Shown here piece by piece: positions 1 to 64,000 of a DNA stretch of 64,000 nt. The notes under the pieces are model-generated. The model worked only from the letters and a program-made list of their open reading frames with translations. It had not been told where the DNA came from and ran no database searches. Source of the stretch: Gammaproteobacteria bacterium (GTDB taxonomy: Bacteria > Pseudomonadota > Gammaproteobacteria > Enterobacterales > Alteromonadaceae); assembly GCA_018222405.1 (NCBI GenBank), contig JAAFAI010000003.1:124001-188000 (forward strand), written 5' to 3'. The position numbers and the translations under genes were made by a program. How positions within the stretch are numbered: the stretch's first letter is position 1; the number at the start of each line of letters is the position of its first letter.

Positions 1-1
1 G

Positions 2-1345
2 TTATCCAGCCCCGGTTATTTCCGTGACGTACAAACGCGTATAAAGAAATTTATCGAAAGCGGCCAGCTAGGATTATTTGCCAATGGTTATTGGAGTAAC
101 CCAGCTTATAAACTGCCGCCAGAAGCGGATTTGATGGCGGTGGCGCACTATCTCGAAGCGCTGGATATGCAAAAAGAGATCGTTAAGATCCACACTATCT
201 TTGGCGGGAAGAACCCACACCCTAACTTTATGGTTGGCGGTGTGCCATGTGCGATTAACCTCGACGGTACTGGTTCTTCGGGGGCGCCGGTTAATATGAC
301 CAGCCTGAACTTTGTGCTGGAGCGTATTCGCGAGGCAGAAGCGTTCATTAAAAACGTTTATATTCCGGACGTGATCGCCATTGCCACGCTTTATAAAGAC
401 TGGCTGTACGGCGGTGGTCTGGCTGCCTCAAACGTGCTGAGTTACGGTACACACACAGTAGTACCGGGCGATAAATCTACCGACCTCATTCCGGCTGGTG
501 CAATCATCAATGGTAACTGGGATGAGATTCATCCTGTAGATGTACGTAACCCGGATGAAATTCAGGAGTTTGTGGATCACAGCTGGTATCAGTATGCTAA
601 CGGCGCTAAAGGCCTGCACCCCTGGGACGGTGAAACTGAAGCGAAATTTGAGTTGGGGCCAAACTTTAAAGGTACCAAAACGAATATTAAAGAGCTTGAT
701 GAAAGTGCTAAGTACAGCTGGATCAAATCACCGCGCTGGAGAGGCCATGCCATGGAAGTGGGTCCGCTGTCACGCTACATCGTAGCGTATGCTTCTGGCA
801 AAGAATACGTGCAGGAGCAGGTTGATCGCTCACTGTCGGCGTTTAACCAGGCCACTGGTATGGACCTTGGCTTAAAGCAATTCCTGCCTTCGACTCTGGG
901 GCGCACCCTGGCCCGTGCACTGGATTCTGAGCTGTGTGTCGACTCTATGCTTGATGACTGGCATCAGTTGGTCAATAACATTAAAAACGGTGATACCTCT
1001 ACCGCCAACGTGGAAAAATGGGATCCGAAGACCTGGCCTAAAGAGGCTAAAGGTGTTGGGACCAATGAAGCGCCACGCGGTGCACTGGGTCACTGGATTA
1101 AGATTAAAGACGGCAAAATTGAAAACTACCAGGCGGTGGTACCCACCACCTGGAATGGTTCTCCACGTGATTCAGAAGGCAATATCGGGGCTTTTGAGGC
1201 GTCATTGCTTAATACGCCCATGGAGCGGCCTGATGAGCCGGTTGAAATCCTGCGAACTTTACACAGCTTTGACCCGTGTCTGGCCTGCTCCACACACGTA
1301 ATGAGTGAAGACGGTCAGGAACTGACTAAAGTGAAAATTCGTTAA
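2..1345 (+). CDS. hupL: [NiFe]-hydrogenase large subunit, 5'-truncated by window edge
   Basis: This is the catalytic large subunit of a membrane-associated uptake hydrogenase, which oxidises H2 at the Ni-Fe site. The reading frame is open from base 2, so about 447 C-terminal residues are present and the start lies outside the window. The text closely resembles E. coli HyaB ([40 protein letters not shown]). The C-terminal nickel motif DPCLACSTH is intact and is followed by 15 residues ([15 protein letters not shown]), the tail that the HupD protease removes after nickel insertion. The first nickel-binding CxxC pair is upstream of the window. hupC follows after 35 bp, so both are probably one transcript with hupS upstream. 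Confidence 0.97.
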
Positions 1346-1380
1346 GAGAGCACCCTGTTGCTCTCTCTGGAGACTCAATT

Positions 1381-2139
1381 ATGTCTACGTCAGTGAAAAG
1401 CAAAGCTGTTGAAAGAAGTCAGCTTACGGATAACCATCACAGTGGTGATGAGAAGGTTATCACCCGCCGTCAAACCGCGGTCTACGTTTACGAAGCGCCG
1501 GTGCGCTTATGGCACTGGATAACGGTTTTTTCCATCATCACGCTATGCGTGACGGGGTATTTTATCGGCCAGCCTTTACCCACCTTACCGGGTGAAGCCA
1601 GCGATAACTTCCTGATGGGGTACATTCGATTTGCCCACTTTGCCGCGGCTTACGTGGTAACCGTGGGCTTTATCGGCCGGTTGTACTGGGCGCTGGTGGG
1701 TAACCATCATTCCCGTGAACTGTTCTTCCCCAAGTTTTTTGTAAAAGCATGGTGGAAAGAGGTATGGCACGAGGTGCGCTGGTACCTGTTTATGGAAAAG
1801 ACACCCAAGAAGTACATCGGTCACAATCCGCTGGCGCAACTGGGCATGTTCTTTTTCTTTATCCTCGGCATGATCTTTATGATCTTCACCGGCTTTGCGC
1901 TTTACAGTGAAGGTGCCGGGCAGGGAAGCTGGCAGGATACGTTATTTGGTTGGGTGATCCCGCTGTTTGGCCAGAGTCAGGATGTGCATACCTGGCATCG
2001 CCTGGGCATGTGGTATCTGATCACCTTTATTATGATCCATGTCTATGTGGCAATTCGTGAAGACATCATGTCACGCCAAAGCCTGATCTCCACCATGATC
2101 AGTGGCTGGCGGATGTTTAAGGACGACAAGCCGGATTAA
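1381..2139 (+). CDS. hupC: Ni/Fe-hydrogenase cytochrome b subunit
   Basis: A 252-residue integral membrane di-heme cytochrome b of the HyaC/HupC family. It anchors the hydrogenase in the inner membrane and passes electrons from H2 to quinone. Visible features are four hydrophobic segments and histidines in the expected contexts: PVRLWHWITVFSI near residue 45, FAHFAAAYVV near 85, and HTWHRLGMWYLITFIMIHVYVA near 205-225. The N-terminal 35 residues are hydrophilic and somewhat longer than in HyaC. The start ATG is preceded by a CTGGAGACT Shine-Dalgarno region. A terminator-like hairpin follows at once, so this looks like the last gene of the structural operon. Confidence 0.95.
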   Translation: MSTSVKSKAVERSQLTDNHHSGDEKVITRRQTAVYVYEAPVRLWHWITVFSIITLCVTGYFIGQPLPTLPGEASDNFLMGYIRFAHFAAAYVVTVGFIGRLYWALVGNHHSRELFFPKFFVKAWWKEVWHEVRWYLFMEKTPKKYIGHNPLAQLGMFFFFILGMIFMIFTGFALYSEGAGQGSWQDTLFGWVIPLFGQSQDVHTWHRLGMWYLITFIMIHVYVAIREDIMSRQSLISTMISGWRMFKDDKPD

Positions 2140-2149
2140 GGCTCCTCAG

Positions 2150-2195
2150 AGGGATGCAGGCAATTGTTGACCCCGCCTGCGTCCCTTTATTCTTT
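2150..2195 (+). terminator. intrinsic terminator after hupC
   Basis: A 12-bp stem (AGGGATGCAGGC paired with GCCTGCGTCCCT, one G-T pair) with a 13-nt loop is followed by TTTATTCTTT. It lies 11 bp after the hupC stop and should separate hupSLC from the HigA-like gene and the hupD-hypE maturation operon. Confidence 0.7.
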
Positions 2196-2203
2196 AACCC
2201 ATT

Positions 2204-2536
2204 TTGATTACTATTCTGAGCCACCGGATGACAGCCTTCAACCTCAATGTTAGCAGCCATTGCCTGAGTAGTCGCAAACCTGAACATCCCGGAATATTCC
2301 TCGAACGTTGTTATCTTAAACCGCTGAATATCAGCCAGTCTGAGCTGGCCCGACTGTTAGGCATATCCCGCCGACGTGTACACGAAATTATCAAAGGCCA
2401 ACGTGCCATCTCTGCCGATACCGCTATCAGACTGGCCCGACACTTTCAGACTACGCCAATGTTTTGGCTTGAAAAACAACAGCTTTGGGAGTTGTACGAT
2501 GCCAGCCGTCGATTCGCTAAAGAGGGTGGTAAGTAA
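2204..2536 (+). CDS. HigA-family XRE-type antitoxin/regulator, orphan
   Basis: A 110-residue protein with an XRE helix-turn-helix of the HigA/VapI type. The diagnostic text is KPEHPGIFLERCYLKPLNIS, followed by SELARLLGISRRRVHEIIKG and then TPMFWLEKQQLWELYDA. The annotated start is a TTG; an ATG at 2228 is equally possible. HigA proteins normally neutralise a HigB RNase encoded just upstream and repress the shared promoter. No HigB-like frame is present: the 64 bp between hupC and this gene are occupied by a terminator. It sits between the hydrogenase structural and maturation genes, so it may be a solitary regulator of hup expression or a remnant of a toxin-antitoxin pair. That role is inference. 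Confidence 0.8.
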   Translation: MITILSHRMTAFNLNVSSHCLSSRKPEHPGIFLERCYLKPLNISQSELARLLGISRRRVHEIIKGQRAISADTAIRLARHFQTTPMFWLEKQQLWELYDASRRFAKEGGK

Positions 2537-2648
2537 CTTTCCGGTTAGTGGATAGGTTTGTTATATCTATTTCCTTCTTTTTAGTGTGGTTACTTGTAAC
2601 GCCCCCCGTGACACCCCGCCATACGGCGTTTCCTCATTTTTTACTAAG

Positions 2649-2680
2649 TTGGCATACAACTTGATGTATGTAAATAAAAT
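2649..2680 (+). promoter_or_regulatory. candidate promoter of the hupD-hypE operon
   Basis: In the 184-bp gap before hupD there is a TTGGCA box (2649-2654) and, 16 bp on, TAAATA (2671-2676), a plausible sigma-70 pair. An inverted repeat CATAC-N8-GTATG (2653-2670) overlaps the spacer and could be an operator, for example for the adjacent HigA-like protein or the HoxA/HupR regulator. Only sequence resemblance supports this. Confidence 0.35.
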
Positions 2681-2720
2681 GTAATTAGCGCAAGCGCCAG
2701 AGAGTCTGAGTTTTACCACC

Positions 2721-3362
2721 GTGCAAAATCGAATAAATGAAAAGCAAATACTTATTTTAGGCATTGGCAATATTTTATGGGCCGATGAGGGGTTTGGCGT
2801 ACGCTGTGTTGAGGCGCTTAACCAGGATTACGAATTTGGCGACAACGTTAAGATCATGGATGGCGGTACCCAGGGCATTTATCTGGTACAGCATGTTCAG
2901 GAAGCCGATGTGCTGGTGGTGTTCGACGCTATCGATTACGGTCTGGCTCCTGGCACCTTAAAAACCATCTATAACGACGAAGTACCCAAATTCATGGGCG
3001 CTAAACAGATGAGTCTGCATCAGACCGGTTTTCAGGAAGTCTTGGCCATGGCCGAGTTTACCGGTAACTATCCGGCAGATTTATTACTGGTGGGGTGCCA
3101 GCCGGTTGAGCTGGAAGACTTTGGCGGCAGTTTGCGTGAGGAAGTCAAGGCACAGGTGCAACCTGCTATCGACATTGCGCTGGAGTATCTGACGCAGTTT
3201 GGTATTTCCGCACAACGTAGCTCTGGGGCGGCACAGGCGCTGGCGCCGGGTCAGCTAAACCTGAGCGACTATGAACAGGGCCGCCCGGATGAGCAGGTAG
3301 CCTGTCGTACTGGTGATAGCCGGGTAATCGGTAGTGCTACTGTAGGGGAAAGTACCGAGTAA
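2721..3362 (+). CDS. hupD: hydrogenase maturation endopeptidase HupD/HyaD
   Basis: A 213-residue endopeptidase that cuts the C-terminal tail of HupL after the nickel-bound DPCxxCxxH motif, completing large-subunit maturation in the cytoplasm. Family hallmarks are LILGIGNILWADEGFG, DGGTQG and VVFDAIDYG. The three metal-contacting residues known from HybD correspond to Glu23, Asp69 and His100 and all are present. The protein has a 45-residue C-terminal extension after the core (from about residue 165) rich in Gln, Ala and Asp, longer than E. coli HyaD. The start is GTG at 2721. Its stop overlaps the hupF start by one base, so the two are translationally coupled. Confidence 0.95.
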   Translation: MQNRINEKQILILGIGNILWADEGFGVRCVEALNQDYEFGDNVKIMDGGTQGIYLVQHVQEADVLVVFDAIDYGLAPGTLKTIYNDEVPKFMGAKQMSLHQTGFQEVLAMAEFTGNYPADLLLVGCQPVELEDFGGSLREEVKAQVQPAIDIALEYLTQFGISAQRSSGAAQALAPGQLNLSDYEQGRPDEQVACRTGDSRVIGSATVGESTE

Positions 3363-3670
3363 TGTGTATTGGCGTACCCTTTCAGGTTATTCAGACCGAT
3401 AGCCATAAGGCTTACTGTCAGCGCGGCGCAGAGCAGCGCTGGATAGACACCTCGCTGGTAGGTGAGGTAGTGGCCGGTGACTGGTTGTTAGTCTTTTTAG
3501 ACGCCGCCCGGGAGGTGCTGACTGAAGAGCGGGCACAACAGGTGGAAGAAGCTGTCAGCGCTATTGAACGGGTGATGTCGGGGCAAAGTGTCGAGCTGGA
3601 CGATTGCTTTAAGGATCTGGTCGAACGCGAACCACAACTGCCAGACCACTTAAAACCGCTTTTAAAATAA
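3362..3670 (+). CDS. hupF: HypC/HupF-family hydrogenase chaperone
   Basis: A 102-residue small chaperone of the HypC/HupF family. It begins with the signature MCIGVPFQV, whose N-terminal Cys2 contacts the iron centre and the large subunit. A second HypC family member is encoded at 9766. In Rhizobium leguminosarum HupF stabilises the large subunit under aerobic conditions, and gene order hupD-F-G-H here is the same. The C-terminus (ELDDCFKDLVEREPQLPDHL) is longer than in canonical HypC, which fits HupF. Confidence 0.9.
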   Translation: MCIGVPFQVIQTDSHKAYCQRGAEQRWIDTSLVGEVVAGDWLLVFLDAAREVLTEERAQQVEEAVSAIERVMSGQSVELDDCFKDLVEREPQLPDHLKPLLK

Positions 3671-3689
3671 CACAAGATAAGAGAACACT

Positions 3690-4121
3690 ATGAACTCACC
3701 GCTGATCAATCGTCTTATCGACGAGTTAGGCTACCCCTTACTCGACGACGATAACTTTGAAAGTTTCATTGAGCAGACACCACTTAGTGTGCTGTTTTTA
3801 ACCGAAGACCCCAAACGTTTTCCGGAAAGCCTGGACGTAGCCGTGATCCTGCCAGAACTGATCAAACAGTTTCCTCAGCTTACCCCGGCGGTGGTATCTG
3901 AAGATATTCAAACTGCCTGTCGCGGCCGTTATAACTTTATGGCGTGGCCAGCACTGGTTTTTCTTAAGCATGGCCAGTATCTCGACGCCATTACCAAAGT
4001 GCAGAACTGGGATGACTACGTGCACGAAATCAATCGAATCCTGACGCTTGAGCCCCGCCCGGATCCGGGTATCGGTATTCCGGTGGTGTTTAATCCGGTT
4101 AGCAAAAGTTGCGGGCAATAG
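3690..4121 (+). CDS. hupG: HupG/HyaE thioredoxin-like hydrogenase accessory protein
   Basis: A 143-residue protein of the HyaE/HupG family, a thioredoxin fold without the redox CxxC pair. The fold is suggested by LSVLFLTEDPKRFPESLDVAVILPEL and by AWPALVFLKHGQYL, the latter ending in the typical cis-Pro strand region. In known systems it helps deliver the small subunit to the Tat pathway and protects maturation against oxygen. It lies 19 bp after hupF and 9 bp before hupH. Confidence 0.85.
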   Translation: MNSPLINRLIDELGYPLLDDDNFESFIEQTPLSVLFLTEDPKRFPESLDVAVILPELIKQFPQLTPAVVSEDIQTACRGRYNFMAWPALVFLKHGQYLDAITKVQNWDDYVHEINRILTLEPRPDPGIGIPVVFNPVSKSCGQ

Positions 4122-4130
4122 GGGAATAAT

Positions 4131-4994
4131 ATGCGTGATAACAGTATAAACATCGTCAATGTGCCAATCGGGCCGGGCAGCCAGTCAGAGGGCGACATGG
4201 TGCTTGATTACATGAAGATGCCGTCGGAAATGAACACTTATGATATGCCATCGTTTCCGGAAGAAAGTGAGCTGGAACGTTGCCCAAAGGCCATGAGCAT
4301 CCTCGCCGATATCCAGCTTATGCTTGGCCAGATCAACGAAAACGGTCAGAGCAGCATCATGACGCTTACCGAGTTACCTCAGGCAGATTTAAACCTGCTT
4401 AATCAAATCCTTGGTGAAGGCGAAGTGAGCGTTCTGATTGATGGCGATAAGCCGGTCAGAATTCAGGAAACGGTAATGGCCGGTATCTGGCGTTTGCGTA
4501 CCTTCGACGAGCAGGGCAAGGTGACAGCCGAAGCTATTGAGGTGGCAGAGATCCCTGAATGTGTGAAAGACCAGGCATTTGCTACTAAGGTGGATTTACC
4601 TGCCCGAATCGCCAGCCTGCCTGAAGGACTATTGAATGCGCCTTCGGTACTGGTAGAAATTGCGGATACCTCAGCAGACTACCAGCGCGACCCGGGTATG
4701 GCTTCGCATGTAATAAACCTGTCCTTGTTACCTTTTTCGCCTGAAGATCACTATAGCCTGACTGAAACCACCGGTACCGGCAGTGTCACCATTTTGTCCC
4801 GCGGATACGGCAACTGCCGGATAACGTCGACTCAGGTAGATGGCTTATGGCGGGTGCAGTATTACAACAGTACCGACCAACTGATCCTGGACACCCTGGA
4901 AATTGTGGCTATTCCTGCCGTGGCTTGTGCAGCCCCTGAGGATCTGGCCGATTCAGCGGTCCGTTTGTCTGAAATCCGCGATGCGCTGGTATAG
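4131..4994 (+). CDS. hupH: HupH/HyaF hydrogenase expression protein
   Basis: A 287-residue protein of the HyaF/HupH family, which works with HupG during assembly of the small subunit. Recognisable text includes NIVNVPIGPGSQSEG near the N-terminus, MPSEMNTYDMPSFPE, and a repeated layout in which two similar domains each contain a GxGxVxxLxxG-like core (LGEGEVSVLIDG near residue 93; TGTGSVTILSRGYGNC near 213). The second ends WRVQYYNSTDQLILDTLEIVAIP, as in the family. It is embedded in the hupG-hupI run with short spacers. Confidence 0.88.
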   Translation: MRDNSINIVNVPIGPGSQSEGDMVLDYMKMPSEMNTYDMPSFPEESELERCPKAMSILADIQLMLGQINENGQSSIMTLTELPQADLNLLNQILGEGEVSVLIDGDKPVRIQETVMAGIWRLRTFDEQGKVTAEAIEVAEIPECVKDQAFATKVDLPARIASLPEGLLNAPSVLVEIADTSADYQRDPGMASHVINLSLLPFSPEDHYSLTETTGTGSVTILSRGYGNCRITSTQVDGLWRVQYYNSTDQLILDTLEIVAIPAVACAAPEDLADSAVRLSEIRDALV

Positions 4995-5003
4995 GAAGAC
5001 AGA

Positions 5004-5225
5004 ATGAGTTTTCAGGGCTTTGAAGGCAGTTATTTAGGCGATGCCAGCCGGATTGATAAGCAGGCCAGACTGGAATGCAAAATATGCTGGTATGTTTACG
5101 ATCCGGCGGAAGGTGATGAGGTCTGGCAAATTCCATCAGGTACGGCGTTTGTCGATCTGCCTGATCATTGGCGGTGTCCGGAGTGTGATGGTGACCGCGA
5201 TCAGTTTATGGTGATAGAGGACTAA
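5004..5225 (+). CDS. hupI: rubredoxin HupI
   Basis: A 73-residue rubredoxin. Two iron-binding CxxC loops are clear: CKICWYVYDPAEGD near residue 25 and HWRCPECDGDRDQF near 58. The first loop lacks the glycine of the usual CxxCG, having CxxCW as in HupI proteins. In hydrogenase loci, rubredoxin HupI supports small-subunit cluster assembly or protection in air. Between hupH (9 bp) and hupJ (2 bp). Confidence 0.95.
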   Translation: MSFQGFEGSYLGDASRIDKQARLECKICWYVYDPAEGDEVWQIPSGTAFVDLPDHWRCPECDGDRDQFMVIED

Positions 5226-5227
5226 CA

Positions 5228-5800
5228 GTGTCAAACGGTACAGCAGTTGTCGTTTTCTATAAATCAGTGGCCCGCAAAATGGCAGGCCTGCCGGTGTACA
5301 ATAATAAGCTCGCAGTGGATGCGACCGAGTTTTTGTCATGGGAAGACAACTGGTTTGGCATCATCGTTACGCCCTGGTGTATGAATATTGTGTTACTCCC
5401 GGGCGAGGCGTCTCATCACAACGCTCAGCAGGTTGGTGCTAAATTTCGTCATAAGCTGCCCTCCGGCCTTTATGAGTTTATTCGTGCTTATGCCGGGGAC
5501 TGTGGCGATTTCGCCACCTGCTCGGTGTTTTCACCGATGTTTGAGTTTTCATCACAGAACATAGCTATGGAAACCGCGAAGGAAGTGCTGGCAGCGTTGT
5601 TTGATGCAGAAAACGTCTCGCCTTCAGAGCGTCATCAAAGCTACACGGTTTACAGCGAAATGCGTCAGGCTGTTGAGCTTGAGGCCCAGGCCGGTGATAC
5701 AGAAAGTGGCAAGCAAGAAGCTGTTGAAGAGGCGCCAGAACTGAGTCGCCGGGCATTCCTGAGCGGCAGCTTCGCCCGGCGAGAGGGCAACAGACCATGA
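5228..5800 (+). CDS. hupJ: hydrogenase assembly chaperone HupJ/HybE-like
   Basis: A 190-residue protein of the HybE/HupJ family. Diagnostic text is GLPVYNNKLAVDATEFLSWE, then GIIVTPWCMNIVLLPG and CSVFSPMFEFSSQNIAMETA. HybE proofreads Tat signal peptides of hydrogenase small subunits. The last 25 residues contain ELSRRAFLSGSFARR, a Tat-like twin-arginine string that occurs at the C-terminus of HupJ-type proteins and is not a signal here. The start is GTG, 2 bp after hupI; the stop overlaps hupK by 4 bp. Confidence 0.9.
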   Translation: MSNGTAVVVFYKSVARKMAGLPVYNNKLAVDATEFLSWEDNWFGIIVTPWCMNIVLLPGEASHHNAQQVGAKFRHKLPSGLYEFIRAYAGDCGDFATCSVFSPMFEFSSQNIAMETAKEVLAALFDAENVSPSERHQSYTVYSEMRQAVELEAQAGDTESGKQEAVEEAPELSRRAFLSGSFARREGNRP

Positions 5801-6945
5801 ATATAGCTGCAGAACTGGCTGCCGGAAATAAAGCGCAAAACACAGGGGCGAATCCGCTAACTGGCGGTGTACGGGTCACCGTTTGTTATAACCGTGACCA
5901 CATCAAAGCCGTTGAGATCAATAATACCCGCCCGTTTGCCGTTACCCGCCTGTTCAGGGAAAAGCCGGTTGATTGGGTGCTGGCGATGATGCCATCACTC
6001 TTTTATATTTGCGGGATGGGGCAGTTAATCGCCGCGCTAAGAGCTGTAGAGAGTGCCGCAGGTATTACCGAGACGTCGGTCATAAAACAAGCGCGGGATA
6101 CATTGTTATTTGCCGAGTCGTTGCGGGAGCAGGTGTTTAGCTGGGTGACCAACTGGGCGCCGCAACATAAATCCAGAATGAGCCATGTGGTGGATTGGTT
6201 TAATCAGTGCCGTAAGCAACTTGACTGGAGTTTAACCCTGGCCTCGGCAACCTCCGGTGAGGCGGGGCGTCGGCCTGCGCTTGAGCAATTGGCCCGGCGA
6301 CTGGAAGACGTTGTTAAACCGCTATTGCCGGCAAACCGGGAAAGCGCCTCGTTAGCAACGATGGGGGTGTCTGCCGAGGTATGTCAGTTGTTGAAAGCAT
6401 GCGGTGAATACCCACTAGGACTGGCCGCAAAAACGTTAAACTTAACCGAGTCGCAACAGCTAATGACAGTCTTGGCAGCCCTGAATACTGCAGAAGCGGA
6501 GCAGTTTTGTCACCAGCCTACCATTAGCGGAGTGCCGGCCGAAACCGGCAGTTGGGCACGGCAAAACATTGAAGCCAGAGGATTTTTAATTGAAAGTCGC
6601 CTGCGCTCGCTTTACCGTGAAATAACTACAGCGCCAATGAGGCTCAGATCAATAATCCGTCAGCAACAGTTCAGCCATACAGAGGGCACTGGCGTGCGCG
6701 GCTGCTCGGTAGTCGAGACGGCCAGAGGAACGCTATTACATAAAGTGGCGCTGGATAAACGAAACCAGGTGACAAAATACCAGATTATTGCCCCCACTGA
6801 GTGGAATTTTCATCCCCAGGGGAGTCTCAAAACCATGCTGGAAGGGTTATATTTACCATGGGAGCAGGTAACGCCGGTGGCGGAAACCCTGATAAAACTT
6901 CTCGACCCTTGTGTGTCGTGGCAGTTGGAGTTAGTCCATGCATGA
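5797..6945 (+). CDS. hupK: HupK hydrogenase accessory protein
   Basis: A 382-residue protein in the position and of the size of HupK, a degenerate paralogue of the large subunit thought to act as a scaffold with HupF when the Fe(CN)2CO cofactor is moved under air. Large-subunit-like traces include RNQVTKYQIIAPTEWNFHPQ and a final [15 protein letters not shown] that echoes DPCxxCxxH but has lost the second Cys and keeps His. These losses are expected for HupK. It overlaps hupJ by 4 bp and hypA by 8 bp. Confidence 0.85.
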   Translation: MNIAAELAAGNKAQNTGANPLTGGVRVTVCYNRDHIKAVEINNTRPFAVTRLFREKPVDWVLAMMPSLFYICGMGQLIAALRAVESAAGITETSVIKQARDTLLFAESLREQVFSWVTNWAPQHKSRMSHVVDWFNQCRKQLDWSLTLASATSGEAGRRPALEQLARRLEDVVKPLLPANRESASLATMGVSAEVCQLLKACGEYPLGLAAKTLNLTESQQLMTVLAALNTAEAEQFCHQPTISGVPAETGSWARQNIEARGFLIESRLRSLYREITTAPMRLRSIIRQQQFSHTEGTGVRGCSVVETARGTLLHKVALDKRNQVTKYQIIAPTEWNFHPQGSLKTMLEGLYLPWEQVTPVAETLIKLLDPCVSWQLELVHA

Positions 6946-7279
6946 GATGTCTATTGCAGAAGGGATCTTGCAGGTATTAGAAGAACAGGCTGTGAGCCAG
7001 TCGTTTGAAAAAGTCAAAGCGGTGTGGGTCGAAATTGGCCCGCTCGCCACCATCGAAGCGGACGCACTAACGTTTTGTTTCGATGCTGTAATAAGAGGAA
7101 GTCTGGCCGAAGGCGCCAGCCTGCACATTATAAAAATGCCGGGAAAAGCCTTCTGTTTGCAGTGTCTGGATACCGTCCCGGTCACGCAACGCTATGACAG
7201 TTGCCCTGTTTGTGGCAGTTATCACTTACAGATAACGCAGGGTGAAGAAATGAGAATAAAAGAACTAGAGGTGGCATAA
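6938..7279 (+). CDS. hypA: hydrogenase nickel insertion protein HypA
   Basis: A 113-residue nickel metallochaperone. It starts [18 protein letters not shown]; His2 and Glu3 are the known nickel ligands. A zinc site of two CxxC pairs is seen at [20 protein letters not shown]. HypA hands nickel from HypB to the large-subunit precursor. The start overlaps the end of hupK, and hypB follows after 2 bp. Confidence 0.96.
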
Positions 7280-7281
7280 AC

Positions 7282-8277
7282 ATGTGTACGGTTTGCGGTT
7301 GTTCAGAAGGTGAAGTTAAAATAGAAGGGCATGAGGGGCACGCCCACGGGCATAGCCACGAACACACTCATAGTCATGATCATTCACATGCCCACGGGCA
7401 TCATCACCATCATGGCGACCATCATGGTGGACATAGTCACGAGCATTCACACTCTCACACGCACAGTCATGAAGACCAGCATGATCACAGTGTCATTGAA
7501 AGTGATGGCGATAACATTCACTTCGGCAAAGGCCCGGCTCATGCCCATGTGGCAGGTCTTAGTCAAAGCCGAATGGTGCAAATTGAGCAGGATATTCTGG
7601 GTAAAAATAACCAGTATGCCGCGCAAAATCGGGTTCGCTTTGAACAGCAGTCGATGTTTGTGCTCAACCTGGTATCAAGCCCGGGTTCAGGCAAAACCAC
7701 CTTACTGACTGAAACCATTAATCACATTAAAGACCGTTACACCGTAGGCGTAATTGAAGGGGATCAGCAAACGGCAAATGACGCAGACCGCATTCGCGAA
7801 ACCGGCGTTCAGGCTATTCAGATCAATACTGGCAAAGGTTGTCACCTTGATGCGCACATGGTCGGTCATGCCATGGAGAACTTCTCCGGGATGACCGGCG
7901 GCGTGCTGTTCATCGAGAATGTAGGTAATCTGGTGTGCCCAGCCTCTTTTGATCTGGGCGAGGCGGCAAAAGTGTCGATTCTGTCGGTCACCGAAGGCGA
8001 AGATAAACCACTTAAGTATCCGGATATGTTCCATGCGTCAGAATTGATGATCCTGAATAAAACCGACCTGCTGCCGTATCTGGATTTTGATGTCGAGAAA
8101 TGCATTGAGTACGCTAAACGAGTCAATCCGGAAATCCGTATTATTCAGCTGTCAGCCAAAAGCGGCGAGGGCATGCAGGAGTGGCTTGATTGGATCGATA
8201 CCAAGCGGGCTGCCATCATTGAATCGCGTATTCATCATTTGCAACAACAGGTAGAGCAGTTTAAGGCAATTTTATAA
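7282..8277 (+). CDS. hypB: nickel-storing GTPase HypB with long histidine-rich tail
   Basis: A 331-residue GTPase for nickel insertion. It begins MCTVCGC, the high-affinity CxxCGC nickel site. Residues 16-69 contain about 27 histidines, including a run of five, in SH/GH/EH repeats, a nickel-storage region like that of rhizobial HypB. The GTPase domain has the P-loop [11 protein letters not shown] (132-142), the G-domain metal site in [11 protein letters not shown], the ENVGNLVCP switch region and NKTDLL for guanine. The final codons overlap the start of the next gene by one base. Confidence 0.97.
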
Positions 8278-9752
8278 TGACTACATCACAACGTCCTATT
8301 GTATTATGCGTTGATGATGAAGTCCGCTCGCTTGAAACCCTCGAGCGAACTCTGGATGAAGAGTTTGACGTATTAACCGCCAATAGCGCCGACCTGGCGC
8401 TGGAATTATTGGAAAGCCATGACGTGCAGGTGATCCTGTGCGATCAGCGCATGCCGGATCGTACCGGGGTGGAATTGCTAACCGAAGTGCGGGATCGCTG
8501 GCCTCAGGTCGCCCGGCTGATTTTGTCAGGTTATACCGACTCAGAAGACATTATCAAAGGTCTCAACGAAGCAGGCATTTTGCAGTACATCACCAAACCC
8601 TGGCACCCGGAAAGTCTGTTAATGATTATCCGCAGTGCATGCCGGATGTGCGCCTTACAAAGTGAGAATGCACTGCTGAATATGGAGATGCGTCTTACCG
8701 AAGAGCAGGCCGAGCAGCAGGTTAGTGAGAAAAAAGCCCATCTGCGTAATAGCTTTCAGCTTGAAGAGATCAAACGCCATGCGCAAAGCCCGCTGAATAA
8801 AGTCTGTGACCAGGTCAGCAAAATTGCGCCTTATGATGTCTCGGTGCTGATCACCGGCCCATCCGGTGCGGGTAAGGAACTTTTTGCCCGGGCGCTGCAT
8901 TACAACAGCTTGCGTTCAGACCGCCCGTTTGTGGTAGAAAACTGCGGTGCCATGCCCGATGAACTGCTGGCATCTGAATTGTTTGGCCATAAAAAAGGTT
9001 CGTTTACCGGCGCGATCACCGACCATGTGGGCCTGTTCGAACAGGCCGACGGCGGCACTATTTTTCTGGACGAGATTGGTGAGATCAGCCCTGCATTTCA
9101 GGTTAAGTTGTTGCGGGTTCTGCAGGAGCGTGAGATTCGCCGCCTGGGCGAGCAACAACGCCGCAAAGTTAATGTGCGGTTAGTGGCTTCCACAAACCGA
9201 GACCTTGAGGAAGAAGTTCGCGCTGGCCGGTTCCGGCAGGATCTTTATTTTCGTTTAGCCGAAGTCACCCTGGAGCTGCCCGCATTGTCTCGCCGTACTA
9301 TAGATATTCCGGTGCTGGCGAATAGCTTTTTACAAACCGCCATGCATCAGTTCGACAAGCCGGTAAAAGGCTTTAGTGAAGAAGCCATCGCCTGTATGAA
9401 ACGCTACAGCTGGCCGGGTAACGTGCGTGAGTTACAAAATGAGGTGCGCCGCATGCTGGTAATGTGTGAAAGCGAATGGCTCACAGCTGACCTGCTAAAT
9501 CCGCGGGTTCTGAGAGCGGCGCCTGGCGGTGAGGATGAAGACATTGATATGTTTGCTGGCCTTGAAGGCACGCTCAAAGAAAAGGTCGAGCTACTGGAAA
9601 AACGCATTCTGCGCGAGACATTGATCCGCCATCGCTGGAATAAAAGCAGCGCGTCACTGGAACTGGGTTTGTCTCGGGTAGGATTGCGCTCCAAGCTGGA
9701 ACGCTACGAGCTTGAGAAATCCGGCGATTCAGAAACCAGTAAACAGCATTAA
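8277..9752 (+). CDS. hoxA: HoxA/HupR-type NtrC-family response regulator
   Basis: A 491-residue transcription activator with three parts. The receiver domain (1-120) carries the acidic pocket DDE (13-15), phospho-acceptor Asp56 in CDQRMP, and Lys107. A coiled linker (about 125-165) precedes a sigma-54 AAA+ domain with Walker A GPSGAGK (194-200), GSFTGA (241-246) and Walker [12 protein letters not shown]. The C-terminus has a Fis-type helix-turn-helix ([20 protein letters not shown]). GSFTGA replaces the common GAFTGA, and the linker GPSGAGK replaces GESGTGK; both still look functional. It lies within the hyp operon, as hoxA does in Ralstonia and rhizobia, and should control hydrogenase expression. 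No partner histidine kinase is in the window. Confidence 0.92.
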
Positions 9753-9765
9753 GGGGAATATCAGT

Positions 9766-10047
9766 ATGTGTTTAGGGATCCCCGGCCAGATTGTCGCCAT
9801 CAGCGACGAGGCCATGCAAACCGGCATTGTTCAGGTTTCCGGTGTTAAACGCGAAGCCAATTTGAGTTGTGTGGTGCCTGCTGATGGTAACCTGCAATCT
9901 TTAGTGGGTAGCTGGGCGCTGGTGCATGTGGGCTTTGCCATGAGCATTATCGATGAGGAAGAGGCCCGGCGAACACTTGAGATCCTTGCTGAAATTGGTG
10001 AGTTACAGGAAGAACTCGACGCCATGCAGCAGGGTGCGCGGGGATAA
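9766..10047 (+). CDS. hypC: hydrogenase assembly chaperone HypC
   Basis: A 93-residue canonical HypC starting MCLGIPGQIVAI at the ATG at 9766, with AAGGGGAATAT as Shine-Dalgarno; a longer reading frame starting inside the preceding gene is unlikely. HypC with HypD forms the complex on which the Fe(CN)2CO unit is built, and Cys2 binds it. Family text VGSWALVHVGFAMSIIDEEEA is present. It is the second HypC-type protein of the locus (the other, hupF, is at 3362). Confidence 0.96.
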   Translation: MCLGIPGQIVAISDEAMQTGIVQVSGVKREANLSCVVPADGNLQSLVGSWALVHVGFAMSIIDEEEARRTLEILAEIGELQEELDAMQQGARG

Positions 10048-10049
10048 CC

Positions 10050-10757
10050 GTGATGAGCGAGCCTACCGATAATCAGTCTGTTCTGTCGGCATTGTACCCC
10101 TTTACCGGCCAGGCTATGGCTGATAAACCTAATGATAACGACGAGTTAGCCAGCGCCCTGGTAGCCTCTGTTCAGGCTAAAGCGCGCGACAGTATTGCCG
10201 TGAAGCAGGCCTTTTTTGACCGCCACAGCGAAACCTTGCTAGCTGCCGCAAAACGCATTGCGACCACTTATGCACAGCAGGGAAAACTGTTAACGGCAGG
10301 CAATGGCGGTTCTTCCTGTGATGCCGCGCATCTGGCAGTAGAGTTTATGCACCCGGTTACCACCGGTCGCAAAGCCCTGCCAGCTATCAACTTATCTCAG
10401 GATACCGCGATGATGACGGCAGTGAGTAATGATGTGGGTATCGAACATGTCATCACCCGGCAATTGTCCGCCCTGGCCAATTCCGGGGATACACTGGTAG
10501 TGTTTTCCACCAGTGGAAACTCAGCTAATTTAATTGAAGCCTGCAAAAAGGCCCGGGCAATTGATCTGAGTGTGATTGCCTTTACTGGCCGAACCGGTGG
10601 TGAGCTGCAACGACAACAGCTCACCGATGTTTGTATTACCGTACCCAGCGACAGCATTCACCGCATTCAGGAGTGTCACCTGGCCTGTTATCACATTTTA
10701 TGGGATCTGGTGCACAGCCTGCTGGCTGACAGCCGGTTGTCTCAGGAGAAGAAATAA
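10050..10757 (+). CDS. SIS-domain protein, GmhA-like, inside the hyp operon
   Basis: A 235-residue sugar isomerase (SIS) domain protein that resembles sedoheptulose-7-phosphate isomerase GmhA/DiaA. Visible hallmarks are GNGGSSCDAAHLAVEF (phosphate-binding loop and catalytic Glu), VFSTSGNSANLIEA (second Ser-rich loop) and HRIQECHLACYHILWDLV with the conserved His of GmhA. About 40 extra residues precede the core. The start is GTG at 10050 or ATG at 10053, 2-5 bp after hypC; the stop overlaps the hypD start. Coupling to hypC and hypD implies a hydrogenase-related job, yet a sugar-phosphate isomerase has no known step in Ni-Fe cofactor synthesis. The role is open. Confidence 0.85.
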   Translation: MMSEPTDNQSVLSALYPFTGQAMADKPNDNDELASALVASVQAKARDSIAVKQAFFDRHSETLLAAAKRIATTYAQQGKLLTAGNGGSSCDAAHLAVEFMHPVTTGRKALPAINLSQDTAMMTAVSNDVGIEHVITRQLSALANSGDTLVVFSTSGNSANLIEACKKARAIDLSVIAFTGRTGGELQRQQLTDVCITVPSDSIHRIQECHLACYHILWDLVHSLLADSRLSQEKK

Positions 10758-11884
10758 TGAAGTTTGTAGATGAGTTTCGCGACCCGGAAATGGCCCGGCG
10801 AGTGCTTGAGCGCATCCATGCCGTGGTAGAAGAAATCCCCACTACTGCGCAACGCCCGTTACAAATAATGGAAGTATGCGGAGGGCATACTCACTCAATC
10901 TTTCGCTACGGACTGGAAGAGTTATTACCCGATAAGATTGAAATGGTACATGGTCCTGGCTGCCCTGTATGTGTATTGCCGATGGGAAGAGTAGACGACT
11001 GCGTGGCTATTGCTGAACAGCCTGATGTGATCTTTACCACCTTTGGTGATGCCATGCGTGTGCCAGGCTCGAAGAAAAGCCTGCAGCAGGCCAATTCTGA
11101 TGGCTGTGATGTGCGCATGGTGTATTCCCCTATGGATGCACTGGATATTGCCCGAAAAAATCCGCGTAAAAATGTGGTGTTTTTCGGACTGGGTTTTGAA
11201 ACCACCATGCCGAGCACTGCGTTAACGCTGTTGCAGGCAGATAGAGAGGGCGTTACGAACTTCTCGCTGTTTTGCAACCACATCACCATCATTCCTACCA
11301 TCAAGGCGATTCTGGACTCTCCGGATATGGTAATTGATGGCTTTTTAGGGCCGGGCCATGTGTCGATGGTAATTGGTAAAGCACCTTATGAGTTTATTGC
11401 CAGTCATTATAAACGCCCGCTGGTGATAGCCGGTTTCGAGCCGTTGGATATTCTGCAGTCCATGCTGATGGTGGTAGAGCAAATCCGCGATGGTAAGGCG
11501 CTGGTGGAAAATCAGTACAAACGAATTGTGCCAGAGCAGGGTAACAATAACGCCCTTAAAGCTGTGGGGGAAGTGTTTGAGCTTCGCGAATTCTTCGAGT
11601 GGCGGGGCCTCGGCTCTATTGACCATTCCGGCGTACGTATTCGTGAAAAATACGCCCGATTTGATGCTGAACGCTTATTTGCTGTAGAGCCTGCCCATGT
11701 AGCCGATCCTAAAGCCTGCCAGTGTGGCGAAGTGCTTAAGGGCGTGCTCAAACCCTGGGAGTGCAAATTGTTTGGCGAGCAGTGTAACCCCGAAACGCCC
11801 ATCGGCGCGTTGATGGTATCGACTGAGGGCGCCTGTTCCGCCTACTACAGCTACGGCAAAATCGACGTAAAACAAGCCGTGTAA
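10757..11884 (+). CDS. hypD: hydrogenase iron-cyanide assembly protein HypD
   Basis: A 375-residue [4Fe-4S] protein that holds Fe(CN)2CO with HypC. The conserved motifs are all present: MEVCGGHTHSIFRYG with the active Cys, GPGCPVCVLP, FGLGFETTMPS, CNHITIIP, and GFLGPGHVSMVIG. The C-terminal cluster-binding region has QCGEVLKGVLKPWECKLFGE followed by a further Cys and EGACSAYYSYG. Length is typical. It overlaps the SIS gene by one base and precedes hypE by 17 bp. Confidence 0.97.
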   Translation: MKFVDEFRDPEMARRVLERIHAVVEEIPTTAQRPLQIMEVCGGHTHSIFRYGLEELLPDKIEMVHGPGCPVCVLPMGRVDDCVAIAEQPDVIFTTFGDAMRVPGSKKSLQQANSDGCDVRMVYSPMDALDIARKNPRKNVVFFGLGFETTMPSTALTLLQADREGVTNFSLFCNHITIIPTIKAILDSPDMVIDGFLGPGHVSMVIGKAPYEFIASHYKRPLVIAGFEPLDILQSMLMVVEQIRDGKALVENQYKRIVPEQGNNNALKAVGEVFELREFFEWRGLGSIDHSGVRIREKYARFDAERLFAVEPAHVADPKACQCGEVLKGVLKPWECKLFGEQCNPETPIGALMVSTEGACSAYYSYGKIDVKQAV

Positions 11885-11901
11885 CCAACCGAGTAAGCAG
11901 T

Positions 11902-12948
11902 ATGAATAAACCTAAACGGACCCTGCGGGCCAAAACCATCACCATGGCTCATGGCGCGGGTGGTAAAGCCATGCGCGACCTGATTGAAGATGTCTTTGTG
12001 GGGACCTTCGCTAATCCCGACCTGGAGCAACTGGAAGATCAGGCTCGTTTTGAACTGGCTGAACTAATGCAAAGTGGCGCACAACTGGCGTTTACCACTG
12101 ATTCTTATGTGGTAGACCCGGTAGAATTTCCGGGCGGCGATATTGGTTCGCTGGCGGTGAATGGTACGGTAAATGATATCGCTGTGTCTGGCGCGATCCC
12201 AAAGTATTTGTCCTGCGGCATGATTTTAGAAGAAGGGCTCGATGTTGAGCTCCTGCGGCGTGTGGTAGTGTCGATGAAAGCCGCCGCTGATAAGGCCGGA
12301 GTGACCATTGTCACTGGTGACACCAAAGTGGTACCGAAAGGCAAAGGCGATAAAATTTTTATTAATACCAGTGGCATTGGGGTGATTCCTGAAGGCGTGG
12401 ATATATCAGCGACTAACTGCCGGGTAGGCGACAAAATTATTGTTAATGGCCTGATAGGCGATCATGGCGCGGCAATACTTAATGCCCGTGGTGATCTGGC
12501 GCTCGATGTAACATTGGAAACCGACTGCCAGGCGTTAAATGAGTTAGTCCAAACCATGTTGAAAGTGTGTCCGGACGTTCACGCCATTCGTGATGCCTCC
12601 CGGGGCGGTGTCGCCACAGTTTTATGTGAATTCGCTGAATCATCCGCCGTCAGTATTCGTTTGCAGGAAGAGCAAGTCCCGGTAAGAGATACCGTGCGCG
12701 GTGTCTGTGAGATCCTGGGGCTTGATGCGCTGTATTTTGCTAATGAAGGTAAACTTGTTGCGGCAGTTCCGGCCGATAAAGCTGAGGCGGTGCTTGCGGC
12801 GATGCGCAATCACCCGGCCGGGAAAGATTCAGCCATTATTGGTGAAGTCATTGAATCGAACTATAACCGGGTGCTGGTGAAAACTCACTTTGGCGGAGAG
12901 CGCATCCTGGATATGCTGGTGGGCGAGCAACTGCCGCGGATTTGCTAG
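11902..12948 (+). CDS. hypE: hydrogenase maturation protein HypE
   Basis: A 348-residue PurM-like ATP-dependent dehydratase that turns the carboxamide on its C-terminal cysteine into thiocyanate, the source of active-site cyanide. The start region reads TMAHGAGGKAMRDLIEDVF, the family signature, followed by FTTDSYVVDPVEFPGGDIGSLAVNGTVND. The required C-terminus PRIC is intact. The carbamoyl donor HypF is not encoded in the window. hypE is the last gene of the co-directional operon. Confidence 0.97.
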   Translation: MNKPKRTLRAKTITMAHGAGGKAMRDLIEDVFVGTFANPDLEQLEDQARFELAELMQSGAQLAFTTDSYVVDPVEFPGGDIGSLAVNGTVNDIAVSGAIPKYLSCGMILEEGLDVELLRRVVVSMKAAADKAGVTIVTGDTKVVPKGKGDKIFINTSGIGVIPEGVDISATNCRVGDKIIVNGLIGDHGAAILNARGDLALDVTLETDCQALNELVQTMLKVCPDVHAIRDASRGGVATVLCEFAESSAVSIRLQEEQVPVRDTVRGVCEILGLDALYFANEGKLVAAVPADKAEAVLAAMRNHPAGKDSAIIGEVIESNYNRVLVKTHFGGERILDMLVGEQLPRIC

Positions 12949-12974
12949 CGCTGACTGAAAACGGATTCATTAAA

Positions 12975-13025
12975 GAAATAGTCGATAACCATTAGTAACT
13001 GCGCAGTATTGGTTTTGACTATTTC
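12975..13025 (+). repeat. 51-bp imperfect inverted repeat after hypE
   Basis: Outer arms GAAATAGTC (12975-12983) and GACTATTTC (13017-13025) are perfect complements; inner arms AACCA and TGGTT also pair; the centre contains the palindrome ACTGCGCAGT (12998-13007). It can fold into a long cruciform or RNA hairpin 26 bp beyond the hypE stop, between convergent genes. No U-tract follows on either strand, so a role as simple intrinsic terminator is doubtful. Confidence 0.6.
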
Positions 13026-13052
13026 ACTTTGGTTTGTTTTCAATCACATTTC

Positions 13053-13355
13053 CTAACTTTCCATCTCAATATCTTCCAGTTGTCCATTTTCTCCGTATTT
13101 AATGCAAATGACATAATCAGTTACGTCACCTGGTAATGTAAAGTCATAAACCTCTTCATCTTCCCACTTACTTCTTAACACCAATAAATCAACGACCTGG
13201 TTAACCGTTGGATTCTCGCGTCCGGTTTTAGCTTTCCAATAAGATGGTGGTAATTCTTTTAAATGATGACTTACGAATTCATCGACACTATATTCACCAA
13301 TTTCCGTTCCGATTAAATTTTTTATGTCTAGTAATGCTTTTTGCTCATGACTCAT
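13053..13355 (-). CDS. hypothetical small acidic protein
   Basis: A 100-residue acidic soluble protein that I do not recognise. The chosen start MSHEQKALLDIKNLIG follows a good AGGGATGAG ribosome site; a frame open for 74 more codons upstream has no likely start. The chain has an N-terminal helical half with YSVDEFVSHHLKELPPSYW and a beta-rich C-terminal half ending VICIKYGENGQLEDIEMES, an overall layout seen in many immunity-like or cassette-type small proteins, but no family is claimed. The gene is visibly more AT-rich than the hydrogenase genes next to it, which suggests separate acquisition. Confidence 0.55.
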   Translation of the reverse strand: MSHEQKALLDIKNLIGTEIGEYSVDEFVSHHLKELPPSYWKAKTGRENPTVNQVVDLLVLRSKWEDEEVYDFTLPGDVTDYVICIKYGENGQLEDIEMES

Positions 13356-13535
13356 CCCTGAAGGCCTTACATTATTATTTAACCATAATAGCTTACAGCA
13401 ATATTTCGGTAAGGTGCTATTGGTTAAAGCAGGATGTGTTAGTGAGAGAGCCCTGGACAAACAATTGGGGGCGTTATGTGCTGGCTTATAGTGTGTTAGC
13501 GCAGCATCACATGAAGCCATAGGTTTTAATAACGC

Positions 13536-13566
13536 AAAAAAGGAGCCGACCCTAAGATCGGCTCCC
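13536..13566 (-). terminator. intrinsic terminator of hupE
   Basis: GGAGCCGA pairs with TCGGCTCC around an 8-nt loop; six A residues on the + strand give a six-U tail in the minus-strand transcript. It lies 33 bp after the hupE stop. Confidence 0.85.
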
Positions 13567-13598
13567 GCCCATGGCATTCAATAGTTGGTGTGGGTCAC

Positions 13599-14180
13599 CT
13601 AAATTGAAAACAACGATACTCCCATCATTGCAATTACCAGCCCAATGACTCTGTTTGCAGAAGGGATGCTGCGCGAGACCAGTTTCGACACAGCAAAGCC
13701 CGCCGCTACCAGTGTGGCGCTGGTAACGAGGAAACCTGAAGCAAACAGATAAGGGACGGAGCCGGCGGTCTCGAGACCATGGGCAAAACCGTGAAACATT
13801 GCAAAACAGGCAGCCAAGCTAACCGCCAGCCCCTGAGTTACGTTCTTACGTGTGGCAATAAGTAAGCCGGTGACTACAGATGTCAGAACGATGCCTGTTT
13901 CCATAAACGAAAAGCTGAAACCTGCTAAGCCTAATGAAAAACCACCAATCAATAATGCAAAAAATGCAGCAAGCATGGCGTTGCATTGTTTACTTGCAAA
14001 ACCTGACGCCCAGTAGCCCATTGCAACCATGGCAATAAGGTGATCAATTCCCATCATGGGGTGTGACAAACCAGCTAAAAAGGCATTTTGAACCGTTTCG
14101 TGACCAGTATGAGCAAAGGCCGGTGCTGAGGTAGCTAGTGTGAGTAGAAGGCCGCTGGTTATTTTTTGTGTACGTGTCAT
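13599..14180 (-). CDS. hupE: HupE/UreJ family nickel permease
   Basis: A 193-residue inner-membrane protein of the HupE/UreJ family that imports nickel for hydrogenase or urease. A cleavable signal (MTRTQKITSGLLLTLATSAPAFA) leaves a mature N-terminus HTGHE with the histidines typical of HupE. The family motif HPMMGIDHLIAMVAMGYWA is at about 41-59, and five to six hydrophobic segments follow, one with AMFHGFAHGLE. In rhizobia hupE lies between hupD and hupF; here it stands downstream on the opposite strand, with its own terminator. Nickel supply for the adjacent hyp system is the likely role. Confidence 0.92.
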   Translation of the reverse strand: MTRTQKITSGLLLTLATSAPAFAHTGHETVQNAFLAGLSHPMMGIDHLIAMVAMGYWASGFASKQCNAMLAAFFALLIGGFSLGLAGFSFSFMETGIVLTSVVTGLLIATRKNVTQGLAVSLAACFAMFHGFAHGLETAGSVPYLFASGFLVTSATLVAAGFAVSKLVSRSIPSANRVIGLVIAMMGVSLFSI

Positions 14181-14505
14181 GTTTTTACCTTACTGCGAAA
14201 TCGAACAGTTATTAGTGTGTTGTTGCTGGCATAAATGCTTAACGACAACTTTATTGTAATGGCTACTGCTTTAGCATTTCCTGAATCTGCAAAACGGGTG
14301 CCAAACTAAAATTTACCGATTGAAATATCTTAAGTGTATGAAAATTCGTTGTTTTGTTGTTTTTGTGCTGAACGGTGAAAGTAGGGGGACTGGTAACTTG
14401 ATTACCAGTTAACAGGCAATTGGCAACTTTCTGTGCGCAGCGTAAAGGGCAGTTATTTTTTATCTATTACCTGTTGCTTGTGCAGCTCTCCAATGGACAA
14501 ACTGT
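14181..14505. other. intergenic region, no gene seen
   Basis: The 325 bp between hupE and the small membrane-protein gene contain no credible coding frame. They must hold the hupE promoter on the minus strand. A short inverted repeat TGGTAACTTGATTACCA lies near 14390. AT content is higher than in the flanks. Confidence 0.5.
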
Positions 14506-14925
14506 TTAATGGATAAAATGAATATTGCCAAGTTCTGCCTGTAGATAGCGTCTAAACTCCACTGCTTTGCAGGCGGGAAAAATAAAACCCGGCGGATTAC
14601 CCGGTGTTGTTGGATTATAGGGTAGGGAAAAATAGCAATGCTCGCTCGTGGTTTCTAATGCCACCCTTGTAACTTTGTGGGCCGGAATTGAGGTTGAGCC
14701 AAACTGAATATGACCATCGTTAAACGTTACATACTTTACCGGGTCCATTACCGTGATGTCTGGCATGGTTTTACACCACTTCACTATCCAAACCAGGTTA
14801 AAAACACCAAGCATCAGCAATAGATTTACTTCTTGTCTCACTATCCAGAGTATTAAGCCCACAATGAGAGCGGCCAGGGTAGCGTGCATTAATGTTATTT
14901 TGTTGATGGGATTGGATGAGGTCAT
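14506..14925 (-). CDS. hypothetical membrane protein
   Basis: A 139-residue protein of unknown family. Starting at the ATG at 14925 (MTSSNPINKITLMHATLAAL) it has two hydrophobic segments at about 11-30 and 35-50, then a soluble C-terminal part with beta-strand character (KYVTFNDGHIQFGSTSIPAHKV) and the sequence YFSLPYNPTTPGNPPGFIFPACKAVEFRRYL. The layout resembles small PH-like membrane proteins with two N-terminal helices, but that is only a fold guess. A start 21 bp upstream is also possible. Confidence 0.55.
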   Translation of the reverse strand: MTSSNPINKITLMHATLAALIVGLILWIVRQEVNLLLMLGVFNLVWIVKWCKTMPDITVMDPVKYVTFNDGHIQFGSTSIPAHKVTRVALETTSEHCYFSLPYNPTTPGNPPGFIFPACKAVEFRRYLQAELGNIHFIH

Positions 14926-15131
14926 TAATAAAGTCCGTTTTAACAAATGCCTGTTGTTAATATTGGCCTGTACTGGTGTTAACGCAACACATGGCTATAC
15001 TTATACCAAACTGGAAACAGAAAAAGTAATCTTTTATTCCCTCTTATAAAGTTCTACAACTGTTTCTTTGTGCACTCAGTCATTGATGATTGGATGTTAG
15101 CCAAAAGAATAAGACATTTCCCCTTTCTACT

Positions 15132-15312
15132 TGTACGAAATATCTTACAAAGCTGTGAGATATTATAGATTCCTACTTATGCTAAAAACGTCGATTGTTT
15201 TTTAAGATTATGAAAAATATGAAATAAAATTGTTCTGGTCAGCTTTGGCCTGCAACGTTGATGCAAAAATATTCAACAGTGGATTAGCGTTCCTCATTCA
15301 TCAGCGTACTAT
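15132..15312 (+). promoter_or_regulatory. GacA/UvrY-type promoter region of sRNA copy 1
   Basis: TGTACGAAATATCTTACA (15132-15149) matches the GacA upstream activating palindrome TGTAAG-N6-CTTACA with one mismatch. After 53 bp comes TAAGATTATGAAAAATAT (15203-15220), an AT-rich box shared with the other two copies and possibly an IHF-type site. A -10-like TACTAT lies at 15307-15312. The palindrome is about 185 bp before the expected transcript start, as in Pseudomonas rsmX/Y/Z. Confidence 0.75.
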
Positions 15313-15318
15313 AAACGT

Positions 15319-15656
15319 GTCACAAGGAAACACGACGAGTCAGGAAGACACACGGATGAACTTGGGATTGCTCAGGATGAGTAAGACAGGGTAAGGAACT
15401 CTGTTTAAGGATAAAGGAGCGGTCGGGAAGGCCGAAAAGGACAACTCCGGATGGAGAATGCTGTAGCAGGATGTACAGCTTAAAATGGAATAATGGAAAG
15501 GGACCTGTTCAGGGAGAACAGCTCACGCAGGATGATGTGAGAAAAGAAGGAAAGGGGCGTATACGGATTTTAATCGGGAAGATTTTAGTCGCAAGGGATC
15601 GCTGAGAAGGAAACTCAAAATTCAGAGAAAACGATGACTTCGGTCATCGTTTTTTT
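15319..15656 (+). ncRNA. CsrB/RsmZ-like CsrA-sequestering sRNA, copy 1
   Basis: A roughly 340-nt RNA predicted from sequence. It contains about 23 GGA triplets by eye, many as AGGA or CAGGAUG in the loops of short hairpins (for example GCTCAGGATGAGT and TGTAGCAGGATGTACA), the arrangement by which CsrB-type RNAs bind and titrate CsrA/RsmA. It shares with E. coli CsrB the string AAGGACAACTCC-GGATGGAGAATG-like block. It ends in a strong terminator with a UUCG loop. The start is inferred from the -10 box and from alignment with copies 2 and 3. No protein frame of any merit lies on its strand. Confidence 0.85.
15628..15656 (+). terminator. terminator of sRNA copy 1
   Basis: AACGATGAC and GTCATCGTT form a 9-bp stem closed by a TTCG tetraloop and followed by seven T residues. 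Confidence 0.93.
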
Positions 15657-15786
15657 ATGCCTGCCGAAAAAACGCCTCGTATTTATAACAGGCCGTCGTC
15701 TCTCATAAAATAGATAAAATCCGGTGTCTAACCCTGCCCGGTTATACTATCATCCCAGTTAAAACTAACCGATATGAATCCTGACC

Positions 15787-16593
15787 ATGGCAGACAGAGC
15801 AAAGACCGCTGAAGTGTATCGCTACCAGACCGTCAGTGCGGATAAACTGGTAGAAGAGAGTGCGCTGCCAACCGAATGTGCCCTGGCTATTAGCTATAAC
15901 GACATCAGTTATGCGGTAATGATGGTAAGCCCCGATGACGTGAAGGATTTTGTGGTTGGATTTAGTCTGACTCAGGGCATTATTGATTCACCGGGCCAGT
16001 TTCGTAGTATCAGCGTGACCTTTGAAGGCGAGCAGGGAGTTGCTGATGTGCAGCTTAGTCCTCGTGCCCAGTGGCAACTAAAGTCTTATCAACGCCGCCT
16101 TGCTGGCAGTTCGGGCTGCGGTATCTGCGGTACGGATGCGCTGAAATCAGCGTTACCTGAGCTTTCCAAATTACCGGATGCGCCCTTGCCTGAGGTGTGC
16201 GCCTTCACCAACCTGCGTCATCGAATCCGTGAATACCAACAGGCTCTGTATTCGGGGGGCGCCCAGCATGCTGCATTTTTTGTGACTAACGATGGCTGTA
16301 TCACGTTGTGCCGTGAAGATATCGGCCGGCACAACGCTATGGACAAACTGATTGGTGCGCTGGCCTTATCCGACACACCCTCAACAAATGGTTTTATGGT
16401 ACTGACCAGCCGTTGCGGGCTGGAGTTGGTGCAAAAGGCTATTCGGGTTGGTCTGCCAACCCTGGTTACCCTGTCTGCGCCTACCACAATGGCTGTGGAG
16501 TGGGCTAAACGGTATCAGCTTAACTTAATCCACTTACCCCACCACAGCGCCCCCAGGGTGTACCACAGTTCCGTTGCTGGCAGTGCAAGCTAA
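15787..16593 (+). CDS. fdhD: formate dehydrogenase sulfurtransferase FdhD
   Basis: A 268-residue FdhD protein, which carries sulfur from the desulfurase IscS to the molybdenum cofactor of formate-dehydrogenase-like enzymes. The catalytic loop GSSGCGICGTDAL holds Cys111 and Cys114. Further family text includes CREDIGRHNAMDKLIGAL and LTSRCGLELVQKAIRVGLPTLVTLSAPT. It is convergent with the molybdoenzyme gene on the other strand, and the two stop codons overlap in the four bases CTAA, so the pair is very likely a functional unit. Confidence 0.96.
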   Translation: MADRAKTAEVYRYQTVSADKLVEESALPTECALAISYNDISYAVMMVSPDDVKDFVVGFSLTQGIIDSPGQFRSISVTFEGEQGVADVQLSPRAQWQLKSYQRRLAGSSGCGICGTDALKSALPELSKLPDAPLPEVCAFTNLRHRIREYQQALYSGGAQHAAFFVTNDGCITLCREDIGRHNAMDKLIGALALSDTPSTNGFMVLTSRCGLELVQKAIRVGLPTLVTLSAPTTMAVEWAKRYQLNLIHLPHHSAPRVYHSSVAGSAS

Positions 16594-18908
16594 TTCTGAG
16601 CAACCGGGATGCGATTATCAGGCTGCGCTTTCATCAGTTTAATCGCAATGTATTTAGAAGTGGGCGTGAATGACTCATCGCCATAGCTCTCCAAAGGCAC
16701 CAGGCCGTTGGCTTCCGGAAAATAAGCGGCGGCCTGACCCTGTGGAATATCGTAAGCCACCAGGGTGAAACCTTTCACTCTACGTTCTCTGTCATCATGC
16801 CACAGGGAAATCATGTCAACCTTTTCGCCTTCGCTAAAGCCCAGCCGGTTAATGTCCTCGGGATTAACGAACACCACATAGCGCTGGCCAAATACGCCCC
16901 GGTAGCGGTCATCAAGGCCATAAACCGTGGTGTTGTACTGATCGTGTGAGCGCAGTGTTTGCAGTATAAGATCCGGCGTTTCTCCGGCAGGTAATTGTGC
17001 AGAGAGTAACTGCCCGGGCAGTGGGTTGGCAGCAAAGCCGGCTTTCTGGTCGGCCGTGCGCCACGTTCTCTCAGATGCCGGGTTAGGTAAGTGAAATCCG
17101 CCCGGTTGGGTTAACTTCTCGTTAAAGCCGGTAAAGCCGGGGATCGTATCGGCAATCAACTCGCGGATGCGGCTATAATCGTTAATTAGCGCGTCCCAGT
17201 CTACCGGGTGATTGCCCAGCACAGCTTTGGCCATACCGGCCACAATGGCTGGCTCTGAACGTAACAGCGCTGAGCCCGGAGGCAGTTGCCCATAGGAAAT
17301 GTGTACCATCGAAAAGGTATCTTCTACCGTCACGCCCTGGGGCTGGCCGTTCTGAATATCGGCTTCGGTGCGACCCAGGCAAGGTAAAATCAGCGCTGCT
17401 TTACCGGTAACTAAATGCGAGCGGTTAAGTTTGGTGCTTACGTGTACCGTAAGGTCGCATTGCTTAAGCGCTGCATGAGTACGCGGTGTGTCCGGGGTGG
17501 CCTGAGCAAAGTTGCCACCCATGCCAATAAAGACTTTAGCGCGCCCCTGTTCCATAGCCTGAATAGCCTGCACCACGTTGTGGCCGGGCTCACGGGGTAC
17601 AGAAAAGTTAAAGCGCTCCTCCAGGGCATCGAGCAACCATTGCGGTGGCTTTTCATCGATCCCCATGGTTCTGTCGCCCTGCACATTACTGTGGCCTCGC
17701 ACCGGCGATAATCCGGCACCCGGTTTACCCACATTGCCGCGCAGCAACTGGACGTTAATAATTTCCTGGATGATAGCAACTGAGTGCTTATGTTGGGTTA
17801 TTCCCATGGCCCAGCACATAATCACTCGCTCAGCCCGGCAATACATGCTGGCCGCCAGGTAAATATCGTCTTTGCTGAGCCCTGACTGTTCAACAATGTC
17901 TTGCCAGGAAGTGGCATCAACCAGAGCCAGATAATCATCAAGGCCGTTGGTATGCCGGGCAATAAAATCGTGATCAAATATCGCCGGACGGTTATTGGCC
18001 TGGGCTTCTCTTTCCCATTCGAGCAGACCTTTGGCAATACCGCGCATGACCGCCATATCGCCGCCTAATGCCGGGCGGAAATAAGCTGTGTTAGTGGGGG
18101 CATCGCCATTGGTTAGCATTTCCAGCGGGTGTTGCGGATGCTGAAAACGTTCCAGGCCGCGCTCTTTCAGCGGATTAAAGCAAACCACCTGAGCGCCTCG
18201 CTCAACGGCCTCCCGTAACGGTTCGAGCATACGAGGATGATTGGTGCCTGGGTTCTGGCCCAATACAAATATCGCATCGGCTTTGGCAAAGTCGTCGAAT
18301 ACCACGGTGCCTTTGCCTACGCCCACCGATTGCTTCATGGCATGGCCACTGGCTTCATGGCACATGTTGGAGCAGTCAGGAAAATTATTAGTACCAAATG
18401 CACGTACAAATAGCTGATACAGGTACGCCGCTTCATTACTGGTGCGCCCGGACGTGTAAAATTCAGCTTGATCGGGACTGGCCAGCTGGTTGAGATGTTG
18501 CGCTATCAATGCAAAGGCATCATCCCAGCTAATCTCAGTATATTTATCCGTTGCCGGATCGTATTGCATAGGGTGGGATAAGCGGCCCTGATCTTCCAGC
18601 CAGTAATCGCTGTGCTCTAAAAGTTTAGATACGGTGTAACGCTCAAAAAATGCTGGCCCTACCTGACGACCTGAGGATTCCCAGTTAACCGCTTTAGCGC
18701 CGTTTTCGCAAAATTTAACCAGGCCATTTTCCGGTGATTCGCCCCAGGCACAGCCCGGGCAATCAAAACCATGGTCCTGATTGGTTTTGAGCATAGCGCG
18801 CAGGTTTTTTAGCGGCTTTTCACTGGCGATCCAGCTTTTGGTGACACTTTTTAATGCACCCCAGCCACCGGCAGGGGCGGTGTATTTCTGAACAGACTTA
18901 TCAGCCAT
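16590..18908 (-). CDS. YdeP/FdhF-like molybdopterin oxidoreductase
   Basis: A 772-residue molybdopterin-dependent oxidoreductase of the Fdh-alpha-like (YdeP) family. The start chosen is the ATG at 18908 after CAGGAAACG; a GTG at 18923 is possible. The N-terminal region has CPGC (50-53) and a further Cys67, fewer ligands than the usual four-cysteine cluster. Cys183 in NMCHEASGHAMKQSVG occupies the position of selenocysteine or cysteine that binds Mo in FdhF. GQNPGTNHPRML, GMGGNFAQATPDTP and a C-terminal cofactor-binding domain with RSHDQYNTTVYG follow. No electron-transfer subunits lie next to it, and substrate is unknown; fdhD next door suggests a sulfurated Mo cofactor as in formate dehydrogenases. 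Confidence 0.92.
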   Translation of the reverse strand: MADKSVQKYTAPAGGWGALKSVTKSWIASEKPLKNLRAMLKTNQDHGFDCPGCAWGESPENGLVKFCENGAKAVNWESSGRQVGPAFFERYTVSKLLEHSDYWLEDQGRLSHPMQYDPATDKYTEISWDDAFALIAQHLNQLASPDQAEFYTSGRTSNEAAYLYQLFVRAFGTNNFPDCSNMCHEASGHAMKQSVGVGKGTVVFDDFAKADAIFVLGQNPGTNHPRMLEPLREAVERGAQVVCFNPLKERGLERFQHPQHPLEMLTNGDAPTNTAYFRPALGGDMAVMRGIAKGLLEWEREAQANNRPAIFDHDFIARHTNGLDDYLALVDATSWQDIVEQSGLSKDDIYLAASMYCRAERVIMCWAMGITQHKHSVAIIQEIINVQLLRGNVGKPGAGLSPVRGHSNVQGDRTMGIDEKPPQWLLDALEERFNFSVPREPGHNVVQAIQAMEQGRAKVFIGMGGNFAQATPDTPRTHAALKQCDLTVHVSTKLNRSHLVTGKAALILPCLGRTEADIQNGQPQGVTVEDTFSMVHISYGQLPPGSALLRSEPAIVAGMAKAVLGNHPVDWDALINDYSRIRELIADTIPGFTGFNEKLTQPGGFHLPNPASERTWRTADQKAGFAANPLPGQLLSAQLPAGETPDLILQTLRSHDQYNTTVYGLDDRYRGVFGQRYVVFVNPEDINRLGFSEGEKVDMISLWHDDRERRVKGFTLVAYDIPQGQAAAYFPEANGLVPLESYGDESFTPTSKYIAIKLMKAQPDNRIPVAQN

Positions 18909-19093
18909 TTCGTTTCCTGACACTGCCAGATATGCCAGGCAGTTTTATTTTTTGCTTTGTCGCACAGTAAAACAGAAGTTGGTGATGTTAAGCAAACGTA
19001 AACCCGTCAGTCCTGTATCTTTTTACGACCAGTGTCATACCCGGCCAGGCAATATGGTACCTGTTGTCTGACGCATAATGGCTGATACCCACT

Positions 19094-19771
19094 TTAATTT
19101 AACTTCATCCAGTGAATTATGATTTTATTAACGCCGATGGTGTACTCAAGATGCAACTGGCCATTGTCTTCGAGATTCATTATCAGTGGCGAACGCACTT
19201 CAGCAGGGATGCTTGGATCGTTGGTTTGTTTAATGGTGAAATAATAGCCTTCATCGGCATGGGAGATCGTGCCCGAATAAAAATACTGTGACATATTGCC
19301 CCACATGTCTGTCGCAACAAATTCCATTCGCCAGGACACGCCGTTAGACGACTTAGCGCTAAAGGTTGAATTGGCTTCCACTGCCATGGAAATATCGACG
19401 CCATTTTGCGTATAGCCCACTAGATACCAGTCACCTTCGGGCTAATACGCAGCAGGCTGCACGGGGATGATGGGTTCTGGCCCGGGACCTGGCCCAGGTC
19501 CGTTGTTTGGATCGGACGCAATATAAGGATTAGGATCCGGGGCATTGGGTAAAAATTTGGGCAATAAGATGAGCCCTATGCCAATGACAACCAGAATGAT
19601 GGAAGGGTTACTGACATTAATTTTGATGCCAAATCCTTCCACATTGCTATTGCGGGAGCCGTCACCCTGTTTACCGGATATAAACAGGTACAGCCCCACT
19701 AAAACCAGGGCTACACCTACTGCAACAATAAAAGTATCGAACGTATCCATCGTTTTCTGTCCCGAGTCCAT
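19094..19771 (-). pseudogene. membrane-anchored hypothetical protein split by in-frame TAG
   Basis: Two reading frames on the minus strand, 19442-19771 (109 residues) and 19094-19441, are in the same phase and are separated only by a TAG codon at 19442-19444. The first half has two hydrophobic segments (TFIVAVGVALVLVGLYLFIS and IILVVIGIGLILLPKFL) and a Pro/Gly linker (NNGPGPGPGPEP). The text continues PAAY-stop-PEGDWYLVGYTQNG into a compact beta-rich domain. The joined protein, anchor plus linker plus exported domain, makes better sense than two genes, and the second half lacks its own good ribosome site (first start is GTG at 19420). No family recognised. It could be a real nonsense allele or a base-call error. 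Confidence 0.65.
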
Positions 19772-19896
19772 CGGTAATAAGCGAGATTGCGTGAGACAAT
19801 ATCTGTCTGCGAAGCAAAATATAGCTCATTGGTTAATAAATAACCATCCCGATGGCGCTAACTGAGTGGCTGAAACTCTGTTCGATGAATACCTTG

Positions 19897-20904
19897 TTAT
19901 ATCGCCGGCGACCTGATGTGCATAGAACCTACTGCCTCTATAGCCTGTAATACCAGGGCTTGCTCGAAAATGGGAAATGACAGGATCACCTCATCCACGC
20001 CGAATGCTGCTACAAACCGATTAAGCTGCTCTTCCGCTGCAGCTTTATCACCCACCAGAGCGTAGCGCAACGTACTGTTGATACTGCGGATTTCCATTTC
20101 GTTAAGCTCCAGGCGGATGTCCTCCACAGGTGGTGGCATGGGCTTGTTGGCGTTACGACGCAGGTTAGCGAATTGTTGCTGAACCGAGGTAAATAACTGT
20201 TTAGCGTGGTCTTCACTATCGCCGATAACCGCCATGACACCCGCCGATACATAAGGCTCGGCCAGTTGCGCCGAGGGTTTAAAGTTTGCCCGGTAGATAC
20301 TAATGGCATCACCGAGCATATCGGGCGCGAAGTGCGATGCAAAAGAAAACGGCAATCCCATATGGGCTGCCAGTTGAGCCGAATATAAACTGGAACCGAG
20401 TAACCAAATTGGCACATTAGTGCCGGCGCCGGGTACAGCAATAGGCTTTTGGCCTTCTTCAGGTGTGCCAAGCAGGCGCTGAAGTTCGGCGACATCCTCT
20501 GGATAGCGCTCGGCATCGCCCTGTATATCGCGGCGCAGCGCACGGGCGGTAGCCATATCAGTGCCCGGCGCGCGGCCTAACCCTAAATCTATCCGGTCAG
20601 GATAAAGCTCGGCAAGCGTGCCAAATTGTTCGGCAATCACCAGTGGCGCATGATTGGGCAGCATGACGCCACCAGAGCCAATACGAATACGGTTGGTAAC
20701 CGCGCCCACACTGGATAACAAAACCGCCGTCGCGGCACTGGCCACAGCTCGCATACCATGGTGTTCAGCCAGCCAGTAACGGGTAAACCCGGCCTGCTCA
20801 GCGGTTTGCGCGATGGCCTGACTGCGCAGTAGGGCGTCGCGTACGGAACTGCCTTGGGCGACATGGGCGAGGTCGAGAATCGACAGGGGCAAGGATTCAG
20901 TCAT
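19897..20904 (-). CDS. LLM-class flavin-dependent oxidoreductase (YhbW-like)
   Basis: A 335-residue luciferase-like TIM-barrel flavoprotein of the YhbW group. Text typical of the family includes [60 protein letters not shown] and [13 protein letters not shown]. The start is the ATG at 20904 ([10 protein letters not shown]) after ACAGGTATTTTC; a longer frame adds nine unlikely residues. Substrate is unknown for this group. It stands alone. Confidence 0.93.
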
Positions 20905-21029
20905 GAAAATACCTGTTAGTTTGCATACCAAGTATTATTGGGATGACGCAGCGGATCAAAAGGGCGATTCGACTAGCTGCATAACATCGCGTTAGTTTTC
21001 AATTGAAATTACTCGAATTGGCGTGGCAG

Positions 21030-22949
21030 TCATAAAGCACAAGTTTCTGTCGGGTAAACAGCATTATCTTCATCACTGGCCAATGAAGGGAAAGCATCGA
21101 CGATGTTGTCATAGGTTTGGCGAAACCTGAGCTTTAGCAACAGCATCTGGTTAAGGTGTGCCTTGGTGATAGTGGGCTGATAGCTCATTAAATGTGAAAC
21201 GATTTCATACGCGTTTTGCGCCTGTCCTCTAGTGGCGACAAAGTAAAGCGCCTGATAGAGCGGATCGGGTGCATCATCGGGTTGATAATAAGGCACGTTT
21301 TGCTCTACCAGAAATGTCAGGGCTTCCAGATTCATCGCCTGAATCGCAGTAAATAGCAGGCTGCGACCGTAGCGGTCTAACGTATGCAGATCAAACCCTG
21401 ATTCATGTAATTCATGCAGGGTTGAGGCAGAAAGGCCCCGGGTAATCCCGTCATCAAAAAATAGATAATTTAATTCGTCTGGCATGAGGCCCAGACTAAC
21501 TAGAGAAGGATATGTCTCAGGTAGTTCTGCCAGTGCAGTATGAGTAAAAAGTTGTAATAATTCAGGGTCGTTACTTATTGTAGAGGCGGTAAGAGAGTAA
21601 TTGCCGTTTTTCCATAAAATCCTGGCACGCAGGTATCCAGGGGTATTTTTATTCTCACCCTTTTTCTCCTCATAATTGGCCGCGGAACGTCTGCAACTGA
21701 CTAATTCAGGAGCACGATTAAATAACGCTTTATCTGTTTCCTCAGACTCACTTACGTCTATAACTTCAGGTTTCCAATATTGTTTTACGTTGGCTTGATA
21801 ATCTTTACATTGTGCTCGTTTCTTATTGGCTGTGGTATAGCCGTTATCGCTAACATAGGCCTGCTGCTGAGCTGATAACTCATCCATCAGTTGCGTTGTT
21901 TTTGCAGTTTTGGAAGGCAGACTTGTCTTCGGTATGGCGAAAAGGCTATAACCATAGTGTTCCATTAGGTAAGAGACACCCTCAGGTGTAAAAAAGTAGG
22001 ACGGGTATTCGGAGTTGTTAACAAAATAACCGTCTTCGGAGGGAGCAACAGTGGCCTGCTGCCCAAGTCCGATCAGATAGTCAGTAAAAGCCAACTGCCG
22101 AATGACATCTTCAGACTTGCCTCCTGTCCCCTTCATTCCCACCATTTGGTGCAGGCGATCCAGAGCGAAATCCATAGGACCACCAATAAAGGGATCAGAT
22201 TGTAACGAAACACCTTGTTTTATGAGCCAGCGGGCCAGATCATTGCGGCCAAACAAGATGGCAGCGTCCAGAATATTTAGCATCCCAAGGCCATGCTCAT
22301 TTCCAAGTGATGCGTTTATATCGTCCAGTGCTAAGGCAAATTGCTTTATGGTGTCATCGCCAATGGATTTGTTCTCTATTAACATCGCAACATCATCGGG
22401 GAGTAACGCGTCAGGGAGTGTTCCTGTGGGCACTTCGCCTGCGCGAGCCTTTTTTGACACCCAGCGTTTACGCTCGTCGCTCCTGAACGGACTTTTGTTA
22501 AGCCAGCTTTTGTTGTGTGACTCTATTTGCTCACCGTAGATTTTATTGGCCTGATTAATGGGGCTGAATCGTTTGCGATAAGTATCCCGCCACTTTGCAG
22601 CCCTTAACGGGTTATCCAGAGATATTATTGCTAATGTAATATCGTCAACGGAATAGCCTTTATCCAGATAAGGCGTTAAGTCGGCTTGTTCGAAATATTT
22701 ACTTTTTGTGCGATTTAAGTCGTAGCGAAATTGCACACATCGGTTGGCTGTGGGGATAAATGTTTCTTCAGGCGTGTTATCAGCCTGAGTAGCGGGTAGC
22801 GCATTTTCCAGTGGGGACATATCACTGGCACCCTGGCTGGTAGCACCGTCAGTAGGAATAGCAGGATTATCAACTGGCTCCATTGTGGCATAAAACCAAA
22901 GTCCACTGGCGACCAGCGCTACGCCTATTACAACAACCATTCTTCGCAC
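21030..22949 (-). CDS. hypothetical protein with N-terminal anchor and ankyrin-like segments
   Basis: A 639-residue protein of unknown function. An N-terminal hydrophobic stretch (VVVIGVALVASGLWFYATM) suggests a signal anchor, followed by a low-complexity acidic linker. Two stretches look like degenerate ankyrin pairs: LNILDAAILFGRNDLARWLI near residue 225 and RYGRSLLFTAIQAMNLEALT near 530. Start is GTG at 22949 or ATG at 22940, neither with a strong ribosome site. It is monocistronic. The protein would face the periplasm; no enzymatic motif is visible. Confidence 0.7.
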   Translation of the reverse strand: MRRMVVVIGVALVASGLWFYATMEPVDNPAIPTDGATSQGASDMSPLENALPATQADNTPEETFIPTANRCVQFRYDLNRTKSKYFEQADLTPYLDKGYSVDDITLAIISLDNPLRAAKWRDTYRKRFSPINQANKIYGEQIESHNKSWLNKSPFRSDERKRWVSKKARAGEVPTGTLPDALLPDDVAMLIENKSIGDDTIKQFALALDDINASLGNEHGLGMLNILDAAILFGRNDLARWLIKQGVSLQSDPFIGGPMDFALDRLHQMVGMKGTGGKSEDVIRQLAFTDYLIGLGQQATVAPSEDGYFVNNSEYPSYFFTPEGVSYLMEHYGYSLFAIPKTSLPSKTAKTTQLMDELSAQQQAYVSDNGYTTANKKRAQCKDYQANVKQYWKPEVIDVSESEETDKALFNRAPELVSCRRSAANYEEKKGENKNTPGYLRARILWKNGNYSLTASTISNDPELLQLFTHTALAELPETYPSLVSLGLMPDELNYLFFDDGITRGLSASTLHELHESGFDLHTLDRYGRSLLFTAIQAMNLEALTFLVEQNVPYYQPDDAPDPLYQALYFVATRGQAQNAYEIVSHLMSYQPTITKAHLNQMLLLKLRFRQTYDNIVDAFPSLASDEDNAVYPTETCAL

Positions 22950-23199
22950 GGATAATCCCTGTCACATGAGTTTTTGTTCTTATTATTTGTAACGTTATCA
23001 AGAGATTAGGCTGTATTTGAAGTGCCTGTTTCCGGTATCTGGTAATGATTCTGTTAAGCGTCGGCGTTAACTTTTGCCCTGACAAGTGAATCAGATTGAT
23101 TGAATCGCGAAGCAAAATCCCTTAAGTTGTAATGCTGCGCTAATTTTACCGCACTAACTGCCCCCGGCAGTTCTTAACATCAATCCTGATAGGTAAAAT

Positions 23200-24009
23200 A
23201 TGAAATATCCAAGCACCCTACCCACAGCACATCAGCAGCTGTTAACCGACATTATTCGTATTTTTTCGGGCGATAAGCGCGTAAACGCAATCGGCGCGAG
23301 TGGTTCGTTCGCTAGCAATCAGATGGATCAGTACAGTGATTTGGATCTGGTTATCGCCATTGAACCGGCGTTTATAGATGAAGTGATGGCTGAGCGGTTT
23401 AAACTGGTAAACGCTGTACCGGGTTACATTGAAGGCTTTACCGGTGAGCATGTGGGGGAGCCGAGACTGATTATTGCTCTGTATGAGTTACCTCACAGTT
23501 ACCCGTCGCTCGTACACGTTGATTTTAAATTTGTATCGCTAACGGATGCCGCACAGCGAGTCGATGACACTCAGGTTATCTGGGAGCGTTCATCATCGCT
23601 TTCAGACATTTATGCCTGCACTGAGTACGCGTACCCGCAACCGGATTGTCAGTGGGTAGAGGACCGCTTCTGGATTTGGGTACACTACGGTGCGGGTAAA
23701 ATTGCCCGGGGCGAATACTTTGAGGCACTGGAGTTTTTGTCTTTTCTACGTACTGTGGTGTTATCGCCGCTGGCGTTACAACAGGCCGGACTGACTCCAT
23801 CGGGCGTGCGTACTATCGAAAAACGTCTGCCAGCATTTGCCGCTGAGCTTAAACAAACGATTGCTACGGCTGAAAGAGATACCCTGATCCCAGCCTTCGA
23901 AGCCTGCATTGCTCTGTATATCCGCTTACGGGATAAAACAACCGCAAAAGTTAATGGCAGAGCCCAGCAGTTGGCCATCAGTTATTTTAATGATGAGCTT
24001 AAGGCCTGA
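23200..24009 (+). CDS. nucleotidyltransferase, aminoglycoside adenylyltransferase-like
   Basis: A 269-residue protein with a minimal nucleotidyltransferase core: GASGSFASNQMDQYSDLDLVI (about 33-53) has the GS-x10-DxD arrangement that binds nucleotide and two metal ions. A third acidic residue lies in VHVDFKFVSL near 108. The C-terminal half is helical with no familiar motif. The nearest well-known relatives are streptomycin-type adenylyltransferases, but the substrate cannot be told from sequence and resistance should not be assumed. A hairpin follows the stop. Confidence 0.75.
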   Translation: MKYPSTLPTAHQQLLTDIIRIFSGDKRVNAIGASGSFASNQMDQYSDLDLVIAIEPAFIDEVMAERFKLVNAVPGYIEGFTGEHVGEPRLIIALYELPHSYPSLVHVDFKFVSLTDAAQRVDDTQVIWERSSSLSDIYACTEYAYPQPDCQWVEDRFWIWVHYGAGKIARGEYFEALEFLSFLRTVVLSPLALQQAGLTPSGVRTIEKRLPAFAAELKQTIATAERDTLIPAFEACIALYIRLRDKTTAKVNGRAQQLAISYFNDELKA

Positions 24010-24018
24010 CTGACCAAC

Positions 24019-24040
24019 AGGGAGATGCTCACATCTCCCT
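24019..24040 (+). terminator. hairpin after the nucleotidyltransferase gene
   Basis: AGGGAGATG and CATCTCCCT form a perfect 9-bp stem around CTCA, followed by the weak T-rich string TGCGTTTCTGCTTTT. Likely a terminator although the T-run is interrupted. Confidence 0.6.
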
Positions 24041-24158
24041 TGCGTTTCTGCTTTTCCATACGCATATGATTCATGTAGTAATATGTTGTTACCTGCCTGT
24101 GATGTAACTGTGTTTGTATAACAACCAGCATTCGTTAACTTATTATCGAGGTAACACT

Positions 24159-24716
24159 ATGAGCAAGATCCTGATGATCACGGGTGATTTTGTTGAAGAC
24201 TATGAAAACATGGTGCCATTTCAAACTCTGCTGGCCTGTGGCCATCAGGTTGATGCGGTGTGTCCGGATAAATCGGCAGGGGATACCATTAAAACGGCAA
24301 TTCACGATTTTGAAGGCGATCAGACTTACACTGAAAAACCGGGCCATAACTTTACGTTAAATGCCACTTTTGCTGATGTTAAGGCCGAAGATTATGATGG
24401 GCTGTATATTCCCGGCGGCCGGGCGCCAGAATACCTGCGATTAAATGCGGATGTCATTGCGTTGGTAACAGCGTTTTTTACGGCGGATAAACCGGTTAGC
24501 TCGATTTGTCATGGGCCCCAATTACTGGCTGCGGCCGGTGTGCTGGAGGGCAAGCAAGTGTCTGCCTACCCGGCGTGCGAGCCGGAAATTAAACTGGCAG
24601 GGGCCACTTATGTTGCCGTGAATATGGATGAAGCCATCACCGATGGTAAGCTGGTGACGGGCCCGGCCTGGCCGGCTCACCCGGCTCTGTTGAGTCAGTT
24701 TATGGCGTTGCTTTAA
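24159..24716 (+). CDS. DJ-1/PfpI family protein
   Basis: A 185-residue DJ-1/PfpI superfamily protein starting [20 protein letters not shown] at the ATG at 24159, preceded by CGAGGTAAC. The nucleophile elbow [14 protein letters not shown] has the conserved Cys followed by His, and [16 protein letters not shown] supplies the oxyanion region. Such proteins act as glyoxalases, deglycases, or proteases in different members; the exact activity is not decided here. A second family member lies at 27551. Confidence 0.9.
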
Positions 24717-24737
24717 GTAAAGTAGAGGGAGAAGTCT

Positions 24738-25142
24738 GTGTGTGGATTATTTATTAATGCCGACCCGTCTTTATGGACGAGTACTACCCGTTCATTGCGA
24801 ATAGACGGCGTGGTGACCTCCATCCGCATGGAGACATTTTTCTGGAATGTGCTGCAGGAAATCGCCAGCCGGGACGAACTGAGCGTGAGCCAGTTAATTT
24901 CAAAATTGTATCTGGAGTCACTCGATGCCGACCATGACGTTGGCAACTTCACTTCGTTTCTGCGGGTTTGCTGCGGCCGTTATCTTTCTATGATTTCCGA
25001 TGGCTATCTTAAGCGAGATGCGCTTGAGCCTCTCAGTGATATTGATTCAGATCGTGTGATTAAACAGGAAGCCGATTCAATGGCGATACGACTGAAGCAA
25101 CTGCCTGAGCAGCAAGCAGCCCGACAAGGCAATAAACATTAG
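24738..25142 (+). CDS. ribbon-helix-helix domain protein (RHH_4 type)
   Basis: A 134-residue protein. Residues 1-75 carry the ribbon-helix-helix domain of the RHH_4 type: MCGLFINADPSLW, then RSLRIDGVVTSIRMETFFWN, then LSVSQLISKLYLES and NFTSFLRVCCGRYLS. The start is GTG at 24738 behind AGAGGGAGAAG. Members are small predicted DNA-binding proteins often annotated near aryl-sulfate enzymes; the target is unknown. Its stop overlaps that of the convergent Lrp gene. Confidence 0.82.
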   Translation: MCGLFINADPSLWTSTTRSLRIDGVVTSIRMETFFWNVLQEIASRDELSVSQLISKLYLESLDADHDVGNFTSFLRVCCGRYLSMISDGYLKRDALEPLSDIDSDRVIKQEADSMAIRLKQLPEQQAARQGNKH

Positions 25143-25603
25143 CGGGCCGCTTTTTTGATATTTATCTGCGGCAGCCGGGGCTCGAACAACGATGATTTAA
25201 CGATAGAGGTGTTGGTATCGGCACATTCGTGCAACGGAAACATAATGTCATCGAGTTCGGCGACATCCTGCAAGGCCAGGCGTGCAATTAAGCAGTCCTC
25301 ACCGGTTACCCGATCGCAGGCCATAAAGCGGGGCTCATCGCTAATCAGCTTTTCCACTTTTCTTATCTGCCCCGACTTCGGCTTTATTCTTACCAGCGCC
25401 TGAATGCTGTAACCCAGTGCGCGCATATCCAACCTAACGCCAAAACCATCGATAACGCCTTTATGTCGCAACGCTTTCATTCGCTCACCAACGGCGGGGC
25501 CCGATAAGCCTACCGCTTTACCTATTTCTGCCAGACTCAGCCGGGCATTGTTATCCAGCACAGTTAAAATGGCTTTATCGAGGTGGTCAATCTGCTTTGT
25601 CAT
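25139..25603 (-). CDS. Lrp/AsnC family transcriptional regulator
   Basis: A 154-residue regulator. The N-terminal winged helix-turn-helix reads IDHLDKAILTVLDNNARLSLAEIGKAVGLSGPAVGERMKAL, and the C-terminal RAM ligand domain includes ECADTNTSIVKSSLFEPR. It is divergent from the PhzF gene with a 156-bp AT-rich gap, so it may control that gene and itself, probably in response to an amino acid. Ligand unknown. Confidence 0.93.
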   Translation of the reverse strand: MTKQIDHLDKAILTVLDNNARLSLAEIGKAVGLSGPAVGERMKALRHKGVIDGFGVRLDMRALGYSIQALVRIKPKSGQIRKVEKLISDEPRFMACDRVTGEDCLIARLALQDVAELDDIMFPLHECADTNTSIVKSSLFEPRLPQINIKKAAR

Positions 25604-25759
25604 AACTGATTTTTAAAATGAAGGTTATTTATTATAATTTACCTATATATGAAAGGAAAAAGCTAGAAAAGGCTTATTGAATAGCAATGAAAAGAGAGTG
25701 TAGCCAGTGATATTCTATAAAAACTATCAGCCCGTTAATTTACCGCATAAGGAACAGTT

Positions 25760-26596
25760 ATGAACGTACAACGCATTGCCGCATTCAGCGATGGCAACAA
25801 AGGTGGTAACCCCGCCGGGGTGGTGTTACTTAAAGACCCAATGACAGAAAGTGAAATGCGCAGCATTGCAGCTGAGGTGGGGTATTCAGAAACCGCTTTT
25901 GCTTATCCTCTTGCAGAAGATGAATCAGCCTGGCGGGTACGTTATTTTTCGCCCGAATCCGAGGTGCCATTTTGCGGCCATGCCACCATAGCGCTTGGCG
26001 CAGCGTTAGGTGAACATGCAGGAGCAGGGGAGTATAAACTCACAATCAACAGCGCTGAAATAGCCGTTAATACAATACAAACCGAACAAGGCGTTGCGGC
26101 TACGCTTACTTCACCACCAACTCATAGTCGGCCGGTTACCAGTGATGAGCTCACAAAGGCGCTTAACCTCTTCGGCCTTTCTGAGCAGGATCTCGATGAA
26201 CAATTACCACCGGCATATATTCATGGTGGTTCAAACCACATAGTTTTGCCGCTGCAAAGCAGGCAAACTCTGGCCAGCATGGCGTATTCCCTGACGGCAG
26301 GCAAAGTCGTAATGGAAGCGCTGGAGCTGGTAACCATTATGCTGGTGTATATTGAGAGTCCCCAGGTGTTTGTGGTCAGAAACGCTTTTGCCTCGGGTGG
26401 CGTTATTGAAGACCCGGCCACAGGCGCTGCAGCGGCTGCCTTTGCCGGTTATCTGCGAGATGCAAAATGGCCCCACAACGGCCAGTTTACTATCCGTCAG
26501 GGCGAAGATATGGGAGCTCCTTCGGTGATCAGGGTTAGCCTGTCTGAGGACAAAGGCAGCCCTGTGTCTGTGTCTGGAACCACTCGTCCAATTTAA
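25760..26596 (+). CDS. PhzF family isomerase/epimerase
   Basis: A 278-residue PhzF-like protein with the family features GNPAGVVLL near the N-terminus, VGYSETAFAYP holding the active glutamate, FSPESEVPFCGHATIALG, and EDPATGAAAAAFAGYLR in the C-terminal half. PhzF itself isomerises trans-2,3-dihydro-3-hydroxyanthranilate, but no phenazine genes are near, so this is one of the many relatives of unknown substrate. The divergent Lrp regulator suggests amino-acid-linked control. Confidence 0.9.
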   Translation: MNVQRIAAFSDGNKGGNPAGVVLLKDPMTESEMRSIAAEVGYSETAFAYPLAEDESAWRVRYFSPESEVPFCGHATIALGAALGEHAGAGEYKLTINSAEIAVNTIQTEQGVAATLTSPPTHSRPVTSDELTKALNLFGLSEQDLDEQLPPAYIHGGSNHIVLPLQSRQTLASMAYSLTAGKVVMEALELVTIMLVYIESPQVFVVRNAFASGGVIEDPATGAAAAAFAGYLRDAKWPHNGQFTIRQGEDMGAPSVIRVSLSEDKGSPVSVSGTTRPI

Positions 26597-26699
26597 CGGG
26601 CAGTAAAAAGGTAAATTGGCAGGATATAAAGCCAGATAACTATTGACCTGAAATATGCTTGAAGTTTTACGATGGCTTTAGTCAATCTCTGACTGTCAG

Positions 26700-27239
26700 C
26701 TAAACCCTCCTGCTGAGGCGCGGTAACATCCTTTTTAGCGTAGCATCTTTTAGTATAAAGTGATGATAAAGGGCAGCAGTGCCATGCAGCCCAACGAGCC
26801 CATAGCCGGTTTTTGCCATCAGAATATGAATCTGAGATAACTCTTCCGCCATAACGCTGTCTGGTGAGGCTATTTGTGGCAGTTGCCAGCCAAAAGCTGA
26901 AACTGATACATCCCACAAACCAATATCCACCCAACCAATTATTGGTAAGGTGATCATAAGGCCATATAGCAGTATGAAAACCGCCCTCGCCACAGACTTT
27001 TGCACGTGTCCATGATCGGGCTTTTCAATCGGCTCACTGCGCGACCACAACCACAACCTGATGACTGCCAATATAAGGATGATCAGACCTAACAGGTAAT
27101 GCGTGGATAACATCAGTGTCCGACCACTGCTACCTTTTGGGTAAAGGCTGATAAATTCCATCGATAAACAGACAATAACCAGCATTACGGCCATCAGCCA
27201 GTGCAACCAAATTACAACCGGACGATAGTGAGGTGCCAT
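26700..27239 (-). CDS. cytochrome b561 family protein
   Basis: A 179-residue four-helix di-heme cytochrome b561. The chosen start (MAPHYRPVVIWLHWLMAVML, ATG at 27239) has GGAAGACAGAAG as ribosome site; longer starts exist. Heme-binding histidines appear in each outer helix: WLHWLM (helix 1), STHYLLGLIIL (helix 2), HILMAKTGYGLVGLHGTAALYHHF (helix 4). Homologues pass electrons from quinol to periplasmic oxygen species. Monocistronic. Confidence 0.92.
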   Translation of the reverse strand: MAPHYRPVVIWLHWLMAVMLVIVCLSMEFISLYPKGSSGRTLMLSTHYLLGLIILILAVIRLWLWSRSEPIEKPDHGHVQKSVARAVFILLYGLMITLPIIGWVDIGLWDVSVSAFGWQLPQIASPDSVMAEELSQIHILMAKTGYGLVGLHGTAALYHHFILKDATLKRMLPRLSRRV

Positions 27240-27550
27240 TTTCTTCTGTCTTCCAAAGCCAATGTTGTGTAAAGCCATGCGGTTATTATGCGATGTTACG
27301 CACAGCATAAGGTGCTATTTTGCTACCGGATACCCGCATAAACTGAATTCGATTAGTGCCTGATTACTCAAATGGCCTGGCCCTGTAAGTCCTTCACACT
27401 GGCTGCAAAACTTTCCTCCAGAGACTGCTACACAAACGAATGAATTTTTAATTTTTATTTGAGATCAGTTATTTATGTGTTTGGAATGGATGTTGCTGCA
27501 GTGTCGGTCATGCAAAACTTTAAAACCAGCTTGTCACAGGAGCGTTTAAT
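27240..27550. other. intergenic region, no gene seen
   Basis: About 310 bp between the divergent cytochrome b561 and PfpI genes. I see no coding frame or RNA. The AT-rich stretch around 27435-27475 probably holds the PfpI-gene promoter. Confidence 0.45.
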
Positions 27551-28102
27551 ATGAGCAATCAATTTAATTTAAAAGGTAAAAAGATAGCGATTCTGGCAAC
27601 CAGTGGCTTTGAGCAGAGTGAATTAATTAAACCCAAAGAAATGCTTGCTGAGCAGGGCGCTGAGATAGACGTCCTTTCTATTGACGATCAGACCTCAATA
27701 ACGGGTTGGGACCAGGAACAATGGGGTGAGGAAGTAGCCGTTGATAAACAGGTTACCGCCGCTGCGCCAGGCGATTACGACGCGGTAGTGTTGCCGGGCG
27801 GTCAGATTAACCCGGATATTCTGCGTAACAATGAACAGGCCGTTTCTTTTATTAAACGCGCACACGCTGAAACCCGCGTAAGGGCAATTGGTGCAATTTG
27901 CCATGGTCCCTGGTTACTCATCGAATCAGAATTAGCCCGGGACAGCAAAGTTACGTCGTTTCCAAGTATTAAAACCGATTTACTTAACGCCGGTGCCGCC
28001 TGGGAAGACAACGAGGTTGTTCACGACGGTAAACTCGTAACCAGTAGAAACCCTGACGACATCCCCGCGTTTGTCGGCAAGATCAGTGAACTGGTAGCGT
28101 AA
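27551..28102 (+). CDS. DJ-1/PfpI family stress protein (YraA/YhbO-like)
   Basis: A 183-residue PfpI-type protein. It has KKIAILATSGFEQSEL at the start, YDAVVLPGGQINPD, and the elbow AIGAICHGPWLLIES with its conserved Cys-His pair; the end TSRNPDDIPAFVGKISEL matches general stress protein 18/YhbO types. These proteins protect against carbonyl or oxidative damage. An SDR gene follows after 25 bp and is probably cotranscribed. Confidence 0.93.
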   Translation: MSNQFNLKGKKIAILATSGFEQSELIKPKEMLAEQGAEIDVLSIDDQTSITGWDQEQWGEEVAVDKQVTAAAPGDYDAVVLPGGQINPDILRNNEQAVSFIKRAHAETRVRAIGAICHGPWLLIESELARDSKVTSFPSIKTDLLNAGAAWEDNEVVHDGKLVTSRNPDDIPAFVGKISELVA

Positions 28103-28127
28103 TCAGAATTAGCAGGCAGGAGTCATA

Positions 28128-28829
28128 ATGTCAGTAACTCAAGAATCCAAAGCAAAAGTTATCGCCATTACCGGCGCATCAAGCGGCATCGGTGAGGCAA
28201 CGGCACGGGCGTTGGTGGCAAACGGCTATCACGTTGCCTTGCTGGCCAGACGTCAGGATAAGCTTAAGGCGTTGGTTAGTGAACTAGGCCAAGACAAAGC
28301 CTATGCAGTAAAAGCGGATGTCAGCGACTTTGATACGTTAAGCAGTGCATTTGCAGACATCCATAGCAAATTTGGCAGCATAGACGGTGTCTTTGCCAAT
28401 GCCGGTACCGGCGTAAACTCTCCGGGCGTGGCAGAGGGCGACGTTAACGAGTGGTCTACTATGTTAGGGGCTAACGTTAATGGCTTGCTCTATACGGCTA
28501 AGGCCAGTCTGCCTTATCTGAAAGACAGTGAAGGGCACTTTCTGTTAACCAGTTCTGCAGCCGGTCGCATGACATTGAAGGGCTCGGTATATGGTGCTAC
28601 CAAATGGTTTGCCTACGGGTTTGGCATGAACCTGGCGGAGGAAATGCGTGAGTGGGGCGGCAAGTGCACCACCATCTGCCCGGGCATGGTTAATACACCA
28701 TTTTTTGATGAACCGAAAGACGGCAAAATTGCGCCAGAAGACATTGCTGAGGCTGCGCTTTATGCGCTGTCGAGCAGCAAAACAGCCTGTGTCAGAGAAG
28801 TATTTGTTATGCCTGCTGATAAACCATAA
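28128..28829 (+). CDS. short-chain dehydrogenase/reductase
   Basis: A 233-residue classical SDR. The Rossmann cofactor loop is ITGASSGIGEAT (TGxxxGIG), NAGTG follows near residue 88, the catalytic Ser is in LTSSAAGRM, and Tyr-Lys are in VYGATKWFAYG. The PGMVNTPFF strand closes the site. The basic residue in ARRQDK after strand 2 suggests NADP preference. Substrate unknown; the PfpI gene upstream hints at aldehyde or carbonyl metabolism. Confidence 0.92.
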   Translation: MSVTQESKAKVIAITGASSGIGEATARALVANGYHVALLARRQDKLKALVSELGQDKAYAVKADVSDFDTLSSAFADIHSKFGSIDGVFANAGTGVNSPGVAEGDVNEWSTMLGANVNGLLYTAKASLPYLKDSEGHFLLTSSAAGRMTLKGSVYGATKWFAYGFGMNLAEEMREWGGKCTTICPGMVNTPFFDEPKDGKIAPEDIAEAALYALSSSKTACVREVFVMPADKP

Positions 28830-28869
28830 CGTAAGACCGGGCTTCGGGTGACAAAGACTACCGTTATCG

Positions 28870-29049
28870 TGTAAGACATTTCCTACAAAAGTGTACGAAT
28901 AAGCGGTTTGTTTTACCCGGCCTTGCCTTACACTTTTGGTTAAGATTATGAAAAATATAGAGTATTAAATCTGTAACAGATGAGAAGAATGAGAATCAGG
29001 TGGTCTTGTGTAATCCACCGGTGGCAGGTTTTTCTCAGAAGCGTATTCT
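28870..29049 (+). promoter_or_regulatory. GacA/UvrY-type promoter region of sRNA copy 2
   Basis: TGTAAGACATTTCCTACA (28870-28887) matches TGTAAG-N6-CTTACA with one mismatch. Exactly 53 bp later lies TAAGATTATGAAAAATAT (28941-28958), identical to the box of copy 1. A -10-like TATTCT lies at 29044-29049. Spacing agrees with the other two copies to within a base. Confidence 0.78.
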
Positions 29050-29055
29050 AATCAT

Positions 29056-29500
29056 GTCGCAAGGATAAGTGACCCGTCAGGAAGACGAGCTTTCAGGATG
29101 AAAGTAGCCAGGAAGACATAAACCAGGAAGGCACCTATCAGGAAGATAGCGCGCAGGAAGCGGCAAAAGGAACACGCGTCAGGATGACGATGTCAGGAAG
29201 ATAAACGGAATCCGGTTTAATGGAATAAACCAATAGGATTTAAGGAAGAGGCTGGGATGCCAGCAGGAATGGAATAAGCCAGGACGGCAAAGGACAACTC
29301 CAGGAGCGGAGATTACTTTACAGGATGTAAAGTTTAAACGGAAAAATGGAAAGGGAAACACCACGGACAAGGTGGGCTGCTGCAAAGCAGATAAGAAGGA
29401 TTTGCGTGCGGAGTTTCAGGTAACCCCCGAAATTGCACTAGCGCAGAGAAGGAGTTCTAAATTCCAGAAGAAAACGGTGGCTCAGGCCACCGTTTTTTTT
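29056..29500 (+). ncRNA. CsrB/RsmZ-like CsrA-sequestering sRNA, copy 2
   Basis: About 445 nt, with roughly 29 GGA triplets by eye, most as CAGGAAG or CAGGATG. Many sit in small hairpin loops, for example CTTTCAGGATGAAAG, CTATCAGGAAGATAG, GCGCAGGAAGCGG and TTTACAGGATGTAAA. This is the CsrB/RsmZ pattern of multiple CsrA-binding loops. It is close in sequence to copy 3, with which it brackets the broken sulfatase gene, and more distantly to copy 1. The start is inferred; the end is the terminator at 29471-29500. Confidence 0.88.
29471..29500 (+). terminator. terminator of sRNA copy 2
   Basis: AAACGGTGGC and GCCACCGTTT form a 10-bp stem around TCAG, followed by eight T residues. Confidence 0.93.
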
Positions 29501-29533
29501 CCAATCAGTTATTCCGCAAACATCACAATTTCA

Positions 29534-31753
29534 TTATTTCTCGCTTAAGAGCCGGCCAGGAAGTGCCATTTGGCTGATACCTATTCGGCGACCCCAGACT
29601 ATCATCAGTAATACGATCAACTGCCAGAATCCTACAGTACCGCCTCCCGATGAGTTACTAGTGGTGTTATCAACAACAGCGGCAGGTGCACTTACGCTAA
29701 AAGTAAAATCAGTTGACTGTTGCGACGTGCCATCTGAAACAGTAAACGTTAACGTTACAGAGTCACCCGTAAAATCTGCCGGGATCATAACGTCATAAGA
29801 GCCTTGAAGTGGCGGCGGTGTTAATTCAGATTCAGGTAAAGTACTCGAACTGACCGCTAACGTTAATGGCTCCCGGTTTTTATCTGCTGTTGTAATGTTT
29901 AACTCAATAGACTTCCCTTTCTCGACCGAAGGCGTGTCAGAGGTCACATTAACCGTTGGCGCTGATGCGACAGGTTCAATAAAAACAGCCACATGCTTCA
30001 CTGAAGTATTTACTGAATCATTAGCAACAAAGCCTAATGTGATAATTGTCTCGGTATAAACTGTTGGGCCGGTAATGAGCAGAGTGCCGGGTTCTGTTTG
30101 TTGAAGCTCAACTTGCGGTCCGGTTACCTGCCTGTAATTAATGGAAGCATTGTTGCTATCATCCTCTACATAAAAGCGGATTGAGGTTTGCTGACCTTCT
30201 GAAATTCGCTGCTCAGATGCATAGGCTGTAATTTGAGGCGGGGCGTTGTTCGCATCAACAACAGGGAGACGCCAGTGTTCTGCGGGATTGCTGATAGAAG
30301 AATAATCAAAGGTACCAGGCCGGTAATTAGGGTTTGCTATTGGAACTACTGCATTGGCTTCATCTAAATGTTGTTGTATCAACAGATCTAATTCATGAAC
30401 TTTAGTGGGATATTCAGCCGCCAGGTTGGTGGTTTCCCCAACATCATTTTTAAGATCATATAAATAATATAAGTGCCTCTCGGATTGGCCATATTCGAAA
30501 CTTCGAATTAGCTTCCAGCCGTCATATTGCACGGTGACCGACGGTGGCAGCCAGTCAGGCACTACTGCATTAACCGGGAAAAAGTTAATTAATGGGCGCG
30601 GATCAGGCGAATTACCTGTAAAGGTATTACTAATGTCCTGACCGTCTATGGTTGACTGTGAAGGGAGCGGGATACCCAGTCCCTCAAGCAGTGTAGGCAT
30701 GAAGTCTACCGATTGAATAGGCACTGACGATATTGAATTAGGTGTCGTTTTTCCTGGCCAGCTGATAATGGTAGGGACACGAATTCCGCCATCAAAGTCA
30801 GTTGCTTTGCCACCGCGTAATGGAAAATTATTGGTGGCGCGAATATTACCGAGCACACTGTACATATTCCCGCCATTATCAGAGCTGAAAATAATAATGG
30901 TGTCTTCAGTTAAATTTAATTCTTCCAGCTTATCCAGCAATGTGCCTATCGCGTTATCAAAATGCTTGACCATAGCAGCGTAAACGACACTGCGTTGAAT
31001 ATTATAGGGTGAGCGTTTGTCTACAAAATGCGCCACCAGATCGGGATCGGCATTGAAGGGTGAATGAACGGAGAAGGCCCAGAAATTCAGGTAAAAAGGA
31101 CCATCCTGGCTTACTTCAGCCATCCAGTTACCCGCTTCTGTGGCTAAACGCTCATCGATATGCTCGCCGCGGGTCTGAGGTTGTAGATTTGGTGCAAAAT
31201 CCCATGGTGCTAAAAAACCGCCTGTCGGGCCTGCACCATCAAAATGTGGAATATCAATATCAAAACCATGCTCAAGCGGGCTGTATGGACTTGCTCACAA
31301 ATGCCATTTACCGAAATGTGCAGTCTGATACCCATGTTGTTTTAATACAGATGAAAGGGTAGGAATGGACGTATCCAGACGGGTAACCGTGTGCGGCGCA
31401 ATTGACATTCTATTGCTGGGAGCCGAATTTGGCAGATCTGCAACCAACCTTACATTATCCAAATGATGCAATGGCTGGATTGAGCCGTGTCTGGCGGGTG
31501 TCTGTCCGGTTAAAATTGATGCCCTGTTTGGTGAACAAAGTGGGTTGTTTGTATAGGAATGAGTATAAAGCATCCCCTGTTCGGCTAGTCTTTCCAGGTT
31601 AGGGGTTTCTAAAAACTGGTCGTTGCCAAACAATGTTGTGTCATTCCACCCCAGATCATCAGCAAGGATCACAATCACATTTTTAGGCTCTGCGTGAGCC
31701 AGATGAGTAACAATAAGGGCGAGAAAGATAACGCCGTGCTTCCATTTTGACAT
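29534..31753 (-). pseudogene. secreted type-I sulfatase with in-frame TGA
   Basis: One minus-strand frame of 740 codons encodes a sulfatase, interrupted by TGA at 31295-31297 (codon 153). The first part has a signal peptide (MSKWKHGVIFLALIVTHLAHA), metal ligands in ILADDLGWND, and the formylglycine motif CSPNR (Cys73). It ends HFGKWHL; the family continues with Gly, so GGA to TGA is the simplest cause. After the stop the same phase reads ASPYSPLEHGFD, and from 31123 includes SSDNGG and FDGGIRVPTIISWPG. The C-terminus has an Ig-like region and SSGGGTVGFWQ, then a hydrophobic segment and WGRR, a GlyGly-CTERM-like sorting tail. Active enzyme needs both parts, so the allele is probably inactive unless the stop is read through or is a base error. 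Confidence 0.85.
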
Positions 31754-32082
31754 TTACGTTTCTAAATTTAAAACTATATTGATTTCAGCCGTATCCGTAT
31801 ATAGTTGCAAGGTTATTAGTAAAGCTCTCAGTTATGATCATTTTTGCGGGGTGGCCTGCGCCGATGTGGCCTAAAGAAGAATGCTCTATGTTAATGAATG
31901 TGATAGCAGTGATTTACTGTCATAGTAATTCATGGATGCAGTGTTGGGCACATCGATCAGGTGGAGAATAAAGCAGTAGTAAGCGCTATGACGCTCGTAT
32001 CAATTTGAACCTGCTTCGAGTCTCCTCACGAAGCAAAATTCCCACAACTATTTGAGGCCAAATAGCTTCTGGCCGGCATCTT
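31754..32082. other. intergenic region, no gene seen
   Basis: About 330 bp upstream of the sulfatase start and before the promoter of sRNA copy 3. No coding frame or known RNA is evident; it should contain the minus-strand sulfatase promoter. Confidence 0.45.
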
Positions 32083-32262
32083 TGTAAGACATTTCCTACA
32101 CAAGTGTACGAATAGACGGTTTGTTTCGCCTGCCCACGCCTTACACTTTTGGCTAAGTGTATGAAAAATATAAGCTATCATACTTCCTACACATTGAGCC
32201 GCGACGATTACGCCAACTTTATGTGATTCAACGGTGGCAGGTTTTTCTCAGAGGCGTACTCT
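32083..32262 (+). promoter_or_regulatory. GacA/UvrY-type promoter region of sRNA copy 3
   Basis: TGTAAGACATTTCCTACA (32083-32100) is identical to the site of copy 2. TAAGTGTATGAAAAATAT (32154-32171) follows after exactly 53 bp and differs from the other two copies at two positions. A -10-like TACTCT lies at 32257-32262. Confidence 0.78.
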
Positions 32263-32268
32263 GTACAT

Positions 32269-32681
32269 GTCGCAAGGAGATGTGACCCGTCAGGAAGACA
32301 ACAGCTAGGAAGGTATTAATCAGGAAGATTACGCTAGGAAAGGCAACAGGATTTTCGTCAGGATGACGATGTCAGGAAGACAAACGGAATCCGGTTTAAA
32401 GGAATAAACCATCAGGATTTAAGGAAGAGGCTGGGATGCCATCAGGAATGGAATAAGTCAGGACGGCTTAGGACAACTCCAGGAAGGGAGAATACTTTAC
32501 AGGATGTAAAGATTTTTACGGAAAATGGAAAGGGATACGCCTAAGGACAGGTGGTCTGCTGTGAAGCAGAGTAAGAAGGAATTGCGTGCGGGATTATAAG
32601 CCATGCTTAAAATTGCACTAACGCTGAGAGGGAGTCTCAAAATTCCAGAGAAAACGGTGGCTAAAGCCACCGTTTTTTTTT
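32269..32681 (+). ncRNA. CsrB/RsmZ-like CsrA-sequestering sRNA, copy 3
   Basis: About 413 nt with roughly 27 GGA triplets by eye, largely as CAGGAAG, TAGGAAG and CAGGATG in hairpin loops such as CGTCAGGATGACG and TTTACAGGATGTAAA. It is similar to copy 2 along nearly its whole length but is about 30 nt shorter, chiefly in the 5' third where copy 2 has extra loop units. Same CsrA-titrating role predicted. It ends 10 bp before the stop codon of the convergent DUF3301 gene. Confidence 0.88.
32651..32681 (+). terminator. terminator of sRNA copy 3
   Basis: AAACGGTGGC and GCCACCGTTT pair around TAAA, then nine T residues. Same stem as copy 2 with a changed loop. Confidence 0.93.
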
Positions 32682-32690
32682 GCGTCACGT

Positions 32691-33002
32691 TTAGTGCATG
32701 TTGATGCGATGCGGTGGCGTTTCAGTTTTGACCACCGTTAGTCCATTGAGCAGCAAGGTGCCCTGGTAACAGTCATCGCCGGTGGATGAAAACTCAAATA
32801 AAAACTCGCTGCGCCAATCGAGCTTGCCCCGGTATAACATCGGGCGAGTAGTTTTTCTGGCTACACTGACTAACTGCAAACGCTGCTGTTCGCAGTAGCG
32901 TTGCAGGTATTGGTTTGCGCACTCAGAAATGGTTCGGATACGCCAGAAAAACGCTGCGCCGGCGCACAGTAATACCAATAGCAATACATCAAATAAATTC
33001 AC
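32691..33002 (-). CDS. DUF3301 family protein
   Basis: A 103-residue protein of the DUF3301 family: an N-terminal membrane segment (FDVLLLVLLCAGAAFFW), then ANQYLQRYCEQQRLQLVSVA, and a beta-rich part with WRSEFLFEFSSTGDDCYQGTLLLNGL. Function unknown. In Alteromonadales and Vibrionales it is regularly found beside DUF3549, yqcC and truC, as here. It follows the DUF3549 gene by 6 bp. Confidence 0.88.
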   Translation of the reverse strand: MNLFDVLLLVLLCAGAAFFWRIRTISECANQYLQRYCEQQRLQLVSVARKTTRPMLYRGKLDWRSEFLFEFSSTGDDCYQGTLLLNGLTVVKTETPPHRINMH

Positions 33003-33008
33003 CGGGTC

Positions 33009-34055
33009 TTATCCTGCTTTGTTGAAAAGGGTATTTAGCGGCGCCTGCATTAGTGGATTATTCTGATGTGCCCGGGCCAGGGTTAGCATGGTTCTGCGCA
33101 GCGTTGGAATTTGCACCAAATCGCTAAACAGGCCTATAAACAACTCATGTTTATAGGCGCCGTCGGCATCCGCTTTAGCCGCTGCTTCCAGAAACCGCTG
33201 CGCCGTTAAGGTATCTAACTGCGCATCATGTCGCCCGGCTATTACGCTCAGCAAATGCATATCAGGCTGCAATGTTTTATCTAACAGATCATTCACCGCC
33301 TGGTTGATTTGAGGATGATACTCTGGCGTGCTTAATGCTCTGAGCAGGCCCAGCATGATGTGCTTTTGCGCCTCATCCTCGGCAGCCACAATAAGCTGCT
33401 CAATAAAAAAGGTTTGCAGGTTTTCCGGCAGCGAAACGCTTTCCAGACTGCTGAACAACGTTTCTAAAAACGGCTCACTGAAGTGGCCGAAGTTTTCGAT
33501 AATGTAAGTAGCCTGTTTCTCATCGATTGCTACTGCAAGATCGGCAATGGCCTGAACCGGTAATTGTTGCCAGTCGATAATGGCTGGTGCCTGAAGATAT
33601 TGCAGAGCTTGTTCCAGTGCCTCGCTTTTCTTGTCGTTCAGCGCCTGACGGGCAATGGCCGAAAACTGCGCCATTAGCTGCTGACTGGGTACAAAAGTAT
33701 AGGGGTTATCCGGCAATTCATCACTGCCTTGCTCACCGGCAATCTGGTTGCCCAGCGCATCAACAATGATTTGTAAAAAGTGGTTTCGCGAAGCCTGAAT
33801 CAATAAACCCTGTTCATCCAGCGGAAACTTAACAAACCAGATATAACGCTGGGCCTGAGGATTGGTTTGCCAGAACACTACTGCATACCAGGCGTGTTGC
33901 TGACGAGGGCGGGGAGGGCATATCTTGCCGTTTTCGATATCTAAAAATGTTTGTGAGGCAACAGGATAAACTCCACGACCTAAATCAAAAATGCGATAAT
34001 CCGTGCCCGCATGTAATAAAAACTCGCTCAGCGAGTGAATACTTTTTGAATTCAT
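33009..34055 (-). CDS. DUF3549 family protein
   Basis: A 348-residue soluble protein of the DUF3549 family. The start chosen at 34055 gives MNSKSIHSLSEFLLHAGTDY with RIFDLGRGVYPV after it, the expected N-terminus; a frame open to 34124 is not supported. The middle region reads AWYAVVFWQTNPQAQRYIWFVKFPLDEQG; the rest is helical and repeat-like. Function unknown. Divergent from yqcC with a 60-bp gap. Confidence 0.88.
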   Translation of the reverse strand: MNSKSIHSLSEFLLHAGTDYRIFDLGRGVYPVASQTFLDIENGKICPPRPRQQHAWYAVVFWQTNPQAQRYIWFVKFPLDEQGLLIQASRNHFLQIIVDALGNQIAGEQGSDELPDNPYTFVPSQQLMAQFSAIARQALNDKKSEALEQALQYLQAPAIIDWQQLPVQAIADLAVAIDEKQATYIIENFGHFSEPFLETLFSSLESVSLPENLQTFFIEQLIVAAEDEAQKHIMLGLLRALSTPEYHPQINQAVNDLLDKTLQPDMHLLSVIAGRHDAQLDTLTAQRFLEAAAKADADGAYKHELFIGLFSDLVQIPTLRRTMLTLARAHQNNPLMQAPLNTLFNKAG

Positions 34056-34115
34056 GCTGATTTTTACTATGACAAAATTTGCCGATAGTGTAACAGGCAT
34101 TGGAGTAAGCGCGTA

Positions 34116-34445
34116 ATGATTCATGATCCCAAATCCATTGAGCAGGGCTCAGGTTTGTTGTTTGAGCTGGAAGAAATATTAAAAGCTGCGGGTTTGTGGT
34201 CGGCGGATACGCCTTCACAAAAAGCGCTGTCCAGCAAGCAGCCCTTCGCCTGTGACACCCTTGCTTTTGAGCAGTGGCTACAGTTTATCTTTATTCCGCG
34301 TTTACAGGCTTTGCTGAAAACTAAAACCTTACCCCCACCCATGCAAATTCAGCCTATGGCCGAAGTCACCTGGCAGGGTAATCACCTGTCTGTGCAACGG
34401 GTTCTGGCACGATTCGACAGCTGGAGTCAGTCTCACCATGGGTAG
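34116..34445 (+). CDS. yqcC: YqcC family protein
   Basis: A 109-residue YqcC (DUF446) protein with LLFELEEILKAAGLWSADTP, PFACDTLAFEQWLQFIFIPRLQALL and a proline-rich tail motif. Function unknown. It is upstream of truC and overlaps it by 8 bp, the same gene neighbourhood as in E. coli. ATG at 34116 has TTGGAGTAAG before it. Confidence 0.9.
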   Translation: MIHDPKSIEQGSGLLFELEEILKAAGLWSADTPSQKALSSKQPFACDTLAFEQWLQFIFIPRLQALLKTKTLPPPMQIQPMAEVTWQGNHLSVQRVLARFDSWSQSHHG

Positions 34446-35178
34446 CAACGAATTAGACGTGGTGTATCAGGATGAGCACATTGTGGCTATTTATAAACCG
34501 GCCGGATTGCTCGTGCATCGTAGTCCGATTGATAAACACGAAACCCGCTTCGCGGTTCAGTTGCTGCGTGACCAGCTTGGTCGGCACGTGTATCCGCTGC
34601 ACAGACTGGACCGGCCAACCGCTGGCTTACTGTTATTTGCGCTGGATAGCGAAACAGCTTCGGCAATGAATGCGCAAATGATGAGCAATGGCATGCAGAA
34701 GTCTTATCGGGCGCTGGTCAGGGGCTATGTAAAGGCAGCCGGAATGATCGACTATGCGCTTAAATATCGCTGGGATAAATATGCCGATGCTGACCGCACT
34801 AAACAGGTTGCGCCGCAAACCGCCCATTCAGATTACCAGCCACTAGCTCATTACGAACTGCCGTTTGCGGTCGGCCGCTATGCCACGGCGCGCTATTCCT
34901 GGCTGGGCTTAACACCGCATACCGGGCGTAAGCATCAGTTAAGGCGGCACATGTTGCATTTGCGTCATCCTATCGTGGGCGATACCACCCATGGCGATGG
35001 TAAACACAATGGCTTTTTACGCGACCAGTTTGGTTGCCACCGGCTGATGCTGGTGTGCGTATCGATGGGCTTTTACCACCCGGTTAGCGATGAATGGCTG
35101 ACTATTCAGACGCAAGTCGATAGCGAAATTGAGCAGTTATTGGTAAGCTGGCAGCCGTTTTTAACCTGGAGTCAATAA
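34438..35178 (+). CDS. truC: tRNA pseudouridine synthase C
   Basis: A 246-residue RluA-family synthase that makes pseudouridine 65 in tRNA. The catalytic Asp is in PLHRLDRPTAGLLLFA, preceded by IVAIYKPAGLLVHRSPID. The closing motifs TPHTGRKHQLRRHMLHLRHPIVGDTTHGDGKHN are characteristic of TruC. It overlaps yqcC and is followed by yqcA after 15 bp. Confidence 0.95.
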   Translation: MGSNELDVVYQDEHIVAIYKPAGLLVHRSPIDKHETRFAVQLLRDQLGRHVYPLHRLDRPTAGLLLFALDSETASAMNAQMMSNGMQKSYRALVRGYVKAAGMIDYALKYRWDKYADADRTKQVAPQTAHSDYQPLAHYELPFAVGRYATARYSWLGLTPHTGRKHQLRRHMLHLRHPIVGDTTHGDGKHNGFLRDQFGCHRLMLVCVSMGFYHPVSDEWLTIQTQVDSEIEQLLVSWQPFLTWSQ

Positions 35179-35193
35179 GAGTAAGGTAGGTCC

Positions 35194-35643
35194 ATGGCAA
35201 CTCTGAATATCATCGTCGGTTCGGTTTACGGTAATGCAGAAAACGTAGCAGAAGAAGTGCAGTCTTATTGTGAAGATCAAGGCATTGATGCGGAAGTCTT
35301 TAAAGATCCGGATGTCAGTGATTTCACCGATCCGCAGGCCTTGTTAGTGATCACATCAACTACCGGCGCAGGTGACTTACCGCCTAATCTGGAGTTTCCC
35401 ATTGATGAGCTACGTACCCAGTTTCCACTGCTAGAACAAAAGCCCTTTGCGGTAGCTGCCTTAGGTGATAGCAGCTACGGTGATTCCTACTGTGGCGGTG
35501 GCAGAATTTGCCAGGAACTGTTAACTGAATTACAGGGCTTCCCGGTTGCAGACATGCTGGAAGTGGATGCCATGGAAACACTGGAACCCGAGCAGGACGT
35601 ACTTAACTGGTTCAAAGGCATTCAGGATAAACTGATCGCTTAA
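35194..35643 (+). CDS. yqcA: flavodoxin YqcA
   Basis: A 149-residue short-chain flavodoxin. The FMN phosphate loop is GSVYGNAENVAEEV, the second loop TSTTGAGDLPPNL, and the third AALGDSSYGDSYCGGG. Position after truC marks it as YqcA rather than MioC. A strong terminator follows. Confidence 0.92.
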   Translation: MATLNIIVGSVYGNAENVAEEVQSYCEDQGIDAEVFKDPDVSDFTDPQALLVITSTTGAGDLPPNLEFPIDELRTQFPLLEQKPFAVAALGDSSYGDSYCGGGRICQELLTELQGFPVADMLEVDAMETLEPEQDVLNWFKGIQDKLIA

Positions 35644-35653
35644 ACTTTTCTGG

Positions 35654-35680
35654 AAAGGCGCTGGCCGGCGCCTTTTGTTT
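35654..35680 (+). terminator. terminator of yqcC-truC-yqcA
   Basis: AAGGCGC and GCGCCTT pair around TGGCCG, with TTTTGTTT behind. Placed 11 bp after the yqcA stop. Confidence 0.85.
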
Positions 35681-35728
35681 GCACAGTTTGCAGCGCTTAT
35701 ATCAGCGCGCCTGAGGATTCGCTTTATT

Positions 35729-36346
35729 ATGAATGATGTGATGAGCCGTTTTACCGACTGGGCAACATTTTACATGTCCAATCTGATTGTAACTGTACTG
35801 GTGCTGATTATCTTTATGGGGGTGAACCGGTTACTGTTACCGCAAATCGAGAAGCTGGCCACCAGTAGTAAACTGAGTGAAGAGGCTCGCAAGAAAACCT
35901 ATCACACCGCCAGGTTAATCACCGGCGTTATTACCATCGCGGTATTGTTGTTGGTGTGGGGTGTTGATTTTAGCGGCCTGATTGTACTTTCCACGTCTAT
36001 CATTGCGCTTACCGGGGTTGCGCTGTTTGCCAGTTGGTCGCTGCTGAGCAATATCACTTCTTACTTTGTGTTGCTATTTCAGAACTCTTATACCAAGGGC
36101 AATTTCATTCGCATTATCGATGGTGATAACTATATGGAAGGCTATATAGCCGACATCAATTTATTCACTACACGGTTGATTACTAAAGATGATGAAGAGA
36201 TTGCTTATCCTAATAACCTGGTGCTCACCCGGCCTGTGATTATTAACCCTAAACAGCACTGGCAGGGGATTGGTAAATCCACTGATAAACAATTACCGGT
36301 TCAATTAGAGCAACCGGAGCAACCCCGCGAAGCTCAGAAAGATTAA
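35729..36346 (+). CDS. small MscS-type mechanosensitive channel
   Basis: A 205-residue MscS-like protein. Three hydrophobic segments are visible (YMSNLIVTVLVLIIFMGVN, ARLITGVITIAVLLLVWG, IVLSTSIIALTGVALFASWS) with the pore helix sequence leading into SLLSNITSYFVLLFQNSYTKGNFIRI and the beta domain. The C-terminal alpha-beta vestibule domain of full MscS is missing, as in short family members. The start is taken at ATG 35729; an upstream TTG would overlap the preceding terminator. Confidence 0.9.
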   Translation: MNDVMSRFTDWATFYMSNLIVTVLVLIIFMGVNRLLLPQIEKLATSSKLSEEARKKTYHTARLITGVITIAVLLLVWGVDFSGLIVLSTSIIALTGVALFASWSLLSNITSYFVLLFQNSYTKGNFIRIIDGDNYMEGYIADINLFTTRLITKDDEEIAYPNNLVLTRPVIINPKQHWQGIGKSTDKQLPVQLEQPEQPREAQKD

Positions 36347-36365
36347 AGTAGCAGACTCAAACACG

Positions 36366-36390
36366 AAAGGCGCCAGATGGCGCCTTTTCT
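36366..36390 (+). terminator. terminator of the MscS-type gene
   Basis: AAAGGCGCC and GGCGCCTTTT flank the short loop AGAT. Stem of nine pairs including A-T pairs. Confidence 0.85.
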
Positions 36391-36438
36391 TTGAATGCAG
36401 TATAAAAGTATCTTGGGCTGGGGTTACTAAAGCATCTG

Positions 36439-37356
36439 TTACCGCCAGCGTATACGTCCGCTAATTAATTCCCATATCGTGCTGGCTGCAGGGTCATCGC
36501 TGGGTTTTATACTGCCGCATTTGATAGACTCACTGCAGCTTACGCCGCGGATCCGACTGCCTATTGAGTTTTGATCGTACTTTCCGCTGCTTACCAGCGT
36601 ATCCACCAGGCCATCGAGTACCAGTGTCACTTCAAAGGCTTCGCCTTTGACTTCAATGACTTCAATGTTTTTATCTAATTCCAGATTAGCGAGGATGGCT
36701 GAATCCTGCTTAGCATTGGCAGAACGCTCAGCCAGGTCTTTCAGGTATTCCATGGCTTCCGGATCTCGGGCCCGGGCTAAACGCTGAAATAAATCCACCG
36801 CGCCTTCCACATCTTTGGCGGCGACGGTGCCGGTTTCTTTCATACGTGCGAGCAGAAACATCGCTCGCATATTGCTTTGTTCAGCAGCACTCTCGAGTAA
36901 AGCCACCGCCAGATCCGTTTTATCGCTATCGCCGGATTTCAGAATCTTCAGTGCTTTATCATACATGGCCGGCGCGTAACCATATTTAATGGAGAGATCG
37001 AGCATTTCATCGGCTTTGGCAATGTCCTGATCGAGTACAAATCCATTACGCAACCAATCCGCCATGAGATAAGCGGCTACCGGATCGCGAAAGCGTGCGC
37101 CAAGAATTATATAGTGTTCGGCTTTTTCGAGGTTTTTCTCAAAGCCATCGCCGGAGGCATAGGCCATGGCAACAATGGCTGCTGCCCGACCACTGCCATT
37201 TCTGGCCAGATGTACCAAATTACGCAGTTGTGTTTTGCAGTCTTCGTCAACACAGTATTTCGTGGTTTCAGTCGTACCAGAAAATGCGTTAGCGTTCTGA
37301 CTGAATGCAAGTAGCAGCGCTATTGATGTGGCGCTGACGATTTGAGGTAATCGCAT
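36439..37356 (-). CDS. secreted Sel1-like repeat protein
   Basis: A 305-residue exported protein with signal peptide MRLPQIVSATSIALLLAFSQNANA. From about residue 45 to 210 it has Sel1-like repeats of about 36 residues, seen as AAAIVAMAYASGDGFEKNLEKAEHY, VAAYLMADWLRNGFVLDQDIAKADE and MRAMFLLARMKETGTVAAKDVEGAVDLF. Such repeats mediate protein contacts. The C-terminal 70 residues lack repeats and contain two cysteines (GVSCSESIKCGSIKP). Specific role unknown. Monocistronic on the minus strand. Confidence 0.85.
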   Translation of the reverse strand: MRLPQIVSATSIALLLAFSQNANAFSGTTETTKYCVDEDCKTQLRNLVHLARNGSGRAAAIVAMAYASGDGFEKNLEKAEHYIILGARFRDPVAAYLMADWLRNGFVLDQDIAKADEMLDLSIKYGYAPAMYDKALKILKSGDSDKTDLAVALLESAAEQSNMRAMFLLARMKETGTVAAKDVEGAVDLFQRLARARDPEAMEYLKDLAERSANAKQDSAILANLELDKNIEVIEVKGEAFEVTLVLDGLVDTLVSSGKYDQNSIGSRIRGVSCSESIKCGSIKPSDDPAASTIWELISGRIRWR

Positions 37357-37545
37357 AGTATCATCCTTAATTTTAGCTTTAGACTGATGTTACGCAGTAC
37401 TCCTTGTTCCGCTAAACTTCTCGAAAAATGCGCTAACACCTTGGTCACAAATTCAATTTAGCAGTATCGCTGAAAAATTGCTAATGCCGACTTAGCATCA
37501 CCAGACAGAGATACCTGAGTACAATGGCTCGGAGTTACCCCATAG

Positions 37546-37572
37546 TAAAAAGGCGCCGTCAGGCGCCTTTTC
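37546..37572 (-). terminator. terminator of glnD-dapD
   Basis: GGCGCC stems around TGACG with A and T tracts on both sides, so it can act in both directions; placed 19 bp after the dapD stop. Confidence 0.85.
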
Positions 37573-37590
37573 AGAGTAACCGCTAAATGC

Positions 37591-38415
37591 TTATTCAGCG
37601 CCACGCAACAGGGCGTTGATCCCTACTTTAGCGCGGGTTTTTGCATCAACCTTTTTCACGATGATGGCAGCATACAGGCTGTATTTGCCATCTTTGCCTG
37701 GCAAGTTGCCGGGTACTACAACTGCACCAGCTGGAACGCGGCCGTAGTGTACTTCGCCCGTTTCGCGGTCATAAATACGCGTAGACTGGCCGATGTACAC
37801 GCCCATCGAGATAACCGCGCCTTCCTCAACAATAACGCCTTCAACAATTTCAGAGCGCGCGCCGATAAAGCAGTTGTCTTCGATGATGGTTGGGTTAGCC
37901 TGCAATGGCTCTAAAACACCGCCAATGCCAACACCACCCGATAAGTGAACGTTCTTACCAATTTGAGCACATGAGCCAACGGTAGCCCAGGTATCAACCA
38001 TGGTGCCTTCACCAACATATGCGCCGATATTAACGTATGAAGGCATAACCACGACGTTTTTGCCCACGAAAGAACCGGTACGCACAGCCGCTGGTGGCAC
38101 GATACGAACACCGTCAGCAGCAAACTGCTCGGCAGTATAATCGGCATATTTCAGTGGCACTTTATCGTAGAAACGGCTCTCTGCGCCTTCCATTACGTCA
38201 TTATTGTGCAGGCGGAAAAACAGCAATACTGCTTTTTTCAGCCACTGGTGAACAACCCATTCACCGGCAATTTTTTCGGCCACACGTGCTTCGCCGCTGT
38301 TGAGTAAGGCAATGGCATCGCTCACTGCTTGTTTTACTTCAGCAGGGGCAGCGGAAGGTGTGATGCTTGCGCGGTCTTCGAAGGCCGCTTCAATAATGGC
38401 TTTTAATTCAGTCAT
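37591..38415 (-). CDS. dapD: tetrahydrodipicolinate N-succinyltransferase
   Basis: A 274-residue hexapeptide-repeat enzyme that succinylates tetrahydrodipicolinate in the lysine/meso-DAP pathway. The left-handed helix hexapeptides are visible in [21 protein letters not shown] and [22 protein letters not shown]-terminal helical part [12 protein letters not shown] and the end [17 protein letters not shown] match DapD. It overlaps glnD by 4 bp. Confidence 0.96.
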
Positions 38416-41057
38416 GGTATGTTGATATCTTCAAGTTGATCGAGTTTAAACAATATCCGCTTTTTAAGCGTCGTCTGTTCTTCCGGCGTCAGGGCTTTGC
38501 CATGCTCATTCGATACGATAAATACGTCTTCTGCGCGTTCACCGATGGTGGCAATTTTGGCTAATTTTAATGTGAGATTGCAGTCTACGAAAGCGTGACC
38601 GACTTTAGCAAGAATTCCCGGCGCGTCCAATGCTTCCAGCTCAATTAATGTGGCATCATCCTGGGAAGAATAAAAACGCACTTTAACCGGCACATCCAAT
38701 TGCTTGTGCTGGCGGGAAAGCTTACGGGTATTGTTATGGCTGCGTCCGGGCTTAGACAATTGCTCGGCAATGGCCTGTTCAATTGAACGCAGTCGTGATT
38801 CGCCCTCAATGCGCGAACCATCATTTTCTAATATCAGGATGCTGTCAAACACGTGACCGTCGCGGGTCACGGCGATATGCGCATCATGGATGGAGCAGTT
38901 ACGGCTATCGAGCACCGATGCAATCTGAGCAAACAGGGCCGGGCGGTCTTCGCCGTATAACAATAACTCTGTGCCCCCTTTGGCCAGGTAATTATTGGTT
39001 TTGATCAGCATTTCGCCGGCTTCATGGTCGAGCTCAAAGGCCAGAATTGCCTGGCTGTGCCAGCTGATTTGCTCTGGCTTGAAGCGAGCAAAATAGTCGT
39101 CTTCGAAGCGTGACCATAAGGTCTCCAGTCGCTGGGCATCAGCTTTAGCGGTAGTCAGCAGTTTAAGCGCTTTGGCTTTGTGCGAATCCACCCGTTCGCG
39201 CATAGTTACGCCGCATTGCAGACCATTATCCAGGGCTTTTTGCGTCATGCTGTAAAGCTCTCTTAAAAGCGAGGCTTTCCAATCGTTCCACAGGTTGTCG
39301 TTGGTGGCCCGAATATCCGCCAGAGTCAGTACATAAAGCAGATTCAGGTGCGTGTGGCTACGCACGGCCGTAGCAAAATCATTTACTACATCCGGGTCAT
39401 AGATGTCCCGGCGTTGCGCTACTACCGACATCAGCAGGTGATTTTCCACTAACCAGGCAATCAGATCGGCGTCGGACTTTTCAATACCGTGAGCTTCGCA
39501 GAAAATCGCCACATCCTTCGCACCCAGCGTAGAATGATCCCCATTACGGCCTTTGGCAATATCATGAAAGATTGCCGCAATATAAATCAGCTCAGGCTTG
39601 TCGAAATTCCGAACAATGCGGCCACAGCGGGGAAACTCCGTATTGTGCGGCTGAAAGTAATGGTTAACGTGCTTCACCAGGCGATGTGTATGTTCATCCA
39701 CCGTGTAGGCGTGGAACAAGTCAAATTGCATCATGCCCACAATGTGATCCCACTCCGGCAGGTAAGCCTGCAGGATGCCGTACTGATGCATAATGTCCCA
39801 GGCAAAATCAAAGAAATGCGGGTGCTTAAACAGCTCAATAATTAACTGACGACATTCCACTCGCTCTACATAATAGGCCGACTGGAAACGACGACGGGCA
39901 TTGCGCAACTGGCGGATACAATTGGTATCCAGGCCCTGAACATCAGAGTTATCCGCAATGGTCTTAAGAAATCTAAGGATATCTTCAGGCGATTCAAAAA
40001 CGTTGTTATGCGTAGGAGAAATATTGCCGTCGAGCAAACAAAAATCGTCGTTAATGGTTTTGCGACTCTGAATAGTCTGGTTGAGCATGTCGTAGCGGAA
40101 GCGCTGCAGCAGCATCTGATTGAGTTCGCTGATACGGCGTACTGTGCGGAAAAAGGCCCGCATCATTTTTTCAACTGCGGTCTTACTGTCATCCCCGTAG
40201 CCCATCATGGCGGCTACGTCTGGCTGATAATCGAACAATAAGCGGTTTTCACTGCGTCCGGCCACCAGGTGCAGAGCATAGCGGAGGCGCCACAAAGACA
40301 TACGGCATTCGACTAACTCATCGAGCTCATCCTGGGTGAAATAGCCATGGCCTACCAGCCCCTTACCATCGTATTCTTTAAAGTGTTTTTTAGCGACCCA
40401 GCCGATTGACTGAATGTCACGTAAACAGCCCGGGTTTTCCTTGATATTCGGTTCAAGGTTGTAAGACGTGCCATTAAACTTAGCATGACGAGCTTTTTGC
40501 TCTGCGTACTTCGCAGCGAAGAAGGCTTTGCTGGTCCAGCAGGTATCTTTTTCGTTAACGGCGTGCCACATGTCTACAAAGGTTTGGTCGCAGCCACTTA
40601 GCATGCGGCTTTCAACCAGGTTGGTGGCGATGGAAATATCATCCTTTGCCAGTTTTACGGTTTCTTTGATGGTGCGTACCGACTGACCGACGTCAAGTTT
40701 AATGTCCCACAGCATGGTAATAAACTGGCCGACTTTTTCCTGTACGTCACGCTTAAGCGGCTTTTTGCTGACAATCAGCAAGTCGATATCTGAGTAGGGT
40801 TGCAAATGGCCGCGGCCGTAACCACCCACGGCACAAAGCGCCAAGCCTCGTTCATTAGCCAAACCATACAATGACCACAAGCGTTGCAACAGGGTATCAA
40901 TAAATATTGCGCGCCCGGTTACCAGTTCGTCGATGGGTTGCAGTGTAAAGGCTGACTCTAACCATTCGTAGCTTTGTGACACCAGCTGTTTAATGGCTTT
41001 GATGTCGTCGACAGAGTCGATGGTAGCGATTTCTTCACATAACGATTTTAATTTCAC
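38412..41057 (-). CDS. glnD: bifunctional uridylyltransferase/uridylyl-removing enzyme
   Basis: An 881-residue nitrogen sensor that uridylylates or deuridylylates PII in response to glutamine. Domains in order: nucleotidyltransferase with [18 protein letters not shown] (residues 77-94), helical middle, HD domain with [13 protein letters not shown] (about 495), and two C-terminal ACT domains ([20 protein letters not shown] and [20 protein letters not shown]). All catalytic residues seem present. glnD and dapD neighbour map and rpsB in many gammaproteobacteria. Confidence 0.97.
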
Positions 41058-41169
41058 AACTCACCCAATGAATACTTCCGAACACTCTCTGTGAATTAAT
41101 CCGACAGGATTAACCCGGCACTTTTTGCCGCTTAAGCAAGCGAATGCCGCCCTGAGGCGGCATTACCAA

Positions 41170-41964
41170 TTAACTGTGGTGATAAATCCGTTCGAGATCT
41201 TCGTCATCCCGAAGCGTCAGTACTTCTACGCCATCTTCGGTCACCAGCAAAGTATGTTCCCATTGTGCACTGAGGCTGCGGTCTTTGGTGACTACGGTCC
41301 ACTGGTCCGGTAAAATTTTTGAATAACGTTTACCGGCATTCACCATGGGTTCAATAGTGAAGCACATGCCCGGAACCAATTCGTCACCGGTACCGGGTCG
41401 GCCGTAGTGAACGATTTGCGGTTCTTCGTGGAAGCCTGCGCCAATGCCGTGCCCGCAGTACTCGCGAACAATCGAATAATTGTGCGCTTCAGCGTGAGTC
41501 TGACAAATATGGCCGATATCACCCAGACGCATGCCGGGTTTAACTTCCTTGATAGCCTTATAAAGGCATTCCTGAGTCACTCTCACCAAACGGTCGGCCA
41601 TAATGCTGGGCTTACCTACCATAAACATTTTTGATGTATCGCCATGGTAGCCGTCTTTTATTACGGTAACGTCAACATTAACAATGTCGCCATCCTTGAG
41701 CTTCTTATCAGCCGGGATGCCGTGGCAAATCACATGGTTTACCGACGTACAAATGGATTTGGGGAAGGGCGGGTGACCGTAATTAAGAGGTGCTGGAATC
41801 GCTTGTTGCTCATTCACAATATAGTCATGGCAAATGGTGTTAAGCTCATCGGTTGTCACGCCTTTTTTAACGTGTTCACCTAGCATCATTAATACGTCTG
41901 CAGCCAGTTTACCGGCAACGCGCATTTTTTCGATTTCTTCAGCGGTTTTAATTATTGCAGCCAC
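41170..41964 (-). CDS. map: type I methionine aminopeptidase
   Basis: A 264-residue enzyme that removes N-terminal Met from nascent proteins. The GTG start at 41964 (AAIIKTAEEIEKMRVAG follows) has AGAGGACTCAG as ribosome site; the longer open frame to 42135 is unlikely. Metal ligands lie in VNVDVTVIKDGYHGDTSKMF, CGHGIG, TIEPM and WEHTLLV. Divergent from rpsB, the usual arrangement. A hairpin of TGCCGCC with GGCGGCA follows the stop but has no clear U-tract. Confidence 0.96.
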   Translation of the reverse strand: MAAIIKTAEEIEKMRVAGKLAADVLMMLGEHVKKGVTTDELNTICHDYIVNEQQAIPAPLNYGHPPFPKSICTSVNHVICHGIPADKKLKDGDIVNVDVTVIKDGYHGDTSKMFMVGKPSIMADRLVRVTQECLYKAIKEVKPGMRLGDIGHICQTHAEAHNYSIVREYCGHGIGAGFHEEPQIVHYGRPGTGDELVPGMCFTIEPMVNAGKRYSKILPDQWTVVTKDRSLSAQWEHTLLVTEDGVEVLTLRDDEDLERIYHHS

Positions 41965-42274
41965 CTGAGTCCTCTTTAAATTAGACAGTAGAATAAATAA
42001 CAGAAACGGGCCTTGTCGTAGTTCTGTCATTTTCAAAAGGCTGTATGTTAGCGAATACCGCTGCGTGTGTATAGCGCCTGTGGGTTTAGTGCTGTCAAAA
42101 AACGCCGTTGTACCGGCCTGAAACTTAACTTTCACTTGAGATAATGGGCGCTACATGGTATAAAGCGCGCGCTTTTTGAATTAACCCGAACATTTCTGTG
42201 GATTTTGGTTCACCGTAAATCACTTCAGGTACTTCAAAGAAGTACATTACTTATATTAAAACACACATACACTG

Positions 42275-42362
42275 TGACTGCGTATCGGGGTGTCTGCGTT
42301 GCTTTATTGCAATGGCGGATCGATACAAAGGGTGTATGGAGGCCTAACCCCAATTGAGGAAT
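42275..42362 (+). promoter_or_regulatory. candidate rpsB leader (S2/t44-type)
   Basis: Between map and rpsB, E. coli and relatives carry a structured leader through which S2 represses its own mRNA. Here GTATCGGGGTGTCTGCG (from about 42280) can pair by GGGGT with AACCCC at 42347-42352, just before the ribosome site GAGGAA, enclosing GCGGATCGATACAAAGGG and GGAGG. Assignment rests on position and this pairing only. Confidence 0.5.
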
Positions 42363-42367
42363 TAAAC

Positions 42368-43096
42368 ATGGCAAACGTTTCTATGCGTGACATGCTGAAA
42401 GCCGGCGTGCATTTCGGTCACCAAACCCGTTACTGGAACCCTAAGATGAAACCTTACATCTTTGGTGCTCGTAACAAAGTTCATATCATCAACCTGGAAA
42501 AAACTGTTCCTTTATTCAACGAAGCACTTAACTTCCTGTCTGGCGTTTCTGCCAAGAAAGGTAAAGTTCTGTTCGTTGGTACTAAGCGTGCAGCTGGTGA
42601 TGCAGTTAAAGAAGCAGCACAGAAATGTGACCAATTCTATGTGAACAAGCGTTGGTTGGGCGGTATGCTGACTAACTGGAAAACTGTTCGTCAGTCAATC
42701 AAGCGTCTGAAAGACCTTGAGCAGCAAAGTCAGGACGGTACTTTCGAAAAGCTGACCAAAAAAGAAGCGCTGATGCTTCAGCGTGAAATGGATAAGCTGG
42801 AAAGCAGCCTGGGTGGTATCAAAGACATGGGCGGTCTGCCTGACGTATTGTTCGTAATCGATGCCGATCACGAGCACATCGCGGTAACTGAAGCCCGCAA
42901 CCTGGGTATCCCGGTTGTATCTGTTGTTGATACTAACTCAAACCCAGATGGTGTTGATTACATCATCCCTGGTAACGACGATGCAATTCGTGCCATTCAA
43001 CTTTACTTAAACGCAGCTGCTGACGCAGTTAGCGCAGGTCGCAACAGCAACCTGGAAGTACAAGCTGAAGACGAGTTTGTTGAAGCAGCTGAGTAA
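42368..43096 (+). CDS. rpsB: 30S ribosomal protein S2
   Basis: A 242-residue S2 protein starting [23 protein letters not shown] at 42368 after [47 protein letters not shown] and [20 protein letters not shown] are invariant S2 text. Codon use is that of a highly expressed gene. A longer frame from 42290 is spurious. Confidence 0.98.
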
Positions 43097-43107
43097 TCCG
43101 CTTGCTT

Positions 43108-43135
43108 AATCTGAGGCTCAGCTGAGCCTCAGATT
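43108..43135 (+). repeat. 28-bp perfect palindrome between rpsB and tsf
   Basis: Each half is AATCTGAGGCTCAG and its complement, with no spacer. It begins 11 bp after the rpsB stop. As RNA it forms a hairpin; a U-run does not follow, so it could be an mRNA-end stabiliser or processing site. A second hairpin lies at 43178. Confidence 0.75.
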
Positions 43136-43177
43136 AGTTGTACCGATCGACTCTGATCGAAGATTAAGAATTAATTA

Positions 43178-43199
43178 GAAGGGGCGCTCGCCCCTTTTA
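43178..43199 (+). terminator. attenuator/terminator between rpsB and tsf
   Basis: AAGGGGC and GCCCCTT pair around GCTC, followed by TTAC. The short U-run suggests partial termination, which would set the rpsB to tsf ratio. Confidence 0.65.
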
Positions 43200-43231
43200 C
43201 TCTGAATTTAAATATTGCTGAGGAATTGAAA

Positions 43232-44104
43232 ATGGCAGTGACTGCAGCACTCGTAAAAGAATTGCGTGAGCGTACTGGCGCCGGCATGCTGGATTGCAAA
43301 AAAGCGTTAGTTGAAACTGATGGTGACATCGAACTGGCCATCGAAAACATGCGTAAGTCTGGTCAGGCTAAAGCCGCTAAAAAAGCTGGCCGTATCGCCG
43401 CTGAAGGTGTAATCCTGACTAAAGTTGAAGCAGGCAAAGCGACCATGCTCGAAGTAAACTGTGAAACTGACTTCGTAGCACGTGACGAAGGCTTCCTGGC
43501 GTTTGGTAACAAACTGCTGGACGTTGCATTCGAAAAAGGTCTGAACGACATCGAAGCACTGAACGCGTCTGAAATCGAAGGCGGCGTAGTTAGCGACGTT
43601 CGTGACGCACTGGTAGCTAAAATCGGTGAAAACATCTCTCCACGTCGTGTATTGACTGTTGAAGGTGACAACTTAGGTGCCTACGTGCACGGTGGCCGTA
43701 TCGGCGTAGTTGCTATCTTAACTGGCGGTGAAGAAGAACTTGCTAAAGACGTAGCAATGCACGTTGCAGCTTCAAGCCCGCAGTTTGTTAAGCCAGAGCA
43801 AGTTCCGGCTGAAGTTGTTGAGAAAGAAAAAGCTATCCAAATCGAAATCGCGATGCAGTCTGGCAAGCCAGCTGAAATCGCTGAGAAAATGGTTGTTGGC
43901 CGCATGAAGAAATTCACCGGCGAAATCAGCCTGACTGGTCAGCCTTTCGTTAAAGATCCTTCTGTATCAGTAGGCGAATTACTGAAGTCTAACGGCGCTG
44001 ACGTTGTTAACTTCGTTCGCTTTGAAGTAGGTGAAGGTATCGAGAAGAAGTCTGAAGACTTCGCTGCCGAAGTTGCTGCGCAAATGGCCGCTGCTAAGAA
44101 ATAA
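43232..44104 (+). CDS. tsf: translation elongation factor Ts
   Basis: A 290-residue EF-Ts that recharges EF-Tu with GTP. Start ATG at 43232 ([22 protein letters not shown]) after TGAGGAATTGAAA. Diagnostic text includes [35 protein letters not shown] and the C-terminal [27 protein letters not shown]. High-expression codon use, as in rpsB. Confidence 0.98.
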
Positions 44105-44149
44105 TTAGCGGTTTGACTTTTGCATTCGGCCAATGTCGGATACACTACG

Positions 44150-44175
44150 AGCACCTCTTCGGAGGTGCTTTTTTA
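44150..44175 (+). terminator. terminator after tsf
   Basis: AGCACCTC and GAGGTGCT form an 8-bp stem with a TTCG tetraloop and six T residues, 45 bp past the tsf stop; pyrH is then expressed from its own promoter. Confidence 0.92.
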
Positions 44176-44288
44176 TAGCTGAAAGCAAAGCACCGGCTAT
44201 ACCTGAAGATGACGACCGATTAAGTCGGTTTGGCTCATAGTTTGTGTACAAAATATGACCCAAGCCGAATCAAGAGGAAAAAACAACA

Positions 44289-45032
44289 ATGAGCATCGCA
44301 CCAAAATCCGCCTACCGACGCATCCTGCTTAAACTCAGCGGCGAAGCGCTAATGGGGAATGAAGGCTTTGGTATTGATCCCAAAGTGCTGGACCGCATGG
44401 CCCAGGAAATCAAAGAACTGGTAGAATTGGGTGTTCAGGTTGGACTGGTTATCGGCGGTGGTAATCTGTTTCGTGGTGAAGGACTCGCCAAAGCGGGTAT
44501 GAATCGGGTTGTGGGCGACCACATGGGCATGCTGGCCACGGTAATGAATGGCCTGGCAATGCGTGATGCACTGCACCGTGCTTTTGTTAATGCCCGCCTG
44601 ATGTCAGCCATTCCCCTCAACGGTGTCTGTGATGCCTACAACTGGGCCGAAGCCATTAGCCTGCTTAAATCAGGTCGCGTGGTCATTTTCTCTGCCGGCA
44701 CCGGCAATCCATTTTTTACCACCGATTCTGCTGCGTGTTTACGCGGTATCGAAATTGAAGCCGACGCTGTTCTGAAAGGCACCAAAGTTGATGGTGTCTT
44801 CAGCGACGATCCGGTGAAAAACCCCGAAGCGAAACTGTATTCGCAGCTTTCATATCAGGACGTACTGGAAAAAGAATTAAAAGTGATGGACCTGTCGGCC
44901 TTTACGCTGGCACGTGACCATAGCTTACCTATACGGGTTTACAATATGAATAAGCCTGGCTGCCTCAAACGGGTAGTGATGGGCGAACCTGAAGGCACTT
45001 TGATCGACCATGTCGAGAGTGTTACTGAATAA
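44289..45032 (+). CDS. pyrH: UMP kinase
   Basis: A 247-residue bacterial UMP kinase of the amino-acid-kinase fold. [13 protein letters not shown] at the start, [32 protein letters not shown] and [19 protein letters not shown] are the conserved blocks. The order tsf-pyrH-frr is universal in the group. Confidence 0.97.
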
Positions 45033-45052
45033 TAATACAGGAAGATATTACC

Positions 45053-45610
45053 GTGATTGATGAAATTGAATTAGATGCGCAAGAGCGCATGGAAAAAAGT
45101 ATCACAGCGCTAAAAAGCCAACTGAGCAAAATCCGCACAGGTCGTGCTCATCCCAGTTTACTCGATGGTATTCAGGTACCGTATTACGGTGCAGATACTC
45201 CGTTACGTCAACTGGCCAATATCATCACCGAAGACAGCCGTACTCTGGCGTTAACGGTTTTTGATAAGAGCTCAATTCAGGCCGTAGAAAAAGCCATCAT
45301 GCAGGCCGACCTGGGCTTAAATCCGATGAGTGCCGGTACGACAATTCGTATTCCTCTGCCGCCGCTGACCGAAGAGCGTCGTAAAGACCTCATCCGAGTG
45401 GTACGTAACGAAGCCGAACAAGGCCGGGTGGCGATTCGTAATATTCGCCGCGATGCCAACAGCGATATCAAAGAATTACTTAAAGAAAAAGAAATCAGCG
45501 AAGACGAGAGTCGCGCAGGTGAAGAAAATATCCAGACACTAACCAATGAATTCATCAAAAAAGTTGATAACATGCTGTCTGATAAAGAAACTGAGTTAAT
45601 GGAAGTATAA
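45053..45610 (+). CDS. frr: ribosome recycling factor
   Basis: A 185-residue factor that splits post-termination ribosomes with EF-G. It has [27 protein letters not shown], the Arg-rich stretch [21 protein letters not shown], and [16 protein letters not shown] at the end. Start is GTG at 45053 behind AGGAAGATATTACC. Confidence 0.97.
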
Positions 45611-45618
45611 ATAAGATC

Positions 45619-46404
45619 ATGTCGCGATCGCAGACTGACGAAGCAACGCTGAACGAAAGAGTGGCGTTGCTGAATATGCCTAAGCACGTGGCCATTATTA
45701 TGGATGGCAACGGGCGCTGGGCCAAAAAGAAAGGGAAAATTCGTACTTTCGGGCATCGCGCTGGTGTGGAATCAGTGCGAGCTGCAGTGCGTTTTGCACG
45801 CAAGAATGCGATCCAGTCACTCACCTTGTTTGCTTTTAGCAGTGAGAACTGGAAGCGTCCGGAAGAAGAAGTCAGTGTTTTAATGGACCTGTTTAATCTG
45901 GTATTAAACAGCGAAGCTAAGCGGTTGAATAAAAACGGTGTACGATTAAAAGTATTGGGGGATACCTCACGTTTTGATCGTAAACTGGTTGATAAAATCA
46001 ACAAAGCTGAAGCGATGACTGCGGACAACAAAGAGTTGGTGCTTAACATTGCGGCCAACTACGGCGGCCGCTGGGATATCGTTAACGCCGCCAGACAGCT
46101 GGCTGATAAAGTCAGCGACGGCAGCCTTAACGCTAACCAGATTGATGAAGCGGTGTTTGACCAGCATATGTCTACCCAGGGCCTGCCTGAACTCGACTTG
46201 CTGATCCGAACCGGCGGCGAACATCGCATCAGTAACTTCCTGCTCTGGCAATGTGCCTATGCCGAATTGTATTTCACTGATGTGCTGTGGCCTGATTTCG
46301 ACGAAGAAGCCTTCTATCTGGCCGTGAAAGACTACAGTGAGCGTCAACGCCGCTTTGGCCTTATTGGCGAGCAGGTGGAGACCACAGAGGTTGCAGATTC
46401 CTAA
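45619..46404 (+). CDS. uppS: undecaprenyl diphosphate synthase
   Basis: A 261-residue cis-prenyltransferase that makes the C55 lipid carrier. MDGNGRWAKKKGKIRTFGHRAG carries the catalytic Asp, LTLFAFSSENWKRP follows, and the C-terminal ELDLLIRTGGEHRISNFLLWQ has the substrate-binding arginines. The His in GGEHRIS replaces the usual Gln, a mild substitution. Confidence 0.96.
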   Translation: MSRSQTDEATLNERVALLNMPKHVAIIMDGNGRWAKKKGKIRTFGHRAGVESVRAAVRFARKNAIQSLTLFAFSSENWKRPEEEVSVLMDLFNLVLNSEAKRLNKNGVRLKVLGDTSRFDRKLVDKINKAEAMTADNKELVLNIAANYGGRWDIVNAARQLADKVSDGSLNANQIDEAVFDQHMSTQGLPELDLLIRTGGEHRISNFLLWQCAYAELYFTDVLWPDFDEEAFYLAVKDYSERQRRFGLIGEQVETTEVADS

Positions 46405-46447
46405 TGACTGACTGCTGCTGGCAACTAGCCTACAAAAGACCCATCGC

Positions 46448-47311
46448 ATGTTAAAGCAACGAATTATTACGGCGCTGATCCTGGCGCCACTGGCTATTAT
46501 GGCCATCTTGTTTTTACCCATTCATATATTTCAGTATGTGATAGCTGGTGTGGTCGCCCTGGGCGGTTACGAATGGGCGAATATGTCGGGGATTACTGGC
46601 CGCCCGTACAAGATAGCTTTCGGGCTCATTCTGCTGGCGGGTTGCCTGAGCCTGATTAGCATTGTGGATGTCGATCTGATTTGGTCACAGGGAGCGCTCA
46701 ATGAGTTTTACAACTGGATCCTGTCGGTAGCCGCCGTGTGGTGGCTGGCTTCATTCTTTATGATCCTCGCGTATCCTCGCTATTCGGCATTCTGGCGCCA
46801 AAGCTGGATGATTCGCTGTTTATTTGGCGTGTTGACGCTTATTCCAACCTGGGTAGCTGTAGTTGCTCTGCGTTCCAGCCTTTACGATGTAGACACTTTT
46901 TACGGTGCTTCGCTGATATTTTATGTACTGGGAATTGTCTGGGCTGCCGATATTGGCGCTTTCTTTGTAGGTGTGAAATTCGGCCGCCATAAGCTACGCC
47001 CTAATGTGTCGCCGGGCAAAACCTTTGAAGGGCTCTTCGGTGGCATCATGGCGTCTTTTGCTATTATTGCCTTTGCTGCGCTGCATTATCAGGTGGAGTC
47101 TTCACGTATCTGGCTGCATTTACTCATTGGTGGTTTAACGGTTGGCGTGTCTGCGCTGGGCGACCTTAACGAAAGTATGTTTAAACGTTGTGCTGGCATT
47201 AAAGACAGCGGTCGGATTTTACCTGGTCATGGCGGTCTGATGGATCGCATCGATAGCCTGACGGCAGCTTTCCCTGTATTTGCCTACTGCTACGTCACCT
47301 GGATGGCATAA
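46448..47311 (+). CDS. cdsA: phosphatidate cytidylyltransferase
   Basis: A 287-residue integral membrane enzyme that makes CDP-diacylglycerol. At least seven hydrophobic segments are seen. The family signature appears near the C-terminus as [20 protein letters not shown], with [12 protein letters not shown] and [10 protein letters not shown] before it. It overlaps dxr by one base. Confidence 0.96.
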
Positions 47312-48489
47312 TGCAAACGGTTACGATTCTTGGTGCGACCGGCTCCATTGGTCAAAGTACACTTGATGTTATTTCCCGACACCCGGATTTATACCGGGTT
47401 TTTGCGATCACCGGGCACCGCCAGGTGGAAAGACTTGTACAGCAGGCTAAAGCTTGTCACGCCCGGTATCTGGTAGTTGCCAGTGATGCGGATTACGAGC
47501 AGGCCATCAACCTGGCTCGTAAGTATGAACTGTCCTCGGAAGTGCTAAGTGGTAAAAGGGCACTGGAGGAGGTCGCGTCAGCGCCGGAAGTAGATTCGGT
47601 CATGGCGGCTATTGTCGGTGCCGCGGGTCTTGAGCCAACGCTGGCCGCGGTAAAAGCCGGTAAGCGGGTCTTGCTGGCCAACAAAGAATCATTGGTGATG
47701 TCCGGCGCGTTGTTTTTAGATGCCGCCAGGCAGTCCCAGGCCGAGATTTTACCCATCGACAGCGAACACAACGCCATTTTTCAGTGCTTGCCGGCAGATT
47801 TTAACTACGGCGAATTAAGTGCATCCGGTATCAGTAAAATACTACTGACAGGCTCTGGTGGTCCGTTCCGGGAGCGAGAGCTGTCGACCTTTGCTGAGAT
47901 TACCCCCGAACAGGCCTGTGCCCACCCCAACTGGGATATGGGGCGCAAAATTTCGGTAGACTCAGCCACCATGATGAACAAAGGGCTGGAGTTTATTGAA
48001 GCCTGTTGGTTATTCGGTTTGCAGCCAGACGATATTCAGGTAGTGCTGCATCCACAGAGCACTATTCATTCCATGGTGCAGTATGTTGATGGTTCGGTGA
48101 TCGCGCAAATGGGCAATCCGGATATGCGGACGCCTATTGCCTATGGGTTAGGGTATCCCAATCGTATTGATGCTGGCGTGGCACCGCTCGACTTTGCCAC
48201 ACTCTGTGATTTGAGTTTTTCGACCCCGGATACCCATCGCTTCCCCAATTTATATCTTGCTATTGAAGCCTGTCGCAGTGGCCAGGCCGCCACTACGCGC
48301 CTGAACGCTGCAAATGAAATTGCAGTGCAGTCATTTTTGGACAATCGCATAAGCTTTAACCAAATAGCACAAATTAACGAGGAAATTCTAAATCGTTTTG
48401 AACCAACCGCAGTTTCGTCCATCCAACAGGTGCTTGAGTTAGACAAACAGGCAAGACTGGCTGCAATTGCAATGGTAGAGGAAAGCTAA
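47311..48489 (+). CDS. dxr: 1-deoxy-D-xylulose 5-phosphate reductoisomerase
   Basis: A 392-residue second enzyme of the MEP isoprenoid pathway. NADPH loop [16 protein letters not shown], metal and substrate residues in [24 protein letters not shown], and the signature [21 protein letters not shown]. Located between cdsA and rseP in the usual order. Confidence 0.97.
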
Positions 48490-48492
48490 AGC

Positions 48493-49845
48493 GTGTTTGA
48501 ATTTTTGCGTAACGCCGGTGCGTTTATTATTGCCCTGGGTATTTTGGTAGCGGTTCACGAATGGGGGCACTACTACATTGCGCGCCTGTGTGGCGTGTAC
48601 GTTAAACGGTTTTCCATTGGCTTTGGTAAGCCTATCTGGAGCAAAGTAGATAAGCACGGTACCGAGTTTGCCCTGGCGGCTATTCCGTTAGGTGGTTACG
48701 TGCGTATGCTCGATGAACGGGTGGATGAAGTGCCACCTGAAATGGCGTCGCAGGCGTTTAACAACAAGTCTGTGGGTAAGCGCATGGCCATTATTGCGGC
48801 CGGCCCGGGCGTTAACTTTATCTTTGCCGCCATTGCATTGTACGTAATGTTTTTGATTGGTATCAGCACCATCAAGCCGGTTATTGGCGAGGTGAGTCCT
48901 GATAGCATCGCTGCTAGAGCAGGCCTGACCGGTAATATGGAAATTATCGCCGTTGGCTCACGGGAGACGCCGGACTGGGAAGCTGTGAATCTGGAACTGA
49001 TGTCATACATTGGCCAGGAAAGCATGCCGATAACTGTGGCTTCACAGAGCGACAGTGCCCGACAACGAGTTTTAGATATTGCCGGATGGAACTTTGATCC
49101 GGATTCGGAGTCTCCTTTACGCAGTCTGGGAATTTCGCCATTCAGGCCTGGGGCAACATTAACCGTTGCCTACGTGGCCGAGCAGACTGCGGCAAGTGAA
49201 GCCGGTCTTCAGCAAAACGACGAGATTGTGGCGTTGGATGGAGAACCGGTGACAGCCTGGGAAGATTTGGTTGCCCAAATTAAGAGCCGCCCGGGTGAAC
49301 AGGTAGAGATTCGGGTAAACAGGGCTGGTCAAACCTATGACCTTTCTGCCACAATTGGGCGCCGTGATACGCCAGAGGGGCAGGACGGTTACCTGGGAGT
49401 CAGTCCTTTTGCCGAACCATGGCCTGAAGGTTATGTGTTTACCCACCAGTACGGACTGCTGGAAGCGGTGGGCAAAGCGGTCGATAAGACCTGGCGCTTA
49501 ATGACCTTAAGCGTCGAAATGATAGGAAAACTGATTACCGGCGATGTATCAGTTAAAAACCTGAGCGGCCCGATTGCTATCGCGCAGGGCGCGGGTAACA
49601 GTGCAGGATATGGCCTGGTTTACTTTTTGAGTTTTCTGGCCCTGATCAGTGTGAACCTGGGGATAGTGAATTTACTGCCCCTGCCAATGCTAGACGGCGG
49701 TCACCTGATGTACTTTACCATTGAGTGGATTACTGGCCGCCCGGTACCTGAGGAAGTTCAGGAATGGGGATTTAGAATTGGTGCCATGCTGTTATTTACC
49801 ATAATGAGCATTGCCATATTTAATGATATTACACGTTTGTCGTAA
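48493..49845 (+). CDS. rseP: site-2 protease RseP
   Basis: A 450-residue inner-membrane zinc protease that cleaves anti-sigma factor RseA and leftover signal peptides. Zinc motif HEWGH at residues 22-26, two PDZ domains (about 125-210 and 210-300), and the third zinc ligand in NLLPLPMLDGGHLMYF. Four membrane spans. GTG start. Confidence 0.97.
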   Translation: MFEFLRNAGAFIIALGILVAVHEWGHYYIARLCGVYVKRFSIGFGKPIWSKVDKHGTEFALAAIPLGGYVRMLDERVDEVPPEMASQAFNNKSVGKRMAIIAAGPGVNFIFAAIALYVMFLIGISTIKPVIGEVSPDSIAARAGLTGNMEIIAVGSRETPDWEAVNLELMSYIGQESMPITVASQSDSARQRVLDIAGWNFDPDSESPLRSLGISPFRPGATLTVAYVAEQTAASEAGLQQNDEIVALDGEPVTAWEDLVAQIKSRPGEQVEIRVNRAGQTYDLSATIGRRDTPEGQDGYLGVSPFAEPWPEGYVFTHQYGLLEAVGKAVDKTWRLMTLSVEMIGKLITGDVSVKNLSGPIAIAQGAGNSAGYGLVYFLSFLALISVNLGIVNLLPLPMLDGGHLMYFTIEWITGRPVPEEVQEWGFRIGAMLLFTIMSIAIFNDITRLS

Positions 49846-49897
49846 GAATGCAGACGTCAGCAAGAATAAGCGAACGCAGCAGGAAGAAAAAGAATAG

Positions 49898-52372
49898 ATG
49901 AAGTTTAATCAGTTAGTAGTAGCCGGATTGTTATGCTCCAGTGCTAGCTTAGCCAACGCTGCTTCAGGCAACAGTGAGTTTGTCGTAGAAGATATCCGGG
50001 TTGAAGGCCTGCAGCGAGTTGCTTTGGGCGCCGCGCTAACCTACATTCCGGTGCAAAAAGGTGACGAAGTCAATTCATTTCGAATTACACAGTTAATTCG
50101 GTCTCTGTATTCGTCAACGCACTTTGAAAACATTCAGGTATTGCGTGATGGCAATACGCTGGTGATAAAAGTTGCCGAACGTCCGACCATCAGTAACATT
50201 ATTTTTGACGGCAACGACGACATTAAAGATGAACAGCTTCAGGAAAGTCTGGACGGCAGTAATATTCGGGTGGGCGAGCCACTGGATAAAACCGTTCTGA
50301 CCTCAATTGAAAATGGCCTGAAAGACTTCTTTTACAGCATTGGTAAATATAACGCCGACGTCACTGCAATCATTACGCCTTTACCGCGTAACCGGGTAGA
50401 TTTGAAGCTCCTGTTTGAAGAAGGCGATGCCGCCGATATCAAACAAATCAATATCGTTGGTAACGAGCTGTTCTCAGATCAGGAACTGCTGGAAGATTTT
50501 GAATTACAATTTAATACTGCCTGGTATGATTTCCTGTCAGAAACCCGTTATCAGCAGCAAACGCTGCAGGGTGACATGGAAACCCTGACCAATTTCTACA
50601 TGGATCGCGGTTATCTGCGTTTCAATGTCGATTCTACTCAGGTGGCTATGACTCCAGAGAAAGACGGTATCTATATTTCACTTAACGTCACCGAGGGTGA
50701 ACAGTACACTATCTCAGAAGTAGAGTTGGTGGGCGAAATGCTGGGTCACGAAAACTACATTGAGCGGGTTTTACCACTCACGCCGGGCGAGCTATACAAT
50801 CAGGCAGAAGTGACCTACACCGAAGAGTTTATCAGCAAATACCTGGGCCGTTTTGGTTATGCATATCCTACGGTAACCACCGTGCCGGAAATTAACGATG
50901 AAGATAAAACCGTTAAGCTGACCCTGCGGGTGGATCCGGGTAAACGAATCTATGTACGCCGGATTAACTTTAACGGTAACACCATTACTGCCGACGAAGT
51001 CTTACGTCAGAACGTAGTGCAAATGGAAGGTACCTGGCTCTCCAATGATCTGCTGGAAAGCTCTAAAAACGCCATGTCGCGTCTGACCTACATGGAAGAT
51101 GTAGAATTTGAAACCGTACGTATTCCGGGTAAAGATGACCAGGTTGACGTGCAGTTTAAAGTTAAGGAACAACCTTCTGGTTCATTTAACGCGGGTATCA
51201 GCTATGGCGACCAGACTAAGTTAGGTCTGCAGGCGGGTATACAGCAGGATAACTTCCTGGGAACCGGTAAGCGTATTGGCGTTAATGTGAGTACTGTTTC
51301 GTACCAGAAGTCGGCACAGCTGTCTTATACTGACCCGTTCTTTACCATCGACGGCATCAGCCTGGGTGGAACCGTAGCGTTCAGTGAATTCGATGGTTCC
51401 AGCTTTAACGTTATTCAGTACAACTCCAAGCGCTGGTCTGTTGGCGCCAATATGGGTTACCCGATTGACGAGTTTAACCGTATTAACTTTGGTTTGACCT
51501 ACTCAGACGTAGAGCTGTCGAACCGTGGTTATTATGAGCAGACTAACCGCTTCTACGGGCAATTTACTGACGATCAGAATCCGGATGCGCCGATTTCCTA
51601 TACCAGTTTGCAAAGCTCGGTATCCTGGAGTCGCAGCACACTCAACCGTGGTTTGTTCCCAACGGCTGGTTCATCTCAGCGTGCGTCATTCAGCATTACC
51701 ACGCCGAACTCAGACGTGAACTTCTTTAAAACCATTTATGACGGCCGTTTTTACTTCCCGCTCAGTCGCGATCAGCGCTGGTCGGTGCTGACTAAGGTAA
51801 GACTGGGTTATGGTAACGGTTATGGCGATATTAACGGTAATGATCAGATCCTGCCGTTTACCGAGAACTTCACAGCCGGTGGTGCCGATACACTACGGGG
51901 TTTTGAGAACAACACTGTAGGCCCCAGAGGTATACAGCGTGTAACGGGTTCAAACTCGATCACACTACCTGATGGTACAGTCATTCCTGGCAGTCCTTCG
52001 GGCGATACCTACGTGCTTTCCCGGCGTAGTTTAGGTGGTAATGCCATGGCTCTTGGTAGTCTTGAGCTGATTACCCCGACTCCGTTTGTGGAAGAAGATG
52101 CGTCTAACTCGGTTCGTACCAGTGTATTCGTTGATGTGGGTAACGTATGGGATACAGAGTTTGACTATAACGAGTATCTGCAGTTAGATAACAGGGGTCG
52201 AGACGAACTGTTGGATTATTCCGATTGGTCTTTATTTCGCAGTTCAGCAGGTATTTCTGTACAATGGATTTCGCCTATGGGCCCAATGGTCTTCAGCTTC
52301 TCGCGTGCTATTAAGGAACGCGAAGGCGATGATGCGAAATTCTTTACATTTAATATCGGTCAAACATTTTAA
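49898..52372 (+). CDS. bamA: outer membrane assembly factor BamA
   Basis: An 824-residue outer membrane protein that inserts beta-barrels. Signal peptide at 1-21 (LVVAGLLCSSASLANA), five POTRA domains from about 25 to 420 (FVVEDIRVEGLQRVALGAAL opens the first), and a 16-strand barrel with NFTAGGADTLRGFENNTVGPRG near 670-690, containing the loop-6 RGF motif. The last residue is Phe, as required for recognition. The ribosome site is CAGGAAG. Confidence 0.98.
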   Translation: MKFNQLVVAGLLCSSASLANAASGNSEFVVEDIRVEGLQRVALGAALTYIPVQKGDEVNSFRITQLIRSLYSSTHFENIQVLRDGNTLVIKVAERPTISNIIFDGNDDIKDEQLQESLDGSNIRVGEPLDKTVLTSIENGLKDFFYSIGKYNADVTAIITPLPRNRVDLKLLFEEGDAADIKQINIVGNELFSDQELLEDFELQFNTAWYDFLSETRYQQQTLQGDMETLTNFYMDRGYLRFNVDSTQVAMTPEKDGIYISLNVTEGEQYTISEVELVGEMLGHENYIERVLPLTPGELYNQAEVTYTEEFISKYLGRFGYAYPTVTTVPEINDEDKTVKLTLRVDPGKRIYVRRINFNGNTITADEVLRQNVVQMEGTWLSNDLLESSKNAMSRLTYMEDVEFETVRIPGKDDQVDVQFKVKEQPSGSFNAGISYGDQTKLGLQAGIQQDNFLGTGKRIGVNVSTVSYQKSAQLSYTDPFFTIDGISLGGTVAFSEFDGSSFNVIQYNSKRWSVGANMGYPIDEFNRINFGLTYSDVELSNRGYYEQTNRFYGQFTDDQNPDAPISYTSLQSSVSWSRSTLNRGLFPTAGSSQRASFSITTPNSDVNFFKTIYDGRFYFPLSRDQRWSVLTKVRLGYGNGYGDINGNDQILPFTENFTAGGADTLRGFENNTVGPRGIQRVTGSNSITLPDGTVIPGSPSGDTYVLSRRSLGGNAMALGSLELITPTPFVEEDASNSVRTSVFVDVGNVWDTEFDYNEYLQLDNRGRDELLDYSDWSLFRSSAGISVQWISPMGPMVFSFSRAIKEREGDDAKFFTFNIGQTF

Positions 52373-52411
52373 TATTAGCTGGCACAGACCAGAAAATAAA
52401 AGGAGCACCTT

Positions 52412-52927
52412 TTGAAACAGTTGGCAAAATACGCAATTGCATCGGCAATGTTAGGTAGTGCGATGTTTAGTTCTGCAGCAATGGCAGAACAAAAAATCGG
52501 CGTGGTAAACGTGCAGGGTATTTTTCAGGCGCTGCCTCAGGCGGCTGAGATCCAGAATGCCATTTCGATGGAATTCAAAGAACAGGTTGACGAAGTGAAC
52601 ATGTTGCAACGTGATGGTCAGTTATATGCTGAGAAATTACAGCGTGACGCGGCAACCATGAGCGCTACCGAAAAGAAAGAGCTGGAAGAAAAAATTCTGA
52701 CCGTGCGTGAGCAACTTTCTCAAAAAGTTCAGCCGCTTCAGCAAAACATCCAGCGTCGTCAGAATGAAGAGCGCAACAAAATCCTGGCGCTTATCAAGCA
52801 AGCGATTGATTCAGTTGCAGCAGACAACAACTACGATCTGGTTTTGGATGCACCGGCTGTGGTTTATGCAGACGAGAGCAACGACCTGTCACAAAAAGTC
52901 CTGGATCAGCTGAGCAAATTAAACTAA
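52412..52927 (+). CDS. skp: periplasmic chaperone Skp/OmpH
   Basis: A 171-residue periplasmic holdase. It has signal peptide KYAIASAMLGSAMFSSAAMA, then KIGVVNVQGIFQALPQAAEI, a long coiled coil, and DNNYDLVLDAPAVVYADESNDLS at the end. Start is TTG at 52412 after AAAAGGAGCACC. The gene that normally follows, lpxD, is absent. Confidence 0.95.
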   Translation: MKQLAKYAIASAMLGSAMFSSAAMAEQKIGVVNVQGIFQALPQAAEIQNAISMEFKEQVDEVNMLQRDGQLYAEKLQRDAATMSATEKKELEEKILTVREQLSQKVQPLQQNIQRRQNEERNKILALIKQAIDSVAADNNYDLVLDAPAVVYADESNDLSQKVLDQLSKLN

Positions 52928-53153
52928 TCAGCGGCTGGTAAATACAGAGCAGACGCTTAATACTGCTCTGTAAGTCAGCAGGTACTTACAGCAACAACTA
53001 GTATCTAATCGTAATCAATCAGGCCAGCGCAGTGTGTTGGTCTGATTTGTTTTTAAGTGATTAACGCGTAAGGTTGCGGCCCATATGAAGTTATAGCGAC
53101 AAAGTCACCATAAAGGGAGTTGTCTGCTTGTACCGTGTCGAAGGAGATAATTT

Positions 53154-53603
53154 TTGGCCAACCCACTTAATACTATCGAAATCCGTGAAATTATGGATTT
53201 GCTGCCTCATCGGTATCCGTTTCTGCTTATTGACAGAGTTACGGATTACGAACTGGGTGTTAGCATCAAAGCGTATAAAAACATTACCCTGAACGAACCT
53301 TGTTTTACCGGGCATTTTCCTGATTACCCGATTTTTCCGGGGGTTTTAATCCTGGAAGCAATGGCGCAGGCCGCCGGGGTGCTGGGATTTAAGACAATAG
53401 GTAAAAACGATAAGCTATACTTATACGCTGGAATAGACAACGCGCGTTTTAAGCGCCCGGTAACCCCAGGCGACAGACTAGACTTTGATGTCTGCATTGT
53501 TAAAGAACGTCGCGGGATCTGGAAATTTAAAGGCGTAGCAAGCGTCGACGGTGAAGAAGCCTGCTGCGCAGAATTTATGTGTGCAATGAGAGAGAAAGAT
53601 TAA
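53154..53603 (+). CDS. fabZ: 3-hydroxyacyl-ACP dehydratase FabZ
   Basis: A 149-residue hotdog-fold dehydratase of fatty acid elongation. Active His and Glu lie in [36 protein letters not shown] opens the fold. The start is TTG at 53154 ([13 protein letters not shown]) after AAGGAGATAA. It stands 226 bp after skp. Confidence 0.97.
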
Positions 53604-53604
53604 C

Positions 53605-54375
53605 GTGATTCATGAAACTGCTGTGATTTCACCCAATGCGAAACTCGGAAGCAACGTATCCGTTGGCCCGTTTTCAGTGATTGGAGACGACGTGGTGCTC
53701 GGCGATGATTGCCGCGTGGAGTCGCATGTGGTGATTAAAGGGCCATCGCGTATTGGACGAGGTAATCATTTTTACCAGTTCACGTCTATTGGCGAAGATT
53801 GCCAGGATAAAAAATACGCCGGTGAACGCACAGAGTTAATTATTGGTGATAACAACGTCTTTCGTGAAGGCGTTACGGTTCACCGTGGTACGGTTCAGGA
53901 TCAGAGCGTTACACGCATTGGTAATGATAATCTGGTGATGGTGAATGCTCACATCGCCCACGACTGCGTGATTGGTAATGGCACCATTCTGGCCAATAAC
54001 GTGGCGGTTGCCGGTCATGTGGAAATCGGTGATTACGCCATCCTTGGCGGCACCACGGCTGTTCACCAGTTCTGTAAAATCGGTAAGCATGCCTTTACCG
54101 GTGGTGGTGCCATCGTACTGCGTGACATACCTCCTTTTGTGATGATTAGCGGTACCAAGCACGTCCCCCAGGGGATAAACTCTGAAGGCCTGCGTCGTCG
54201 CGGGTTTGGTAAAGAAACTATTATGGCCATTAAGCGCGCGTATAAAGTGATTTACCGCGATAACAACACGGTTGAAGAAGCAATTAAGAAACTGACCGAG
54301 ATGGCAGAAGGCCATCCCGAAGTTGGCATGTTAATTACGTTTCTGGCGGAGTCAGAACGCGGCATCGTACGTTAA
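53605..54375 (+). CDS. lpxA: UDP-N-acetylglucosamine acyltransferase
   Basis: A 256-residue first enzyme of lipid A synthesis, a left-handed beta-helix trimer. [20 protein letters not shown] begins the hexapeptide coil, [13 protein letters not shown] and [15 protein letters not shown] (catalytic His) are present, followed by the C-terminal helical part [20 protein letters not shown]. Start GTG one base after fabZ. Confidence 0.97.
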
Positions 54376-54378
54376 GTA

Positions 54379-55533
54379 ATGGCAGACAAACCGCTACGCA
54401 TTGCCGTCGTTGCCGGTGAAGCGTCCGGCGACGTGCTCGCCGCCGGACTCATCAAAGCACTAAAAACGCGCTATCCGGACGCGATATTCGAAGGCATTGC
54501 CGGGTCGCATATGCAGGCGGCGGGTTGCACCAGTCTGTTTGATATCGAAATACTCTCAGTGATGGGACTGGTGGAAGTGTTATCCAGCATCCGGCCTATT
54601 CTGAAAGTCAAAAATGAACTCATCGCTCATTTTATTAAGCACCCTCCGGACGTTTACATTGGTGTGGATGCTCCCGATTTTAACCTCCGCGTAGAAACCG
54701 CCCTAAAACAGCATGGGATTAAAACCGTGCACTACGTCAGTCCAACCGTCTGGGCGTGGCGGGAAAAGCGTATTTTTAAAATTGCCAGGGCCACTAACCG
54801 GGTACTGGGGATTTTTCCTTTCGAGCAGGATGTCTACGATAAATATCAAGTGCCTTATAGCTTTGTGGGTCATACCATGGCCGACATTATTCCGTTGTAT
54901 CCGGATCAGGGCGAGGCCAGAGCAACGCTGGGCCTGAGCAACGATAGCCAATGTCTGGCATTGTTGCCTGGTAGCCGGGGCGGTGAGGTGGCAAAATTGC
55001 TGCCGGTATTTACCGCTACGGTAGAGCAATTGTGGCAGCATAAGCCAGACTGTCAGATTGTTATTCCGGCCGCTAATGACAGACGTTTGCAACAAATCGA
55101 GCAATACTTGCAGGCCAATAAACCGGACTGGCTTAAAGATAGCCGGGTGATGTTGCTGGCGGGGCAGTCCCGCGAAGCTATGATTGCCAGTGATGTGATC
55201 CTGCTTGCTTCCGGCACGGCTACGCTGGAAGCCATGCTATGCAAGCGGCCCATGGTATCGGCCTACCTGCTGTCCTGGTTAACCCACAAAATGATGATGC
55301 GGTTATACAAACCGGCGTATTTTTCATTACCGAATATTCTGGCTAACGAAGCACTGGTGCCCGAGCTGTTGCAGGAAGATGTGAATCCCGAGCGGCTTTG
55401 CAGCGAACTGCTCAACTTGTTTGATGCCGATACCAGGGCGTTAACGGAGCGGTTTGTTGAATTGCACCAGTCGTTAAAGCAAAACGCCGATGAGCGTGCG
55501 GCAGAAGCCGTTCTGGAAGTAATCAATGAGTAA
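54379..55533 (+). CDS. lpxB: lipid-A-disaccharide synthase
   Basis: A 384-residue GT19 glycosyltransferase that joins lipid X and UDP-diacylglucosamine. [43 protein letters not shown] and [15 protein letters not shown] are the family motifs. It overlaps rnhB by 8 bp. Confidence 0.97.
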
Positions 55534-56122
55534 GTATATTGCTGGCGTAGATGAAGTTGGCCGGGGCCCTTTAGTGGGCGATGTTGTCACGGCTGCGGTG
55601 ATCCTCGATCCGAACAATCCCATTGAGGGGCTAACGGATTCTAAAAAGCTCAGCGAAAAAAAGCGCAACGCGTTATCGACTGAAATCAAACAAAAAGCGC
55701 TGGCGTGGGCAATCGGCCGTGCATCACCAGCCGAAATCGACAAACTTAATATTCTGCACGCGACCATGCTGGCCATGTCTCGCGCCGTAGACAATCTGTT
55801 ACTGACGCCAGACTACGTAATGGTGGACGGTAATCGATTACCGCCCTGGTCTTATGCTGCCGAAGCAGTGGTAAAAGGTGATAGTCTGCATCCTGAAATT
55901 TCGGCCGCATCGATTCTGGCCAAGGTGGAGCGGGATAACGATATGCTGGAGCTTGATAAGCAATATCCAGCCTATGGATTTGCCGCGCACAAGGGCTATC
56001 CCACCAAAGCGCACTTTGCAGCGCTGGCCGACAACGGTGTATTATCGTGTTATCGCAAAAGTTTTAAACCGGTTCAGGCATTACTTACTGCTGCAGAATC
56101 CTCGGTGACAACTAAAGGTTAA
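55526..56122 (+). CDS. rnhB: ribonuclease HII
   Basis: A 198-residue RNase HII that removes ribonucleotides from DNA. Catalytic acids are in [16 protein letters not shown], with the third Asp in [10 protein letters not shown] and the fourth in KVERDNDM; GSxxxKGD-type SIAKV text reads [10 protein letters not shown]. Between lpxB and dnaE as usual. Confidence 0.96.
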
Positions 56123-56128
56123 TAAAAA

Positions 56129-59100
56129 ATGTCAGCGAACTTCGTTCATTTACGGGTACACAGTGACTTTTCCATGATGGATGGTCTGAATAAGGTCAAA
56201 CCTATTCTGGCCAAAGTGGAAGAACTCGGCATGCCGGCGGTGGCTATCACCGATCAGATGAATATGTGTGGCCTGGTAAAATATTACTCAGAGGCGCATT
56301 CCCGCGGGATAAAACCCATCATAGGCACGGATTTCTGGGTGCAAAGCGAAGACTTTCCCGACGAGCCGTTTCGTCTTACTCTGCTGGCGATGAACAATGA
56401 AGGGTATAAAAATATCACTCTGCTCATCTCTAAAGCCTATTTGCGCGGTCATGTTCATCACCGGGTGGTAATCGACAAACAATGGCTGGCAGAGCACGCT
56501 GAGGGCGTAATATTACTGTCCGGCGGCATGAAAGGGGATATTGGCCAGCTACTGGTGAAAAACAACCCTAAAATGCTCGAGGAAAACCTGGCGTTTTATA
56601 CCACCCACTTTGCCGACCGTTTTTATCTTGAAATGGTCCGTACCGGACGGCGCGGCGAAGAAGATTACAATCACGCCGCGTTTGCGTTGGCTGAAGAACG
56701 CGGACTGCCGGTAGTTGCCACCAACGAAGTATGTTTTATCGACCGTGATAAGTTTGAAGCCCACGAAATTCGGGTGTGTATTCACGATGGCTACACCCTG
56801 GACGATAAACGCCGGCCTAAACATTACAGTGAACAGCAGTATCTGCGCAGTAGTGAAGAGATGGTGGCACTGTTCGAGGATATTCCTGAAGCCATTGAAA
56901 ATACGGTTGAAATAGCCAAACGGTGTAACGTTACCGTGCGCCTCGGCGAGTACTTCCTGCCGCAGTTTCCAACCGGTGGAATGACCACCGAAGACTTCCT
57001 GGTAAAGGTGTCAGAAGAAGGCCTGGAAGAGCGTCTTGAGTTTTTGTTCCCGGATGAAGCCGAGCGTCAGGAAAAGCGCCCGCCTTATGATGAACGACTT
57101 AAAATTGAACTTGGCGTTATTAACCAGATGGGGTTCCCGGGCTACTTCCTTATCGTTATGGAGTTTATCCAGTGGAGTAAGGACAATAATATTCCGGTGG
57201 GCCCGGGGCGTGGTTCCGGTGCGGGCTCGCTGGTGGCTTATGCGCTGAAGATTACCGATTTGGATCCGCTGGAATTTGACTTGCTATTCGAACGGTTCCT
57301 TAACCCGGAGCGGGTTTCGATGCCCGACTTCGACGTTGACTTCTGTATGGACCGGCGTGACGAGGTTATCGACCACGTTGCTGAGCTGTACGGCCGGGAT
57401 GCGGTATCGCAGATCATTACTTTTGGTACCATGGCAGCGAAAGCGGTGGTCCGGGATGTGGGCCGGGTACTGGGCCACCCATATGGTTTTGTTGATCGCA
57501 TTTCAAAATTAATTCCGCCCGATCCGGGCATGACCTTATCGAAAGCGTTTGAAGCTGAGCCGCGCTTGCCTGAACTTTATGATCAGGACGAAGAAGTCCG
57601 CGATCTTATCGATATGGCGCGAATCCTTGAGGGGGTAACCCGAAACGCCGGTAAACACGCCGGGGGCGTGGTGATAGCGCCTACCAAAATTACCGATTTT
57701 TCGCCGCTTTACTGTGATGATGAAGGTAAGAATCCGGTTACCCAGTTCGACAAAAACGACGTGGAAACCGCCGGCCTGGTTAAGTTTGACTTCCTCGGGT
57801 TACGGACACTGACCATTATCCAGTGGGCGCTGGATATGATTAAGGAAGGGCAGGGCAAAGACGTCGATATTGCCGCCATTCCGCTGGAAGACAAAAAGAG
57901 CTTCCGCTCATTACAAGCAGCCGAAACCACTGCCGTATTCCAGCTTGAATCCCGCGGCATGAAAGAACTGATTAAACGTCTTAAGCCGGACTGTTTTGAA
58001 GACATTATCGCACTGGTAGCCCTGTTCCGTCCTGGGCCGCTGCAATCAGGCATGGTAGATAACTTTATCGACCGTAAGCACGGGCGGGAGGAAATCTCGT
58101 ATCCAGACGCCGATTATCAGCATGAGTGTTTACAAGAAATTCTGGAGCCCACCTACGGCATTATCCTCTATCAGGAGCAAGTAATGCAGATTGCCCAGGA
58201 AATGGCCGGCTACTCGCTGGGTGGCGCCGACTTGCTGCGTCGGGCAATGGGTAAGAAAAAGCCCGAAGAGATGGAAAAACAGCGGGCCGTCTTTGCCGAA
58301 GGGTCAAAGAACAACAATATCGACCCAGACCTGGCGATGAAAATTTTTGACCTGGTGGAAAAGTTCGCCGGTTACGGCTTTAACAAATCACACTCGGCCG
58401 CCTACGCGCTGGTGTCTTACCAGACGTTATGGCTGAAAGTGCATTATCCGGCCGAGTTTATGGCGGCGGTAATGTCGGCCGATATGGATAACACCGATAA
58501 AATTGTGACCCTGGTAGATGAATGTGCCCGTATGGGACTGGAAATTCTGCCGCCGGACCTTAATAAAGGGCGTTATAAGTTTACCGTTGATCCTCAGGGT
58601 CGCATCGTTTACGGCATCGGTGCGATAAAAGGGGTGGGTGAAGGTCCAATCGAAGCCATTATTGAAGCCCGCGAAAATCAGGGTGCGTTTACCGACCTGT
58701 TTGATTTTTGTGCCAAGGTTGATTTAAAGCGGGTGAATAAACGGGTGCTGGAAAAACTGGTGCTGGCCGGTGCTATGGACAATTTAGGGCCGCACCGGGC
58801 TGCTATCATGGCCTCACTGCCGGAAGCTATTGCTGCGGCAGATCAGCATGCTAAAGCTGAGTCTTTTGGTCAGTCTGACATGTTCGGTTTGCTGACCACC
58901 GAGCCCGAGCAGGTGCGTCAGGCGTTTGCTGAAGTCCCCCAGTGGCCGGAAAAAGTGTGGCTGGACGGGGAAAAAGAAACCCTTGGACTGTATTTAACCG
59001 GTCACCCGATTAATCAATATGCCGAAGAAGTCCGTAACTATGTAGACGGGCGCCTGGTAGATCTGCGTCCAACCGGCAAAGATCAGATGGCTACGGCGGT

Positions 59101-59593
59101 TGGTCTGGTGCTGGGGGTACGGGTGATGACCAATAAAAAGGGTCGTCGCTGGGCAATTGTTACACTCGACGATAAAAGTGCTAGAATGGACGTCAGGTTT
59201 TTTCCTGAAATGTATGAAACTTTTGAATCAGTGCTCGAACCTGATCGTATTTTGGTCATCAAGGGACAGGTCAGCTTTGATGATTTCTCGGGGGGCAATA
59301 CAATCACCGCCCGGGATGCTATGGATATCGTCCAGGCGCGTGAGAAAAATGCGCGTTCCTTAGCATTGCAAGTCGACACGCAATGGTGTAAACCAGACAA
59401 GTTATCATCGTTGCAGTCGATTTTACGTAATTATGCGGGCGGTAGTTGCCCGGTTCAGTTAGATATTTTACATCCGGATGTGGCAGTTTCATTAAAATGT
59501 GACGCACACTGGTTTATTACACCCGAAGATCAGTTATTGCACGAGTTAAAACAGTGCCTGGGTGAGCAGTCGGTTCGGCTAACCTTTCACTAA
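56129..59593 (+). CDS. dnaE: DNA polymerase III alpha subunit
   Basis: An 1154-residue replicative polymerase. PHP domain at the start ([19 protein letters not shown]), palm with [16 protein letters not shown] and the catalytic aspartates in [17 protein letters not shown], fingers with [13 protein letters not shown], a helix-hairpin-helix region ([22 protein letters not shown]) and an OB fold near residue 1000. Length is normal for DnaE1. Confidence 0.98.
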
Positions 59594-59637
59594 TCGGTGA
59601 AGGTCAGGCCAATCGGGGAGTAAAAGTAGGACACGTA

Positions 59638-60594
59638 ATGAGTATACAGTTTTTGGATTTTGAACAACCAATAGCCGAACTAGAAGCAAAAATAGAAGAG
59701 CTGCGGTTGGTAAATCAGGGCGGCGAGTTTGATGTGGGGATCGAAGAAGAGATCACCCGTCTGCGTACGAAAAGTGCCGAGTTAACCGGCAAAATTTTTT
59801 CTAATCTGGGCGCCTGGCAGATTTCTCAGTTGGCTCGTCATCCGATGCGTCCTTACACGCTGGATTATCTGGTACGTACCTTCCAGGAGTTCGACGAACT
59901 GGCCGGCGATCGTGCTTATGCCGACGATAAAGCCATTGTTGGTGGTCTGGCAAAGTTAGATGACCAGCCGGTGATGATCATTGGTCACCAGAAAGGTCGA
60001 GACGTACCGGAGAAGATTAAACGCAATTTCGGTATGCCCAAGCCAGAGGGCTATCGTAAGGCGTTGCGACTGATGAAGATGGCTGAGCGCTTTAATCTGC
60101 CTATCATTACCCTCATCGACACTCCCGGGGCGTATCCGGGCGTAGGGGCCGAAGAGCGTGGTCAGAGCGAAGCTATCGCCCGTAACCTGAAAGAAATGGC
60201 TGAGCTTAAGGTGCCAATCATTTGTACCGTCATCGGTGAAGGTGGTTCTGGCGGCGCCCTGGCTATTGGCGTGGGCGATCGGGTTAACATGTTGCAATAC
60301 AGCACTTACTCGGTGATCTCACCAGAAGGCTGTGCGTCAATTTTATGGAAGAGTGCCGAAAAGGCGCCTCAGGCAGCAGAAGCCATGGGCGTAAGTGCAC
60401 AGCAGATCAAAGAGCTGGGCCTGATCAACGCCATTGTTGATGAACCACTTGGTGGCGCTCATCGTGATCACGACAGTATGGCGGCTAACCTGAAAGCCAC
60501 GCTGAAACAGCAACTGAGCCAGTTGCAGTCGTTGCCGCTGGATAAGCTTATGGACGAGCGTTACGAGCGTCTGATGTCATTTGGTTATTGCTAG
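59638..60594 (+). CDS. accA: acetyl-CoA carboxylase carboxyltransferase alpha
   Basis: A 318-residue alpha subunit for malonyl-CoA synthesis. [19 protein letters not shown] opens the helical N-terminus, followed by [44 protein letters not shown] and [18 protein letters not shown] terminator follows 26 bp after the stop. Confidence 0.97.
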
Positions 60595-60619
60595 GCCATA
60601 ACAAATCGATTAACTTAAC

Positions 60620-60646
60620 AAAAGGGCCGGTTACGGCCCTTTTTTA
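60620..60646 (+). terminator. terminator after accA
   Basis: AAAGGGCCG and CGGCCCTTT pair around GTTA (AAGGGCC core), followed by TTTTTA. Confidence 0.92.
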
Positions 60647-60678
60647 TTCGTCGTCTTTCATCTGGTAATGCCCTGTTT

Positions 60679-62025
60679 ATGGATCCGGTTTTTTCTGCAT
60701 TAAGTACACATTTCAGCACGCTGGTAGCTCGTGAGGAGCCTGACAAACTGATCGTTGGCTTAAGTGGCGGCCTCGACTCCGTAGTGCTGTTGCACGGACT
60801 TACGCAGTTATCCCGTAGCGGCGAGGTTGATTTGCCATCCATTGAAGCGGTTTATGTCAATCATGGCCTGAGTGCCCATGCCGATGACTGGCAGCAGTTT
60901 TGTGCGGCGCTATGTAAAAAACTCAACGTAAGCTTTACTGCCATTGCCGTTGAGGTTACACCTCGCGCCAGGGAAAGTCTGGAGGCCTGCGCCCGTGACC
61001 GTCGCTATGAAGCCTTGTGCGACCATGCAAAATCAGCCAGGCGCATCATTGTTACAGCCCACCATCAGAATGATCAACTCGAAACCCTGTTGCTCCAGCT
61101 GAAACGTGGAGCAGGGCCGAAAGGATTGTCAGGTATTCCGGCATTCAGCGTAATGCACTCAGTACCTGTCAGCCGGCCATTATTACCCCTTAGTCGTGCG
61201 CAAATACTGGCGTACGCACAGCAACATGACCTGAGCTGGATAGAGGATGAATCCAATGCTGATGAAAGCTTCGACCGCAATTTTCTGCGCCGCAGCGTAC
61301 TGCCCCCACTGTTAGCCCGCTGGCCTTCGTTTAGCCAGACGGCCTCACGAAGTGCCAGCCTATGCGCGGAGCAACAGGGCTTGCTGGATGAAGTCTGTGA
61401 TGAGCGCCTTCAAGGTTTGTGCGATAGGCCCGAGTGCATTTCAGTAAGTGGTTTAAACGCCGTTTCGCCCGCCTGGCAACGAGCCTTGTTGCGTCGCTGG
61501 CTTGAGCTTAACAGGGTGGCTATGCCGGGAACCAGGCAGCTGACTCAAATTCAACAGATGCTGACAGCCAGGCCCGATGCGCAACCTCACGTTGTGCTGG
61601 GCAATATACAGCTACGTCGTTATCAGGATGTGCTCTACTGCCTCGACGCAGAGCAACAGCCCTGGTTTTTCAAAACCGTTGGGTTTAATACGCAGGAGTA
61701 TGTGGCTATCGAGCCCCTGCGGCAACAACTAATGGTTGGCAAACAACAAGAGGGAGCTCTGTGCTCTGTAAGCGTGGCCGCCGCCGAATGTCATTTTTCA
61801 CTCAGCCAGCCGGTATTATCTTTGCCGGTTAAGCCGGCCGGTGAGGCGCATCACAAACCCTTGAAACAATGGTTTAAGCAATGGCAAGTACCGCCCTGGG
61901 AGCGTAGTGACTGGTTACTTTTGAGTGACAGGGAGCTGCCATTGGCGCTGGTTGGAAAGGGGCGGATAATAGCGCTTTCTGCAACGGGGCCAAAGCACTT
62001 TATAGTTCAGCTTTTCGCGCTGTAG
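60679..62025 (+). CDS. tilS: tRNA(Ile)-lysidine synthase TilS
   Basis: A 448-residue enzyme that converts C34 of tRNA-Ile(CAU) to lysidine. The PP-loop is LIVGLSGGLDSVVLLHGL (SGGxDS), with HHQNDQLETLLLQLKRGAGPKGL and WIEDESNADESFDRNFLRRSVLP in the catalytic domain. The C-terminal part has the TilS substrate-binding module (KQWFKQWQVPPWERSDWLLL). Confidence 0.96.
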   Translation: MDPVFSALSTHFSTLVAREEPDKLIVGLSGGLDSVVLLHGLTQLSRSGEVDLPSIEAVYVNHGLSAHADDWQQFCAALCKKLNVSFTAIAVEVTPRARESLEACARDRRYEALCDHAKSARRIIVTAHHQNDQLETLLLQLKRGAGPKGLSGIPAFSVMHSVPVSRPLLPLSRAQILAYAQQHDLSWIEDESNADESFDRNFLRRSVLPPLLARWPSFSQTASRSASLCAEQQGLLDEVCDERLQGLCDRPECISVSGLNAVSPAWQRALLRRWLELNRVAMPGTRQLTQIQQMLTARPDAQPHVVLGNIQLRRYQDVLYCLDAEQQPWFFKTVGFNTQEYVAIEPLRQQLMVGKQQEGALCSVSVAAAECHFSLSQPVLSLPVKPAGEAHHKPLKQWFKQWQVPPWERSDWLLLSDRELPLALVGKGRIIALSATGPKHFIVQLFAL

Positions 62026-62069
62026 AGAGAGGCAAGCCTATGACTGGCTATCGGCAAGTGGTTGCCGTC

Positions 62070-62969
62070 TCAGGCTGCCTGGTAAGTGTCCTTGCCGTCT
62101 TCTTTTGCTTCGTAAAGGGCTTTATCGGCACGGTCGAATAAGTCGCTCATACTGTCGTTTTCGCGCAGTAATGAGCCGCCTATGCTACAAGTAACATGAT
62201 GCGCTTTGAGCAGCGGGTGGGCGTGCATGGCGTCGTGGATCCTGCCTGCAATAGCTGATAATTCCCGCGGGCAGCTGACATCCAGCAAACAGCAAAACTC
62301 GTCACCACCAAAGCGATACGCTTCTTCATGTCCACGAATAGTGTCGCTTAGCACAGATGCAGTGGTCATAAGCACTTCGTCTCCCTGTTGGTGACCGTGC
62401 TTATCGTTGACCTGCTTGAAGTTATCCAAATCCACCACCAACAGGCCAAACGACTGGCCGTTGCGAGTGTGGCGGTTAATTAGCCGTTGTGCTGCTTCAT
62501 TAAAACCATTACGGTTGCCCAGATTGGTCAGTGGATCCTTGGTGGCCATAAGGCGTAACCGCTGAAACTCCATGACGTGGATGAGCGGCCGGGTAAACAG
62601 CTGATGCAATGTGGCCAGCAAACGGCGCTGAGACGGTGACAAATTTTCGTCAAAAATATAGCGCACGAACGCGGCGTGTTTGCCCTGGTCCAGGCGAACC
62701 GCACTGACCGGCAGACTCACCGAAAATTCGCTGCTAAGCAGACCGGCATTCAATGTTTTGTCAAACTCTGACATATCGATGCCTACCAGAGGCAAGTATC
62801 TGTTTACCTGTGTAAAATAGAGTGAAACCAGTGTATATATTTCAATCGTTGAGGTTAGTTGGTTGAGCACGGTATTGACCTGTTCGCTGGTCAGAACTTC
62901 AGGCTCAGCACCGCCAAGAAAGCCGCTTTCTGTTGTAGCGTGTTCAAATTGAATCATTGAAATATCCAA
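62070..62969 (-). CDS. GGDEF diguanylate cyclase
   Basis: A 299-residue protein with a C-terminal diguanylate cyclase domain (about 135-295). Active loop RFGGDEFCCLL is intact, and DPLTNLGNRNGFNEAAQRLI and VVDLDNFKQVNDKHGHQQGD bind metal and GTP. The inhibitory site five residues upstream reads RGHE rather than RxxD. The N-terminal 130 residues are a soluble unassigned domain, possibly a sensor. The start is TTG at 62969 with AGGGG six bases before, or ATG at 62957. Confidence 0.92.
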   Translation of the reverse strand: MDISMIQFEHATTESGFLGGAEPEVLTSEQVNTVLNQLTSTIEIYTLVSLYFTQVNRYLPLVGIDMSEFDKTLNAGLLSSEFSVSLPVSAVRLDQGKHAAFVRYIFDENLSPSQRRLLATLHQLFTRPLIHVMEFQRLRLMATKDPLTNLGNRNGFNEAAQRLINRHTRNGQSFGLLVVDLDNFKQVNDKHGHQQGDEVLMTTASVLSDTIRGHEEAYRFGGDEFCCLLDVSCPRELSAIAGRIHDAMHAHPLLKAHHVTCSIGGSLLRENDSMSDLFDRADKALYEAKEDGKDTYQAA

Positions 62970-63126
62970 GTGCTGCCCCTTGACTCAACGTCTGGCACCC
63001 ACTTCACTTTAAGGATGACAAAAATATGTCGTTTCTTGTGAAAATGTGTGCTTTGATTAGACTTAATGGTATCGTTGCCATTAACTAAGCAAAACACATG
63101 CCCAAAATGCGTTACGGGGAATTTAG

Positions 63127-64000
63127 GTGGTAGAACACGGTTTCGTTCAGATTGTACTGTTAATGCTTTTAGCAGTGGTGAGTGTGGCTTTATTTAAACG
63201 GATCCATTTGCCGCCCATTCTCGCTTATTTATTTGCTGGTATTATTGCCGGCCCCAGTGGTTTTGCCCTTTATTCTCATCCTGAAGACATGCATCTGGCA
63301 GCAGAAGTCGGCATTGTCTTTCTGTTGTTTTCCCTTGGTCTTGAATTTTCACTGCCTAAACTGATGGCAATGCGTTCGCTGGTATTTGGCGCCGGGCTGA
63401 TGCAGATGGTGCTGACCACCGTGCTGGGCTCAGTAGCGGTATGGATGCTGGTGGATACCAGCTTGTCGGCGGCCATCGTGATTGGCGGCATGCTAGCGCT
63501 CAGTTCCACCGCTATTGTTATCAAGCAGGTGACTGAGATGGGCATATTAAATAATGTCCGCACGCAACTGGCGGTTAGCATCCTGTTGTTTCAGGACCTC
63601 GCCGTGGTGCCCTTTCTGATAGTTATTCCGCTGCTATCCGGTGAAAGCGAAACCAGTCTGGCCATGGCGCTGGCCCTGGCGCTGATAAAAGGCGTACTGG
63701 TAGTAGGTATGCTAATGTCAGTGGGCAAATGGGTGCTGCCCTGGGTGTTCAGGGAAGTGGCGCGTACCCGCACCGATGAGCTGTTTGTGCTGAGTACCAT
63801 TCTGGTAGCGTTACTGGCAGGCGGCCTTACCTATGCCTTTGGTTTGTCCATGGCGTTGGGCGCTTTCCTGGCCGGCATGATGCTTGGTGAAAGCCAGTAC
63901 AAATACCAACTGGAAGCCGATATCCGACCTTTTCGTGACATCCTGATGGGACTGTTTTTCGTGACCGTGGGAATGCAGTTGGAGCTCTCAGTGCTGATGA
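63127..64000 (+). CDS. KefB-type cation:proton antiporter, 3'-truncated by window edge
   Basis: The first 291 residues of a CPA2-family monovalent cation:proton antiporter of the KefB/YbaL kind. The GTG at 63127 directly follows an in-frame TAG, so the start is fixed near here; GGGGAATTTAG serves as ribosome site. Alternating hydrophobic segments are seen, with LPPILAYLFAGIIAGPSGFA, VGIVFLLFSLGLEFSLPKL, ALSSTAIVIKQVTEMG, LLFQDLAVVPFLIVIP and LFFVTVGMQLELSVLM, all typical. The frame stays open to the window end. Any TrkA-N regulatory domain lies beyond it. Confidence 0.93.
   Translation, partial: MVEHGFVQIVLLMLLAVVSVALFKRIHLPPILAYLFAGIIAGPSGFALYSHPEDMHLAAEVGIVFLLFSLGLEFSLPKLMAMRSLVFGAGLMQMVLTTVLGSVAVWMLVDTSLSAAIVIGGMLALSSTAIVIKQVTEMGILNNVRTQLAVSILLFQDLAVVPFLIVIPLLSGESETSLAMALALALIKGVLVVGMLMSVGKWVLPWVFREVARTRTDELFVLSTILVALLAGGLTYAFGLSMALGAFLAGMMLGESQYKYQLEADIRPFRDILMGLFFVTVGMQLELSVLM

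Follow-up and report, generated by a model that had tools for sequence, protein, structure and literature searches.

CsrB is a well-known kind of bacterial RNA that sequesters the regulator CsrA. For Escherichia coli csrB, Zere and colleagues (PMC4682653) place UvrY binding at a repeat at −183/−182, with a partial repeat 5 bp downstream, and report that CsrB is about tenfold lower in cells without IHF, csrC being IHF independent. CsrB-like small RNAs (sRNAs) are already known for Alteromonas: Hou and colleagues (PMC5864184) describe Aln1a-c of Alteromonas macleodii Te101 as counterparts of CsrB/C, with three starts in a 404-bp intergenic region, many A(N)GGA motifs in open regions, and very high expression. 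Duplication of csrB has been described in Vibrio, species of which carry two to four copies (PMC6262261). A search of the published literature on csrB with yqcC/truC, on Alteromonadales, and on the prediction of CsrA-regulating RNAs returned no further description of csrB for Alteromonadaceae.

The window (i.e., the whole 64,000-nucleotide stretch of DNA that was analyzed) very probably contains three csrB genes with UvrY-type repeats and a probable IHF site, belonging to a lineage in which the gene was duplicated. Like E. coli K-12 csrB (NC_000913.3, 2924156 to 2924524), the window copies specify GGA-rich noncoding RNAs starting with GTC. The two loci share the yqcC-truC-yqcA neighbors and the order of the promoter parts, in which an inverted repeat some 190 bp upstream is closely followed by a half-site and, before the promoter, by an IHF consensus. 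They differ in that E. coli has one csrB at the locus, whereas the window has two there and a third 14 kb away; the IHF match follows the repeat by 68 to 71 bp with the full consensus in E. coli and by 53 bp in the window; the half-site follows by 5 bp and 4 bp, respectively; and in the window, unlike in E. coli, csrB is separated from yqcC by genes for DUF3301 and DUF3549. The window copies resemble Aln1a-c in being CsrB/C-like sRNAs of Alteromonas, but they are three separate genes over 17 kb, whereas Aln1a-c are three sRNAs of a single 404-bp region (PMC5864184). Multiple copies, as in the window, are also found in other families: Shewanella oneidensis has csrB1 and csrB2 with UvrY-type boxes, a pair described in PMC3171408 as close together with a transposase gene between them (the window copies are likewise separated by genes), and csrB1 to csrB4 are described for Vibrio tasmaniensis (PMC6262261). 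The features of the window are as follows, the −10 elements being candidates called from sequence only.

15132 to 15149, plus strand: UvrY/GacA-type inverted repeat of copy 1, one mismatch; half-site TGTGAG at 15154 to 15159
15203 to 15220, plus strand: AT box of copy 1, IHF-like, 7 of 9 consensus positions
15307 to 15312, plus strand: possible −10 element TACTAT of copy 1
15319 to 15656, plus strand: csrB copy 1 (type A), 23 GGA, terminator at 15631 to 15656; 5′ end predicted from homology to E. coli csrB
28870 to 28887, plus strand: UvrY/GacA-type inverted repeat of copy 2, one mismatch; half-site TGTACG at 28892 to 28897
28941 to 28958, plus strand: AT box of copy 2, IHF-like, 7 of 9
29044 to 29049, plus strand: possible −10 element TATTCT of copy 2
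29056 to 29500, plus strand: csrB copy 2 (type B1), 29 GGA, terminator at 29474 to 29500
32083 to 32100, plus strand: UvrY/GacA-type inverted repeat of copy 3, one mismatch; half-site TGTACG at 32105 to 32110
32154 to 32171, plus strand: AT box of copy 3, two changes, IHF-like, 7 of 9
32257 to 32262, plus strand: possible −10 element TACTCT of copy 3
32269 to 32681, plus strand: csrB copy 3 (type B2), 27 GGA, terminator at 32654 to 32681
32691 to 34124, minus strand: genes adjoining csrB, DUF3301 (32691 to 33002) and DUF3549 (33009 to 34124)
34116 to 35643, plus strand: YqcC-like DUF446 (34116 to 34445), TruC (34438 to 35178), and flavodoxin (35194 to 35643), a group that also flanks E. coli csrB

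The three noncoding, GGA-crowded regions with a shared promoter layout are real. An earlier reading of the DNA from its sequence alone (the sequence-only reading) had counted about 23, 29, and 27 GGA triplets in them, and these counts proved exact; no open reading frame (ORF) of at least 80 amino acids overlaps the regions on either strand. Copies 1, 2, and 3 measure 338, 445, and 413 nucleotides (nt), and 11, 19, and 18 of their GGA triplets, respectively, are AGGA. The plus strand averages 4.8 GGA per 400 nt, the copies peak at 24, 28, and 27, and the richest 400-nt segment outside the three regions on either strand of the window holds 14. Dinucleotide shuffles (40 per RNA) had means of 15 to 16 GGA and maxima of 20 to 22, against 23, 29, and 27 in the real RNAs. 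The strong terminators of the sequence-only reading were also recovered, each of the three copies ending in a hairpin with a T run.

The 5′ signature common to the copies occurred in 67 stretches of a named genome collection, 63 of which were assigned to Alteromonas, Paraglaciecola, Aliiglaciecola, Aestuariibacter, Neptunicella, Marisediminitalea, or Alteromonadaceae bacterium. The other four matches (L041, L048, L083, and L088), from unrelated bacteria with neither the repeat nor the GGA density, were rejected as chance. A GGA-dense RNA followed the signature in 61 of the 63 related loci, and the remaining two matches lay at the edge of the locus sequence. The related loci, the window, and genome loci together gave 86 distinct RNA copies; our script found a terminator in 66 of them, including the three of the window, and none in the other 20.

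Folding was predicted for the 64 copies that had a terminator found and were shorter than 700 nt, and in all 64 the GGA triplets were more open than other G residues. The mean unpaired probability for G of GGA was 0.77, 0.71, and 0.68 in copies 1, 2, and 3, compared with 0.32, 0.27, and 0.27 for other G. The GGA triplets had been said to sit in hairpin loops; they are mostly unpaired, but only 9 of 23, 8 of 29, and 7 of 27 lie wholly within hairpin loops of the minimum-energy fold, so that this description is right for part of them. The same hairpin-loop fractions were reached by 0, 3, and 3 of the 40 shuffles, respectively. With 23 to 29 mostly unpaired GGA triplets on offer, each RNA would bind several CsrA dimers; the csrB RNAs would thereby lower free CsrA and release its mRNA targets.

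The upstream architecture anticipated by the sequence-only reading largely held. The repeats starting at 15132, 28870, and 32083 each have one mismatch to the GacA/UvrY-type palindrome TGTAAG-N6-CTTACA, the gap from repeat to box is 53 bp in all three copies, and the 18-bp box is identical in copies 1 and 2 with two changes in copy 3, all as claimed. The palindrome-to-start distance of about 185 bp came out at 187, 186, and 186 bp in copies 1, 2, and 3 (repeat start to RNA start), and the interval between the end of the box and the first AAGGA, given as 103 to 104 bp, was corrected to 103, 102, and 102 bp. Across the family, a repeat with up to three mismatches lies 170 to 195 bp upstream in 85 of the 86 copies, the remaining copy being without upstream sequence. 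Promoter statistics were drawn from 69 nonredundant promoters (less than 80% alike). A half-site (at least 5 of the 6 letters of TGTAAG) stands 4 bp past the repeat in 49 of the 69, and other offsets from 0 to 11 give 0 to 6 each.

The AT box is a local form of an IHF-like site. With at least 7 of 9 positions agreeing, the IHF consensus, which we take to be WATCAANNNNTTR, stood 52 to 54 bp after the repeat in 55 of the 69 promoters (at least 8 positions in 27 promoters and all 9 in 2) and was absent at that spacing from the remaining 14. Three-position windows outside the neighborhood of 52 to 54 bp contained at most 12 such matches. The exact 18-bp box was rejected as a family-wide element; it is conserved solely among close relatives. 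The suggestion that IHF binds at the AT box thus stood for the IHF-like consensus, which keeps the same spacing family-wide, and not for the 18-bp box itself, and we consider that IHF probably acts there. It is unlikely, albeit conceivable, that the genes are csrB genes in which a protein other than IHF occupies the AT box, or in which the box is no more than a curved AT-rich stretch, with no role for IHF. The boxes of the window match at just 7 of 9 positions, and E. coli csrC needs no IHF (PMC4682653), but the 55 promoters at a fixed spacing compare with a mean of 5.1 and a maximum of 11 under local letter shuffling (300 trials), the genome encodes both IHF subunits, and E. coli csrB has a full IHF match between its repeat and promoter.

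Taking IHF as a probable participant, we infer that the three csrB genes are transcribed, that their RNAs bind CsrA, and that UvrY and IHF control them. Genes for CsrA, UvrY, IhfA, IhfB, and HU-beta are encoded in the genome, with matches above curated cutoffs, and UvrY is 212 amino acids long with no internal stop. Phosphorylated UvrY would bind the inverted repeat and its half-site, some 180 bp upstream, and switch csrB on, and IHF would bend the DNA at the AT box, 53 bp beyond the repeat, letting UvrY reach RNA polymerase. Transcription would start from the GTC(A/G)CA end at a sigma-70-like promoter. Because the UvrY and IHF-like sites keep a fixed order, the IHF step can be tested beyond enteric bacteria and pseudomonads.

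Copy 3 lies in the csrB locus. The gene order there is csrB, DUF3301, DUF3549, yqcC, truC, and flavodoxin, and that of E. coli is csrB followed by yqcC, truC, and yqcA. DUF3301 accompanies csrB in 40 of the 63 related loci, in 35 of which YqcC or TruC is present too; the neighbors sought were absent from the examined stretch in 15 of the 63. Copy 1 is flanked by hupE and fdhD, copy 2 lies behind an SDR gene, and the two positions are found again in A. oceani and A. alba. A sulfatase gene between copies 2 and 3 is represented by two ORFs on the minus strand (29534 to 31123 and 31295 to 31753), both of which match arylsulfatase models and both of which are also found beside the B copies in the loci of four relatives.

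A covariance model built from the last 130 nt of 25 sequences (R1) found csrB in all 59 Alteromonas genomes searched, with scores of at least 51.9 bits; the next matches scored at most 35.0 bits. With a line at 50 bits and tallying by hand, 47 of these genomes have one copy, 7 have two, and 5, including that of the window, have three. Three copies had been called unusual, and this is true within Alteromonas (5 of 59 genomes) and not of gammaproteobacteria at large, since Vibrio species have two to four (PMC6262261). In the genome of the window, R1 gave three strong places, and BLAST revealed no csrB beyond the three copies. The 18-bp box occurs there at 11 places with up to three mismatches; three are the csrB copies, and five of the other eight, which were inspected, are not GGA rich. 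The genome has 13 repeats with no more than one mismatch, and only the three of csrB are set in GGA-rich DNA.

In a midpoint-rooted tree of 63 copies, a single branch (support, 100/100) set the ten B rows apart, and the multicopy lineage's A copies clustered as a group of 11 (97/91). The second copies of two genomes (G040 and G068), which have an A-like 5′ end, were left out of the tree. Copy 2 was placed with the B copies of A. alba and A. oceani (100/100) and copy 3 with the other A. alba copy (97/73), from which B1 and B2 look older than the species split. The two B copies of A. lipolytica, about 660 bp apart, are each other's nearest relatives, which reflects either a separate duplication or conversion. 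The copies would have arisen by duplication at the csrB locus beside yqcC-truC, first into A and B and then of B into B1 and B2, other genes having since come to lie between them. The array of the window is an ordinary csrB system within a duplicated lineage. It is quite improbable that activity is confined to one or two of the three copies, the others being duplicates in the course of loss. Three copies are carried by 5 of the 59 genomes of the genus against 47 with one, and the levels of Shewanella csrB1 and csrB2 are 3- to 10-fold apart (PMC3171408), but all three window copies retain the repeat, box, start, GGA triplets, and terminator, and B1 and B2 copies are maintained across species of the lineage.

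By comparison with Rfam, copy 1 matched CsrB with 38.6 bits (E value, 5.6e-9), copy 3 matched it with 50.9 bits (E value, 4.9e-12), and copy 2 matched CsrB over its first part with 33.4 bits (E value, 9.8e-7) and CsrC over the rest with 25.8 bits. The gathering score of CsrB (RF00018) is 71 bits, so the window copies are not formal members of that family, even though the E values are significant; no Rfam family reached its gathering score within the three regions. Covariance searching thus supported a CsrB identity for all three copies by E value and not by gathering score. A gathering-score scan of 18 of the 63 related loci likewise gave no match, and RF00018 searched at E values of up to 0.1 had matches in 7 of 16 genomes tried, none above the cutoff and one weak and partial. 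BLAST with copy 2 found it in 6 of 40 genomes, the window's own included. Annotation resting on the curated Rfam score may therefore omit csrB here, as it is missed in the window and in all 18 loci scanned, and RNAs so omitted may be the main CsrA antagonists of these bacteria. The only gathering-score Rfam match in the window is a t44 RNA (RF00127) at 42244 to 42348 (55.6 bits).

Among the candidate families, RsmX, RsmY, and RsmZ (PrrB) were rejected, as CsrB is the best clan match of copies 1 and 3 and of the opening part of copy 2, and CsrC that of its remainder. The regions had been called CsrB/RsmZ-like; the CsrB half of that label was borne out by the clan match, 5′ end, and gene neighborhood, all of which fit csrB better than RsmZ, and the RsmZ half was dropped. 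The 3′ part of copy 1 also matched PhrS, but at 25.3 bits, below the threshold of 37, and this match was discounted. The assignment to csrB is by place and by sequence, given the position of copy 3 in the csrB locus and the CsrB matches. The three regions are best read, by a wide margin, as genes for CsrA-sequestering sRNAs, CsrA binding being predicted from the sequence. Scores below the Rfam gathering score would suit the reading that there is no RNA gene here and that the GGA enrichment is due to chance or to a decayed coding repeat, but this is extremely improbable, given a GGA density far above background with no ORF of at least 80 amino acids, csrB in 59 of 59 genomes of the genus, and terminator pairs preserved through changes on both sides.

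The csrB genes of the genus also differ in length, which we measured between predicted ends, with the 5′ signature as the start and the terminator or the limit of the model match as the finish. In single-copy genomes, csrB spans 389 to 835 nt (median, 555 nt; 39 of 47 genomes measured). The 11 A copies measured in multicopy genomes span 333 to 343 nt, and the 16 other copies span 332 to 447 nt, save one outlier of 774 nt. The summed length per genome is 675 to 739 nt in six two-copy genomes and 1,028 to 1,196 nt in four three-copy genomes. The contrast in length may represent a single evolutionary event, since the A copies of the multicopy genomes group together in the tree. As a tentative proposal, which we hold to be possible rather than probable, the CsrA-sequestering capacity of Alteromonas lineages may have grown from that of a single short csrB in two ways, by duplication of a short RNA to two or three copies (A copies of 333 to 343 nt) or by lengthening of a single RNA (389 to 835 nt, with up to 53 GGA). 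If this is true, selection would act on the total GGA per genome and not on gene number, and Aln1a-c of A. macleodii would be pieces of one long csrB and not three genes. Genomes of the genus allow one long csrB gene to be compared, as a natural experiment, with several short ones under one promoter layout.

In one single-copy genome (G051), csrB is 628 nt long at about 1.020 Mb, and csrA is at 1.180 Mb. A 93-amino-acid antisense ORF lies inside this csrB (L166:1440-2106) and ends 385 nt before DUF3301, a distance close to the 404 bp of the Aln1a-c region. If a similar antisense ORF is annotated in Te101, Aln1a-c may be the 3′ part of one csrB with a predicted start at GTCACAAGG. The longest csrB seen in the genus is the single copy at L116 (genome G009), with 835 nt and 53 GGA. 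One B copy (L043:5619-6391) is 773 nt long yet has just 28 GGA, from which its terminator may have been missed, changed, or interrupted.
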